Source: Phymorhynchus buccinoides
Taxonomy: Eukaryota > Mollusca > Gastropoda > Neogastropoda > Raphitomidae
Assembly: GCA_017654935.2 (NCBI GenBank)
Contig: CM065699.1
Coordinates: 3,726,782 to 3,790,781, forward strand
DNA length: 64,000 nt
Direction of reading: 5' to 3'
Positions 1 to 64,000 of this stretch are shown one piece after another; the first letter of the stretch is position 1, and each line of letters begins with the position of its first letter. Both the position numbers and the translations under genes were made by a program. The notes under the pieces were generated by a model, which saw nothing but the letters and a program-made list of their open reading frames with translations, was not told the origin of the DNA and ran no database searches.

Positions 1-225
1 TCCGTCAGTCCAGCAGTACTGCTTCTTTAGCCTTGACCACACTGTCTTTAACTACAGATAGAACACTCACAGCATAATGTTCCATCAGTGATGTCCAGCT
101 GTACTGCTTCTTTAGCCTTGACCACTGTCTTTACAGATAGAACACTCACAGCATAATGTTCCGTCAGTCCAGCTGTACTGCTTCTTTAGCCTTGACCACA
201 CTGTCTTTAACTCAACTCAGTCACA
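1..225 (-). repeat. Tandem copies of the TTC5 exon 4 donor edge
   Basis: About three head-to-tail copies (roughly 80-90 bp each) of a segment that, on the minus strand, matches the end of TTC5 exon 4 plus its donor. The copies still read [15 protein letters not shown] followed by a GTGAGT donor-like hexamer, with an estimated four-fifths base identity to the real exon end at 1207-1300. They lie downstream of exon 4 in transcription order, so they are intronic relics of exon-edge duplication. Confidence 0.75.
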
Positions 226-471
226 CAGAAAATGGCAGTTTCCCCCTCAGATCGCATCATTTTAGATAATTGTCTAAAGTTCGCCAAAAATCAAGGTCCT
301 ATAAATTAGTACACTTTTAATTTTGGAAACTTCTTACTTTGAAAGAGTGAGCCGCATATATTTCCCGATGTCAGTAATCTGATGCAATGCGCTTCGTCAG
401 GAAAAGAAAAACTTTCTCAATCAACCGCCTGACAACATTTTTATGACCTGTCTACTATCACAAAGCCAGTC
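226..471. other. TTC5 intron, nothing recognised
   Basis: AT-rich intronic sequence with no coding potential or repeat structure that I can name. Confidence 0.5.
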
Positions 472-1137
472 AAGTTTTGATAGACTTGGTTTGGTATATA
501 AATAAAAAATGTTTGTAAAGAGCATAATTCAAGGCTGTGTCAGATCAAGTAACATAGGCTAAAACACCAAGGCTCCATCAAAATATTGTTATGTTATACA
601 TAGTTAACGATGCGGGGATCGTCTTTAGCCATGACAAGCTCCTAGCATAACATCATCAGTCCAAAATCCCCCAAAGTCAGAGTGTGGCTGCCCATGTGGC
701 GAGGTAATAAAAAAACGGTCACACAAATAACATTCTCATCTATAGCTGATACACTTATACAAAAGTGTTCAAGTGCTTCCGCTGTTGGGATGATGCCTGG
801 AGTCTTTTAGCCAGGGTACGAAAACAACAAAACAACAAGAGCAAAATATAAGCTATAAACACTAACATTTCTTCCTTTAATGTTCGCATAAAGGGAACTA
901 TGTGGTCATCGCCATATTGGAATTACCGGTAAGCAAACTTTCAATTCAAAGAACTAAGGGAAGCAACTGCAAGAAGAAAGTCTGAGGATTCATATGAACA
1001 GCGAGTTATTTCCCTCTTATTGCATTACAAGGGACTGAAAATAGCCGAAATTGGTCGGAAAACTCCCTCCGACGTGACTCCAAACAATTGGAACAGTGTC
1101 GCAAACATGTCTCTGACGTGACTCCATTGAGTTGATC
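472..1137. mobile_element. Dispersed repeat F, copy 1 (with nested SINE-C)
   Basis: The outer parts (472-530 and about 840-1137) match 30165-30566 closely, including the shared blocks TTTTGATAGACTTGG and GGAAGCAACTGCAAGAAG. This copy is split by a SINE-like insertion at about 530-840 that the other copy lacks. The short direct repeats AGAGCATAAT and AGAGCAAAAT flank the insert and look like its target-site duplication. The element class is unknown. Confidence 0.6.
530..840 (+). mobile_element. SINE-C-like element with (AAC)n tail, copy 1
   Basis: Matches 44803-45107 along its length. It starts near AAGGCTGTGTCAG, contains GGAGTCTTTTAGCCAGGG, and ends in an AAC-rich tail. The same unit is inserted into two unrelated host repeats in this window, which shows it was mobile. 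The SINE assignment rests on size and tail only; I see no convincing box A/B. Confidence 0.55.
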
Positions 1138-1206
1138 CTTTGCTGACAATGCTCAGGGCTTCAGTATCATAATAAATATCGACATAACTATCCACACAAC
1201 ACTCAC

Positions 1207-1354
1207 ACCACGATGTTCCATCAGTAATATCCAGCTGTACGGCCTCCTTGGCTTTGAGCACGCTGTCTTTGATCCTCTGCTGACGTTCCTCGGGGCTTCC
1301 TTTCAGCTGTCTCATCACCATGGATAGGTTACGCAGTGACGTCTTGTTCTTCTC
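1207..1354 (-). CDS. TTC5: TTC5 exon 4
   Basis: 148 nt between acceptor CTCAG and donor GTGAGT. It encodes [19 protein letters not shown] to DGTSW plus one base. It enters in phase 0 and leaves in phase 1. Confidence 0.88.
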
Positions 1355-2636
1355 CTGAGAGAAAGTAAACACACATTACAAACTTATTATTCAAAGATTC
1401 AAATAGTGAGGCTAAGAGAGGAGACGACGAAATGGAACAAAGGCAGACAACTCTCTCTAATTAACTCCCCTCCACCAAAGTTGATTACGATAGCAACCAC
1501 CTAGCAAACTTATTATTGCTTAAACAAACATGCAAACGCATGTGCGCGCGCATACACACACACTTACATACACATGTGCATGCACACACACACACACACA
1601 GAGTGACACAGACACTTGCATACACATGTGTACACACACACACACATGCGTGCGTGCACACACACACACATACATATGCACAGACACACACACACCACAT
1701 AAATGCTTAGGAATAAATATGATTTTAATAATATTCATTGAATTAAAAACTCGATCAGCAAAAACGATGATACAGATAATGATAATAATGACACTGACAA
1801 TGACAACCAAGAGAGTCCACATACTCACATGGTTCAGGGCTCCACTAGACATGTCCCCTTTCTTCCAGTGACACTCCCCCAGCTGGCTATGATGATGATG
1901 ATGATGACACTGACAATCATGAAGGTCCATACACTCACATGGTTCAGGGCTCCACTAGGCATGTCCCCTTTCTTCCAGTGACACTCCCCCAGCTGGCTAT
2001 GATGATGATGACGATGATGATGATGATGACACTGACAATGACAATCATGAAGGTCCATACACTCACATGGTTCAGGGCTCCACTAGGCATGTCCCCTTTC
2101 TTCCAGTGACACTCCCCCAGCTGGCTATGATGATGATGATGATGACACTGATGATGATGATGATACACCCATGGTTCAGGGCTCCACTAGGCAATGACAA
2201 TCATGAAGGTCCATACACCCATGGTTCAGGGCTCCACTAGGCATGTCCCCTTTCTTCCAGTGGCACTCCCCCAGCTGGCTATGATGATGATGATGATGAC
2301 ACTGACAATGACAATCATAAGGTCCATACACCCACATGGTTCAGGGCTCCACTAGGCATGTCCCCTTTCTTCCAGTGACACTCCCCCACCTGGCTATGAT
2401 GAAGCAGTTCATAGCGCCAGACATGTCCCCTTTCTTCCAGTGACACTCCCCCACCTGGCTATGATGATGATGATGATGATGATAAGGTCCATGACACTGA
2501 CAATGACAATCATAAGCGTCCACACACCCACATGGTTCAGGGCTCCACTAGGCATGTCCCAATTTCTTCCAGTGGCACTCCCCCATGGTGGGCTCCACTA
2601 GGCATGTCCCCTTTCTTCCAGTGATCCCCCATGGGT

Positions 2637-2670
<34 letters not shown>

Positions 2671-2759
2671 CACTGACAATCATAAGGTCCATACACTCAC
2701 ATGGTTCAGGGCTCCACTAGGCATGTCCCTTTCTTCCAGTGGCACTCCCCCAGCTGGTT

Positions 2760-2805
<46 letters not shown>

Positions 2806-2892
2806 CCAGTGACAATCATCCCATACACTCACATGGTTCAGGGCTCCACTAGGCATGTCCCCTTTCTTCCAGTGACACTCCCCCAGCTGGCT

Positions 2893-2929
<37 letters not shown>

Positions 2930-4440
2930 CACTGACAATGACAATCATGAAGGTCCATACACCCACATGGTTCAGGGCTCCACTGAAGCAGTTCATAGCG
3001 CCAGACATGTCCCCTTTCTTCCAGTGGCACTCCCCGAGCTGGTTCCAGGCATCCACCGATTTAGGGTCCAGCTTGACCGCCTTGGACAGCGCCTCAAAGG
3101 CCTCTGCGCTGAACTGACCGCCCACGTTCAGCGTGCGCCCGCGCAGCAGAAAGTAGTCCGCCTTGTTCTGAAGTCTGTCTGAAAACGGATGGACACCAAT
3201 TGTGACCAAATAAGTTTTTTTTACCTGAGTTGTTTTTGCCTGATTCAGTGATTGATTAAAGCAAGATCATGTTGAACATGACACAAGTATTGTACTAAAA
3301 TTACTAAGAATATTTGCTATGCCTAATAAGTCTAACATCTGACCAAGGGAATTTATAACAGTAACAAAGAAGGAAAAAGGTTAAAATAAAGGCCCAAAAA
3401 ACAACCCAAACACTCTCACAATAATATAAAGCAACCTGCCATGAACACACACACTTCTAATTAAAAGACACAGTGTACCCAAGATATCATCAATCCATCA
3501 GCTTTACTTTAAGCTTGCAGAACATGTAGCATGTGTTTTTAACCCTTTCGTAATGGTAAGCAATGTTGCATTTCTGCACCACACCGATTTAACGCCCATG
3601 TCACTAGTAAAACTAAAAGCCATGAAATTAGCGCCTGTTATCAAATAACCTTATGTTGTTAATTGTGGGGGATAAGGAAAGGCCTTGTTTGATACAGGTC
3701 ATAGGCCTTCACAGTACATAGTGATAGGTTAATTGGGATATCACAGTACTGATAGTGATGACCTTATGTTGTTAATTGGAATGGGGGTATATAGTGAAAG
3801 GCCTTATGTTGTTACAGGTGGGGGATAGGAAAGGCCTTATTTGACACATGTCATAGGGGGATTCACAGTACTGATAGTGATGACCTTATGTTGTTAATTG
3901 TGGGGGATAAGGAAAGGCCTTGTTTGATACACATGATAGGGGGATTCACAGTACTGATAGTGATGACCTTATGTTGTTAATTGTGGGGGATAAGGAAAGG
4001 CCTTGCTTTGATACACATGATAGGGGGAATCACAGTACTGATAGTGATGACCTTATGTTGTTAATTGTGGGGGATAAGGAAAGGCCTTGCTTTGATACAC
4101 GTGATAGGTGGATTCACAGTACTGATAGTGATGACCTTATGTTGTTAATTGTGGGGGATAAGGAAAGGCCTTGCTTTGATACACGTGATAGGGGGACTCA
4201 CAGTACTGATAGTGATGACCTTATGTTGTTAATTGTGGGGTATAAGGAAAGGCCTTGCTTTGATACATGTGATAGGGGGATTCACAGTACTGCAGGTGCC
4301 AACTTTTCTTTACCCAGGCAAGTTTGACAGAAATGTTTGGCTGAAAAATAGCTGGCATCAAAAAGGTTAAGGCCTTCTCCTGATTTATTTTTATTAGTAG
4401 TAGCATATAGTAGTAGTAGTAGTAGTAGTAGTAGCATAGC

Positions 4441-4489
<49 letters not shown>

Positions 4490-7400
4490 TAGTAGTGTTA
4501 GGGACAGGCTTCTTAACTCATTCAAGTCATATATGTCCGGAATTAATAGATAACTGTCAATTTGATGCATTTGCTTCAAGGAAAGTAAATCTGTGCACAT
4601 GATACCTTGGTCACTTCTAAACTCGCTTCGCTCCCTTAAACCATAATTTTGCCTCTGACTTTGCTTTTGTAGAGGTTTGTTGTGGGGTACCCAATCGGTG
4701 TAGACAGTTTTTCTATATACAGTCTAAAAAAAAGTCTGATCTACCACTTCCCTATGTCTAAACCTGAAGTAAAAACCTGTAATCTTCTTTCATTTATCCA
4801 TTTGTTTATGTATGTTTTGTTTGTGTGTATGGCTGGAGTGATTTGTGAGTTTTTTTAATAATTCAAAATCGTTGCGATGCGAATGAGTTAAAGCCTCGCG
4901 GCCTATAAAACGTCCCCTTTTGGGCACTGACATCTGTACAATAATAATGGATTTAGTAACCCCCCACCCCACCCATACACACACACATCTCGATTTCTAT
5001 TTTGATTTTTTACATTGATTACGTTGATTTTTTACACATATATTGCAAAACAATATGCCCCCAAATTGAAAGGAATGTTCCTTACCTTTCATTTCATCCA
5101 GTTTCTCTAGCGTTTCTCTCATCTTCTTCTCCACATCCTGGGCCTTCTGCGCCATTTTCTCCACCCCACAATGCACCACATACTGGTCTCGGAATTCATA
5201 AAGACTGTCCACCAGATTCTGAAAATAACAACAAAATGTGTATAGCTCTAGCAGACCTGTTTACCCTTATAATGAACCTGGAATTTGCCACAGAAAAACC
5301 TGGAATTTGAGGGAAAACCCCAGAATTCACATCGGTACATGACTCGCCATAAAACACTGATTTAATTGCCATGCTTCGACATGTTCAGTGATGTCGCTTA
5401 TAGTATACCGCCATGCGGAATTTTTAAGTCCATGTTGCAGTACTTGCAGTGTGCATGCACGTCTCCCAAACGCGAACTTGTTATTCCTGGCACTTTCAAA
5501 TACTTTTGAGAAAACTTCTGCTTCACTTTTGGCCGTTTCACCGTATGACTGCTGTCGTTTGTCGAAGATTTCTGGCGCTTGCCGCCTGCGGTTGACTTGC
5601 CTGACGACATGTTTGGCGCAAAACTACAATCTCTGCCAACAAGAAATACTATCATTGGTTGAGGGGGGTCCACGCACCAATGAAAAATCACGTCTCAGAA
5701 CTCCAAGGTTTCGGTCAACCCTTGCGTCTTTTCATACAAACGGAAACAAATGGCCACAGAAATAAATAATAGACATTTTTTCGAAATTCCAGGATTCACC
5801 CGGAATTTATTATTTTACCCAGAATTTTTGCAAATTCACGGGATAATTCTGGCAAAACCGGAAGGGTAAACAGGTCTGCTCTAGCCACATTTAGAACCAT
5901 GGCATAAAGGAGATAGTTGACTGGAAAAAAAGATGGACAGATTGGCCTTTTTCTTTCTTGATGATCTTATCTTGCAAGCAAAAATGTGAATTTTGCAGAT
6001 TTTATGAATCAGGACTCCCAGGGACCCCCATTTGGGGGTCTATGAAGTACTTAAATTCTAAAGGACTCTCTAAAAGAAGGTGCAGGGGGTCCCAGGGATG
6101 CACTAGAACAATTCTTTTTAGCATTTGTAATGCCACTGGGACTCTCTATTCCGCCTCTGGGACCCTCTAATATACTGTAAGTGAAGGAGTCCTTGGGACC
6201 CCTTGTTTTGCGGGACGATTGGGAGCCCTGTGAATGTATTAGAGTATATAGCAATACACAGTGGTTATTACAGGGTTGTTGCAACACTCGGACCATGTTC
6301 AAGGATAACAGTTACTCTTGGTAGTAAATCTTTCATTTCTTATTGTATTTCTTATTTCGTATAATTATATTTAATGCATCAAGGTTTTGTTAAATAAGGA
6401 ATAGGGTTAGGAATACAGTCAGGAACATAAGAGTCAATGTTAGTAGTTTATCAAGCCACTTTGCGCATAATTTGTTTTGTTTTTTTGTTTGCGTCTCATG
6501 ATTGAGCCTTGTAATCGTAGTCTGGAGAATCAGGGTTACTCTCGTCTTAAAATGTTAAGACAAATACCAAGGCATATTCGCCGTTTGTTCCACATAGGAA
6601 ATGACGCGTGTGAAAGGTCAAGGTCAATGACAGCGCGTGCGCATTTCCGTTTTCAAACTGAACAGAAGACGGACTCAAATACAACAATGTGATTCTTGCT
6701 TGTTGTAAGCTGATTTAAGTGCTAAATCTTATGTATATTTTACTTCATACGACCAACGGCATCAGAAAACTACTTATGTTTGCTTCAATGTTTAAAAATG
6801 TAAGTGTTAATTTTTCACATGTGTGGTTTTGAAACTTACTAAAAATCTAGGCTTTTGAAAGGTTGTCTTATCTATGGATCTATGCACAAGACGATTGACG
6901 TATTGATGATGATTACTCTAATAAATACGTCAATGCACGAGACGAGCCCATAGTAAGGGGGCGCCGGAAAGCCAAAATAAGAGGCTTTCTTCGACTGAAA
7001 GGGTTTTTTAACGCAAAAACAAATATTTAAGAGCTTCTTTTCTCAAAGAAAGCTACATAATAGTTTCTACAGACACACTATCCGTGAATACTGTTTTTCT
7101 TGAATATTGGTAGAGTTCTGTCCAGCTTTCAATCATCTTGATTGTTGGAAGAAAGATGTTACAAATTTCTGTATTTGAGTCATGAGTGAAAAAATAGACC
7201 AATGTTTCAACAAAATCGTACCTATTTTTTCAAACTATTGACAGAAAACGCATGTTTATGTTAGGCCCGATATGTATCTTGGCCCAATACGTATCGGGCC
7301 GTGGCCCAATAGAGAGTTCCGTATTGGGCCAGACCAATACGAAACACCTTATCGGGCCAGGCCCAATAGAGAAAAAAAGGTGTGTTTTCTATCGGGCTGG

Positions 7401-7943
7401 ACCGTCACATATTGGTCGGCTCGTCACGTATTGGTCTGTTTGTGTCTCCCTGTGTGTTTTTCTGTCTGTGTGCCTGTCCCTCTGTCTGTTATTTGTCTGT
7501 CTCTCTGTCAATCTCTGTCTGCTCTCTGTCTCTCAAGTAAAAAGGCCGACCTTATCAGCACGACAGTTAGGGTTAGGGTTAGGTAAATGGTTCAAGTACA
7601 GAAAAAGTGAAATTTCTGGTTGTCGCAAATACACACTCTCATAGTAGCGGGCGATTTATTTGACTGAGCGACTTTTTTGACTGCGACACACCAGCCCAAA
7701 CCTGCAGAGTCCAGCGTTACGCTGCACGCACACAACAGTGGTGACAACACACACTCACTCAGCCACTGTTGAAAAGTTATGGAAATCGAAATAGAAACAA
7801 CTCCTTGAATGAATGCCTTGAAATAAAAGTGACTGCCTGGTTAGACTAAACGTTTCAGGCTTTTCAACTAAAGGCCTCCACTAGTAACAAACCTGCGCAG
7901 TAAACGTTTCCAACGACACTGGGCCTGAAGCGTCGTCTGCCAT
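1207..7943 (-). CDS. TTC5: TTC5 (tetratricopeptide repeat protein 5, Strap), 5' part
   Basis: Four exons (7893-7943, 5086-5218, 2967-3178, 1207-1354) join in frame to 181 codons, beginning [14 protein letters not shown]. The family protein is about 440 residues with N-terminal TPR repeats and a C-terminal OB fold; the window stops within the TPR part. Family-typical stretches are [32 protein letters not shown] (a TPR helix pair), [18 protein letters not shown] and [11 protein letters not shown]. From established knowledge, TTC5 binds nascent tubulin at the ribosome to trigger tubulin mRNA decay, and acts as a stress-responsive p300/p53 cofactor. Every junction has GT-AG sites and matching phase (0, 1, 0, then T|). 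Exon 4 ends ...DGTSW plus T, expecting a Tyr completed by the next exon beyond base 1. It is head-to-head with Sac1. Exons 3 and 4 both have tandem copies of their donor edges downstream. Confidence 0.9.
1555..1700. repeat. (CA)n-rich microsatellite
   Basis: Imperfect CA/CATG dinucleotide tract in the TTC5 intron. All open frames across it are low-complexity His/Thr or Cys/Val and are not genes. Confidence 0.85.
1811..2966 (-). repeat. TTC5 exon 3 donor-edge array with ATG/ATC tracts
   Basis: About nine degenerate copies downstream of the true exon 3 end at 2967. Each holds, on the minus strand, [12 protein letters not shown] then SGALNH and a GTGAGT or GTGGGT donor, followed by a short conserved spacer and a GAT/ATC trinucleotide tract whose length differs per copy. 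Most copies share an 18-nt in-frame deletion relative to the real exon (the GAMNCF region is absent). Two copies near 2400-2450 keep it. Confidence 0.85.
2967..3178 (-). CDS. TTC5: TTC5 exon 3
   Basis: 212 nt, acceptor TTTTCAG, donor CAT|GTGGGT. It encodes [14 protein letters not shown] (Asp split with exon 2) to CFSGALNH and contains a canonical TPR helix pair. A second AG four bases further in (exon start 3174) would break the frame. Confidence 0.9.
3543..4366. mobile_element. piggyBac-like MITE, copy 1, with internal 84-bp array
   Basis: Flanked by TTAA on both sides (3539-3542 and 4367-4370), with ends CCCTTTCG and AAAAAGG. Its sequence next to the left end matches the two other TTAA-flanked copies at 18082 and 43570. 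The middle (about 3650-4300) is expanded into roughly eight copies of an 84-bp unit containing ACCTTATGTTGTTAATTG. The 84-bp period keeps a frame open (3920-4327), which is not a gene. Confidence 0.65.
4397..4490. repeat. (AGT)n microsatellite
   Basis: Trinucleotide AGT/TAG tract with one or two interruptions in TTC5 intron 2. Confidence 0.9.
4500..5085. other. TTC5 intron 2, nothing recognised
   Basis: AT-rich sequence ending at the exon 2 donor. I see no repeat family or coding signal. Confidence 0.5.
5086..5218 (-). CDS. TTC5: TTC5 exon 2
   Basis: 133 nt, acceptor TTTTCAG, donor AAAG|GTAAGG. It encodes [13 protein letters not shown] to LEKLDEMK plus one base. The N-terminal helical region aligns with the vertebrate LVDQLYSFRD segment. 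Confidence 0.9.
5252..5878. mobile_element. hAT-like DNA transposon, 627 bp, 6-bp TSD
   Basis: Perfect 17-bp terminal inverted repeats CAGACCTGTTTACCCTT, flanked by the direct repeat CTCTAG at 5246-5251 and 5879-5884. It lies in TTC5 intron 1, 34 bp upstream of the exon 2 acceptor. Inside is a short minus-strand ORF with a zinc-finger-like segment. The CAG terminus and zinc finger suggest hAT. The TSD is 6 bp rather than the usual 8, so the subfamily is uncertain. It is non-autonomous. Confidence 0.8.
5398..5610 (-). pseudogene. Truncated transposon protein with BED/C2H2-like finger
   Basis: About 70 codons from [13 protein letters not shown] to a stop. A basic N-terminus with KRPKVKQKF is followed by [17 protein letters not shown], resembling the N-terminal zinc-binding segment of hAT-type transposases, where CxxC is followed by HGG. 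No DDE catalytic domain follows. It lies wholly inside the transposon at 5252-5878, so it is a remnant of its coding region and not a host gene. An earlier in-frame Met at 5691 is less likely to be the start. Confidence 0.5.
6010..6230. mobile_element. MITE, 221 bp, TSD TGAAT
   Basis: Ends CAGGACTCCCA and, inverted, CAGGGCTCCCA. Flanked by the perfect 5-bp direct repeat TGAAT at 6005-6009 and 6231-6235. It is G/C-rich and non-coding, and lies in TTC5 intron 1. Confidence 0.65.
6240..7250. other. TTC5 intron 1, nothing recognised
   Basis: AT-rich sequence. I find no exon, tandem array or named repeat. Confidence 0.5.
7258..7440. repeat. Cluster of GGCCC-AATA / TATT-GGGCC inverted motifs
   Basis: Some ten short motifs of the form GGCCCAATA, GGCCCGATA or their reverse complements in both orientations within 180 bp. 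They can form several alternative hairpins. Origin unknown; part of TTC5 intron 1. Confidence 0.6.
7567..7583 (+). repeat. Short interstitial telomere-like repeat
   Basis: TTAGGGTTAGGGTTAGG, nearly three metazoan telomere units, in TTC5 intron 1. It may be chance or a double-strand-break repair scar. Confidence 0.5.
7893..7943 (-). CDS. TTC5: TTC5 exon 1 (start codon)
   Basis: 17 codons, [17 protein letters not shown], from ATG at 7943 to donor CAG|GTTTGT. The acidic start resembles the family's N-terminus, and phase 0 joins to exon 2. The first ATG is the only in-frame Met upstream of the donor. Confidence 0.8.
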
Positions 7944-8050
7944 GTTTCATGCAAGAGATTCTATTTACCGAAACCAACCAAAACGAAACGAAACAACTCA
8001 ATCCCAAACGAATCCTCGCTAAGTGTTTGTGCATGCGTGCGTGGGCGCGC

Positions 8051-8081
<31 letters not shown>

Positions 8082-8361
8082 TGTGCGTGTGCGTGCGTGT
8101 GTGTGCGTGCGTGTGCGCGTGTGTGCGTGCGTGCCCGCCACGGTGTGCGCGTGTGCAAGCGTGAGTGCGTTTAATGAATAGGCGATTGGCCCATGTCACT
8201 GGGGGTGGTTACAAAACCATTGTCAAAACACCTAAACGAATATTAAGGACGTTTGGTGAAAAAAGACGAAAACCCATCCTTGCAGAAAGTAAACTTAATT
8301 GTCTGCCCTTTTCATATACTCTTCTGAAGACCGAAAACACAGTTAGTATCCAATTGCCAAC
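7944..8361. promoter_or_regulatory. Divergent TTC5 / Sac1 promoter region
   Basis: Only 418 bp separate the two start codons, so both 5' UTRs and promoters must lie here. I see no TATA box. An ATTGG (inverted CCAAT) is at 8185-8189 and a CCAAT at 8350-8354. An alternating GC then GT tract fills about 8037-8164. Transcription start sites cannot be placed from sequence alone. Confidence 0.6.
8037..8164. repeat. Alternating (GC)n(GT)n tract in the divergent promoter
   Basis: A run of GCGC turning into GTGT/GCGT. Alternating purine-pyrimidine sequence of this kind is Z-DNA-prone (established property). It lies between the two start codons. Confidence 0.85.
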
Positions 8362-8387
8362 ATGGCTGTCCACGAAGTTCTTCGTCT
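8362..8387 (+). CDS. SACM1L: Sac1 exon 1
   Basis: ATG then AVHEVLRL (last codon split), donor CT|GTAAGT. Matches the short N-terminus before the HIT..EKF block of the family. Confidence 0.85.
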
Positions 8388-9743
8388 GTAAGTGGGCGTT
8401 TTTAACTGTACCGGTTTAATTGGGTTTTGTATTGCAATAATTGTGTATCAGTACTTTTAAACTAGGATCAGCACAGGTCGCTATGCGTTTTTCTTGAATC
8501 AGTTGCTCAGTTTAGGCTGATGGCTGCTCCCCAAAAGGGGTAAGAGCAGTTTTTCAACCGATTGCTTGTGCGTCACACATTCACTGATTCAGTCATACGA
8601 TCAGATCATTTACATTTAATCTTTACATCTTGACTACCACGATTACAAGCAATTGCTATTTCATATGTGAATGAATATAAGTAAACGACGATGATATTTC
8701 AGTGTTCAACTCCGTTGCGACCAGAAGTTAGCACCTGCAACGTATGATCCTGATTGTAAATTGTTCTTGGCTGTGGAGGATTTTGTGTGTGTTTGTTTTG
8801 TGTGCGCATTTATTTGCGCGCATGTGTGTGTGTGTAGGTTGATGAGGTGAATACACAAATCATAGCTTGCCCTGCAGTGTTAAATAGTACTTGCTGAAGG
8901 TGATTTGAATGCTCAACTGTCTCAAGGCATTTGATAATAATAATAATTAATAACATTAGCCCATGCTCAAGGTGATTTGAATACTCAACTATCTCAAGGC
9001 ATTTGATAATAATAATAATAATAATAATAACATTAGCCCAAATGAGCCCAAAGTGCTTTACAACCAAGTGTTCAACAATAAGTAGACAACAAAATATATA
9101 ATTCAAGAATGACATAGCCAGCAACAACACATGCACATAGCAGCACACACATACAGACACACTCCCCCCCCCCCCCCCCCCCCCCCACATACAGGTCAGG
9201 TCAGGTCAGACCAGGCTTTTAGGGCAGCCAGTCCTCGCTGCCTTTTGATGTGACCTTTTTTTTGTTTGTTTGTTTTGAACAATGATTTTGTTTTGCAATT
9301 TGATTGGCACAACTGTGACGCTTTTTTAGCAATTCTCATTGGTACATTAATCATAATCAAATTTCAATACAGCAATTTCGGGATCACTATCATGGAGGTT
9401 TTTGAAATTGTTGATGTTAGAACAATAGAAGCAAGTTGAGCTTGTGCAGAGAGATTAAATGTTCCAGTACTGAGTTACTCTGTTAGAAAATAAGTTTTTC
9501 CTCATGTTACTAACATTGTTAGTTCTGCTAACTTTTTAAAAAAGAACTGAAACAAAAAGAAAGTTGTGCTTATGATGTTTTCAGACACATAACGTCTGAG
9601 AAGTTTATTGTGGAGCCCCGCAGCAGCGAGGATGGAGAGCTTCTCATCATCGACAGAGTCACACAGGAGATCACACTGCAAGGTACCGTAGAGAACTAGG
9701 GGAAGAATACGTCATCAATTAACTATTCGGTAAAGGTCAAGAT

Positions 9744-9811
<68 letters not shown>

Positions 9812-12800
9812 ATTTCTCAGCTCTCCTCGCATTTTCACACTTGCCTTTCTTATAAAACATTAAGCTGTATTTTATGAACCTTTTCAGCTAATTATCTTTG
9901 TTGAATAATTAATCGCAGTCATGATAAAGCCAAGGCCATTCTCTAATAGGACCCCCCAATGTAGTGCAGTACACACAACAGCCGCGGAGCATTTGTCAGT
10001 CCTGGTTCATTGCGTTTTTTTCGTCTTACCTTTATCTTCTACTATTATTGAATGCATGTGTTTAATTATGTAAATGGATGAAAATTAGTGTTAAATGTAT
10101 AGCAAACGATAGAGGATGAAGTACTCAATCTGCAGTAAGAAAGGCATGACTGAAAAAGTGGAAACAACCGAGAAATGAAGGAGGGGGGAGGGGGGGGCGC
10201 ATCTTTACCTTTACCAACTATTCTAGCACCATGGGCGAATATATTCGCCCAGAACATCACACTTCACCCCCACCAAATGCAAAGACATTCACTGCCTAGT
10301 GCCCTGCTGTGTCTATTTTCAGAGCTTATGTCAAGTGCTGTTTCTTCCGTTAAAAGTAAAGCATGCACAGTTGAAAAAATAGTTACTCCCCTCTTGTCAG
10401 TTGAGATGCAATGCACAACCAGGAACGTACATGAAAAATACATGGCACTAGATGAGTTAAATCATTTGTAATTCACTAATTCAGTAATTGTAACATCATT
10501 AGAATAGAAAAAAATAGCAATTAGGGAAGTTACAGATATTTTGAAAAATGGAGACATTCTATTTCAGTCTTTGCCAAATGCTTGTGGACATAGATGTTTG
10601 TATTAATATTTAATGTAATGGCTATATGTTGTATTTTTAAAACAGCAATTATTTATATATTTTGATATTACTTCTTTTAAAGCTTGAATGACTTTAAGGG
10701 CCTGTTACACTGCATACTATTCTGTGTCATTGTGATGCGATTGTGACGATGCGAGTCATGATTCATGTGGAATGATGTTCAAGGAAAGCTGAACAACATG
10801 TAATGATAATATAAATAATAATAATGGATATTTGTTGCGATCTTTCTCCAAAGAGCTCAGAGCGCTTACAAAGTTAACTTTAGACAACAACAATAATAAT
10901 AGTTATTTCCAAGTTAAGAGCATTTAAACATTTAAAGTTAGTAGGGTGAGCGTTGGCCATTTTGAGAAAACACAGTCTAAAGTCTAGCCTAGCTGAAGAA
11001 AATCCATTGGTCTACTCATTTTAAAACACTTATAAACCATTTAGAGACCATAGTACAGATTATCCTTTGTGAATATGAAAGATAAGATGTCAGAGAACAC
11101 AAAAGTACACATAACTCAAAATTGACAACAAATGATATTTTTGTCTTGGCAAGCCTGTAGTGAGAAACTAGCCCAGCGACTTAATGTCCCTTTCGTGGTG
11201 CTGGGTCACATACCTCAATTCTGCTACTGATGCTGTTGTAAGTCTTAGATTAATACGAGTGGTGGCGCTTCACGAGGGGCAACACACAAATGCGCACACT
11301 CTTGTGCTTATATTTATGCATGCTGAATGTCAATGTTTCTGTTGTACGGGACCTGGACGAAATTTCTCCTTGAGAGATAATAAAGTGATTTTGAATTTGA
11401 ATTTTGTATGAAAAAAATAAATTCATTTTCAGAGGATTCAGCCTTTTTTCAGCCTTTTCCCACCACTTTTCCCACCACTTTTCAGCCTAAATCAAAATGT
11501 TTCGATGTTATGCCTGAAAACCACCAGCATAATTTTCTGTTCTTTCCCCATGTTAATTCAGGAAACCAAGGCCAGATTCCAGCGTCTGCCATCACCAAGA
11601 ACATCTATGGAGTGCTGGGCATCATCAGACTGGTGGCAGGTCTGTGACCAGCTGGGTTCTAGTCTGCTTCACTTCTTTGCCTTAACTCATGTATCAACTA
11701 TGAAGTGTGTACAGTAGAACCTCCCTTAAGTTATAAGAAACCCTCCCCCCCTCCTCCCCTTTATAAGATTCCCTCCCACTTAAGATCTACTTCTCTGAGA
11801 CATTGCCCTTCTTTGTAAGTATTAAAATTACCTCCCTTATACACCTCCCTCCCACTTAACTCGTTCCAGACGAATTCTGAGTATGCTCGGAACTGGAGAA
11901 CGCCACTCAGGGCCTAATTCCGAGTATTGTTGGAACGACGATGTACGAATCTAAAACATGTTTTCTCAATCCAAACCATGTTTTTCGAGTTACTTCTCTT
12001 CGCCACTCTTCCAGCCTTCGTTTCATTTATGTTTGAAACTTCTATTTCATTTGTTAATGTTTAAAATGTCCCCTCAAAAAATCACCCCCATACGTACCTC
12101 GCAAAATGTCAGAAATTTTCTTAATAAATAAATAAATGTTCCAACAAGTTTTCGTTAACAGTGATAAGTAATAAGGAGACTAATAATTCTGATTTTAATG
12201 CACGTAATCACAATTTCAAAATGAAAATTAAATTTGGATCAACCAGTAATGTTGCTAAAAACGGATCATAGACAGGGGCGAGTTTTGTTGCACTTTTTAT
12301 TTGTTATAAAATTTTCTAGCCAACCCCAGGCCTGTAACGATGTTTGCCTCAGGCAGTGGTGTCTTGAAAGGGTTAAGACCTTATTTGGGATGATTTTCCA
12401 AGGTCTTAAATTAAAAGGGAGGTTCCACTGTGTTTGCATCAATTGATTAACAGATAAGTTATTACTTTTGGTTGTTTCACATTTGGAAACCCTGCTTTCA
12501 TTCATAACATTAAGTTAAACCCCCCCCCCACCCACTCACACAAACCACTGCTCCCTCTGTTCAAATGAACTGCCCTCACCGAGTCACTTGGCAAGGGAAT
12601 TGAGCAGGTTGGGAAGTCGGGATGAAAAACCGTTTAACGTCCTCCGGTCTGAAACAGACACATATTAGTAGATATAAAGATGGTGGGAACGATCCTGGAG
12701 GCAATGCCCGGAGGCAGTGCAACTCCAGGAAAGTCCTGAATTTTTAACGATACAGATATGTATATAAGGTTGGGAAGTCTGAGTTGTCATCTGTTCGTAA

Positions 12801-15800
12801 GCGCTTAGTTGAGTTAGTACATTGAAAGCAACAAGGGTTCTAAACGGTGATCTCCAAACAACAATTCTGTGTGCCTGTGTAAAATGATTTTATGCTATGC
12901 GAGTGGATCATGTAAAAGAAACTGAACGATCTAATTTGTTTTATGAAACAGATGTGTATTATATGCAATAATTTACCGCTTACTGATGACGATCACGAAG
13001 CCACAGTTCTGTGTGGTTGCGTAAAATGATACTGTACTTTGAAAGTACTTTCAGGTTTCTTGCTCTGATTTCTACTCAGTGTCTTCACCCTTATTCCTCA
13101 TTTTTGTCACTTTTTTCATCACATTGAAAAAAGAGCTAAGCTCTGAAACGTCTGTGTTATCTTCAATAAAGGACCAATACCGAACCTACAGCTTTTGTGT
13201 TTTTCCATTCATATGGTCCGAGTGGTCTTCTGAATCATTTAAGTGTACTTTGAAACTGACGGATCTAAAGCAAGACTGATCGATTAATCATGTATTTTGG
13301 TATTCTAGTCACAGAGACTTATCTCTGTGAAATTCGGGCTGCTCTCCCCCAGAGAGTGCATTGCTACAAGCACAGCGCCTACCCTTTTTTTTGGGGGGGG
13401 GGGGACATTGGGAAGAGGGGGTGTGGGGCAGACTTGGGAAAACTAGCTATAAATTTGGTCATGCCAGGCAGCGGGATTTCTCCCTGCTCTTACCGACGTT
13501 TAACTGCCATGGGATTTTTACGTGCGTAAGGCGCACAGGTCAGACTAGCTTTAAGTCCCCAACCGAAGGACTCGACATTTACTTCGATTTTCTTGTCGAA
13601 CTAGAAAGAAAGGGCGAGGTCAGGATTCAAACCCAGGTCACTCATGCTGCAGTCACTCTTTGGGACTGGTAGGCGAACGTCTTAGCCACTCTGCCAGCTT
13701 CCTTTCTATGAGAGTGGCGTATTGCGTTCGCAGGGGCCTACCTGATAGTGATCACTCATGCTGCAGTCACGCATTGTATTGTGGCGTATTGCGTTCGCAG
13801 GGGCCTACCTGATAGTGATCACTCATGCTGCAGTCACGCATTGTATTGTGGCGTATTGCGTTCGCAGGGGCCTACCTGATAGTGATCACTCATGCTGCAG
13901 TCACGCATTGTATTGTGGCGTATTGCGTTCGCAGGGGCCTACCTGATAGTGATCACTCATGCTGCAGTCACGCATTGTATTGTGGCGTATTGGGTTCGCA
14001 GGGGCCTACCTGATAGTGATCACTCATGCTGCAGTCACGCATTGTATTGTGGCGTATTGCGTTCGCAGGGGCCTACCTGATAGTGATCACTCATGCTGCA
14101 AGCGTATTGCGTTCGCAGGGGCCTACTTGATAGTGATCACTCATGCTGCAGTCACGCATTGTATTGTGGCGTATTGCGTTCGCAGGGGCCTACCTGATAG
14201 TGATCACTCATGCTGCAGTCACGCATTGTATTGTGGCGTATTGCGTTCGCAGGGGCCTACCTGATAGTGATCACGAAGCGGGAGAAAGTGGGTGAGCTGA
14301 TGGGCCACACCATCTGGAAGGTGGCCGACACCGAGGTCCACTCCTACAAGAGAACCACCACACACCTCACAGAGAAGCAGGTAGGATGCAGGGCTGCTCT
14401 TGTGTTGGTAGGGCAGGTGGGGCCCAGTGCATTTCTGTGTCCCATCATATCACTTTCGGGTGTTTCTTTTGCATAAGTTATAGGCAAGTTAGAACATAGG
14501 TTACACAGTGATGTACATGCAAATTAGATGCAGTTGATTTTCACAACGCATGGATGATGATCGATAAAGGGATGCCGTAAATTGTCTATAGGCAAGCTAG
14601 AACATAGGTTACACAGTGATTTTCATGCAAATTAGATGTATGTGGGTCACACCATATGGAAGGTGATTGATAAAGATCCACTCCTACAAAGTGCAACCCA
14701 TCTCACTGAGCCACAATAAATTAGATGTAGGTGGGTCACACCATATGGAAGGTGATTGATAAAGATCCACTCCTACAAAGTGCAACCCATCTCACTGAGC
14801 CACAATAAATTAGATGTATGTGGGTCACACCATATGGAAGGTGATTGATAAAGATCCACTCCTACAAAGTACAACCCATCTCAGTGAGCCACAATAAATT
14901 AGATGTATGTGGGTCACACCATATGGAAGGTGATTGATAAAGATCCACTCCTACAAAGTACAACCCATCTCAGTGAGCCACAATAAATTAGATGTATGTG
15001 GGTCACACCATATGGAAGGTGATTGATAAAGATCCACTCCTACAAAGTGCAACCCATCTCACTGAGCCACAATAAATTAGATGTATGTGGGTCACACCAT
15101 ATGGAAGGTGATTGATAAAGATCCACTCCTACAAAGTACAACCCATCTCAGTGAGCCACAATAAATTAGATGTATGTGGGTCACACCATATGGAAGGTGA
15201 TTGATAAAGATCCACTCCTACAAAGTACAACCCATCTCAGTGAGCCACAATAAATTAGATGTATGTGGGTCACACCATATGGAAGGTGATTGATAAAGAT
15301 CCACTCCTACAAAGTGCAACCCATCTCACTGAGCCACAATAAATTAGATGTATGTGGGTCACACCATATGGAAGGTGATTGATAAAGATCCACTCCTACA
15401 AAGTGCAACCCATCTCACTGAGCCACAATAAATTAGATGTATGTGGGTCACACCATATGGAAGGTGATTGATAAAGATCCACTCCTACAAAGTGCAACCC
15501 ATCTCACTGAGCCACAATAAATTAGATGTATGTGGGTCACACCATATGGAAGGTGATTGATAAAGATCCACTCCTACAAAGTGCAACCCATCTCACTGAG
15601 CCACAATAAATTAGATGTATGTGGGTCACACCATATGGAAGGTGATTGATAAAGATCCACTCCTACAAAGTACAACCCATCTCAGTGAGCCACAATAAAT
15701 TAGATGTATGTGGGTCACACCATATGGAAGGTGATTGATAAAGATCCACTCCTACAAAGTGCAACCCATCTCAGTGAGCCACAATAAATTAGATGTATGT

Positions 15801-18800
15801 GGGTCACACCATATGGAAGGTGATTGATAAAGATCCACTCCTACAAAGTGCAACCCATCTCACTGAGCCACAATAAATTAGATGTATGTGGGTCACACCA
15901 TATGGAAGGTGATTGATAAAGATCCACTCCTACAAAGTGCAACCCATCTCACTGAGCCACAATAAATTAGATGTATGTGGGTCACACCATATGGAAGGTG
16001 ATTGATAAAGATCCACTCCTACAAAGTGCAACCCATCTCACTGAGCCACAATAAATTAGATGTAGGTGGGTCACACCATATGGAAGGTGATTGATAAAGA
16101 TCCACTCCTACAAAGTACAACCCATCTCACTGAGCCACAATAAATTAGATGTAGGTGGGTCACACCATATGGAAGGTGATTGATAAAGATCCACTCCTAC
16201 AAAGTGCAACCCATCTCACTGAGCCACAATAAATTAGATGTATGTGGGTCACACCATATGGAAGGTGATTGATAAAGATCCACTCCTACAAAGTACAACC
16301 CATCTCAGTGAGCCACAATAAATTAGATGTATGTGGGTCACACCATATGGAAGGTGATTGATAAAGATCCACTCCTACAAAGTGCAACCCATCTCACTGA
16401 GCCACAATAAATTAGATGTATGTGGGTCACACCATATGGAAGGTGATTGATAAAGATCCACTCCTACAAAGTGCAACCCATCTCACTGAGCCACAATAAA
16501 TTAGATGTATGTGGGTCACACCATATGGAAGGTGATTGATAAAGATCCACTCCTACAAAGTGCAACCCATCTCACTGAGCCACAATAAATTAGATGTATG
16601 TGGGTCACACCATATGGAAGGTGATTGATAAAGATCCACTCCTACAAAGTACAACCCATCTCAGTGAGCCACAATAAATTAGATGTATGTGGGTCACACC
16701 ATATGGAAGGTGATTGATAAAGATCCACTCCTACAAAGTACAACCCATCTCACTGAGCCACAATAAATTAGATGTATGTGGGTCACACCATATGGAAGGT
16801 GATTGATAAAGATCCACTCCTACAAAGTACAACCCATCTCAGTGAGCCACAATAAATTAGATGTATGTGGGTCACACCATATGGAAGGTGATTGATAAAG
16901 ATCCACTCCTACAAAGTGCAACCCATCTCACAGCCACAATAAATTAGATGTATGTGGGTCACACCATATGGAAGGTGATTGATAAAGATCCACTCCTACA
17001 AAGTGCAACCCATCTCACTGAGCCACAATAAATTAGATGTATGTGGGTCACACCATATGGAAGGTGATTGATAAAGATCCACTCCTACAAAGTACAACCC
17101 ATCTCACTGAGCCACAATAAATTAGATGTATGTGGGTCACACCATATGGAAGGTGATTGATAAAGATCCACTCCTACAAAGTGCAACCCATCTCACTGAG
17201 CCACAATAAATTAGATGTAGGTGGGTCACACCATATGGAAGGTGATTGATAAAGATCCACTCCTACAAAGTGCAACCCATCTCACTGAGCCACAATAAAT
17301 TAGATGTATGTGGGTCACACCATATGGAAGGTGATTGATAAAGATCCACTCCTACAAAGTACAACCCATCTCACTGAGCCACAATAAATTAGGTGTCGGG
17401 GTACTTTTTTCCGGCGCACACCTGCTTTGCGGTTTTTGGAGCCCTAAAATGTGGCTTCTGATTATTCAAGTGCCTTCAAATGTGGTTTCTGTTTTTTGGA
17501 GTGCACTAAAATGTGGCTTCTGGTTTTTGGAGTGCCTTCAAATGTGGCTTCTGGTTTTTGGAGTGCACTAAAATTCTGGTTTTTGGAGTGCTTCCGTGGC
17601 TTCTGGGAGGAGTGCCTTCAAATGTGGCTTCTGGTTTTTGGAGTGCACTAAAATGTGGCTTCTGGTTTTTGGAGTGCCTTTAAATGTGGCTTCTGTTTTT
17701 TGGTGCCTTCAAATGTGGCTTCTGTTTTTTGAAGTGCCTTCAAATGTGGCTTCTGATTGTTTGGAGTGCACTAAAATGTGGCTTCTGGTTTTGGAGTATC
17801 TTCAAATGTGGCTTCTGGTTTTGGAGTATCTTCAAATGTGGCTTCTGGTTTTTGAAGTGCCTTTAAATGTGGCTTCTGATTGTTGAAGTGCCTTCAAATG
17901 TGGCTTCTGATTTTTGGAGTGCACTAAAATGTGGCTTCTGGTTTTTGGAGTACTTCAAATGTGGCTTCTGGTTTTTGGAGTATCTTCAAATGTGGCTTCT
18001 GGTTTTTGCAGTGCCTTTAAATGTGGCTTCTGGTTTTTGGAGTGCCTTTAAATGTGGCTTCTGGTTTTGAAGTGCCTTTAACCCTTTCACAACCAGCCAT
18101 ATTTTAGCCAAAAATTCCATTACATTTACCTGGGTAGAGAACAAAATCCATCTGCAGTATTGGGGATTCTTCTGTAACATGTAATGTCTATCCTTCCTTC
18201 CCAAAGCTAAGACAATATGATTTTGGATAATAGACCCCAATTCGATGCCTTTTAGTGACATAGAAGTTAAATCAATGTGGTGCTAAAATGCGACTTTGGC
18301 GGTGAAAGGGTTAAATGTGGCTTCTGGTTTTTGGAGTAACTTTAAATGTGGCTTCTGGTTTTTGATGTGGCTTCTGGTTTTTGGAGTGCCATTTGTGGCT
18401 TCAGGGAGTGCCTAATTGTGGCTTCAGGATTTGGGAGTACACTAAAATGTGGCTTCTGGTTTTGGAGTATACAAAAAAATGTGGCTTCCGGTTTTTGGAG
18501 CGCTGAAATGTGGCTTCTGGTTTTTGGAGTACACTAATATGTGGCTTCTGGTTTTGGAGTGGAAAAATGTGGCTTCATTTTTGGAGTACTAAATGTGGCT
18601 TCCTGTTTTTGGAGTATACTAAAATGTGGCTTCCGGTTTTTGGAGTACACTAAAATGTGGCTTCGGGTTTTTGGAGTGCGCTAAATTGTGGCTTCGGGTT
18701 TTTGGAGTGTATTTGGGTGGAAAATATTCTGTGACGAGAGACTTAGGCTAAGCGTTGATTGCAGAGCTTGGAATTTAGAAAGCAGTGACATAATTTAGTT

Positions 18801-21800
18801 CCAAAGCCAGGCAAGATTTTGGCGTAAGTGTGCTCTAAAAGCATGACTGATTTTTACAGACTGAGTAAGTGTATTGAACAAGTCGTACATGGTATGGTGG
18901 AGTTCATGCTGAAGACAGAGTTGTTCTACTTCTCCTGTACCTTTGACCTCAGCCAATTTACATGTGTCATTACAGACTGTATTGAACAAAGCATACCTGG
19001 CTATGGTGGAGTTCATGCTGAAGACAGAGTCATTCTACTTCTCCTGTACATTTGACCTCAGCCAATGTACATCTAATTTACATGTGTCATTACAGACTGT
19101 ATTGAACAAAGCATACCTGGCTATGGTGGAGTTCATGCTGAAGACAGAGTCATTCTACTTCTCCTGTACCTTTGACCTCAGCCAATGTACATCTAATTTA
19201 CATGTGTCATTACAGACTGTATTGAACAAAGCATACCTGGCTATGGTGGAGTTCATGCTGAAGACAGAGTCATTCTACTTCTCCTGCACCTTTGACCTCA
19301 GCCATTCCCTGCAGAGACTGCAAAACACCAGCCCCGACTTCAAGTCACTGGCACTGCATGAAAGAGTAAGTAAAATTAAACATATTTTTATATTTTCAAT
19401 GCATGGAAATTCTGTGGTGAGAGACTTTGGCTAAACGTCAATAAAGAGATCTCTTCCTACGTATATTGCAATTACCTCCATTATACAACTCCCTCCCATC
19501 TAAGAGCTTGGATGTTTTTTCAGGGTCTTAAAAGGGAGGTTCCACTGTAACTCTCAGTATACGTCACACAGGAAAGTCATGGACTTTTTGTTGTTGTAAA
19601 TCCCATCATTCCCACTTCCCTGCAAAGAGTGAACAAACCCAGCGCTTGCTTCAAATCACTGGAGTTACATGATGCCCTTTGATGGGCAGGACTTGTGGTG
19701 CATGGCAGTGTCTTTTTGTGTGTGAAGGGGAGTGTTGCTGTAAAAGTGCGTGTAACGTGGGGATGGGGTGGAGCAGGGTTTTTTGGTGGGAGAGCCAAAC
19801 TTGTTTGCTTTGACGAAAAAATCAGTGATATATTTGCACACACACACACACACATGCGCAAGCAAGTTCATGTATATAGTAATGCAAAGGAACAAAGCTA
19901 AGATTCTTTAATAGTCCATGATACAAAAAGATACATGAAAAAAAGAAGAAAAAAACCTACCTCGAACGTTGCAAAAGAGCTATGGAAACTATGTAAGCCT
20001 GTCAGTGAAGCAAAACTTGTACACTCACGCTTCAACTTGTATGCATTGTTTTCCTTTTTTTCCCCCAGGCTGACCAGAGGTTTGTGTGGAACGGCCACAT
20101 CCTTCGTGAGTTGACCCAACAGCCGGAGCTGAGCCGCTACTGTCTGCCCGTCATTTTGGGCTGTATCCTTATCGCAATTCGCGCTTGTGACAAGCAGGCA
20201 TCAGAATTGTCAGAGGATTCAGAATTTCTGACAGAGGATTGGCTTATCTTGTTTTGCCTTTTTATTGAGTGTTATCCTTTGTGTTAAATAGCATTTTAAA
20301 ATTGATTTATCACTATATTAAGCCTTTTTGGTGGTGTTCAGAACTGATTTCAGTGTTGCTCCTCTTTCATCTGAGCCCTTGATGGCCCTTTCACCACTGT
20401 TTTCAGAGGATTTGACTTCAGACTATTCTGATGCCTGGTCAAGGAACACCACACTCACTTCAATACACCCCGGAATTTTGTAGCTGCTACGAAGCAAGGC
20501 ATGCTTAATGTTTTCACAGGAGTTTGTCTGTTTTGCTCCTATCTGACTGACTGACTGGCTGGTTGATTCATGCTAACGCGATAGCATTTGAACGGAGGAA
20601 TCTAGAACCTTGAAATTTTGCATGCAGATAGGTAGTTAGGATATCTAGGCCAAGTTGGAGGATGAAGGTCATTGGTCACTGGAGCTGAAAATGTTGCCGT
20701 GCAGCTGTTTGATCTGGCGGTTTCTTGCTCTAGTCTTACCCATTATGCATCATATGGCCTGGGAACGCAGAAAAAGAAAGAAAGAAGAAGAACAATAACG
20801 CCAAGAGTATAGTAGAGGGAGGGTGGTAGGGAAGCGGGGGGAAATGGAATGTAAATGCGACGAAGGAACAAAATGAATGTACAACCGTCATGAGTGTCAT
20901 AATGCTCTTTAACGCATGGTAGTCATAGAGGTGTCGTCGTGCCAAGTGAACGGCAAGTCGTTCGACTACATCTTGATATCTCGGCGGTGTATCTACCGGG
21001 CGGGCACGCGGTTCAACGTGAGAGGGGTGGACTCCGAGGGCCAGGTGGCTAACTTTGTGGAGACGGAGCAGATCGTGCAGTACGAGGGACATCACTGCTC
21101 CTTTATACAGGTTGGTGACTGGCTAACTTTGTGGAGACGGAGCAGATCGTGCAGTACGAGGGACATCACTGCTCCTTTGTACAGGTTGGTGACTGGCTAA
21201 CTTTGTGGAGACGGAGCAGATCGTGCAGTACGAGGGACATCACTGCTCCTTTGTGCAGGTTGGTGACTGGCTAACTTTGTGGAGACGGAGCAGATCGTGC
21301 AGTACGAGGGACATCACTGCTGCTTTGTACAGGTTGGTGACTGGCTAACTTTGTGGAGACGGAGCAGATCGTGCAGTACGAGGGACATCACTGCTCCTTT
21401 GTGCAGGTTGGTGACTGGCTAACTTTGTGGAGACGGAGCAGATCGTGCAGTACGAGGGACATCACTGCTGCTTTGTACAGGTTGGTGACTGGCTAACTTT
21501 GTGGAGACGGAGCAGATCGTGCAGTACGAGGGACATCACTGCTCCTTTGTGCAGGTTGGTGACTGGCTAACTTTGTGGAGATGGAGCAGATCGTGCAGTA
21601 CGAGGGACATCACTGCTCCTTTATACAGGTTGGTGACTGGCTAACTTTGTGGAGACGGAGCAGATCGTGCAGTACGAGGGACATCACTGCTCCTTTGTGC
21701 AGGTTGGTGACTGGCTAACTTTGTGGAGACGGAGCAGATCGTGCAGTACGAGGGACATCACTGCTGCTTTGTACAGGTTGGTGACTGGCTAACTTTGTGG

Positions 21801-22279
21801 AGACGGAGCAGATCGTGCAGTACGAGGGACATCACTGCTCCTTTGTGCAGGTTGGTGACTGGCTAACTTTGTGGAGACGGAGCAGATCGTGCAGTACGAG
21901 GGACATCACTGCTCCTTTGTACAGGTTGGTGACTGGCTAACTTTGTGGAGACGGAGCAGATCGTGCAGTATGAGGGACATCACTGCTCCTTTGTACAGGT
22001 TGGTGATGGTGTGTGTGAGAACGAACCAACAAAATTGTATTTATACAGGGTAATGAAATAAGTATAAATACTTCTTTACACTCAGCCCTGTGGTGTGAAG
22101 GAGAAAAATATGGAAGCAAAACAAATAATGAAAAACAAATAAAGAAAAATGGAAAGGAACAACAGTGTAAATACAACGTAAATAATATGTTGTATCCATT
22201 AATGCTTAAGAGGAGAAGAGTAAGATAAATGAATCAGGAAGAAAACAAAAAAAGGAAGGACAGAAAGAAAGGGAGAGAG

Positions 22280-22331
<52 letters not shown>

Positions 22332-22357
22332 TCAGTCAGTCAAAATAAGAAACTGAC

Positions 22358-22395
<38 letters not shown>

Positions 22396-23876
22396 TCAGT
22401 CAGTCAAAATAAGAAACTGACAGGCAGAGAGACAGAGAGAGAGAGAGAGAGACAGTCAGTCAGAATGAGAAACTGACAGGCAGAGAGACACACAGAAAGA
22501 GAGAGAGACAGTCAGTCAGTCAAAATAAGAAACTGACAGGCAGAGAGAGAGTGAGAGACAGACAGTCAGTCAGAATGAGAAACTGACAGGCAGAGAGTGA
22601 GAGAGAGAGTTGTTGTTGCTTCAGTCTGTTGTGTTTTATGTCTATGCGAATGTAACTGAAGAATAAATCGTTTTAACCAGAGAAAGAAAACGTGTGAGTG
22701 GGCGTGTCACTGTTCCTTTGTACAGGTGTGTGTTAGAGATGTATGCTTAAACATGTGTGGTTTTCACACGGTGGTACGCTTGAAATGGTTTAGGTAGTTT
22801 GTATGGCTATAAGCCATAATATATGTCTTGAGAGGGAGAGGGAGACCTAGAGAGGGAGAGGGAGACCTAGAGAGGGAGAGGGAGACCTAGAGAGGGAGAG
22901 GGAGAGATAAAGGGGAGATGTGTGTGTAGGCGTGTGCGTGTGTCGAGTGAAGTGATTGTGCAGTAATCATAGGCACTGGTCCTTTGTACAGTTAAGGTTG
23001 AGCAGATGTAATTATGTGTGTGTATATGAGTATATATGGATACTTCTAATTGTATTATGCTTTATTATTTATTGCTTTCTTTTGCAGACCCGGGGCTCCA
23101 TCCCACTGTACTGGTCCCAAAAAGCCAACCTGCAGAGGCTACCCAGCCCCACACTACACGCCACAAACCATGTGAGGGTTCTGTCTTCTTTCATTATCTC
23201 TCTCTCTCTCTCTCTCTCTAACGTTGCTACGTTCATATGCTATGCTGTACAACAGAGGTTACCCAGCCCCACACTACACGCCACAAACCATGTGAGGGTT
23301 CTGTCTTCTTTCATTATCTCTCTCTCTCTCTCTAACGTTGCTACGTTCATATGCTATGCTGTACAACAGAGGTTACCCAGCCCCACACTACACGCCACAA
23401 ACCATGTGAGGGTTCTGTCTTCTTTCATTATCTCTCTCTCTCTCTCTAACGTTGCTACGTTCATATGCTTTGCTGTACAACAGAGGTTACCCAGCCCCAC
23501 ACTACACGCCACAAACCATGTGAGGGTTCTGTCTTCTTTGAGTGTCTCTCTCTCTCTGTGAAACGTTGCTATGTTCAAATAGTATGCTGTACAACAGAGG
23601 TTACCCAGCCCCATACTACACGCCACAAACCATGTGAGGGTTCTGTCTTCTTTGAGTGTCTCTCTCTCTCTGTGAAACGTTGCTATGTTCAAATAGTATG
23701 CTGTACAACAGAGGTTACCCAGCCCCACACTACACGCCACAAACCATGTGAGGGTTCTGTCTTCTTTCATTATCTCTCTCTCTCTCTCTAACGTTGCTAC
23801 GTTCATATGCTATGCTGTACAACAGAGGTTACCCAGCCCCACACTACACGCCACAAACCATGTGAGGGTTCTATCT

Positions 23877-23920
<44 letters not shown>

Positions 23921-26813
23921 AAACGTTGCTACGTTCAGATACTATGCTGTACAACAAAGGGAACAGTTTATGCCATTTGTAAATCCTTGAATAACTTGCT
24001 TCACTTTTTTGCTGCATCCGCATCTATATTTTGTTTGTCAAAGTATTGTTCTAAACATTGTGTTCTTTGCCTGCTTTTTTTTGTCATGAAATTAAAAAAC
24101 CAGACTTTGACACTTAGAGGGGTAAACATAAGGGGGTGTCTAAACTAGCAATTTGCCCACGTATCCATGCACACAATACACATGCACTCACAGTCACATG
24201 AACAAAACACTGTAACCACAGACATGCATTTGCACAAGTAAAACACACATCCATTGAGAGACGTACAGACTTTGAAAGAGACGACCAGATATCGTGTTGA
24301 CAGTGTGTGTGTTGTTTCAGATGAGTACCTTTCAGAAGCATTGTGATGACCAGATATCGTGTTGACAGTGTGTGTGTTGTTTCAGATGAGTGCCTTTCAG
24401 AAGCATTGTGATGACCAGATATCGTGTTGACAGTGTGTGTGTTGTTTCAGATGAGTACCTTTCAGAAGCATTGTGATGACCAGATATGTTGACAGTGTGT
24501 GTGTTGTTTCAGATGAGTACCTTTCAGAAGCATTGTGATGACCAGATATCGTGTTGACAGTGTGTGTGTTGTTTCAGATGAGTACCTTTCAGAAGCATTG
24601 TGATGACCAGATATCGTGTTGACAGTGTGTGTGTTGTTTCAGATGAGTACCTTTCAGAAGCATTTTGATGACCAGATATCGTGTTGACAGTGTGTGTGTT
24701 GTTTCAGATGAGTACCTTTCAGAAGCATTGTGATGACCAGATATCGTGTTGACAGTGTGTGTGTTGTTTCAGATGAGTACCTTTCAGAAGCATTGTGATG
24801 ACCAGATATGTTGACAGTGTGTGTGTTGTTTCAGATGAGTACCTTTCAGAAGCATTGTGTTTCAGATGAGTGATTGTGACCAGATATCGTGTTGACAGTG
24901 TGTGTGTTGTTTCAGATGAGTACCTTTCAGAAGCATTTTGATGACCAGATATCGTGTTGACAGTGTGTGTGTTGTTTCAGATGAGTACCTTTCAGAAGCA
25001 TTTTGATGACCAGATATCGTGTTGACAGTGTGTGTGTTGTTTCAGATGAGTACCTTTCAGAAGCATTGTGATGACCAGATATCGTGTTGACAGTGTGTGT
25101 GTTGTTTCAGATGAGTACCTTTCAGAAGCATTGTGATGACCAGATATCGTGTTGACAGTGTGTGTGTTGTTTCAGATGAGTACCTTTCAGAAGCATTGTG
25201 ATGACCAGATATCGTGTTGACAGTGTGTGTGTTGTTTCAGATGAGTACCTTTCAGAAGCATTTTGATGACCAGATATCGTGTTGACAGTGTGTGTGTTTC
25301 AGATGAGTGCCTTTCAGAAGCATTTTGATGACCAGATATCGTGTTGACAGTGTGTGTGTTGTTTCAGATGAGTACCTTTCAGAAGCATTTTGATGACCAG
25401 ATATCGTGTTGACAGTGTGTGTGTTGTTTCAGATGAGTACCTTTCAGAAGCATTGTGATGACCAGATATCGTGTTGACAGTGTGTGTGTTGTTTCAGATG
25501 AGTGCCTTTCAGAAGCATTTTGATGACCAGATCTACAACTATGGATACCAAGTCATAGTCAACCTGGTGAGTGGTTGTGAAGTTAAATATAGACCGTGTT
25601 TTCCCATCTACGAACCACACTCTTGTCTAACCCTGAATTTTATTTTTAAAAAAAGAAAAAGCTGCATTCAGAAGTCGTAATAGATTGAGAAGAACAATGA
25701 GCTGAAATGAAGAGCGGATGAACATATGTTAGGACGCATTGCGCAACCCCAAGTCACTTATAGTCTGTTTAGACGGCATGACCAAAACTATTGAAGATTG
25801 AAGAACACTGGAAAGTTGCGGCCTCTTTATGGACATATCTTTGCATTTACACTTGTAGCTATGCTTTGACCAGTGAACAAGATCACTAAACTGCTGATTT
25901 TTCATAGGTACTACGAGTTTGTAACTATACTTTGACCAGTGAACAAGATAACTAAACTGATGATTTTTCATAGATACTACGAGTTTGTAACTATAATTTG
26001 ACCAGTGAACAAGATCACTAAACTGCTGATTTTTCATAGGCTACGAGTTTGTAACTATAATTTGACCAGTGAACAAGATCACTAAACTACTGATTTTTCA
26101 TAGGTACTACGAGTTTGTATCTATACTTTGACCAGTGAACAAGATCACTAAACTGCTGATTTTTCATAGGTACTACGAGTTTGTAACTATACTTTGACCA
26201 GTGAACAAGATCACTAAACTGCTGATTTTTCATAGGTACTACGAGTTTGTAACTATACTTTGACCAGTGAACAAGATCACTAAACTGCTGATTTTCATAG
26301 GTACTACAAGTTTGTAAGTTTTTCATTCTTGAACTTGTACTTTGGTTGAATGAATGGATGAGAATGTTTTAGTGTGACTGCGTGCGTATCAGTGAATAAA
26401 AGTGCCTTGAGTGTACAGTAAGTTAACTGTAGAAAGATGCTATAGAAATGCTATCCATTATTAGTGTTATTATTTGTAAAAGAGTGTAGGTAAATGCTTC
26501 ACAAAGCTTGCACATGTTTGCGCAATGGTAAACGTGTTAAACTGTACACTGCAGGTGAACCACAAAGGCCCTGAACATCAGATGGAGAAGATGTTCGCAC
26601 AGACTGTGGCCAATGTACAGAATAAAAACATCAAGTAAGACTGCACTCTTTTTATCTAACATTTTGTTATTCTCTTCATGCTTTGTTGCCTCAAAGGTGT
26701 AGAGTGGCACAGTGGTAGCGCGTTCGCTTTGTATCAAGTAAACCCGAGTTCGAACCTGGGTACAGGGGATTTTTCCTCTCACTTTGCACTAGGCCTTACG
26801 GTCTAAACGTGGA

Positions 26814-26844
<31 letters not shown>

Positions 26845-29800
26845 CATGTGTCCATGCACTTAGCACACGTTAATCCCAGTGGCAAAGAAAAAGTTGTCAT
26901 TTGGTCAAAATTTACCAACACCCAACCCGAGTTTCACAGAGATGCCTCTGTGACTATAATGTACCAAATACCTGAAACTGGAAACTGGGTGCCGTTAACC
27001 GAATGGCTACAGTATGGAAATCAGAGAGAAATTGTCGTAGGCTGCACGCTTTGCAAAGCCTGTCTTTGCAACAGACGTTGTTTTGCACAGTTTCATGGTG
27101 CATTGCTGTAGCAGACTGAATATTCCGTTCTCTGGTTCCACTTTGGGAGCCTTCTTGATTGATTTTTGGTACTTTTATTTTTTATTATTTTTTTTTAGCA
27201 CATTTTGCTGACAATTGTGACAATTTGTTTAAGTAAACAGAACACCAAAAAATTATCTAGAGGGCAAAAGGCTAAACAAAATAGCCTCGAGTGCTTATAT
27301 GCTATGTTATGAATTAGAAATCTGTTTCTTTATGTCTTTTTCAGAGTATCAAGGACATGATAGAAATAATTCAATGCATTTACAGACAGAAATTATGTAT
27401 TTAATTTTTTTTTTAAATTTGACTGTTGTGAATTACGCAAGTTATTTCCCTAGACATGGGATCTCATAGCAAGGTTAGTGTTGGGCGAATTGGGAGTAAG
27501 TGGGTCAAATTACCTATGTTATGTTGTAATGTGACAGGTACGAGTCGTGTGACTGTCACAAAGAATGCAAAGGCATGAGTTTCAACAAAGTGTTCATTTT
27601 ATTATGTTAACTCACTCGGGACGAATGAGCCGGATCCGTCTCATGGCCTGCACAACCGTTTAGGACGAATGAGCTGGCTCTGGCTTGTGAGAGTTTTCAA
27701 GAGGTTTTGATTTATGGCGTGTAACCAGCTTTCAAGCGCCACATTGTAATCTATTTTTAGTTTGCTTTGAACTTTCGTCTCTTGAAATCAGCCAATCCTT
27801 GCAGACTTTACTTTCAGTTTTGGCTGTAGGGGGGGTCAGAGATCGGAATATGAAATTTTCCTTCTTTCTATGTGTTAGCTGTTTTTGTCAATAGGAGAAA
27901 AATGACGAAGGAATCTGATATTTTACAATTATTTTGTGCATGGTGTTGGCAGTCTTCTCAGAAATTATTGGTCCATAACTTTACATAACTGTTTTGTGAT
28001 GATGTGTTTTTGAATCTAGTCAAATGGTCCGTTCTGAATGGTTGTAAGGGGAAGCAACCGGCCAGTGTCGAGTGGGTTAAATTACCCATGTTATTTTGTA
28101 TTGTTATAGGTACGAAGCCTTTGACTTTCACAAAGAGTGCAAAGGCATGAGGTTCGACAAAGTTTCCATTTTGGTCGACCGACTGGAAACGGATAGGAAG
28201 CGCTTTGGGTGAGTCCATTATTTTCACATTGCCTCTTCACCCTGTCCTCCCCGTGCCCATAAATTGACTGGTAACGGATAGGAAGTGCTTTGGGTGAGTC
28301 CATTATTTTCACATTGCCTCTTCACCCTGTCCTCCCCGTGCCCATAAATTGACTGGTAACAGATAGGAAGCGCTTTGGGTGAGTCCATTATGTTCACATT
28401 GCCTCTTAACCCTGTCCTCCCCGTGCCCATAAATTGACTAGTAACAGATAGGAAGCGCTTTGGGTGAGTCCATTATGTTCACATTGCCTCTTAACCCTGT
28501 CCTCCCGTGCCCATAAATTGACTGGTAACAGATAGGAAGCGCTTTGGGTGAGTCCATTATGTTCACATTGCCTCTTAACCCTGTCCTCCCCGTGCCCATA
28601 AATTGACTGGTAACAGATAGGAAGCGCTTTGGGTGAGTCCATTATGTTCACATTGCCTCTTAACCCTGTCCTCCCCGTGCCCATAAGTTGACTGGTACTT
28701 AGCACTTGCTTGCCCTTTTTTCCGGCTGGACAGTCGTTTCTCAGGTAAAGTTCTTCCTGTATGAGATGGTTTTCTGTTGATTTGGTTATTCTACTTATGA
28801 AGCATAACTATTGACTGGGACAGCGTTGAATTTTATTTGCCGTGTATCTTTTGCCAAAAATGAAGATCCTATTTTATTTTATTTTTTGTGGGGGTGGGGG
28901 TGGAGGGGTGGGGTATGTTTTGAATTATAAGCAAGTCCGAGTTAAGTTTAATCTCATTTCCATTTGAGATGGCAATGGTGAATATGACAATTTTAAAAAA
29001 AGTTTGTGATGGTATGAATATATGTAGCGCAAAATCGAGAAAAGATTTGGCAACATCTCAGCCATTGATGTTGCTTTTTTTCTTATTTTCTGTTGATTTA
29101 TTCTTCTGCTCTTTCATATTTTGTTTTATTGTATGTGGTTTTGGGGTTTGTATCTTATTCTTGACAACTGTCTGTATTCCAACTACTACCAGCAACAAAG
29201 AGACGCCAGGATTGTTGCTAAGCAATGAGAGGTGTTCCTAATTTACCATAGTTTTTGGACTTTTTTCCCCCAGACTGAGACCCCTGCCCCTTATAGTATG
29301 ACTAATAAAATATAGTAGCAAAATCTTAATTTGGTGTGAAATTTGGGGGATGCGCGTTATAATCAGGTGTGCCTTATCGTCTGAAAAATATGATAGTTTT
29401 CTTTGATTGTTTCTTTTTTACTGTTCCTTTTTTTACTGTATCTTTGTTGTATGTCACAGCTATTTCCAGCAACAAAGAGGCGGCGGTATGGTAACTAATC
29501 AATGAGAGGTGTTCCTAATTTATTGTCATTAATACTCTGATCGTTTCTGTTATTTTTACTGTATCTTTGTTGTATGTCACAGCTATTTCCAGCAACAAAG
29601 AGGCGGCGGTTTGGTAACTAATCAATGAGAGGTGTTCCTAATTTATTGTCATTAATACTCTGATCGTTTCTGTTATTATTACTGTATCTTTGTTGTATGT
29701 CTCAGCTATTTCCAGCAACAAAGAGGCGGCGGTATGGTAACTAATCAATGAGAGGTGTTCCTAATTTATTGTCATTAATACTCTGATCGTTTCTGTTATT

Positions 29801-32800
29801 TTTACTGTATCTTTGTTGTATGTCACAGCTATTTCCAGCAACAAAGAGACGGCAGTGTGGTAACTAATCAATGAGAGGTGTTCCTAATTTATTGTCATTA
29901 ATACTCTGATCGTTTCTGTTATTTTTACTGTATCTTTGTTGTATGTCTCAGCTACTTCCAGCAGCAAAGAGACGGCAGTGTGGTAACCAAGCAGTGCGGG
30001 GTGTTCCGCACCAACTGTATGGACTGTCTGGACCGCACCAATGTGCTACAGAGTCTGTTGGCTTTGCAGACATTGAACGAACAACTGACGGTAAGTGTTA
30101 CTGTTGATTATTGTGAAATACCGTAAATACTAGTATGACACACCGACTGTATGGACTGTCTGGATCACGCAGTTTTGATAGACTTGGTTTAGTATATAAA
30201 TAAAAATGTTTGTAAAGAGCATAATTTGAACTATAAACACAAACATTTCTTCCTTTAATGTTCGAATAAAGTGAGCTATGTGGTCGCCGCCATATTAGAA
30301 TGAAGCAAATTTGGAGATGATAGTAATTCAGTTTGAAGAAGTATAAACGAAAATAGAAGGGACCAGAAGCGGTCTAAGGGAAGCAACTGCAAGAAGAAAG
30401 TCTGAGGATTCATAGGAATAGGGAGTTATTTCCCTCTTATTGCTTTAGAAGCAATGGAAAATCACCGAAATCGATCGGAAAATTGCCTCTGACGTGACTC
30501 CAAATGATTGGAAGAGTGTGGGACCCATGTCTCTGCCATGATTCCATTGAGTTACCGATATTCTGAGGGGACGCGCTGATAAAGTAATGTCTGCTTGCTT
30601 TTGCTTTTGCAGCGTGTAGACGTGCTGGATGCAGGCCAGAGGCTGACAGACCAGAAACAGTTTGACACTGTCTTCAGGAATGGTGAGAATGGCTTTCTGT
30701 GGCTTTAAAAAAATGTTCTTATTGTTGTTGTTTGAAATTGAAAAAAAAACCACTTGAATAAAAGTAGAAGTATTTGAAAGATATTGCAATTTCAAATCAA
30801 CTTTTTTTAAATTTATATACACTATTTTAACCGCTTCACAATGCAGACACTACTATAGTGTGGGCGGACAATGCAGACACTGCGCCGTTTGGGCGGACAA
30901 TGCGCGACACTACTTTGTACGCTGTTTGTTATAGTGTGGGCAATATCGCTGCTGTGGGCGGACAATGCAGACACTATTTTGTACGCTGTTTGTTATAGTC
31001 GTGGGCGGACAATGCAGACACTATTTTGTACGCTGTTTGTTATAGTGTGGGCGGACAATGCAGACACTATTTTGTACAAAAAATGTTATAGTGTGGGCGG
31101 ACAATGCAGACACTATTTTGTACGCTGTTTGTTATAGTGTGGGCGGACAATGCAGACACTATTTTGTACGCTGTTTGTTATAGTGTGGGCGGACAATGCA
31201 GACACTATTTTGTACGCTGTTTGTTATAGTGTGCAGACACTATTTTGTACGCTGTTTGTTATAGTGTGGGCGGACAATGCAGACACTATTTTGTACGCTG
31301 TTTGTTATAGTGTGGGCGGACAATGCAGACACTATTTTGTACGCTGTTTGTTATAGTGTGGGCGGACAATGCAGACACTATTTTGTACGCTGTTTGTTAT
31401 AGTGTGGGCGGACAATGCAGACACTATTTTGTACGCTGTTTGTTATAGTGTGGGCGGACAATGCAGACACTATTTTGTACGCTGTTTGTTATAGTGTGGG
31501 CGGACAATGCAGACACTATTTTGTACGCTGTTTGTTATAGTGTGGGCGGACAATGCAGACACTATTTTGTACGCTGTTTGTTATAGTGTGGGCGGACAAT
31601 GCAGACACTATTTTGTACGCTGTTTGTTATAGTGTGGGCGGACAATGCAGACACTATTTTGTACGCTGTTTGTTATAGTGTGGGCGGACAATGCAGACAC
31701 TATTTTGTACGCTGTTTGTTATAGTGTGGGCGGACAATGCAGACACTATTTTGTACGCTGTTTGTTATAGTGTGGGCGGACAATGCAGACACTATTTTGT
31801 ACGCTGTTTGTTATAGTGTGGGCGGACAATGCAGACACTATTTTGTACGCTGTTTGTTATAGTGTGGGCGGACAATGCAGACACTATTTTGTACGCTGTT
31901 TGTTATAGTGTGGGCGGACAATGCAGACACTATTTTGTACGCTGTTTGTTATAGTGTGGGCGGACAATGCAGACACTATTTTGTACGCTGTTTGTTATAG
32001 TGTGGGCGGACAATGCAGACACTATTTTGTACGCTGTTTGTTGCAGTGTGGGCGGACAATGCAGACACTATTTTGTACGCTGTTTGTTATAGTGTGGGCG
32101 GACAATGCAGACACTATTTTGTACGCTGTTTGTTATAGTGTGGGCGGACAATGCAGACACTATTTTGTACGCTGTTTGTTATAGTGTGGGCGGACAATGC
32201 AGACACTATTTTGTACGCTGTTTGTTATAGTGTGGGCGGACAATGCAGACACTATTTTGTACGCTGTTTGTTATAGTGTGGGCGGACAATGCAGACACTA
32301 TTTTGTACGCTGTTTGTTATAGTGTGGGCGGACAATGCAGACACTATTTTGTACGCTGTTTGTTATAGTGTGGGCGGACAATGCAGACACTATTTTGTAC
32401 GCTGTTTGTTATAGTGTGGGCGGACAATGCAGACACTATTTTGTACGCTGTTTGTTATAGTGTGGGCGGACAATGCAGACACTATTTTGTACGCTGTTTG
32501 TTATAGTGTGGGCGGACAATGCAGACACTATTTTGTACGCTGTTTGTTATGTGGGCGGAGTGTGGGCGGACAATGCAGACACTATTTTGTACGCTGTTTG
32601 TTATAGTGTGGGCGGACAATGCAGACACTATTTTGTACGCTGTTTGTTATAGTGTGGGCGGACAATGCAGACACTATTTTGTACGCTGTTTGTTATAGTG
32701 TGGGCGGACAATGCAGACACTATTTTGTACGCTGTTTGTTATAGTGTGGGCGGACAATGCAGACACTATTTTGTACGCTGTTTGTTATAGTGTGGGCGGA

Positions 32801-35800
32801 CAATGCAGACACTATTTTGTACGCTGTTTGTTATAGTGTGGGCGGACAATGCAGACACTATTTTGTACGCTGTTTGTTATAGTGTGGGCGGACAATGCAG
32901 ACACTATTTTGTACGCTGTTTGTTATAGTGTGGGCGGACAATGCAGACACTATTTTGTACGCTGTTTGTTATAGTGTGGGCGGACAATGCAGACACTATT
33001 TTGTACGCTGTTTGTTATAGTGTGGGCGGACAATGCAGACACTATTTTGTACGCTGTTTGTTATAGTGTGGGCGGACAATGCAGACACTATTTTGTACGC
33101 TGTTTGTTATAGTGTGGGCGGACAATGCAGACACTATTTTGTACGCTGTTTGTTATAGTGTGGGCGGACAATGCAGACACTATTTTGTACGCTGTTTGTT
33201 ATAGTGTGGGCGGACAATGCAGACACTATTTTGTACGCTGTTTGTTATAGTGTGGGCGGACAATGCAGACACTATTTTGTACGCTGTTTGTTATAGTGTG
33301 GGCGGACAATGCAGACACTATTTTGTACGCTGTTTGTTATAGTGTGGGCGGACAATGCAGACACTATTTTGTACGCTGTTTGTTATAGTGTGGGCGGACA
33401 ATGCAGACACTATTTTGTACGCTGTTTGTTATAGTGTGGGCGGACAATGCAGACACTATTTTGTACGCTGTTTGTTATAGTGTGGGCGGACAATGCAGAC
33501 ACTATTTTGTACGCTGTTTGTTATAGTGTGGGCGGACAATGCAGACAATGCAGACACTATTTTGTACGCTGTTTGTTATAGTGTGGGCGGACAATGCAGA
33601 CACTATTTGTACGCTACGGACAATGCAGACACTATTTTGTACGCTGTTTGTTATAGTGTGGGCGGACAATGCAGACACTATTTTGTACGCTGTTTGTTAT
33701 AGTGTGGGCGGACAATGCAGACACTATTTTGTACGCTGTTTGTTATAGTGTGGGCGGACAATGCAGACACTATTTTGTACGCTGTTTGTTATAGTGTGGG
33801 CGGACAATGCAGACACTATTTTGTACGCTGTTTGTTATAGTGTGGGCGGACAAATGCAGACACTATTTTGTACGCTGTTTGTTATAGTGTGGGCGGACAA
33901 TGCAGACACTATTTTGTACGCTGTTTGTTATAGTGTGGGCGGACAATGCAGACACTATTTTGTACGGGCGGACAATGCAGACACTATTTTGTACGCTGTT
34001 TGTTATAGTGTGGGCGGACAATGCAGACACTATTTTGTACGCTGTTTGTTATAGTGTGGGCGGACAATGCAGACACTATTTTGTACGCTGTTTGTTATAG
34101 TGTGGGCGGACAATGCAGACACTATTTTGTACGCTGTTTGTTATAGTGTGGGCGGACAATGCAGACACTATTTTGTACGCTGTTTGTTATAGTGTGGGCG
34201 GACAATGCAGACACTATTTTGTACGCTGTTTGTTATAGTGTGGGCGGACAATGCAGACACTATTTTGTACGCTGTTTGTTATAGTGTGGGCGGACAATGC
34301 AGACACTATTTTGTACGCTGTTTGTTATAGTGTGGGCGGACAATGCAGACACTATTTTGTACGCTGTTTGTTATAGTGTGGGCGGACAATGCAGACACTA
34401 TTTTGTACGCTGTTTGTTATAGTGTGGGCGGACAATGCAGACACTATTTTGTACGCTGTTTGTTATAGTGTGGGCGGACAATGCAGACACTATTTTGTAC
34501 GCTGTTTGTTATAGTGTGGGCGGACAATGCAGACACTATTTTGTACGCTGTTTGTTATAGTGTGGGCGGACAATTTGTTATAGTGTGGGCGGACAATGCA
34601 GACACTATTTTGTACGCTGTTTGTTATAGTGTGGGCGGACAATGCAGACACTATTTTGTACGCTGTTTGTTATAGTGTGGGCGGACAATGCAGACACTAT
34701 TTTGTACGCTGTTTGTTATAGTGTGGGCGGACAATGCAGACACTATTTTGTACGCTGTTTGTTATAGTGTGGGCGGACAATGCAGACACTATTTTGTACG
34801 CTGTTTGTTATAGTGTGGGCGGACAATGCAGACACTATTTTGTACGCTGTTTGTTATAGTGTGGGCGCAATGCAGACACTATTTTGTATGTTATAGTGTG
34901 GGCGGACAATGCAGACACTATTTTGTACGCTGTTTGTTATAGTGTGGGCGGACAATGCAGACACTATTTTGTACGCTGTTTGTTATAGTGTGGGCGGACA
35001 ATGCAGACACTATTTTGTACGCTGTTTGTTATAGTGTGGGCGGACAATGCAGACACTATTTTGTACGCTGTTTGTTATAGTGTGGGCGGACAATGCAGAC
35101 ACTATTTTGTACGCTGTTTGTTATAGTGTGGGCGGACAATGCAGACACTATTTTGTACGCTGTTTGTTATAGTGTGGGCGGACAATGCAGACACTATTTT
35201 GTACGCTGTTTGTTATAGTGTGGGCGGACAATGCAGACACTATTTTGTACGCTGTTTGTTATAGTGTGGGCGGACAATGCAGACACTATTTTGTACGCTG
35301 TTTGTTATAGTGTGGGCGGACAATGCAGACACTATTTTGTACGCTGTTTGTTATAGTGTGGGCGGACAATGCAGACACTATTTTGTACGCTGTTTGTTAT
35401 AGTGTGGGCGGACAATGCAGACACTATTTTGTACGCTGTTTGTTATAGTGTGGGCGGACAATGCAGACACTATTTTGTACGCTGTTTGTTATAGTGTGGG
35501 CGGACAATGCAGACACTATTTTGCGGACTGTTTTGTTATAGTGTGGGCGGACAATGCAGACACTATTTTGTACGCTGTTTGTTATAGTGTGGGCGGACAA
35601 TGCAGACACTATTTTGTACGCTGTTTGTTATAGTGTGGGCGGACAATGCAGACACTATTTTGTACGCTGTTTGTTATAGTGTGGGCGGACAATGCAGACA
35701 CTATTTTGTACGCTGTTTGTTATAGTGTGGGCGGACAATGCAGACACTATTTTGTACGCTGTTTGTTGTTTGTTATAGTGTGGGCGGACAATGCAGACAC

Positions 35801-38800
35801 TATTTTGTACGCTGTTTGTTATAGTGTGGGCGGACAATGCAGACACTATTTTGTACGCTGTTTGTTATAGTGTGGGCGGACAATGCAGACACTATTTTGT
35901 ACGCTGTTTGTTATAGTGTGGGCGGACAATGCAGACACTATTTTGTACGCTGTTTGTTATAGTGTGGGCGGACAATGCAGACACTATTTTGTACGCTGTT
36001 TGTTATAGTGTGGGCGGACAATGCAGACACTATTTTGTACGCTGTTTGTTATAGTGTGGGCGGACAATGCAGACACTATTTTGTACGCTGTTTGTTATAG
36101 TGTGGGCGGACAATGCAGACACTATTTTGTACGCTGTTTGTTATAGTGTGGGCGGACAATGCAGACACTATTTTGTACGCTGTTTGTTATAGTGTGGGCG
36201 GACAATGCAGACACTATTTTGTACGCTGTTTGTTATAGTGTGGGCGGACAATGCAGACACTATTTTGTACGCTGTTTGTTATAGTGTGGGCGGACAATGC
36301 AGACACTATTTTGTACGCTGTTTGTTATAGTGTGGGCGGACAATGCAGACACTATTTGTACGTACGGACAATGTTTTTGTACGCTGTTTGTTATAGTGTG
36401 GGCGGACAATGCAGACACTATTTTGTACGCTGTTTGTTATAGTGTGGGCGGACAATGCAGACACTATTTTGTACGCTGTTTGTTATAGTGTGGGCGGACA
36501 ATGCAGACACTATTTTGTACGCTGTTTGTTATAGTGTGGGCGGACAATGCAGACACTATTTTGTACGCTGTTTGTTATAGTGTGGGCGGACAAAGCAGAC
36601 ACTATTTTGTACGCTGTTTGCAGACACTATTTTGTACGCTGTTTGTTATAGTGTGGGCGGACAATGCAGACACTATTTTGTACGCTGTTTGTTATAGTGT
36701 GGGCGGACAATGCAGACACTATTTTGTACGCTGTTTGTTATAGTGTGGGCGGACAATGCAGACACTATTTTGTACGCTGTTTGTTATAGTGTGGGCGGAC
36801 AATGCAGACACTATTTTGTACGCTGTTTGTTATAGTGTGGGCGGACAATGCAGACACTATTTTGTACGCTGTTTGTTATAGTGTGGGCGGACAATGCAGA
36901 CACTATTTTGTACGCTGTTTGTTATAGTGTGGGCGGACAATGCAGACACTATTTTGTACGCTGTTTGTTATAGTGTGGGCGGACAATGCAGACACTATTT
37001 TGTACGCTGTTTGTTATAGTGTGGGCGGACAATGCAGACACTATTTTGTACGCTGTTTGTTATAGTGTGGGCGGACAATGCAGACACTATTTTGTACGCT
37101 GTTTGTTATAGTGTGGGCGGACAATGCAGACACTATTTTGTACGCTGTTTGTTATAGTGTGGGCGGACAATGCAGACACTATTTTGTACGCTGTTTGTTA
37201 TAGTGTGGGCGGACAATGCAGACACTATTTTGTACGCTGTTTGTTATAGTGTGGGCGGACAATGCAGACACTATTTTGTACGCTGTTTGTTATAGTGTGG
37301 GCGGACAATGCAGACACAATTGTACGCTGTTTGTTATAGTGTGGGCGGACAATGCAGACACTATTTTGTACGCTGTTTGTTATAGTGTGGGCGGACAATG
37401 CAGACACTATTTTGTACGCTGTTTGTTATAGTGTGGGCGGACAATGCAGACACTATTTTGTACGCTGTTTGTTATAGTGTGGGCGGACAATGCAGACACT
37501 ATTTTGTACGCTGTTTGTTATAGTGTGGGCGGACAATGCAGACACTATTTTGTACGCTGTTTGTTATAGTGTGGGCGGACAATGCAGACACTATTTGTAC
37601 GCTGTTTGTTATAGTGTGGGCGGACAATGCAGACACTATTTTGTACGCTGTTTGTTACTGTTTGTTATAGTGTGGGCGGACAATGCAGACACTATTTTGT
37701 ACGCTGTTTGTTATAGTGTGGGCGGACAATGCAGACACTATTTTGTACGCTGTTTGTTATAGTGTGGGGCAATGGACAATGCAGACACAATAGACACTAT
37801 TTTGTACGCTGTTTGTTATAGTGTGGGCGGACAATGCAGACACTATTTTGTACGCTGTTTGTTATAGTGTGGGCGGACAATGCAGACACTATTTTGTACG
37901 CTGTTTGTTATAGTGTGGGCGGACAATGCAGACACTATTTTGTACGCTGTTTGTTATAGTGTGGGCGGACAATGCAGACACTATTTTGTACGCTGTTTTT
38001 GTACGTTGTTTGTTATAGTGTGGGCGGACAATGCAGACACTATTTTGTACGCTGTTTGTTATAGTGTGGGCGGACAATGCAGACACTATTTTGTACGCTG
38101 TTTGTTATAGTGTGGGCGGACAATGCAGACACTATTTTGTACGCTGTTTGTTACGCAATGCAGACACTATTTTGTACGCTGTTTGTTATAGTGTGGGCGG
38201 ACAATGCAGACACTATTTTGTACGCTGTTTGTTATAGTGTGGGCGGACAATGCAGACACTATTTTGTACGCTGTTTGTTATAGTGTGTGTGGGCGGACAA
38301 TGCAGACACTATTTTGTACGCTGTTTGTTATAGTGTGGGCGGACAATGCAGACACTATTTTGTACGCTGTTTGTTATAGTGTGGGCGGACAATGCAGACA
38401 CTATTTTGTACGCTGTTTGTTATAGTGTGGGCGGACAATGCAGACACTATTTTGTACGCTGTTTGTTATAGTGTGGGCGGACAATGCAGACACTATGTTG
38501 TTTGTTATAGTGTGGGCGGACAATGCAGACACTATTTTGTACGCTGTTTGTTATAGTGTGGGCGGACAATGCAGACACTATTTTGTACGCTGTTTGTTAT
38601 AGTGTGGGCGGACAATGCAGACACTACTTTTACAGGTACGCTGTTTGTTATGTTTGTAAGTGTGGGCGGACAATGCAGACACTACCGTACGCTGTTTGTT
38701 ATAGTGTGGGCGGACAATGCAGACACTAATTTGTACGCTGTTTGTTATAGTACAATGCAGACACTATTTTGTACGCTGTTTGTTATAGTGTGGGCGGACA

Positions 38801-40483
38801 ATGCAGTTTTGTACATAGTGTGGGCGGACAATGCAGACACTATTTTGTACGCTGTTTGTTATAGTGTGGGCGGACAATGCAGACTAGCTGACATTACGCT
38901 GACTTAACACAGGGCGGACGAGGAACACCCAACACACAGACGCTGTTGGGATGTCCTTTACAAACATATCACTTATAGGTTACTGAGCTCTAAAGGATCT
39001 TGAATATTGAAGCACACACTATTTGACACCAAAAAGCATCAAGAAGACTAAAAAATTTGTTAAAAAGTCCAGAGTCACAGAAATGTTGCTTGATCACGGA
39101 ATGTCCGTTTTGACCCTGATGCATGACATTGCAATGTTTGTCCCTGGAAATAACAAGTCTGTGTCCCTGGTTTGAAGTAGATTGTCCCTGGAAGCTGCAA
39201 CAGAGGGTAGTTAGGCAGCGCTGCAATAGAGCGTGTTCAGAGAAGAAGCCCCCCTCAATGAGTACGCTGTTTGTTATTGTGTGATAATGGAGTGAGCATT
39301 TCAGCCCTGAACTGTTTACACTGTAACTGTAAGGTGTTTTCCTGACTTTGGGTGATAATATGTCACCCCTTTTTCCCTGTGGCCACTTGTCCCCAGTAAC
39401 GTGTGATAATGGAGTGATAATATGTCGCTCTACCTTTGTCCTTTTTCCCTCTGTTGTGGCCACTTGTCCCCAGTAACGTGTGATAATGGAGTGATAATAT
39501 GTCGCTCTACCTTTGTCCTTTTTCCCTCTGTTGTGGCCACTTGTCCCCAGTAACGTGTGATAATGGAGTGATAATATGTCGCTCTACCTTTGTCCTTTTT
39601 CCCTCTGTTGTGGCCACTTGTCCCCAGTAACGTGTGATAATGGAGTGATAATATGTCGCTCTACCTTTGTCCTTTTTCCCTCTGTTGTGGCCACTTGTCC
39701 CCAGTAACGTGTGATAATGGAGTGATAATATGTCGCTCTACCTTTGTCCTTTTTCCCTCTGTTGTGGCCACTTGTCCCCAGTAACGTGTGATAATGGAGT
39801 GATAATATGTCGCTCTACCTTTGTCCTTTTTCCCTCTGTTGTGGCCACTTGTCCCCAGTAACGTGTGATAATGGAGTGATAATATGTCGCTCTACCTTTG
39901 TCCTTTTTCCCTCTGTTGTGGCCACTTGTCCCCAGTAACGTGTGATAATGGAGTGATAATATGTCGCTCTACCTTTGTCCTTTTTCCCTCTGTTGTGGCC
40001 ACTTGTCCCCAGTAACGTGTGATAATGGAGTGATAATATGTCGCTCTACCTTTGTCCTTTTTCCCTCTGTTGTGGCCACTTGTCCCCAGTAACGTGTGAT
40101 AATGGAGTGATAATATGTCGCTCTACCTTTGTCCTTTTTCCCTCTGTTGTGGCCACTTGTCCCCAGTAACGTGTGATAATGGAGTGATAATATGTCGCTC
40201 TACCTTTGTCCTTTTTCCCTCTGTTGTGGCCACTTGTCCCCAGTAACGTGTGATAATGGAGTGATAATATGTCGCTCTACCTTTGTCCTTTTTCCCTCTG
40301 TTGTGGCCACTTGTCCCCAGTAACGTGTGATAATGGAGTGATAATGGAGTGATAATATGTCGCTCTACCTTTGTCCTTTTTATTTCATTTTGTTTTTATT
40401 TTATTATTGTATTTTTTAAAAATGTTCAGATTCCACTGATCGAATCACAGCACTTTGTAAGAAAATACACACACACACACACA

Positions 40484-40572
<89 letters not shown>

Positions 40573-41637
40573 GTGTGTGTTTTTGTTTGTTTAGTAGGAT
40601 GTAAAAAAGCTTTATCAAGCTTACTCTTTTATCGTCAATAAAGATCATTTTGACTTGACTTGACTTGACACACGTGCGCTGCATGCGCACAGGGACAGAT
40701 TGAAGTAAAAAACCAACTTATGCAGGATTAGTTGATGCACCATAGTTATTAGTAGGAATCTCGATGGGTGTTAGGAGCTCAGCTGTAGGATATGTATATG
40801 ACAGATATTGCAAGAATTGCCTGCCAAAACGGCTGTCTCAAAAACAGTAAGGAATACAGACCTGCCTTTGTGTCAAGCAGTCCTTAATTTTCAAGTCAAG
40901 TCAAGTCAAGCACTCTTTATTATCTCAGCACAGCAGAGAAACGACTGCATTGTATTGATAGTATGGTTGTAGTGAAGTGGTTGTGTATTTGTATAATAAC
41001 AGGACATGACTGCATTGTCTTGGTAGTGTGGTTGTAGTGAAGTGGTGGTGTATTTGTCTAATAACAGGACAGGCAAGCGCACCGTAGTTGGAGCCTTGAT
41101 GGACGGGTGGAACTCAGCGGTACGCTACGTCAGAAACAACTTCCAGGATGGATACAGACAGGTAGATATACTCTGTGTGTTTGTTTGTGTGTGTGTTTGT
41201 TTGTGTGTGTGTTTGTTTGTGTGTGTGTTAGGTTAGGTTAGGTGCATTATAGTCACAGAGGCGTCTGTGAAATTCGGGTTGCTCCCTCCTGGAGAGCGCG
41301 TCGCAGCCAGAGGCGCGCCACCCAATTATTTTTATTTTTTTATTTTTTGCATTCAATTTTTGTGTGACTGATGAGGAAGGAAGAGGGGGGGGGTAAATTT
41401 TGATCAAATGACAACTTTTTCGTTGCTACTGGGTTTAACGTGTGCTAAGTGCATGAGCACACGGGACCTCGGTTTATCATCTCATCCAAAAGACTGTGTG
41501 TGTGTGTGTTTGTTTGTGTGTTTGTTTGTGAGTGTGTGTTTGTTTGTTTGTATTTGTTGTGTGTGTGTTTGTGTGTGCGTTTTTGTTTGCTTGTTTGTTT
41601 GTGTATGTGTGTTTGTGAGTTTGTGTTTGTTTGTTTG

Positions 41638-41673
<36 letters not shown>

Positions 41674-44600
41674 TAGAGCCCTTTTGTGTATGTACAAACT
41701 TAAATATTTACATACAAAATGTATTTGCATGTATTCAGCTTAAATCAAAGCATTCCTTTATCAGACTATTTCTTAAAGTCTTCACTCTCGGCCCTATTCA
41801 CCAATTGAAAACCTGGTCCATATTTTTCAGGCTATAAGGCGCTCATTATTATAAGGCGCATCCCCAGAAAGTTTACACAAAACTCAGATTTTGTTATTAT
41901 ATTTTCTTACTGTATTATCAATATTATAAGGCGGGGGGATCTCAATCTGGGGAAAAAGGTATAACCTTATAGTCTGAAAAATATGGTACATATAAAAAGA
42001 TGGTGTCTAGTCTGCAGATGATTCATAATCCTCTGTGACATGTATAAAATAAGGCTTCCTTTCCTCATCTTCCCACATACAGAGCATTAGATTCAGCTAT
42101 GGTTTAATGCTGTGACATGTATAAAATAAGGCTTCCTTTCCTCATCTTCACACATACAGAGCATTAGATTCAGCTATGGTTTAATGCTGTGACATGTATA
42201 AAATAAGGCTTCCTTTCCTCATCTTCACACATACAGAGCATTAGATTCAGCTATGGTTTAATGCTGTGACATGTATAAAATAAGGCTTCCTTTCCTCATC
42301 TTCACACATACAGAGCATTAGATTCAGCTATGGTTTAATGCTGTGCATGTATAAAATAAGGCTTCCTTTCCTCATCTTCACACATACAGAGCATTAGATT
42401 CAGCTATGGTTTAATGCTGTGACATGTATAAAATAAGGCTTCCTTTCCTCATCTTCCCACATACAGAGCATTAGATTCAGCTATGGTTTAATGCTGTGAC
42501 ATGTATAAAATAAGGCTTCCTTTCCTCATCTTCACACATACAGAGCATTAGATTCAGCTATGGTTTAATGCTGTGACATGTATAAAATAAGGCTTCCTTT
42601 CCTCATCTTCACACATACAGAGCATTAGATTCAGCTATGGTTTAATGCTGTGACATGTATAAAATAAGGCTTCCTTTCCTCATCTTCACACATACAGAGC
42701 ATTAGATTCAGCTATGGTTTAATGCTGTGACATGTATAAAATAAGGCTTCCTTTCCTCATCTTCACACATACAGAGCATTAGATTCAGCTATGGTTTAAT
42801 GCTGTGACATGTATAAAATAAGGCTTCCTTTCCTCATCTTCACACATACAGAGCATTAGATTCAGCTATGGTTTAATGCTGTGACATGTATAAAATAAGG
42901 CTTCCTTTCCTCATCTTCCCACATACAGAGCATTAGATTCAGCTATGGTTTAATGCTGTGACATGTATAAAATAAGGCTTCCTTTCCTCATCTTCACACA
43001 TACAGAGCATTAGATTCAGCTATGGTTTAATGCTGTGACATGTATAAAATAAGGCTTCCTTTCCTCATCTTCCCACATACAGAGCATTAGATTCAGCTAT
43101 GGTTTAATGCTGTGACATGTATAAAATAAGGCTTCCTTTCCTCATCTTCACACATACAGAGCATTAGATTCAGCTATGGTTTAATGCTGTGACATGTATA
43201 AAATAAGGCTTCCTTTCCTCATCTTCCCACATACAGAGCATTAGATTCAGCTATGGTTTAATGCTGTGACATGTATAAAATAAGGCTTCCTTTCCTCATC
43301 TTCCCACATACAGAGCATTAGATTCAGCTATGGTTTAATGCTGTGACATGTATAAAATAAGGCTTCCTTTCCTCATCTTCACACATACAGAGCATTAGAT
43401 TCAGCTATGGTTTAATGCTGTGACATGTATAAAATAAGGCTTCCTTTCCTCATCTTCACACATACAGAGCATTAGATTCAGCTATGGTTTAATGCTGTGA
43501 CATGTATAAAATAAGGCTTCCTTTCCTCATCTTCACACATACAGAGCATTAGATTCAGCTATGGTTTAACCCTTTCACCGCCAAAGTTCATTTTCTTTCA
43601 GCGCCCCTTCTGTCTGGAACACCCTACCATATGAACTTCGTTCTGCTAAATCTTTCCAGTCTTTCAAAACCGCTCTTAAAACTCACTTCTTCCGGCAATA
43701 CCTCTGATTTCTTCCTTGTCCTGTTTCCTGCCTTAAAATGATGTCCCCCACATTGTGGGTGGGTGGGTGTGCGCGCGTGTGTGGGTGTGTGCGTGTGCGT
43801 GTGCGCGTGTTGTGGCTGTGTGCATGTTTGTGATAGTTGATATTGTAGTAGCTTATTTATGATTTATGTATTTATTTAAACAATTGTGAAGCGCCATGAG
43901 CTCAAGAGAGAAAGGGCGCTCTATGAATGTTATTTATTATTATTATTATTAAAGTCGCATTTTAACACCTATGTCACTAAAAGGCATCAAATTGGGGTCT
44001 ATTATCCAAAGACCCTATTGTCTTAGTTTTGGGAAGTAAGGATAGACCTTATTTTATATATTTCACAGAAGAACCCCCCCAATACTGCAGATGGAATTTG
44101 TTCTATACACAGGTAAATTTAATGGAAATTTTGGGCTGAAATATGGATGGCGGTGAAAGGGTTAATGCCTCATAACGACTTAGGTGTTCTACGAAGATGA
44201 TGTAGAAATGAAGCATTGGCATTCGCAAATTCTTATACTCAGGTTTATGTACAAACTGAATGGCAATATAAGTACAGTGTAAATTTTGGTAAGCCTAAAT
44301 TGAAAGGACTAATATTTTATTAAGAGATAGCCAATATTTTGAGATTTAAGAAAAAACATTTTTACCATAAGGCCGTGTACACACATAAGCCGAGATTCCG
44401 TGCGGAAACCCGTGCGCAATCCATAAATAAGTGAAACAAAGAAGGGGAAAGATTTGCGCACGTGTCCGAATTTCCCCTATATACGTACACTTTTATCCTT
44501 CTTTCTTCCACTTATTTAGGGTTTTCCGTACGGAACTTACGCGTCTAATGTGAACCCGGCCTTAGAAGATTATATTGGGGCCAAAAAAACTTATTGTGAA

Positions 44601-47600
44601 TGATCTGATTTTCCGTGGTGCCCATTGTCCAGGTACCTGGTTTCTGCTGTGCGAGACTTGGGAAGCCTAGCTATCAATTTGGTCATACCAGGCAGTGAGA
44701 TTTCTCCCTGCTTTTACCGACTTTTAACTGCCGTGGGATTTGTACGTGCGTAAAGCCCGCACGGGTCTGACTAGTTTTATGTCCCCATTCATGCCTTGGC
44801 TTAAGGCTGTGTCAGACCAACTGACATAGGCTAGAACACCAAGGCTACATCAAAATGTTGTTATACTTTGTATGGTTATTATTTATGCAGGAATTTCTTT
44901 AGCCTTGACTAGCTCCAAGCATAACGTCATCAGTCTCAGAAGACGGAGTGTGGCTGCCCACGTGCGAGGTAATCAAAAACGGTCACACGTAATGTTGTCA
45001 TCCGTAGCTGATGCACTTGTACCATAGTGTTCAAGGGCTTCTGCTGTTGGGATGATTCCTGGAGTCTTTTAGCCAGGGCAAGCCAACAACAACAACAACA
45101 ACAACAAGTCCCTATCCGAAGGACTCGACGTTCAGTTTGATTTTCCTGTCGAACTAGAAAGAAAGGGCGAAGCTGGGATTTGAACCCGGGTCACTCACGC
45201 TGCAGTCACGCTTTGAAATCGGCAGGCGAACGCCTTAACCACTGTGCCACCTTCCTTGTGTGTGTTGCAGGACTCTATTGACCTGTTTCTGGGCACCCAC
45301 ATCGTGGAGGAGACGGAGGGGCTGACCACCACTTCACCACTGGCCGTGCAGAGAGACTGGAAGTTCTATGCTGTAAGATGGACATAGAGAGTGTGTGTGT
45401 ATCTGTGTGAGAGAGAGAGAGAGGGGCTGACCACCACTTCACCACTGGCCGTGCAGAGAGACTGGAAGTTCTATGCTGTAAGATGGACATAGAGTATGTG
45501 TGTGTGTCTGTCTGTGTGTGTGAGAGAGAGAAAGAGAGAGAGAGACAGAGGGGCTGACCACCACGTCACCATTGACTGTGCAGAGAGACTGGAAGTTCTA
45601 CGCTGTAAGATGGACATAGAATGTGTCTCTGTGTGTGTGTACGTGCGTGCATGTGTGTGCATGTGTGTGAGTGTGAGAAGAGAGAGATATGGAGCTACGC
45701 TGTCATGTACATGATAATAATATTGGCATTTCTGTAGTGCATGTTCTAGAAATCCTTACTCATAGTCATAGCGCTTTGCAAGGAAATAAAAACTAAACAT
45801 TCCAATAAAGGCACTGTTATTCAAGCTTCCAACAATGACAAGCACGATTCGTTGCAGACTGCTCGTCATGCTCACAACTACAACTACATGTCATGGATTA
45901 TGTGTGTGTGTGTGTGTTAGAATACAAGTCAGTTGGGCTGCCATGTTACTACCACTGTCTCAGTTACAAGTTTAGAAATTCTGCGCTGTAGGATTGAGGT
46001 AAAGCACTATACTGTTATTATTATTATTATTATTATTGTTGTTGTTGTGGAAGATAGGGTGTTGGGAAATGCGGGGAGGGGAAGGGGGGTGGAAATGGGG
46101 TGAAGCGGACAGGGGATAGTTGGAGTTGAAGACAGCTGTCAAATATGTTTGATTACCATGAAATATTGCCTTATTTTTCTGACTATAAGTATAAGGCACA
46201 CCTTAATTTTATACAAAATTCAATTTTGTTATTATATTTTCTTACTATATTATCAGTATAAGGCGCAGGGGTCTAGGTCTTGGCAAAAAGTATCGCCTTA
46301 TAGTCTGAAAAACATGGTATTGATGTTACTAACATGTTGAGAATATAACCTGGTTTCATGTTTCTAACGGTGATGATGATGATGTGATGACAGATTCCAG
46401 TGGTGTGTCTGATCGCCCTCAGCATGATGGTCATCAGTCTCCTGCTGCCTGGAGGTCAGCACATCTTTTTATTTTGCTGTGTCATTATCCAGCCAGATCT
46501 GTGAAAATGGTTTGGGGTGAAGAATGGGGTGGAGAAGGGGGTGGAGAATGGGGTGGAGAATGGGGTGGAGAATGGGGTGGAGAATGGGGTGGAGGAGAAT
46601 GGGGTGGAGAATGGGGTGGAGGGGGTGGAGAATGGGGTGGAGAATGGGGTGGAGAATGGGGTGGAGAATGGGGTGGAGAGAATGGGGTGGAGAATGGGGT
46701 GGAGGAGAATGGGGTGGAGAATGGGGTGGAGAATGGGTGGAAGAAGGAGGGAAGCTTCAGACAAAGAAAGCGTAGAGGGAGGAAGAGAAATGGCGAGGAG
46801 AAAATGTAGGAAGCTTGATTTCCATATGGGGCTATTTTTGTTGGCTAATATTGCCAGCGATTTTCGACATTGGATGAAAAACCTTGCTTGCAGTTCCTTT
46901 AGTGCTATGATTTTCTATGGCGCTATTCAAACTTCGTGGGAGGGAGAAAAAAAGATCACGCCTATGGAATACAGCAAGGTTTTTCACCAGTTCCACAAGT
47001 TTCTCCATGCTTTTAGAAACCATGGTGGTTGCAGAAACAGCGTAATGTTTGAGCTCTGCCCACTTTCAGAGACAAAAATGTTTTGTTCTTAAACGGGTGA
47101 TAAAATCAATTTGCGAGCGATATTCGACTGACACTGTATGATTATCGCCCTACGGGTGTCCAGAATGACTATCATTGGTAGAAAATGAAAAATGGTGTTT
47201 TACGTCCTCTCGGTCATAGACACATATGGGACATTTGTAAATACAAAGACGGTGGGAACAACACTGGCTGCAATGCCCGGAGGCAGTGCAACACTAGTAA
47301 AGTCCCGAGTTTTTAACAATATAGATATGTGTAGCGGTAACCACGCCTCGGATAAACCTCATCGGCTATGGTACCGCCACAATAATTATCATACGAGTTT
47401 TATCATTGGTGGCGAAGAAATTTTAATTTTTATCGCTGTTGATTTTCATCTTAAAAGTTGCGCATGTGGAATTACTGCATTAAACTTTAAAGTACCGGTT
47501 GTTTTTTTAAAGCTATAAAGCGCACCTTATTATAAGGTGCACCTCCAAAAGGTGACACAAATTCACATTTTGTTATTATATTTTATTACAGTACGTCAAA

Positions 47601-49695
47601 CCTCTATTATAAGATCCTCCGTTAAAAGACCTCATTTCAGACTGATTATTTTTTAACGGATTAATGTATCTTACTATATTTTATGTATAAAACTGACCTC
47701 TGTTTTAAGACCCCTCTTATTTAAGACCCATTTTTTTTCTGACTTTTTGGAAGTCTTAAGATAGAGGTTTGACTGTATTAATAGTCATATAGGAGTAGGG
47801 GTCTCACTCTGGGAACTAAAGGTATTGCCTTATAGTCCCAAAAATACGGTATTGTTTTAAATCAGCACTTCGTGTGTTGACTGACTTTAGTTCAATCATG
47901 GGTTTAACTCGTCTAGCTCCATGGGCCAATATATTCACCCAGGACATCACTCTACACTCCCACCAAGTAGAAAGACATTCACTGCCAAGCACCCTGCCAT
48001 GCGTTTGTCTGTTTTTAGAGCCTTTGTCACTGGTTCTGCCGTTAAAGCAATGCATGTGCACTATATAAAATAAAAAACTTACCCCCCCCCCCTGTTGTCA
48101 GTTGAGATGCAACGGACATCCAAGTCCATAAAAAAATAGATGCGCTGGCGCTGGTAGAGAAGAAAATCCGATTCACGTCCTCCGGCCTGGAACAGGCACA
48201 TGTGGGACATTAATAGATATAAAGATGGTGGGACGATCCTGGAGGTACTGCAATGCCAGGGAAGTCCTGAGTTTTTAATCGATAAAGATATAGCCAACCA
48301 TTATTATCAGGCGCTAGAACTAGTAGAAGAGTTAAAAGCCGAGAAGTTATGATTGACGACGAAAATGGTGTTTTACGTCCTCTTGGTCTGAATCAGACAC
48401 ATATGGGACATTTGTAAATACAAATATGGTGGGAACAATACTGGAGGCAATGCTCGGAAGCAGTACGAAACCAGTAAAGTCCCGATTTGTTTATATTAAT
48501 ACAGATAGCTGTAGCGGTGACCACGCCTCGGTTAAACCTCATCGGCTATGGCACCGCCACAAGTGCATTACTTTACTTTATGAGAAGTTATGATTCAGAT
48601 TGTGTTTACTTTTTATCGGTGTTGCCTCTGTTTCAGTACTTGGCAGTGGGCGTTATTTAACTGTTAAATGCCACGCATTTATTGTGCATCAAAGTTGGTT
48701 CTATTCTTTTATATTTTTACTATAAAAAAAATTACGCCTAGAAATTTGTTAGGCTTCTATTATTTGTCGCTCATTATTATTTTATTTATATTGCATCTCA
48801 TTATTGCTTGGCATTTGTGTATGATAATCAGTGTGAATCATTGATTTGCATAATTGCTTTATTTGCTTTTTATTTCTAATGTATTCTGTGCATATAAAAC
48901 TTTTTGTGCCCCCTTTTCAGTTATTAATAAATGGCACATTGTGTTGATATTACCATTACATTTTTTTCTTCAGAGGCTTTTCTGTTTGTTGAATAAATAT
49001 TTATCTGTTTGTCGTAATATTGTCCTTTCTTTTGGCAGAGAATGCCGATGAACAGCTGATGTACGTGTTGTTCTGGGGATCAGACTTGCTTTAAATCCCC
49101 ATCCAAAGTTTCTAATTGTAATATTGTCCTTTCTTTTGGGAGAGAATGCCAATGAACAGCTGATGTACGTGTTGTTCTGGGGATCAGACTTGCTTTAAAT
49201 CCCCATCCAAAGTTTCTAATTGTAATATTGTCCTTTCTTTTGGCAGAGAACGCCAATGAACAGCTGATGTATGTGCTGTTCTGGGGATCAGACTTGCTTT
49301 AAGTCCCCATCCAAAGTTTCTAATTGTAATATTGTCCTTTCTTTTGGCAGAGAACGCCAATGAACAGCTGATGTACGTGCTGTTCTGGGGATCAGACTTG
49401 CTTTAAGTCCCCATCCAAAGTTTCTAATTGTAATATTGTCCTTTCTTTTGGCAGAGAACGCCAATGAACAGCTGATGTACGTGCTGTTCTGGGGATCAGA
49501 CTTGCTTTAAGTCCCCATCCAAAGCTTCCCATCGTGATATTGTCCTTTCTTTGTGCAGAGAATGCCAACGAGCAGCTGATGTATGTGCTGTTCTGGGGGT
49601 CGGCCACTGCGGTTTCCATGGCGATCATGATGCTGTTCGGCACGACGTTCGTGGACCAGCCTCGTCTGACGCAGGACAAGATGAAGACGGAATAG
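8362..49695 (+). CDS. SACM1L: Sac1 phosphoinositide phosphatase (SACM1L orthologue)
   Basis: Eighteen exons: 8362-8387, 9585-9682, 11562-11639, 14253-14380, 19216-19365, 20069-20162, 20923-21110, 23088-23171, 25498-25566, 26555-26634, 28110-28208, 29952-30090, 30613-30682, 14 (start only, inside 30841-38885), 41068-41161, 45271-45372, 46394-46454, 49559-49695. All junctions keep phase. Visible coding is 434 plus 130 residues, so with exon 14 about 589, close to human 587. The Sac domain carries [12 protein letters not shown] (catalytic Cys387, Arg393, CX5R) and YFQQQRDGS. Two C-terminal membrane segments and a KMKTE end (KXKXX COPI retrieval type) fit an ER/Golgi protein that removes the 4-phosphate of PI4P. 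At least eleven exons have splice-edge tandem arrays. About 17 codons of exon 14 are missing from the sequence, so an intact product cannot be assembled from this window. Confidence 0.93.
8880..9060. repeat. Duplicated 3'-tail-like fragment with AAT runs
   Basis: Two copies of GGTGATTTGAAT...CTCAAGGCATTTGATAATAAT followed by ATTAGCCCA..AGTGCTTTACAA. AAT runs next to a GCTTTACAA motif resemble the 3' tails of non-LTR elements; class unproven. Confidence 0.45.
9164..9186 (+). repeat. Poly-C tract (23 nt)
   Basis: Uninterrupted C run in Sac1 intron 1. Confidence 0.9.
9585..9682 (+). CDS. SACM1L: Sac1 exon 2
   Basis: Encodes [14 protein letters not shown] to [10 protein letters not shown]. Acceptor TTTTCAG, donor CAAG|GTACCG, phase 2 to 1. 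Confidence 0.92.
9747..9811 (+). repeat. Poly-C tract (65 nt as assembled)
   Basis: Sixty-five consecutive C residues 64 bp after the exon 2 donor. Exact length is unreliable because homopolymers of this size are error-prone. Confidence 0.85.
10170..10450. mobile_element. Dispersed repeat H, copy 1
   Basis: Matches 47880-48125 in order (AGCACCATGGGCGAATATATTC, AAAGACATTCACTGCC, GTCAGTTGAGATGCAA). Non-coding; class unknown. Confidence 0.55.
10944..11211 (-). mobile_element. Partial copy of the TATGTGACCCAGCACCAC element
   Basis: Reverse-complement match to 55401-55831, retaining one terminal repeat that ends at GGTCACATA (11211) and lacking the other end. Truncated TIR element in Sac1 intron 2. 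Confidence 0.65.
11562..11639 (+). CDS. SACM1L: Sac1 exon 3
   Basis: Encodes [20 protein letters not shown] to IIRLVAG (first and last Gly split). Acceptor ATTCAG, donor GCAG|GTCTGT. Confidence 0.93.
11711..12431. mobile_element. Tc1/mariner-type non-autonomous element
   Basis: Left end ACAGTAGAACCTCCCTT and inverted right end ACAGTGGAACCTCCCTT, with a TA at the left boundary. The interior carries no transposase frame. A partial copy of the right half lies at 19476-19553. The superfamily is suggested by the terminal motif and TA and is not proven. Confidence 0.6.
12622..12780 (+). mobile_element. Dispersed repeat G, copy 1
   Basis: Shares GTCCTCCGGTCTG..CAGACACAT and GGAGGCAATGCCCGGAGGC with three other copies (47185-47400, 48150-48300, 48355-48560). 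Non-coding; class unknown. Confidence 0.6.
13122..13152 (+). other. Hammerhead-like hairpin remnant
   Basis: AGAGC-TAA-GCTCT hairpin followed by GAAACGTC, resembling the stem II plus GAAAC part of a minimal hammerhead ribozyme of Penelope-like elements. The CUGAUGA box is degenerate (CATTGAA), so it would be inactive. Low confidence. Confidence 0.3.
13303..13700 (-). mobile_element. tRNA-derived SINE-B, copy 1
   Basis: On the minus strand the head reads TGGCAGAGTGGCTAAG (box A-like) and GGGTTTGAATCC (box B-like), followed by a body shared with 44650-45256 and a tail segment (AGTCACAGAG..CTGTGAAATTCGGG) also present in SINE-A copies. It ends about 30 bp upstream of the first exon 4 acceptor copy, antisense to Sac1. 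Confidence 0.75.
13717..14252 (+). repeat. Exon 4 acceptor-edge array, 67 bp x 9
   Basis: Nine copies of acceptor TTCGCAG followed by exon start GGGCCTACCTGATAGTGATC. Acceptor G positions are 13733, 13800, 13867, 13934, 14001, 14068, 14118, 14185 and 14252; one unit has a 17-bp deletion and one reads TTGGGTTC. Only the last copy continues into the complete exon. Each unit also carries CACTCATGCTGCAGTCAC, which is part of the SINE-B head at 13640. Confidence 0.93.
14253..14380 (+). CDS. SACM1L: Sac1 exon 4
   Basis: Encodes [17 protein letters not shown] to TTTHLTEKQ, donor CAG|GTAGGA, phase 1 to 0. Matches the NYLIVITKK block of Sac1 proteins. Confidence 0.95.
14632..17392 (+). repeat. 89-bp x 31 array derived from exon 4
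   Basis: Head-to-tail 89-bp units. GGGTCACACCATATGGAAGG, GATCCACTCCTACAAAG and CTCACTGAGCCACAA align in order with exon 4 bases from the GGCCACACCATCTGGAAGG stretch to the LTEKQ end. The copies have frame-destroying indels and no donor. A few sites alternate between units (GTGCAACC/GTACAACC, CACTGAG/CAGTGAG), indicating higher-order homogenisation. Confidence 0.85.
17435..18715 (+). repeat. ~31-bp array (GTGGCTTCTGGTTTTTGGAGT), ~40 copies
   Basis: Variable minisatellite in intron 4, units 25-35 bp, built on AAATGTGGCTTCTGG-TTTTTGGAGTGCC. Split by a TTAA-flanked MITE at 18082-18310. I find no exon homology. The Trp/Phe/Cys-rich frames are not genes. Confidence 0.9.
18082..18310. mobile_element. 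piggyBac-like MITE, copy 2
   Basis: TTAA at 18078-18081 and 18311-18314; ends CCCTTTCACAACC.GCC and GGCGGTGAAAGGG. Body homologous to 43570-44161. Inserted into the 31-bp array, so younger than it. Confidence 0.8.
18858..19215 (+). repeat. Exon 5 acceptor-edge array, 120 bp x 4
   Basis: Acceptors TTACAG at 18975, 19095 and 19215 plus a decayed one at about 18860. Each is followed by exon 5 sequence ([29 protein letters not shown]), then a 30-bp spacer leading to the next acceptor. The unit is 40 codons and copies 2-4 stay open in the exon frame. Confidence 0.92.
19216..19365 (+). CDS. SACM1L: Sac1 exon 5
   Basis: Encodes [15 protein letters not shown] to [16 protein letters not shown], donor AGA|GTAAGT, phase 0 both ends. 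The last copy of the array is the one that runs on past [12 protein letters not shown]. Confidence 0.94.
19476..19553. mobile_element. Fragment of the ACAGTGGAACCTCCC element
   Basis: Matches the right-hand part of 11711-12431, ending in GGGAGGTTCCACTGT. Confidence 0.5.
20069..20162 (+). CDS. SACM1L: Sac1 exon 6
   Basis: Encodes [18 protein letters not shown] to CLPVILG plus one base. Acceptor CCCCCAG, weak-looking donor T|GTATCC. Matches the RFVWNGHLLREL block. Confidence 0.92.
20195..20437. mobile_element. MITE CAGGCATCAGAAT, copy 1
   Basis: Inverted ends CAGGCATCAGAATTGTC and CAGGCATCAGAATAGTC. Flanks GACAAG and GTCAAG form a 6-bp TSD with one mismatch. Inserted 32 bp after the exon 6 donor. 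Second copy at 60326-60592. Confidence 0.8.
20923..21110 (+). CDS. SACM1L: Sac1 exon 7
   Basis: Encodes [20 protein letters not shown] to [18 protein letters not shown]. The acceptor is GGTAG at 20921-20922: the nearby ATAG would create a stop, and this choice restores the family GFI. Donor CAG|GTTGGT, phase 1 to 0. Confidence 0.92.
21037..22003 (+). repeat. Exon 7 donor-edge array, 74 bp x 13
   Basis: Thirteen donors CAG|GTTGGT every 74 bp from 21111 to 21999, each preceded by the exon's last 54 bases ([20 protein letters not shown]). Only the first copy is attached to the complete exon. The period is not a multiple of three, and readthrough from copy 1 hits TAA in copy 2. Confidence 0.95.
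22260..22610 (+). repeat. (GA)n tracts alternating with GTCAGTCAGTC units
   Basis: Five GA-rich tracts separated by GACAGTCAGTCAG...AAACTGACAGGCAGAG units. Confidence 0.85.
22829..22908 (+). repeat. GAGAGGGAGAGGGAGACCTA x ~4
   Basis: 20-bp direct repeat in intron 7. Confidence 0.85.
23088..23171 (+). CDS. SACM1L: Sac1 exon 8
   Basis: Encodes [20 protein letters not shown] to LHATNH. Acceptor TTTTGCAG, donor CAT|GTGAGG, phase 0 both ends. Matches TRGSIPVFWSQ. Confidence 0.94.
23130..23950 (+). repeat. Exon 8 donor-edge array, 114-120 bp x 7
   Basis: Donors CAT|GTGAGG at 23172, 23292, 23406, 23520, 23634, 23748 and 23862. Each is preceded by the last 40 or so exon bases (AGGTTACCCAGCCCCACAC..) and followed by a CT microsatellite and GTTGCTACGTTC. 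All periods are multiples of three, and the exon frame stays open from 22956 to 23561 across the first four copies. Confidence 0.95.
24290..25497 (+). repeat. Exon 9 acceptor-edge array, 65 bp x ~19
   Basis: Each unit is GATGACCAGATATCGTGTTG, a TG-rich stretch, acceptor TTGTTTCAG, and the exon start ATGAGTACCTTTCAGAAGCA. The first acceptor is at 24320. The last copy, with ATGAGTGCC, leads into the complete exon. A few units have small deletions. Confidence 0.95.
25498..25566 (+). CDS. SACM1L: Sac1 exon 9
   Basis: Encodes [18 protein letters not shown] to VIVNL, donor CTG|GTGAGT, phase 0. Matches MDGFQRHFDSQ..YGKQVIINL. Confidence 0.93.
25850..26330 (+). repeat. 65-bp array in intron 9, ~7-8 copies
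   Basis: Units GACCAGTGAACAAGATCACT..CTGATTTTTCATAGGTACTA..GAGTTTGTAACTATA. No exon homology recognised. Confidence 0.9.
26555..26634 (+). CDS. SACM1L: Sac1 exon 10
   Basis: Encodes [20 protein letters not shown] to NKNI plus two bases. Acceptor CTGCAG, donor AA|GTAAGA. Confidence 0.9.
26696..26963 (+). mobile_element. tRNA-derived SINE-A, copy 1
   Basis: Head with box A-like TGGCACAGTGGTAGCG and box B-like GAGTTCGAACC. Then a body with GGATGAGACGATAAACCGAGG, and a tail (CACAGAG..CTCTGTGACTATAATG) shared, in reverse complement, with 41246 and SINE-B. The acceptor stem does not pair, so it is not a tRNA gene. Confidence 0.75.
27502..27610 (+). pseudogene. Decayed duplicate of Sac1 exon 11
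   Basis: Intron sequence and acceptor (GTGACAG) followed by [21 protein letters not shown], homologous to exon 11 ([21 protein letters not shown]) in the same phase. It then runs into TAA at 27608-27610 and has no donor. The upstream 30 bp also match those of exon 11, so this was a genomic duplication of exon plus acceptor about 570 bp apart. Confidence 0.85.
28110..28208 (+). CDS. SACM1L: Sac1 exon 11
   Basis: Encodes [20 protein letters not shown] to [11 protein letters not shown] (ends split). Acceptor TTATAG, donor GG|GTGAGT. Matches [16 protein letters not shown]. Confidence 0.94.
28186..28705 (+). repeat. Exon 11 donor-edge array, 85 bp x 6
   Basis: Donors GG|GTGAGT at 28209, 28294, 28379, 28464, 28548 and 28633, each preceded by GATAGGAAGCGCTTT (exon end) and followed by a conserved intron segment. 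Confidence 0.94.
29185..29951 (+). repeat. Exon 12 acceptor-edge array, 123 bp x 5 plus a decayed copy
   Basis: Acceptors at 29459, 29582, 29705, 29828 and 29951, exactly 123 bp apart, followed by CTATTTCCAGCAACAAAGAG. All upstream copies carry an in-frame TGA where the true exon has TGC (CAG TGC GGG against CAA TGA GAG). A sixth relic is at 29185-29245. Confidence 0.94.
29245..29395. mobile_element. TATAAGGCGC-type MITE, copy 1
   Basis: Ends ACCATAG.TTTTTGGAC and CGTCTGAAAAATATG. Shares CAGACTGAGACCCCTG and the CCTTATAGT motif with 41817, 46167, 47492 and 57040. Confidence 0.6.
29952..30090 (+). CDS. SACM1L: Sac1 exon 12 (catalytic)
   Basis: Encodes [30 protein letters not shown] (CX5R P-loop, Cys387 and Arg393) to LQTLNEQLT, donor ACG|GTAAGT. 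These motif residues are the active site of Sac-domain phosphatases. Confidence 0.96.
30165..30566. mobile_element. Dispersed repeat F, copy 2
   Basis: Uninterrupted homologue of 472-1137; ends about 45 bp before the exon 13 acceptor. Confidence 0.6.
30613..30682 (+). CDS. SACM1L: Sac1 exon 13
   Basis: Encodes [20 protein letters not shown] to FRN plus G. Acceptor TTTTGCAG, donor AATG|GTGAGA. The next codon must be completed by TG, as supplied by the 46-bp repeat. Confidence 0.92.
30841..38885 (+). repeat. 46-bp satellite made from the exon 14 acceptor edge, ~170 copies
   Basis: Unit GTGTGGGCGGACAATGCAGA..CACTATTTTGTACGCTG..TTTGTTATA. It contains acceptor TTGTTATAG and then TGTGGGCGGACAATGCAGAC, which after exon 13's G reads VWADNAD, the conserved Sac1 AWADNA block. 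Most units are identical. Scattered ones are truncated or scrambled (for example near 32550, 33600, 36360, 37770 and 38640). The first units (30841-30960) and last units (38620-38885) are the most degenerate. The array occupies about 8 kb. Confidence 0.95.
38865..38884 (+). other. SACM1L: Sac1 exon 14, 5' part only (position ambiguous)
   Basis: The last array copy supplies acceptor TTATAG and WADNAD codons but then reads TAG. In human Sac1 this exon continues with a QYAGTGALKTDFTR block. No such sequence is present between 30683 and 41067, so the true exon 14 is missing or misassembled. Confidence 0.4.
38886..39395. other. Dispersed-repeat debris between two arrays
   Basis: Contains AGAAGAAGCCCCCCTCAAT..CATTTCAGCCCTG, matching the reverse complement of about 55948-55985, interrupted at 39261-39292 by a hybrid of the neighbouring arrays. 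The minus-strand 157-codon frame here is not a recognisable gene. Confidence 0.5.
39396..40350 (+). repeat. 77-bp array, ~12 copies
   Basis: Units GTAACGTGTGATAATGGAGT..ATATGTCGCTCTACC..CTCTGTTGTGGCCACTTG, virtually identical to each other, so recently homogenised. No exon homology seen. Confidence 0.95.
40471..40570 (+). repeat. (CA)n microsatellite
   Basis: About 100 bp of nearly pure CA. Confidence 0.95.
40943..41067 (+). repeat. Exon 15 acceptor-edge duplication, 65 bp x 2
   Basis: Two copies of GACTGCATTGT..GTAGTGAAGTGG..TAATAACAG, with acceptors at 41002 and 41067. The first is followed by GACATGAC, the second by the true exon GACAGGC. Confidence 0.85.
41068..41161 (+). CDS. SACM1L: Sac1 exon 15
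   Basis: Encodes [20 protein letters not shown] to NNFQDGYRQ, donor CAG|GTAGAT. It enters in phase 2, as expected from the family (Arg split). Matches TGKRTHLGLIMDGWNS. Confidence 0.94.
41246..41497 (-). mobile_element. SINE-A, copy 2, headless
   Basis: Reverse-complement match to the body and tail of 26696-26963 (CATTATAGTCACAGAGGC to CCTCGGTTTATCATCTCATCC). The tRNA-like head is replaced by a GT/TTTG microsatellite (41498-41672). Confidence 0.65.
41498..41672 (+). repeat. (GT)n / GTTT microsatellite
   Basis: Imperfect GT/TTTG tract; the Cys/Val-rich frames across it are not genes. Confidence 0.9.
41817..41989. mobile_element. TATAAGGCGC-type MITE, copy 2
   Basis: Ends CCATATTTTTCAGGCTATAA and TTATAGTCTGAAAAATATGG as inverted repeats; central TTGTTATTATATTTTCTTAC shared with 46167 and 47492. 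Confidence 0.7.
42025..43565 (+). repeat. 77-bp array, ~20 copies
   Basis: Units CTGTGACATGTATAAAATAA..GGCTTCCTTTCCTCATCTTC..GAGCATTAGATTCAGCTATG, differing mainly at one site (TTCACACA or TTCCCACA). Intron 15. No exon homology seen. Confidence 0.95.
43570..44161. mobile_element. piggyBac-like MITE, copy 3, split by a LINE end
   Basis: TTAA at 43566-43569 and 44162-44165; ends CCCTTTCACCGCCA and inverted TGGCGGTGAAAGGG type. Interrupted by a LINE fragment with perfect AAAGT duplication. Directly abuts the last unit of the 77-bp array. Confidence 0.85.
43588..43950 (+). mobile_element. 5'-truncated LINE 3' end, TSD AAAGT
   Basis: Starts in the C-terminal ORF2 codons ([26 protein letters not shown], stop at 43704-43706), followed by a 3' UTR and an (ATT)n tail, flanked by AAAGT at 43583-43587 and 43951-43955. 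The peptide is homologous to the end of the LINE at 62855. Confidence 0.85.
44650..45256 (-). mobile_element. SINE-B, copy 2, split by SINE-C
   Basis: 44650-44803 and 45108-45256 together match 13430-13700; the head (GGTGGCACAGTGGTTAAGG with GGGTTCAAATCCC on the minus strand) ends 14 bp upstream of the exon 16 acceptor sequence. Confidence 0.75.
44803..45107 (+). mobile_element. SINE-C-like element, copy 2, nested in SINE-B
   Basis: Matches 530-840, with an (AAC)n tail at 45090-45106. Flanking TGTCCC/AGTCCC is the likely target duplication. Confidence 0.65.
45271..45372 (+). CDS. SACM1L: Sac1 exon 16
   Basis: Encodes [20 protein letters not shown] to [13 protein letters not shown], donor GCT|GTAAGA, phase 0. 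Matches [20 protein letters not shown]. Confidence 0.94.
45316..45620 (+). repeat. Exon 16 donor-edge array, 3 copies
   Basis: Donors GCT|GTAAGATGG at 45373, 45478 and 45605, each preceded by GAGGGGCTGACCACCAC..GACTGGAAGTTCTA and separated by GT/GA microsatellites of different length. Confidence 0.93.
46167..46321. mobile_element. TATAAGGCGC-type MITE, copy 3
   Basis: Ends GCCTTATTTTTCTGACTATA and CCTTATAGTCTGAAAAACAT in inverted orientation. Confidence 0.65.
46394..46454 (+). CDS. SACM1L: Sac1 exon 17 (first membrane segment)
   Basis: Encodes [20 protein letters not shown] plus G, a hydrophobic segment. Acceptor GATGACAG, donor GGAG|GTCAGC. Matches the first C-terminal transmembrane helix. 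Confidence 0.9.
46510..46745 (+). repeat. (GGGGTGGAGAAT)n minisatellite
   Basis: 12-bp unit, about 19 copies, purine-rich strand with regular GGGG runs. Open frames in several phases are artefacts of the repeat. Confidence 0.95.
47185..47400 (+). mobile_element. Dispersed repeat G, copy 2
   Basis: GGTGTTTTACGTCCTCTCGG to GGTACCGCCAC; matches 48355-48560 most closely. Confidence 0.6.
47492..47852. mobile_element. TATAAGGCGC-type MITE, copy 4, split by another MITE
   Basis: Outer halves 47492-47588 and 47776-47852 match the family; the middle is a separate TA-flanked element. Confidence 0.65.
47589..47775. mobile_element. TA-flanked MITE nested in copy 4
   Basis: Inverted ends CAGTACGTCAAACCTCTAT and CAGTCAAACCTCTATCTTA, with TA at both boundaries (47587-47588, 47776-47777); Tc1/mariner-type by termini. 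Confidence 0.65.
47880..48125. mobile_element. Dispersed repeat H, copy 2
   Basis: Homologous to 10170-10450, directly followed by a repeat G copy. Confidence 0.55.
48150..48560 (+). mobile_element. Dispersed repeat G, copies 3 and 4
   Basis: 48150-48300 resembles copy 1; 48355-48560 resembles copy 2, ending in GGCTATGGCACCGCCAC. Confidence 0.6.
49020..49558 (+). repeat. Exon 18 acceptor-edge array, 104 bp x 6
   Basis: Acceptors at 49038, 49142, 49246, 49350, 49454 and 49558, exactly 104 bp apart. Each is followed by exon start AGAATGCC or AGAACGCC..GAACAGCTGATGTA..TTCTGGGGATC. The first five copies then read DLL and TAA; only the last continues as the true exon. The second has GGGAG in place of GGCAG. 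Confidence 0.95.
49559..49695 (+). CDS. SACM1L: Sac1 exon 18 (second membrane segment, stop)
   Basis: Encodes [37 protein letters not shown] and TQDKMKTE, then TAG. It carries the second transmembrane helix and a KXKXX-type C-terminus like the human KEKID end. Confidence 0.95.
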
Positions 49696-50120
49696 CTATA
49701 TGACAGGGGCGTGTTCCTTGTCTGACTCCAGGACTCCAGCTACAATTAAGACATGAAACCAAGTTACACTCGTTTTGCTTTACTGCTTAGGGCCGCCGTA
49801 CATGCTGCATTCAATCTCTCCCTAGCTGCCAGCCTTTCCACATTTTCTGGATTTTTGTTGTACTTCTTGTAGGATTCTGGATTTCCTTATTTCCGAGACA
49901 AATCTCTGTCTCTGAAATTAAAAACAGAAAATTACTGACGAAAGATGCGTTGATCCGAGTGGAAATTTGACCCGCAAGGTGATTTGTAAGATTACCAGTA
50001 TTCACTTCTTTTTTTTTCAATCAGTGCTTTGTTTTTTCAGGCAAAATGTTTTCTTGACCAGAGATGAAGATTTGGCTTATGTAAACATTCTGTGAGCTAT
50101 GCCCTCTGACCCCCACTATC
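49696..50120 (+). other. SACM1L: Presumed Sac1 3' UTR start
   Basis: Non-coding sequence after the stop. No AATAAA close by, so the cleavage site cannot be placed; the first clear AATAAA is near 51731. Confidence 0.5.
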
Positions 50121-50515
50121 TCAGGAAGGAGACGGCCGAACTCTCCTACTGATCCTGTGTGTTCTTTAGGATTCTAGCTTTGATTCAGGAAGGAGACGGC
50201 CCAACTCTCCTACTGATCCTGTGTGTCCTTCAGGATTCTAGCTTTGATTCAGGAAGGAGACGGCCCAACTCTCCTACTGATCCTGTGTGTCCTTTAGGAT
50301 TCTAGCTTTGATTCAGGAAGGAGACGGCCGAACTCTCCTACTGATCCTGTGTGTCCTTTAGGATTCTAGCTTTGATTCAGGAAGGAGACGGCCGAACTCT
50401 CCTACTGATCCTGTGTGTCCTTTAGGATTCTAGCTTTGATTCAGGAAGGAGACGGCCGAACTCTCCTACTGATCCTGTGTGTCCTTTAGGATTCTAGCTT
50501 TGATTCAGGAAGGTT
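50121..50515 (+). repeat. 64-bp array, ~6 copies
   Basis: Units TCAGGAAGGAGACGGCC..CTCTCCTACTGATCCTGTG..GATTCTAGCTTTGAT, within the likely 3' UTR. Confidence 0.93.
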
Positions 50516-52040
50516 GGCAGCTATGACCCTCTCTCTGGCCATGCCAACGCAGCGACTTGCTCGGACAGAGAATAATATTACGGGCTGCGTCCTATTGGCA
50601 GGTTAGAGGTTATCGACTGTGTTGCCATGGCAGGATAGAAGATTCCATGCAGCATGTATGAGTGGTATTGGATAATTGAGTTCAGTGCTTTAGAGAGGGT
50701 GAGATTTACCTTTTTTTTTCTTGGAATTTTTTTCATCGGCAGAGGTTTGCGATTAGGCTCTTTTTGTTCTTTCCGCCTTTGTATTTTCCCCCTTAAAATT
50801 GTTTACATCCACGCCCCTGTGGTGTTTACAGCATTGAGGGTTTATTTGGTGGTTTCTTCATAGGACCCTGCCCCTCTTCTGTTTTAAGTCTAGTTTGAAG
50901 CACTCCTGTGTTTGTATGCTCCATAGAGGCTTGTGTTCAGTGCTTGGCGCTTTGCACATGCAAAGGATTAGGTTGGATTTTTTTGGTCTCGTATTAATTA
51001 CTCCAGTTAGAATGCTCCTATTTTGAAGATTTTTTTTCTCTCAGTAAATTTGTCATCAAAATGTTCTTTTTTGGTCATTGCAGTTAGAGTTAGTGTTTGG
51101 ACTCGGTAAAATATTAAGATTTTTTCCCCAAAAAAAGTGCTTGTTTCCAGAGCATGCATTTTGCCAAAAATTGCTGCTCACAAATTGGCTTCTAATGTTT
51201 GGCATTTATAAACATTTCTTTTGAAGATGGGCAGATTTGGAAAGGAGTAGATGAAATGCATTGAGCGACGTATCTTTACTGGATATTAGTAGTGTTGGAT
51301 GGTTAACATCTAGTCTTGCTCACCGTATCTGCAATGGCACTGTGTGCCAAAGGGAATGTTTGCTGAAAGTTTGTAGGAGCATTTGGGTTTACAAGATTTA
51401 CATGCTTTTTTGTTTGTTGTTTCACTTTAGAGTGCATGATAGCATTCCTCTGTTGATTTTCACATGTTATTTATTTCTTATCACTCAAAGCTCATTGAAT
51501 TGACTTTCTTATTGTAAGTAAGCGAAACATTTTTAACAAAAGTGTGCTGCTTTAAAAATGGTGAGATTTGTTTTTTGGCTTGCTGTTACTAAGTTGTCAA
51601 ACTGCAGTTGTGACACGATTGTGGACACAAATACGTATGATATAGAATTAAATCTTTGTACATTTTGACTAAATTGTAAAATTGATTAAATCAAGCTTGA
51701 TTGAATCGCATCAGCATTGAAAAAAAAGAAATAAACTAAATTTTTAAAAATCGCAAAAGAAACTTTTGAAAATTAATTTGATTACTACATCACCTCCATT
51801 TCACTTAGGGGTGGATGATTTTAAATTAGATATTCTGTAAAAAAGTTTTTAATATTAATGACTTAAATCACTTTTCTTATGAAAGCATGCCTTTGCATAT
51901 CATCATCCATAAATTAATGGAACCTTACAAATGGTTTATCAGTACCTACAAAAATGTTTTCTTTGATTCAAATGCTACAACGAAACAGTGTGAGGATCCA
52001 GTCCCTTGACATTGTTATTTTGTATCCTGTCTTGCATTGC
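50516..52040. other. AT-rich, no gene seen
   Basis: Possible continued 3' UTR, with an AATAAA at about 51731. No coding signal or repeat family recognised. Confidence 0.45.
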
Positions 52041-52053
52041 ATTTATGTTTTGG

Positions 52054-52830
52054 GGGTAGGGAGGGTGTAAAGGAGATTTGGGGATAGGGAGGGTGTGAAG
52101 GAGATTTGGGGATAGGGAGGGTGTAAAGGAGATTTGGGGATAGGGAGGGTGTAAAGGAGATTTGGGGATAGAGAGGGTGTAAAGGAGATTTGGGGATAGG
52201 GAGGGTGTAAAGGAGATTTGGGGATAGAGAGGGTGTAAAGGAGATTTGGGGATAGGGAGGGTGTAAAGGAGATTTGGGGATAGGGAGGGTGTAAAGGAGA
52301 TTTGGGGATAGGGAGGGTGTAAAGGAGATTTGGGGATAGAGAGGGTGTAAAGGAGATTTGGGGATAGGGAGGGTGTAAAGGAGATTTGGGGATAGGGAGG
52401 GTGTAAAGGAGATTTGGGGATAGGGAGGGTGTAAAGGAGATTTGGGGATAGAGAGGGTGTAAAGGAGATTTGGGGATAGGGAGGGTGTAAAGGAGATTTG
52501 GGGATAGGGAGGGTGTAAAGGAGATTTGGGGATAGGGAGGGTGTAGGAGATTTGGGGATAGTGTGAAGGAGATTTGGGGATAGGGAGGGTGTAAAGGAGA
52601 TTTGGGGATAGGGAGGGTGTAAAGGAGATTTGGGGATAGGGAGGGTGTAAAGGAGATTTGGGGATAGAGAGGGTGTAAAGGAGATTTGGGGATAGGGAGG
52701 GTGTAAAGGAGATTTGGGGATAGGGAGGGTGTAAAGGAGATTTGGGGATAGAACATGTAAAGGAGATTTGGGGATAGAGAGGGTGTAAAGGAGATTTGGG
52801 GATAGGGAGGGTGTAAAGGAGATTTGGGGA
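52054..52830 (+). repeat. 28-bp minisatellite, ~28 copies
   Basis: Units GGAGATTTGGGGATAGGGAG..GGTGTAAA with G/A changes; G-rich strand. The 237-codon minus-strand frame is a 28-residue periodic artefact. Confidence 0.95.
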
Positions 52831-52839
52831 AGGGTGTAG

Positions 52840-53880
52840 GGGGAATAGGACTAGGGGGCGTGGATTAGGAGCAGATTAAACTTTTACCCTTGAGAACGAC
52901 AACGATAATAACTGATATCGAAACTATTCTTGAACATGTTCATTATTGGTATGAGTAATGTAGCGACTGCCTGTTTGATGAACTTGTGCACATCATGGTT
53001 TTAGCCTGTCAGTATGTCATTGTAGCATATCAAGTATGATATATTTAATGAAGACAGCATGCGTTATTTTGTGTCACATTCCTCGAAACATTAGATTAGA
53101 GGTAAGAGCATAGACAGTTAGATTTAATCACAACAAAGACCATCATTGGCAAATTTTACAATTTCAGTTTAATTTAATTCAGTACTCATTGTTGATTTTT
53201 CATTTTGTAACGTTTTGAATTTGCTAAGGAGTATGGAAGGTGTCTTATGCCTTAAAAAATCTGGATTAATTTCTGCTTATAATAATGAAAACTGGAAACT
53301 AGGAATTCTTTGTAATTTGGTAGATTACATTCTGTGCAGATATCTTTCCGTAAAATCTATAGTTTTGTATGGTGATGTCTTTCAGGGTTTTAAGTTATGT
53401 TAAAAACATGCAAATAAGAGTGTTACAATGGGAAGAGGACAAAGTTTTCAGACATGTTAAAAACATGCAAATAAGTGAAGAGGACAAAGTTTTCACAGAT
53501 TATGTGTATTTTCCTAAACAGACCTGAAACTGGGAAACTGGTAGATTTTATATCATAGCATGACACCTATCTTTCTTGTTTCTGTATTACTTTAGTTTGT
53601 CGTTGTATTTTTTGGCACGAAGAACCAAACAAATAGCAGTTTTCCTAAGAGAGCAAAAGTAAACGTTTTAGCTGGAGTCCTGAACGAAGACGAGAATAAA
53701 GAATGAAATATATAACCCCACGACAGGACGTCGACTGAGTGATGTGTACAAAGCTGTGCATATATAATGCTGACTGATCTCACGGGAGCCTGCTGGCCTC
53801 GTTGTCTGCCGGTGTAGTGGGCAGACGTTTCGTCTAGAAGCGGGGAGCAGAATCCAGTTGAGCTTGCTTGCCTGTATTCT
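52840..53880. other. AT-rich, no gene seen
   Basis: Holds only a short direct duplication (ACATGTTAAAAACATGCAAA at about 53399 and 53454). Confidence 0.45.
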
Positions 53881-54112
53881 TCATTTATTTCACTAGCGAT
53901 ACTCTAGTTGAAAGAAATTAAGGGTCGCCATGCATTTTGTGTAATTTCGCATATTGCTGCATAAGTAGGGTGCAAGCTTCCATGTGGTGACCGAAAACAT
54001 GTGACTAGAGTTTTTGTACTTGCCTGTGCCTTTCGTTCGTTTAACTTGTATACTAGTTGAAAGAAATTAAGGGTCACCGTACATTTTGTGTCATTTTGCA
54101 TATTGCTGCGTA
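53880..54112. repeat. Degenerate long-period repeat (TAGTTGAAAGAAATTAAGGG)
   Basis: Two copies here, with related ones at 54505-54600 and 55840-55960; the series is interrupted by other elements. Confidence 0.55.
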
Positions 54113-54420
54113 CAGGGGCACACGTACTGCATATTACGCGATCCGATTGTGACGATGTCTGTGAGTCACGATTCACGTGAAATACTTCTGAAAATGATTC
54201 TACTGTTTTCGTTCACTATGCTCATATAGACCCAATACACGAATTACACAAAATGTCTGATACAAAAGTACAAATATTTCATCAGATTCTTGTAACAGGG
54301 ACTACAAATATAGTGAACAAAGCAAGTAGGATTCCATTAGACAGTAGACTGTAGCGAGAATCATGCCTTACAAATGTCACAGTCAGATCGCATCATATGC
54401 ACTGTGTAGGGTGACATCTG
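54113..54420. mobile_element. MITE with GCATAT-GATC inverted ends
   Basis: Left GGGCACACGTACTGCATAT..CGATTGTGACGATG and inverted right CACAGTGCATATGATGCGAT; a fragment with the same left end lies near 10700-10790. Confidence 0.55.
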
Positions 54421-54589
54421 TCATTTGGTGATAGGAAGCAACAGTCCGTCGTGTTCCGTTACATGCCTGCCTGTACCGTTGACTCGTTGGACTAGCACCG
54501 GTAATACTAATAGACTAGTTGAAATAAATTGAGGGTCACCATGCAGGTATGGGCAGGGAGCAAGCTTTCACCTGGTGACCGGGAACATA

Positions 54590-55455
54590 TATGACCCAGC
54601 ACCACAAAAGGGACATCAAGTTGCTGGGCTAGTTTCTCACTGTTATATGTGACCCAGCACCACTAAAGGGACATTAAGTCGCTGGGCTAGTTTCTCACTG
54701 TTATATGTGACCCAGCACCACAAAAGGGACATTAAGTCGCTGGGCTAGTTTCTCACTGTAATATATGTGACCCAGCACCACAAAAGGGACATTAAGTCGC
54801 TGGGCTAGTTTCTCCCTGTTATATGTGACCCAGCACCATGGAAGGGACATTAAGTCGCTGGGCTAGTTTCTCACTGTTATATGTGACCCAGCACCACAAA
54901 AGGGACATTAAGTCGCTGGGCTAGTTTCTCACTGTTATATGTGACCCAGCACCACAAAAGGGACATTAAGTCGCTGGGCTAGTTTCTCCCTGTTATATGT
55001 GACCAGCACCACTAAAGGGACATTAAGTCGCTGGGATAGTTTCTCCCTGTTATATGTGACCCAGCACCATGGAAGGGACATTAAGTCGCTGGGCTAGTTT
55101 CTCACTGTTATATGTGACCCAGCACCATGGAAGGGACATTAAGTCGCTGGGCTAGTTTCTCACTGTTATATGTGACCCAGCACCACAAAAGGGACATGAA
55201 GTCGCTGGGCTAGTTTCTCACTGTTATATGTGACCCAGCACCACGAAAGGGACATTAAGTCGCTGGGCTAGTTTCTCACTGTTATATGTGACCCAGCACC
55301 ATGGAAGGGACATTAAGTCGCTGGGCTAGTTTCTCACTGTTATATGTGACCCAGCACCACGAAAGGGACATTAAGTCGATGGGCTAGTTTCTCACTGTTA
55401 TATGTGACCCAGCACCACGAAAGGGACATTAAGTCGCTGGGCTAGTTTCTCACAA
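54590..55455 (+). repeat. 58-bp array made of a transposon terminal repeat, ~15 copies
   Basis: Units TATATGTGACCCAGCACCAC..GGGACATTAAGTCGCTGG..GCTAGTTTCTCACTG. The last unit is the left terminal inverted repeat of the element at 55401-55831, so the TIR has been amplified outward. Confidence 0.9.
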
Positions 55456-55831
55456 CAGGCTTGCAAAGTCAAGAATCTTCTTTTTTTTTTCAATTTTGAG
55501 TTCTGAGTATTTTTGTGTTCTCTAACATCTTATCTTTCATATTTATAAAGGGCAATCTTTAATGTGTCCTCTAAATGGTCTTATATTAGTGTTTTAAAGC
55601 GAGTAGATCAATGCATTTTCTTCAGCTAGGCTAGACTTTAGATTGTATTTTCTTAAAATGGCCAACACGCTCCCTATAAATTTTAAATGGTCATAACTTT
55701 GGAAAGGAAAAAGATACAGGAATGGTTCTTGTATGATTAGAACAAGAATTGCCTGCAGTTTTCAACTGTATAATTTTCTTTGTATGGTGAGTTTGACACT
55801 TAATGTCTTTTTCGTGGTGCTGGGTCACATA
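55401..55831. mobile_element. TIR element TATGTGACCCAGCACCAC
   Basis: Left TATGTGACCCAGCACCACGA and inverted right TATGTGACCCAGCACCACGA as termini. The interior is homologous to the partial reverse copy at 10944-11211. No transposase. Confidence 0.75.
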
Positions 55832-56149
55832 TGTGAATAGAGCTTTCGTACTTGCATGTGCCCTTGGTTTGTTCAACTAGTAATATACTTGTTGCAATAA
55901 GTTATGGGTCATCCTACATTTTGTACAATTTCACGTATTGCTATATATCAGGGCTGAAACGCTTGATTGAGGGGGGCTTCTTCTCCGAAGACCCTCTCTT
56001 GTCCAGCTCTCTGTAGAGCTTCTTTTCACAGTAGGGGCAAAGATTTTCATGTATTAATTTTGATGATTGGGAATTCAGCCAGCATTGCTCTTCATTTTTT
56101 CTCGATTTGTATGATTGGCTGTGTTAAATTCTGAAGGTGAAATATGGGC

Positions 56150-56810
56150 GGTGACTCTGTGTGTGTTTGTGCGCGCGCATGTGTGTGTGTATGTATGTGG
56201 GTGTGTGTAGCTGAGAAAGAAAAAGGGAAAGAGGCATATGTGTATGTGCGTACGTGCATGTATGTATGTGGGTGTGTGTAGCTGAGAAAGAAAAAGGGAA
56301 AGAGGCATATGTGTATGTGCGTACGTGCATGTATGTATGTGGGTGTGTGTAGCTGAGAAAGAAAAAGGGAAAGAGGCATAATTATGTGTATGTGCGTACG
56401 TGCATGTATGTATGTGGGTGAGTGTAGCTGAGAAAGAAAAAGGGAAAGAGGCATATGTGTATGTGCGTACGTGCATGTATGTATGTGGGTGTGTGTAGCT
56501 GAGAAAGAAAAAGGGAAAGAGGCATAATTATGTGTATGTGCGTACGTGCATGTATGTATGTGGGTGAGTGTAGCTGAGAAAGAAAAAGGGAAAGAGGCAT
56601 ATGTGTATGTGCGTACGTGCATGTATGTATGTGGGTGTGTGTAGCTGAGAAAGAAAAAGGGAAAGAGGCATAATTATGTGTATGTGCGTACGTGCATGTA
56701 TGTATGTGGGTGAGTGTAGCTGAGAAAGAAAAAGGGAAAGAGGCATATGTGTATGTGCGTACGTGCATGTATGTATGTGGGTGAGTGTAGCTGAGAAAGA
56801 AAAAAAGTGA
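56150..56810 (+). repeat. 71-75-bp array, ~9 copies
   Basis: Units GTGTATGTGCGTACGTGCAT..GTAGCTGAGAAAGAAAAAGG..GAAAGAGGCATA, two subtypes (with or without an extra AATT) alternating in part. Confidence 0.93.
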
Positions 56811-57039
56811 AGAGGCTGAATATGTGTACATTTTTGCATTTAACAAAACTGTATTAAGTTATATACAACACTGCAGTAGTTGTGTCCTGATACAGATTGT
56901 GATTTCACTGGTGGGGATGCACACGTTTTGTTGCTGCGTTGGTAAAGGGTCGTATCTTATGTACATTTTGTTTGTCTCTTTTCTCTAACCATATCTGCTA
57001 GCCACATATAAAAGTTGCCTGGTAGAACAAATAAAATGT

Positions 57040-57185
57040 TATGGATTATAAGGCGATATTTTTTTCCCAGACTGAGACCCCTGCGCCTTATAATTTGATG
57101 AAAAATATAGTAAGAAAGTGTAATAACATAATCTGAATTTTGTGTAAAATTTTGTGAGTGCGCCTTATAGTCCGAAAAATATGGT
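57040..57185. mobile_element. TATAAGGCGC-type MITE, copy 5
   Basis: GGATTATAAGGCGATA at the left and CGCCTTATAGTCCGAAAAAT at the right, with CAGACTGAGACCCCTG inside. Confidence 0.65.
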
Positions 57186-57530
57186 GATATACTGTACAGT
57201 GCGAGACCAAATTCTTTATTATACATTGCATGGTGTCATCTTATGAGAAATGTGTTTCAACACATGTATTTGGATTATTCTCTGGAGTTTCATTATTCAG
57301 ACTTTATCTATTAAAAAAGACAACCAAACTTAGAATAGTTACTTTGCTCTTCAGAGGTTATGAAAGGAAAAATATTGGTTGAATTAATAATTGCAAACTT
57401 TCAGTTAGCCACATTAAAGTTTCCGCTTCAACGACTTTTGCCCAGTTTTTTTAAATTTTTTATAAGGGCTTGATGTCAGAAAGGAAATCGGTTTTTATTA
57501 CATTTTGACTTTTCTTCCAATTAACATATT

Positions 57531-58050
57531 GCCGTCCGCATGCGAAAGAGACGTAACTCAAATTTGGTCATCTTGGATGTGTTGGACTTACCAGCTGATC
57601 TAGACAAGCTGCATCATCTAACAAAGCTGTAAAACAACAATTTGCAAAGAAAAAACACTGATGGTGACGATAAAAAAAAAAATCAAAATGACGTTATGTG
57701 GCCTGAGATGACCAAAATATTGAGTTTCCAGTCCTCGTGTGAAGTGACGTCATTCGACTTACGTCTCTTTTGCATGCGGGCGACGATATATATCGCCGTT
57801 TGCAGATCATACAGACATAAGTCAAAGTTGGTCAACTTCGATGTGTTGGACCTTCCAGTTGATCAAGACAAACTGCATCATCTAACAAAGCTGTGAAACA
57901 ACAACTTGCAAAAATAAACACCCATGGTGATGCTAAAAGAAGAAAAATGACATCATTTGACTTGAAATGACCGAAATATTGAGTTTTCAGTGAATCATGT
58001 GAAGTGACGTCTGACTTGCGTCTCTTTGATTTGCACACAGCGATATAATA
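57531..58050. mobile_element. Two adjacent homologous MITEs
   Basis: 57531-57783 and 57786-58050 are direct homologues (TGTTGGAC, AACTGCATCATCTAACAAAG, GAAGTGACGTC). Each is bounded by inverted ends of the type GCATGC.AAAGAGACGTAA, and the second sits between ATATATCGC and GCGATATAAT. Confidence 0.65.
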
Positions 58051-58055
58051 TTTCA

Positions 58056-60320
58056 AATCAGAAACTGTTCATAGTCTAGTTATGTTGCTTTTTTATTTTC
58101 GTTTTCAATTGCTCCACTCAGCAATTATTTTCACCACTTGAATATTTATTCTTCAATATGCCCCCGCCCCCCCTCACTCTTAATTTGTTTTTTTAGCAAT
58201 ACAACATTTTGTATGGGTCTGGTATTAATTATATTTATTACTTTCAGTGCAGAAGTTATCTTAAAAAATCAATTCAGCAAGGGTCTTTTTTCCCCATATC
58301 TTTTTGTTTGAGCTTTTTACTTTAGGGAGTGGTTTATGATTCTATTAAATGTTCCTATTGTGTATTGTGCTTCTTCAGAAGACAAACCTATCGAAGGCAT
58401 ATCATTTAAGCATTGGAAACTATGTACATAGCAATCTATTTATTTCTGATTTTAACGCTTTCTTGGTATATGTGAGCACTGGTTGTAGACACATACGCTA
58501 TGATAAACAAGAATATAAATTTCACAGTAAAATTCTGATGAAGAAATGTATATAAAATCTTTCTTTCAGTTGTATCCTTACCATTCCTCCTGTGAGAAAA
58601 AAGTGTTCAAATATGATTGAGATTTTATCTTGTCTTGTCGCATGGTTGCAATGGTGTTTTTTCTCAATTGTAGTGACTATATAAAATTATAGCATTCAGC
58701 ATGTTATGAACAAAAACTTATTGTATGAAATCGAAATGTAATGAAAGAATGTGTTACTTTAAACATTTTTTATATTTCATGTTAGCGGACATTACGTGAG
58801 TGAGCAAATCCTGAATTACCAATATTACCATGTCATTATTTTTAAAAAAAGAAAGATTATTTAACATAGAGTAGGATTTGAAATCTTCAATCTTCTTCTG
58901 CATTCAATATTGTGACTGTCAAAGTGCACTACTGTTAATGCAGTACTTCAGTGTGTCAGTATTATTGTCGGACATTCATGACATTCTTGCCTTCCTTTCT
59001 CGTTTTCCCCTTGATATTGAACCACACGAAATAAGTAATGCATGTGTAATTCTGTGTGTGATGGTGTTTGTTGTGAGCGCGTGCTTAGGCGGAGATTATA
59101 AACGTGTATTTGATTAAAACAATCTCGTGTTTGTGTTTCAGTTACCTATTTTTCACTTACAGTGGAGTACTCTTATCACAACACTGGATAACAGGAACTA
59201 TTGGTTAACGCACAAAGTCTGTTTCCACTGAAGAAACCCCTCTTTATTATCACTTAATGCTTAACAAAAAAAATACTGGTTAACACACACAAACATCTGT
59301 GTCCACTGTATAGATTAAATCTGTAATCAGCAATCTGGACTGTAATAGCTTTTTCACTTCTTTTTTTGTTTGTTTGCTGCTTCTGGTGATTAAAAATGAT
59401 TTCTTATTTCTGGTACACTTGTACCTGTGAAAGCATCACAATAACTGATTGAAATAAAAGACAAGATTCAAAATAAAACTGTCTGTCTGTCTCTCTTCTT
59501 GTTTATCAGTTTATGGATGGAATATCATCGACACTGGCTTTTCCTTTCATTCTGAAACTGAACATTTGCTGAGATATGGGTGTTGCGGTTCTGTTTCATC
59601 TTCTTATAATTTTGCTCTTTATCTTTTTCCCCCTAACGCTCTTTCCAACCAGTTTCTCTCTTATCTCTTGAGCTACAAAGTGAGAATGAATCTTGTGTAG
59701 TTTGATTTTATGAAGTCATTCCATTGTGTGAAGATCGGGCAATAATTTGTGAAGTTGCTCATAGGATAGAGAGAGAGAAAAAGAGATAGAGATTACATTT
59801 TCTTTGATCTCCAATTTCTTCTGCTTCTTTTTTCTGTTTATGTTTTTAAGAACCCTGTTGCTTTTTTGAAATGATCTTTTTTCATGAATGTGTGTCAAAT
59901 TTCAAATCCAACTTCTTTGTGAAAGCATTAAATGTTTCTGGAATGTTTGTCGCTTGGCTGTGTGAAACTGTGCATTATCAGAAATTACTCTTTTTCTTTT
60001 GAAACCGTGTTCAATGATTGGCATTTGACACTCATGGTTGGACATACATGTACGTATGTACATGTTCATCATTTGTTGTATTCATTTGTATAGCTTGTAA
60101 TGAAAAGATAATAAATAGAGATAAAGTTCAACATTCTTTTAAGTGTTTGGCTTGATGCTTGTATGCTTGGGTTTGCCTGGTGTCTTGATTTTTTGTTTTT
60201 TGTTGCTGTCCCAAGTACAATGGCATTGCTCTCACGCCACTTATTCCAAGTCCCAACTTACAGCCACACCCCAGTTTGTCAGTTCGCAGAATCTGAAACC
60301 AGCAGTCCAAGGGGAGCGAA
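58056..60320. other. AT-rich, no gene seen
   Basis: No array, named repeat or credible coding exon. Several AATAAA motifs (about 59452, 59472 and 60109) have no gene attached on this evidence. Confidence 0.45.
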
Positions 60321-60325
60321 TCTAT

Positions 60326-60592
60326 CAGGCATCAGAATTGTCAGTGGATCAGAGGATTTCAGAGGATTAAGAATTTCTGACAGAGGATTGGCTTCTCCTG
60401 TCAGAGGTTTTGCCTTTGTATTGAGTGTTATCCTTTGTGTTAAGCAGCATTTTAAAGTGATTTATCACTACATTAAGCCTTTTTGGTGGTGTTGGGAACT
60501 CATTTCAGTGTTGTCCCCCTATAATCCGGGGCCTTGATGGCTCTTTTACCACGGTTTTCAGAGGATTGGACTTCAGACTATTCTGATGCCTG
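60326..60592. mobile_element. MITE CAGGCATCAGAAT, copy 2
   Basis: Inverted ends CAGGCATCAGAATTGTC and CAGGCATCAGAATAGTC, perfect 6-bp TSD ATCTAT at 60320-60325 and 60593-60598. Confidence 0.85.
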
Positions 60593-61074
60593 ATCTATGT
60601 TAGGCCGCCAGGAGGAAAGCAACTGAGGAGACACTGCACTGCTGCTGAGTCACCTCGGTGGAGTTCAGTGGAGCCTGTTCTGAGCTAGCATATGCAGGAC
60701 ATCACCTACTAAATCTCATACTGGCGACAATAATGTGTTGGTCGCTGAGCCAGCATGAGTGAAGTCTTCCTCCGAGAGCGAAGATTCTCTGATTGTCTCA
60801 GTCTGTCTCTCAGTCTGTCTGTCTTTTTCTCTCTCTCTCTGTCAGTGTGGTGTTTGTGAGTCTGTCTGTCTGTCTGTTGTCTCTCTCTGTGCATGTGGCA
60901 TAAACCCATAAGATCGTATATTAACATAATACACTATTTGTAGCGCCCTATGAAAAATCATTAAAAAAAATATTTAAATTGAGTAGGCTGTCTCCGAGAT
61001 TAACAAAAAGTTAATTAATTCAGTGCCAAAGATCAAGGTCAACTATGTTATAGTGATTTGTTGAGACCCATCAG

Positions 61075-61490
61075 CCTCAGCTAGTAGTGATATAGAAACA
61101 CCCGAAGGTGCTGATGGGACCCAGGGATGCACCAGCCATGCCTGCCCTATCAACACGAGAGCAGCCCTGCCCCAGCCCTGGAAGTCCGTGTTGTGTTACT
61201 GGGGAGCAGGCACACACGGGACATTCCATTAAGCATACAAGGCACATAGCTACTCCCGGCTTGGTGACCATCGGATACGATACAAAGGAGTCCTTGCGAA
61301 ATGTCCCCATGGGTGTACCAGTCCATTTTTCATGACTGCAGAGCCCACCGGCAAAAGACACCCACTCAGAAACCAGAACGCATCCATCAGCCCCCAAAAA
61401 GGACAGACGAGGCCAGTGCATCCCTGACAAAGCCACAGGCTCTCGCCTTACGGACTTATGCCTCAGAAGAGAGTCCCAGAATGTGGTCTT
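61075..61490. other. GC-richer unidentified block
   Basis: Base composition is clearly different from the AT-rich surroundings. Frames are open on both strands in parts, but I recognise no protein. It could be the 5' part of an unrecognised retroelement. Confidence 0.4.
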
Positions 61491-61564
61491 ATTTGTGGTG
61501 TAGTAATACACCAGAAAAAAATAAATGTGAAGCAATTCTTTGCAAAGTATCACACAATACTCTG

Positions 61565-62278
61565 CAGACAGACAGAGGAAGAAACAGAGTAAGGAAGAAA
61601 CAGGCAGAGGAAGAAACAGAGTAAGGAAGAAACAGACAGAGGAAGAAACAGACAGAGGAAGAAACAGACAGAGGAAGAAACAGACAGAGGAAGAAACAGA
61701 CAGGAAGAAACAGACAGAGGAAGAAACAGACAGGAAGAAACAGACAGAGGAAGAAACAGACAGAGGAAGAAACAGACAGGAAGAAACAGACAGACAGAGG
61801 AAGAAACAGACAGACAGAGGAAGAAACAGACAGACAGAGGAAGAAACAGACAGACAGAGGAAGAAACAGACAGACAGAAACAGAAGAAACAGACAGACAG
61901 AAGAAACAGACAAAGGAAGAAACAGACAGAGGAAGAAACAGACAGACAGAGGAAGGAACAGACAGGAAGAAACAGACAGACAGAGGAAGAAACAGACAGA
62001 GGAAGAACCAGACAGGAAGAAACAGACAGACAGAGGAAGGAACAGACAGGAAGAAACAGACAGACAGAGGAAGAAACAGACAGAGGAAGAAACAGACAGG
62101 AAGAAACAGACAGACAGAGGAAGAAACAGACAGGAAGAAACAGGCAGAGGAAGAAACAGACAAAGGAAGAAACAGACAGAGGAAGAAACAGACAGGAAGA
62201 AACAGGCAGACAGAGGAAGAAACAGACACACAGAGGAAGAAACAGACAGAGGAAGAAACAGACAGACAGAGGGAGAAA
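61565..62278 (+). repeat. 16-bp minisatellite GACAGAGGAAGAAACA, ~45 copies
   Basis: Imperfect units with GACA insertions. All long frames on both strands (up to about 400 codons) are repeat artefacts. Confidence 0.95.
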
Positions 62279-62459
62279 CATAATAATAATAATAATAGTG
62301 AATCATTTATATAGCGCATTCCTCCACCAATGTGGAGCTCTATGCGCTTAACAACAACAAAAATTAAAAGCAACAAATTCAACAACAAAACGAAATAATC
62401 GCTCACGCACATGCAAATAGGCATACACATACACACCCCACCCACACATACACGCACAT

Positions 62460-62465
<6 letters not shown>

Positions 62466-62549
<84 letters not shown>
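62466..62549 (+). repeat. (CA)n microsatellite inside the LINE 3' UTR
   Basis: About 84 bp of pure CA. Confidence 0.95.
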
Positions 62550-62551
<2 letters not shown>

Positions 62552-62628
62552 CCATCACCACCACTCACCCCACCCAAAAAACACAATACAAAATACAATC
62601 AGTTGAACAAAGCATCAACATACACACA

Positions 62629-62758
<130 letters not shown>

Positions 62759-62854
62759 ACAAAGCTGACGTACACATTGCAGTCAACACACAGTGAAACT
62801 AATATGGGGGGAGGGGAGTGTGTGTGTGAGAATAGAGTCCAGAAGTAATGTGGC

Positions 62855-64000
62855 CTAAAGGTTGTGATGTAGCTTGAACAGGTGGGTCTTGAGAGCTGAT
62901 TTGAACATTGCAAGGACTGGATATGGCGGATTTCGCGTGGTAAGGAGTTCCAAACTGATGGGGCCGAAAAGGAAAAGGAGCGCTCACCAAACATTTTTGT
63001 TCGTGTACTAGGAACACAGAGAATTTTGGAATCTGAAGATGACCGCAATTGCCTTGATGGAGTATAGACAGAAAGCATGTCAGAAATGTAGCTAGGGGCA
63101 TTTCCAGAGAAATAAGAATGACATAGAGTGGAAATTTTGTAGTCAATACGTGCTTTGATGGAAAGCCAATGAAGGGATATCAGGAGTGGTTGAACATGAT
63201 GATACTTAGAGACCTTGAAGACAAGTCTGGCAGCAGAGTTCTGGACTTTTTGAAGCTTGTCAATGAGGTGTTGGGGGCAGCCATACAAGAGTGAATTACA
63301 ATAATCTAGTTTAGAGAGAACAAAAGCGCAGACTAGTATTTTAGTAGTATCTATAGACAGGAGATGGCGAATCGTACCAATGCGACGCAGCTCACAGTAT
63401 GCTGACCGACAGATAGTTTGAACTTGTGAGTCAACACTCATATCTTGAGAGATGTGGAAGCCAAGATTTCTAGCAGAAGGAGAAAAAGGTATTTGAGTGT
63501 CACAGACAGAGATGGAATCAGGCTTTGGGTACGAAAGTTTTCTAGATGGAGAGTGGATGAACAAGGCCTCCGTTTTGTTGTCATTCAGCTTCAGTTTGTT
63601 TTGTAGGCCTAGCATCCATGATTTGATGTTGCGAATGCAGAATTCAAGTGAAGATATAGAAGGAAGAATGGTAGATGGGGATACAGGCTTGTGGAGTTGT
63701 GTATCATCAGCAAAAGACTGAGAATCAACTGAATGAGAAGTGATCAACTCGGACAGGGGTTTAGTGTACATGATGAAGAGGACTGGTCCAAGTACTGTCT
63801 CCTGTCGGTGTCTACTGTCACATGTGAGGCCAACCATTGCAGAAGATGAGTCATTGATGGAGACAGACTGAGTTCGACCAGAAAGGTAAGACGAGAACCA
63901 TGACAGAGCAGTGCTTGATATTCCATAGGTGATTTGAAGCCTCTTAAGGAGTATATGGTGGTCAATAGTATCAAAAGCAGCTGAAAGATCCAAAAGAGTT
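62855..64000 (-). pseudogene. LINE ORF2 reverse transcriptase, C-terminal part, damaged
   Basis: Visible motifs are DLSAAFDTIDHHIL (RT block A), SWFSSYLSGRTQSV, VLGPVLFIMYT (after a damaged GVPQGS block), FADDTQL (catalytic FADD), KTEALF, LDYCNSLLYG and [12 protein letters not shown]. The PQG motif is replaced by DSRHRQET with a 6-nt length change, so the copy is probably inactive. Near 62915 the frame is shifted: the neighbouring frame gives MFKSALKTHLFKLHHNL and a stop at 62855, which is the likely ancestral end. The continuation into the CT tract as RERERE is an artefact. The ORF start lies outside the window. Confidence 0.9.

Follow-up and report, generated by a model that had tools for sequence, protein, structure and literature searches.

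Tandem arrays spanning splice junctions in Sac1 and other sampled genes of the gastropod Phymorhynchus buccinoides

Tandem duplications lying across the boundary between an exon and its intron have been described in amphioxus as "mirages", for which passages of two papers report minisatellite-like arrays in Adh3, TnC, the globin genes BflGb6 and BflGb9, and PGBD5 (PMC3087553, PMC3902484). According to these passages, mirages involve either 5' or 3' splice sites, have repeat units of 10-160 bp, vary in copy number and retain the AG or GT dinucleotide in many copies; their mechanism is called unclear, and they are proposed to feed intron gain (PMC3087553, PMC3902484). Passages of the same papers support normal splicing by RT-PCR for some genes (PMC3087553, PMC3902484), and somatic instability at amphioxus Adh3 is cited in a passage of PMC3087553. 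Related routes include intron gain by tandem genomic duplication, as in potato RdRp (PMC4974935), and the Rogers-type AGGT duplication idea, as cited in a passage of PMC3087553. Other studies of repeats deal, in the passages available, with intronic, simple or unspecified tandem repeats rather than junction arrays (PMC12783039, PMC6905558, PMC3862624, PMC2206037). In the open-licence PMC literature, covered through titles and the starts of abstracts, no mollusc case of junction arrays was found among the matches listed.

In this work we describe arrays of this kind in a gastropod, beginning with a stretch of 64,000 nucleotides, hereafter the window (CM065699.1, positions 3,726,782 to 3,790,781), and extending to loci sampled from the same genome. 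As in mirages, the repeat unit of the snail arrays, in both Sac1 and the CCT genes, spans the exon-intron boundary; arrays occur at 5' as well as 3' exon boundaries; one authentic copy is joined to the exon and the extra copies are intronic, with exon 14 of Sac1 as the exception; and many of the extra copies keep AG or GT.

The plus-strand gene of the window is Sac1, a phosphoinositide phosphatase, as identified by a Pfam Syja_N match and by PDB entries named phosphoinositide phosphatase SAC1; its joined exons share protein identities of 82% with Nucella lapillus, 81% with Babylonia and 76% with Littorina. Exon positions were set from the Nucella protein match together with splice signals. Exons 1-13 and exons 15-18 form two open translated blocks with AG/GT at all inner splice sites, and the sole break between the blocks is the missing body of exon 14. 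TTC5, identified by a PDB match, is the minus-strand neighbour at the start of the window. Other features include a run of 65 C at 9747-9811, in Sac1 intron 2, and a long minus-strand open frame at 62602-63999 which we take to resemble the reverse transcriptase of a non-LTR element.

The original prediction named eleven arrays in Sac1 with their periods, and Tandem Repeats Finder (TRF) recovered each of them at its exon, with periods of 67 (exon 4), 120 (exon 5), 74 (exon 7), 114 (exon 8), 65 (exon 9), 85 (exon 11), 123 (exon 12), 46 (exon 14), 65 (exon 15), 105 (exon 16) and 104 bp (exon 18). Seven acceptor and four donor junctions are thereby affected. BLAST searches of each Sac1 exon with 40 bp of flank against the window agreed with the predicted polarity, in which acceptor copies lie upstream and carry the 5' part of the exon and donor copies lie downstream and carry the 3' part; exons 14 and 15 were read from the sequence. 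All features of Sac1 given below are on the plus strand, and the arrays rest on TRF and BLAST unless otherwise stated.

Among the acceptor arrays, that of exon 4 (13714..14274) has a 67 bp unit with 22 exon bases per copy and leads into the complete exon at 14253..14380, which is placed by the Nucella protein match and its splice sites. Just 3' of the exon 4 donor, at 14387-14474, lies a repeat element whose genome matches are 80-93% identical (51 among the 81 matches listed). Further downstream, an array of 31 units of 89 bp (14629..17396; TRF, BLAST and protein match), absent from the original prediction, is a decayed version of bases 49-122 of the 128 in exon 4; as no donor can be recognised in it, it was counted as non-junction. 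The acceptor-side copies of exon 5 (18870..19304) comprise an older copy at 18870-18955 (91% identical) and the 120 bp array at 18955-19304, with the complete exon at 19216..19365 (splice sites, translation and BLAST) and a decayed downstream copy of exon bases 90-146 at 19616-19672 (BLAST). The 65 bp array of exon 9 (24283..25532; exon 25498-25566) shows an identical 8 bp at its two outer edges, a microhomology that was clear in this array only and unclear at the others viewed. Exon 12 (29952-30090) has a 123 bp array at 29430..30007 and an older partial copy at 29173-29238 (BLAST); a 24-bp fragment of this exon at 30141-30164 is short and may be a chance match. The array of exon 15 (40943..41071; exon 41068-41161; TRF and sequence) consists of two 65 bp units with only 4-5 exon bases, and that of exon 18 (49014..49598; exon 49559-49695) has a 104 bp unit.

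Donor arrays are found at exon 7 (complete at 20923..21110 by splice sites and translation), where 13 units of 74 bp occupy 21046..22006; at exon 8 (23088-23171), with a 114 bp unit at 23133..23903; at exon 11 (28110-28208), with an 85 bp unit at 28181..28697; and at exon 16 (45271-45372), with a unit of 105/127 bp at 45316..45638. Exon 11 also has an old single acceptor copy at 27499..27600, covering -38 to +63 at 84% identity (BLAST). In general, the exon copies in Sac1 are between 74% and 100% identical to their exon by BLAST, a spread which indicates that the duplication process has probably been long-running.

The units are mutually unrelated, as predicted: comparison of 18 of them gave 2 matches of 13 bp, at chance level, and since they share no sequence they are not the product of one mobile element. 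This upholds the independence of what had been called eleven independent events; the number itself is an undercount, given the older copies also present at exons 4, 5, 11 and 12. The complete exon had been placed always at the exon-side end of its array, which holds for ten of the eleven; in exon 14, reading through the final copy leads to a stop. Some unit pieces recur elsewhere with at most 4 mismatches, that of the exon 18 unit at 13542 and in one sampled locus (L004), and that of the exon 4 unit at 13638 and 45191. Pieces that look like a dispersed SINE repeat (13638, 13542, 45191 and 49082-49498) occupy the point where exon gives way to intron within the units of exons 4 and 18, and could be filler acquired as the duplication took place; ARAGORN found no tRNA gene.

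TTC5 carries comparable copies on the minus strand. Donor copies of one exon, whose real version ends at 2967, occupy 1779..2892 and are interrupted by (ATC)n (sequence and protein-level copies); the next exon is represented by copies of its 3' part and donor, with a 79 bp unit, at 1..209 (TRF, sequence and protein-level copies). By strict overlap, 2 of 6 TTC5 arrays are at junctions against 0.4 expected (P=0.056), and three further arrays consist of exon copies.

To place these arrays against chance, each was collapsed to one unit and then randomly placed. The enrichment at Sac1 splice junctions that had been predicted was borne out by this null model: across the Sac1 body, 10 of the 17 TRF arrays with a period of at least 40 span an annotated junction, or 11 when the exon 14 acceptor is included, against an expectation of 1.9, and none of 200,000 trials reached 11. 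In a BLAST control using one detector throughout, a nearby same-strand copy was found for 9 of the 16 windows placed on exons, compared with 292 of the 1500 placed in introns (P=0.0012); some of the latter hits coincide with exon-derived copies. When intron windows were also allowed over the junction arrays, 135-164 of 600 were positive. In this like-for-like comparison the junction effect is smaller, yet it remains.

Arrays might, of course, lie everywhere and be noticed only when they bear exon sequence, a form of ascertainment that had itself been put forward as a possible explanation. We therefore consider loci picked by protein family. The genome of the snail, which comprises 2.119 Gb in 3962 contigs and was searched in parts, was queried with Pfam PF00118 with arrays disregarded, and exons were modelled by protein match before TRF was applied. 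From 54 matches, 45 were used, leaving aside single or stray matches on contigs C20, C9, C15, C27 and C3 and a second HSPD1 copy on C7; the resulting 11 CCT/HSP60 loci represent 9 genes, with CCT4 and CCT7 in two pieces each. A second set comprised 10 kb of each of four ATPase loci. The sample beyond Sac1 amounts to 16 loci, with Sec1-family loci outside it.

In the CCT/HSP60 loci, 23 of 51 arrays span an exon edge, against an expectation of 6.1 (SD 2.3; maximum 17 in 20,000 placements); 13 are at acceptors, 9 at donors and 1 at both. The ATPase set alone gave a weak result, with 5 of 13 arrays at junctions where 2.7 were expected (P=0.10); the two sets pooled gave 28 of 64 against 8.9. The original prediction would have fallen had there been no excess over randomly placed arrays genome-wide; on this sample of genes an excess was seen. 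Partial copies were present at the protein level for 27 of the 92 modelled exons of the CCT set, and their polarity repeated that of Sac1, the 5' part of the exon being present in 45 of 49 upstream copies and the 3' part in 42 of 43 downstream copies. Across 17 loci including Sac1 and TTC5, BLAST found upstream copies at 31 of 136 modelled exons and downstream copies at 25. These modelled exons are approximate, being set by protein match: a missed exon counts as intron and lowers the observed number, certain modelled exons could be copies in their own right, and the expectation is raised by some long arrays that entered the null with a multiple of their basic unit. Overall, arrays at exon edges in the genes sampled are about three-fold commoner than expected by chance. 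The density of junction arrays also differs strongly between genes (loci L001-L024), being high in CCT5 (10 of 16) and CCT6 (6 of 9) and, by strict overlap, nil in CCT3 (0 of 6), CCT8 (0 of 4) and two loci with one array each.

Ascertainment as the main cause is thus not borne out, since TRF called the arrays without knowledge of exons and the excess recurs in family-picked loci. A related explanation invokes composition, in that GC-rich DNA might be favoured for duplication and exons are GC-rich: GC content is 0.577 in exons, 0.393 in introns and 0.435 in intronic array units, the latter being slightly GC-rich, and 51 of 91 arrays are intronic. Against a pooled expectation of 8.9 without weighting, a null weighted by GC to match the intronic units gives 11.3, and the most extreme weighting applied, well past that match, gives 19.8. 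A GC preference is insufficient as a cause, as the 28 arrays observed exceed even this value, and we consider ascertainment and composition, taken together, a very improbable explanation of the excess.

A further question is whether exons simply lie in regions rich in arrays. Non-junction arrays showed no significant clustering beside exons, with 8 of 51 within 100 bp against 5.3 expected and 5 within 50 bp against 2.7; there is thus no clear general halo, and an exonic breakpoint seems to be what matters. The closest of the non-overlapping arrays, 4 bp away from the end of a modelled exon, could in fact belong to a junction.

We propose that these arrays are mirage-type minisatellites produced by duplication with exon-intron breakpoints, that their excess is mutational, and that its preferred cause is exon-anchored repair between haplotypes, an account that in our judgement stands an even chance of being right. 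A short local segment running from an exon into the adjoining intron, or from intron into exon, would be duplicated in tandem, and recurrently so; ordinary minisatellite turnover would then lengthen and shorten the array. The copy still attached to the remaining exon would stay functional, and the others would become intron sequence bearing truncated exon ends and spare splice sites. The excess would be mutational in that duplication breakpoints fall preferentially in exons, and the cause we favour is the repair of breaks between divergent haplotypes, where exons may be the only stretches that still align and may thus anchor both strand invasion and its errors. Duplications lying wholly within an exon would be removed by selection, leaving those that cross its edge. 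Polarity had been ascribed to selection for one intact exon, which is not needed: when a junction is duplicated in tandem, just one of the end copies can be continuous with the remaining exon, so that the polarity of the arrays follows from geometry. With respect to haplotypes, HSPD1 is present twice, about 70 kb apart (C7:35956050-36055345), in copies that are 93-95% alike where compared and that may be haplotypes or a recent duplication (paralogues); they share a donor array, which has 10.2 units in one copy and is shorter in the other, with 4.9 units that are more diverged.

Breakage could instead be linked to transcription or splicing, with polymerase pausing, R-loops or replication conflicts at splice sites leading to slippage. 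Polymerase pausing has been reported near splice sites, which counts in favour of this explanation, as does the involvement of acceptors and donors alike; the latter, however, fits any exon-edge process, and speaks against a cause confined to acceptors or to donors. In addition, a search of both strands of 12 non-junction units found no general enrichment of splice-site-like motifs, using a weak matrix built from this gene's own sites, which was small and had one donor mis-set; the exceptions were the unit at 56188, which stands out on the minus strand (p<0.001), and that at 17431, which is marginal (p=0.048). We regard transcription-linked breakage as unlikely. A spliced RNA template, for its part, would be unable to supply the intron beside the exon.

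The extra copies also bear on whether junction duplications arise no more often than others but persist, either because spare sites aid exon recognition in long and unstable introns or because loss of the functional copy is not tolerated. Of 341 extra copies, 339 retain the splice dinucleotide, 169 of these being exon 14 copies (under another window, AG is kept in 166 of 170 exon 14 copies), and columns of the splice core are variable in 12 of 194 cases compared with 141 of 1164 elsewhere in the copies (P ~0.009). The donor core accounts for 0 variable columns of 63 in the first set and 3 of 90 with added arrays (P=0.007). Against such selection, the acceptor core alone is not significantly constrained (9 of 104 variable columns, P=0.12), a control core shifted by +12 columns is also low in variation (P=0.05), and copies were located by similarity to a junction-centred window, which biases the count toward a conserved core. 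Furthermore, the units of exon 12 have amino-acid changes and a stop in their exonic portion, two TTC5 copies outside the count of 341 are without GT, and an undeletable copy would prolong the life of an array only modestly. Constraint on the spare splice sites, as read from these alignments, may therefore serve as a lead only, and we think it improbable that selection or survival accounts for the excess.

Exon 14 raises the matter of assembly. Its array of about 170 units of 46 bp (30838..38884, plus strand; TRF, sequence and protein match) carries the acceptor and the first ~22 exon bases. The last ~18 codons (~54 bases) known from Nucella were not found in the window, including the region 30838-39300, and no match to the exon body came up elsewhere in the genome when the Nucella protein was searched at E 0.001, a cut-off at which an exon of this length might escape. 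The end of the exon was either lost at assembly within the 8-kb array, or belongs to a broken allele. The absence of the exon 14 body, together with the location of 5 of the 11 CCT loci on small contigs, might suggest that the arrays are assembly artefacts as a whole. Their short units, their mutated copies, their presence on chromosome-sized contigs too and the same polarity in unrelated units all argue against this, and we give it hardly any credence.

Returning to exon-anchored repair, exons copied on both sides offer a view of the breakpoints themselves. In 2 of 9 such exons the upstream copy ends where the downstream copy starts (89/90 in Sac1 exon 5 and 69/69 in CCT5, locus L001, near 7018-7167), and the breakpoints of Sac1 exon 12 nearly coincide (56/58); in the other 7 of 9 they are not coincident. 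The coinciding breakpoints may reflect a single two-ended break in the exon, copied outward both ways, which we offer as a lead and not as proof. More broadly, highly polymorphic animal genomes may harbour a distinct mutational process in which exon-anchored repair copies exon halves into both flanking introns, seeding spare splice sites and eventually new introns and exon extensions genome-wide; this larger claim is tentative, and we would sooner expect it to fail than to hold.

The arrays are of wider interest for several reasons. In passages on amphioxus, mirages figure as a side observation on a few genes, and their occurrence in a second phylum, at high density and with a measured bias toward junctions, turns the duplication of exon edges into a testable question of why it happens. 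With up to ~170 spare splice sites in one intron, the snail bears on splice-site choice and on junction duplications as a source of new introns. Arrays of this kind may also mislead gene prediction and, as exon 14 illustrates, may swallow exons in assemblies.

Together these observations place the snail arrays among several known systems. They resemble introner elements in occupying many independent intron-associated sites; introner elements share a sequence family, whereas the snail sites are without a common element, as the 18 units compared indicate. With tandem-duplication intron gain they have in common that coding DNA and splice signals are duplicated in tandem; there, however, a new intron forms inside an exon, and here junctions are duplicated into existing introns. 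Compared with mirages, the host is a gastropod and the arrays are denser, with 11 junctions in Sac1 and partial copies at 7 of 9 CCT5 exons, set against one or a few boundaries per gene in the amphioxus passages; and, unlike mirages as described there, their statistical excess over junctions has been measured. As far as our searches go, the snail arrays are therefore known in kind from amphioxus and new in their host, their density and their measured excess at exon junctions.
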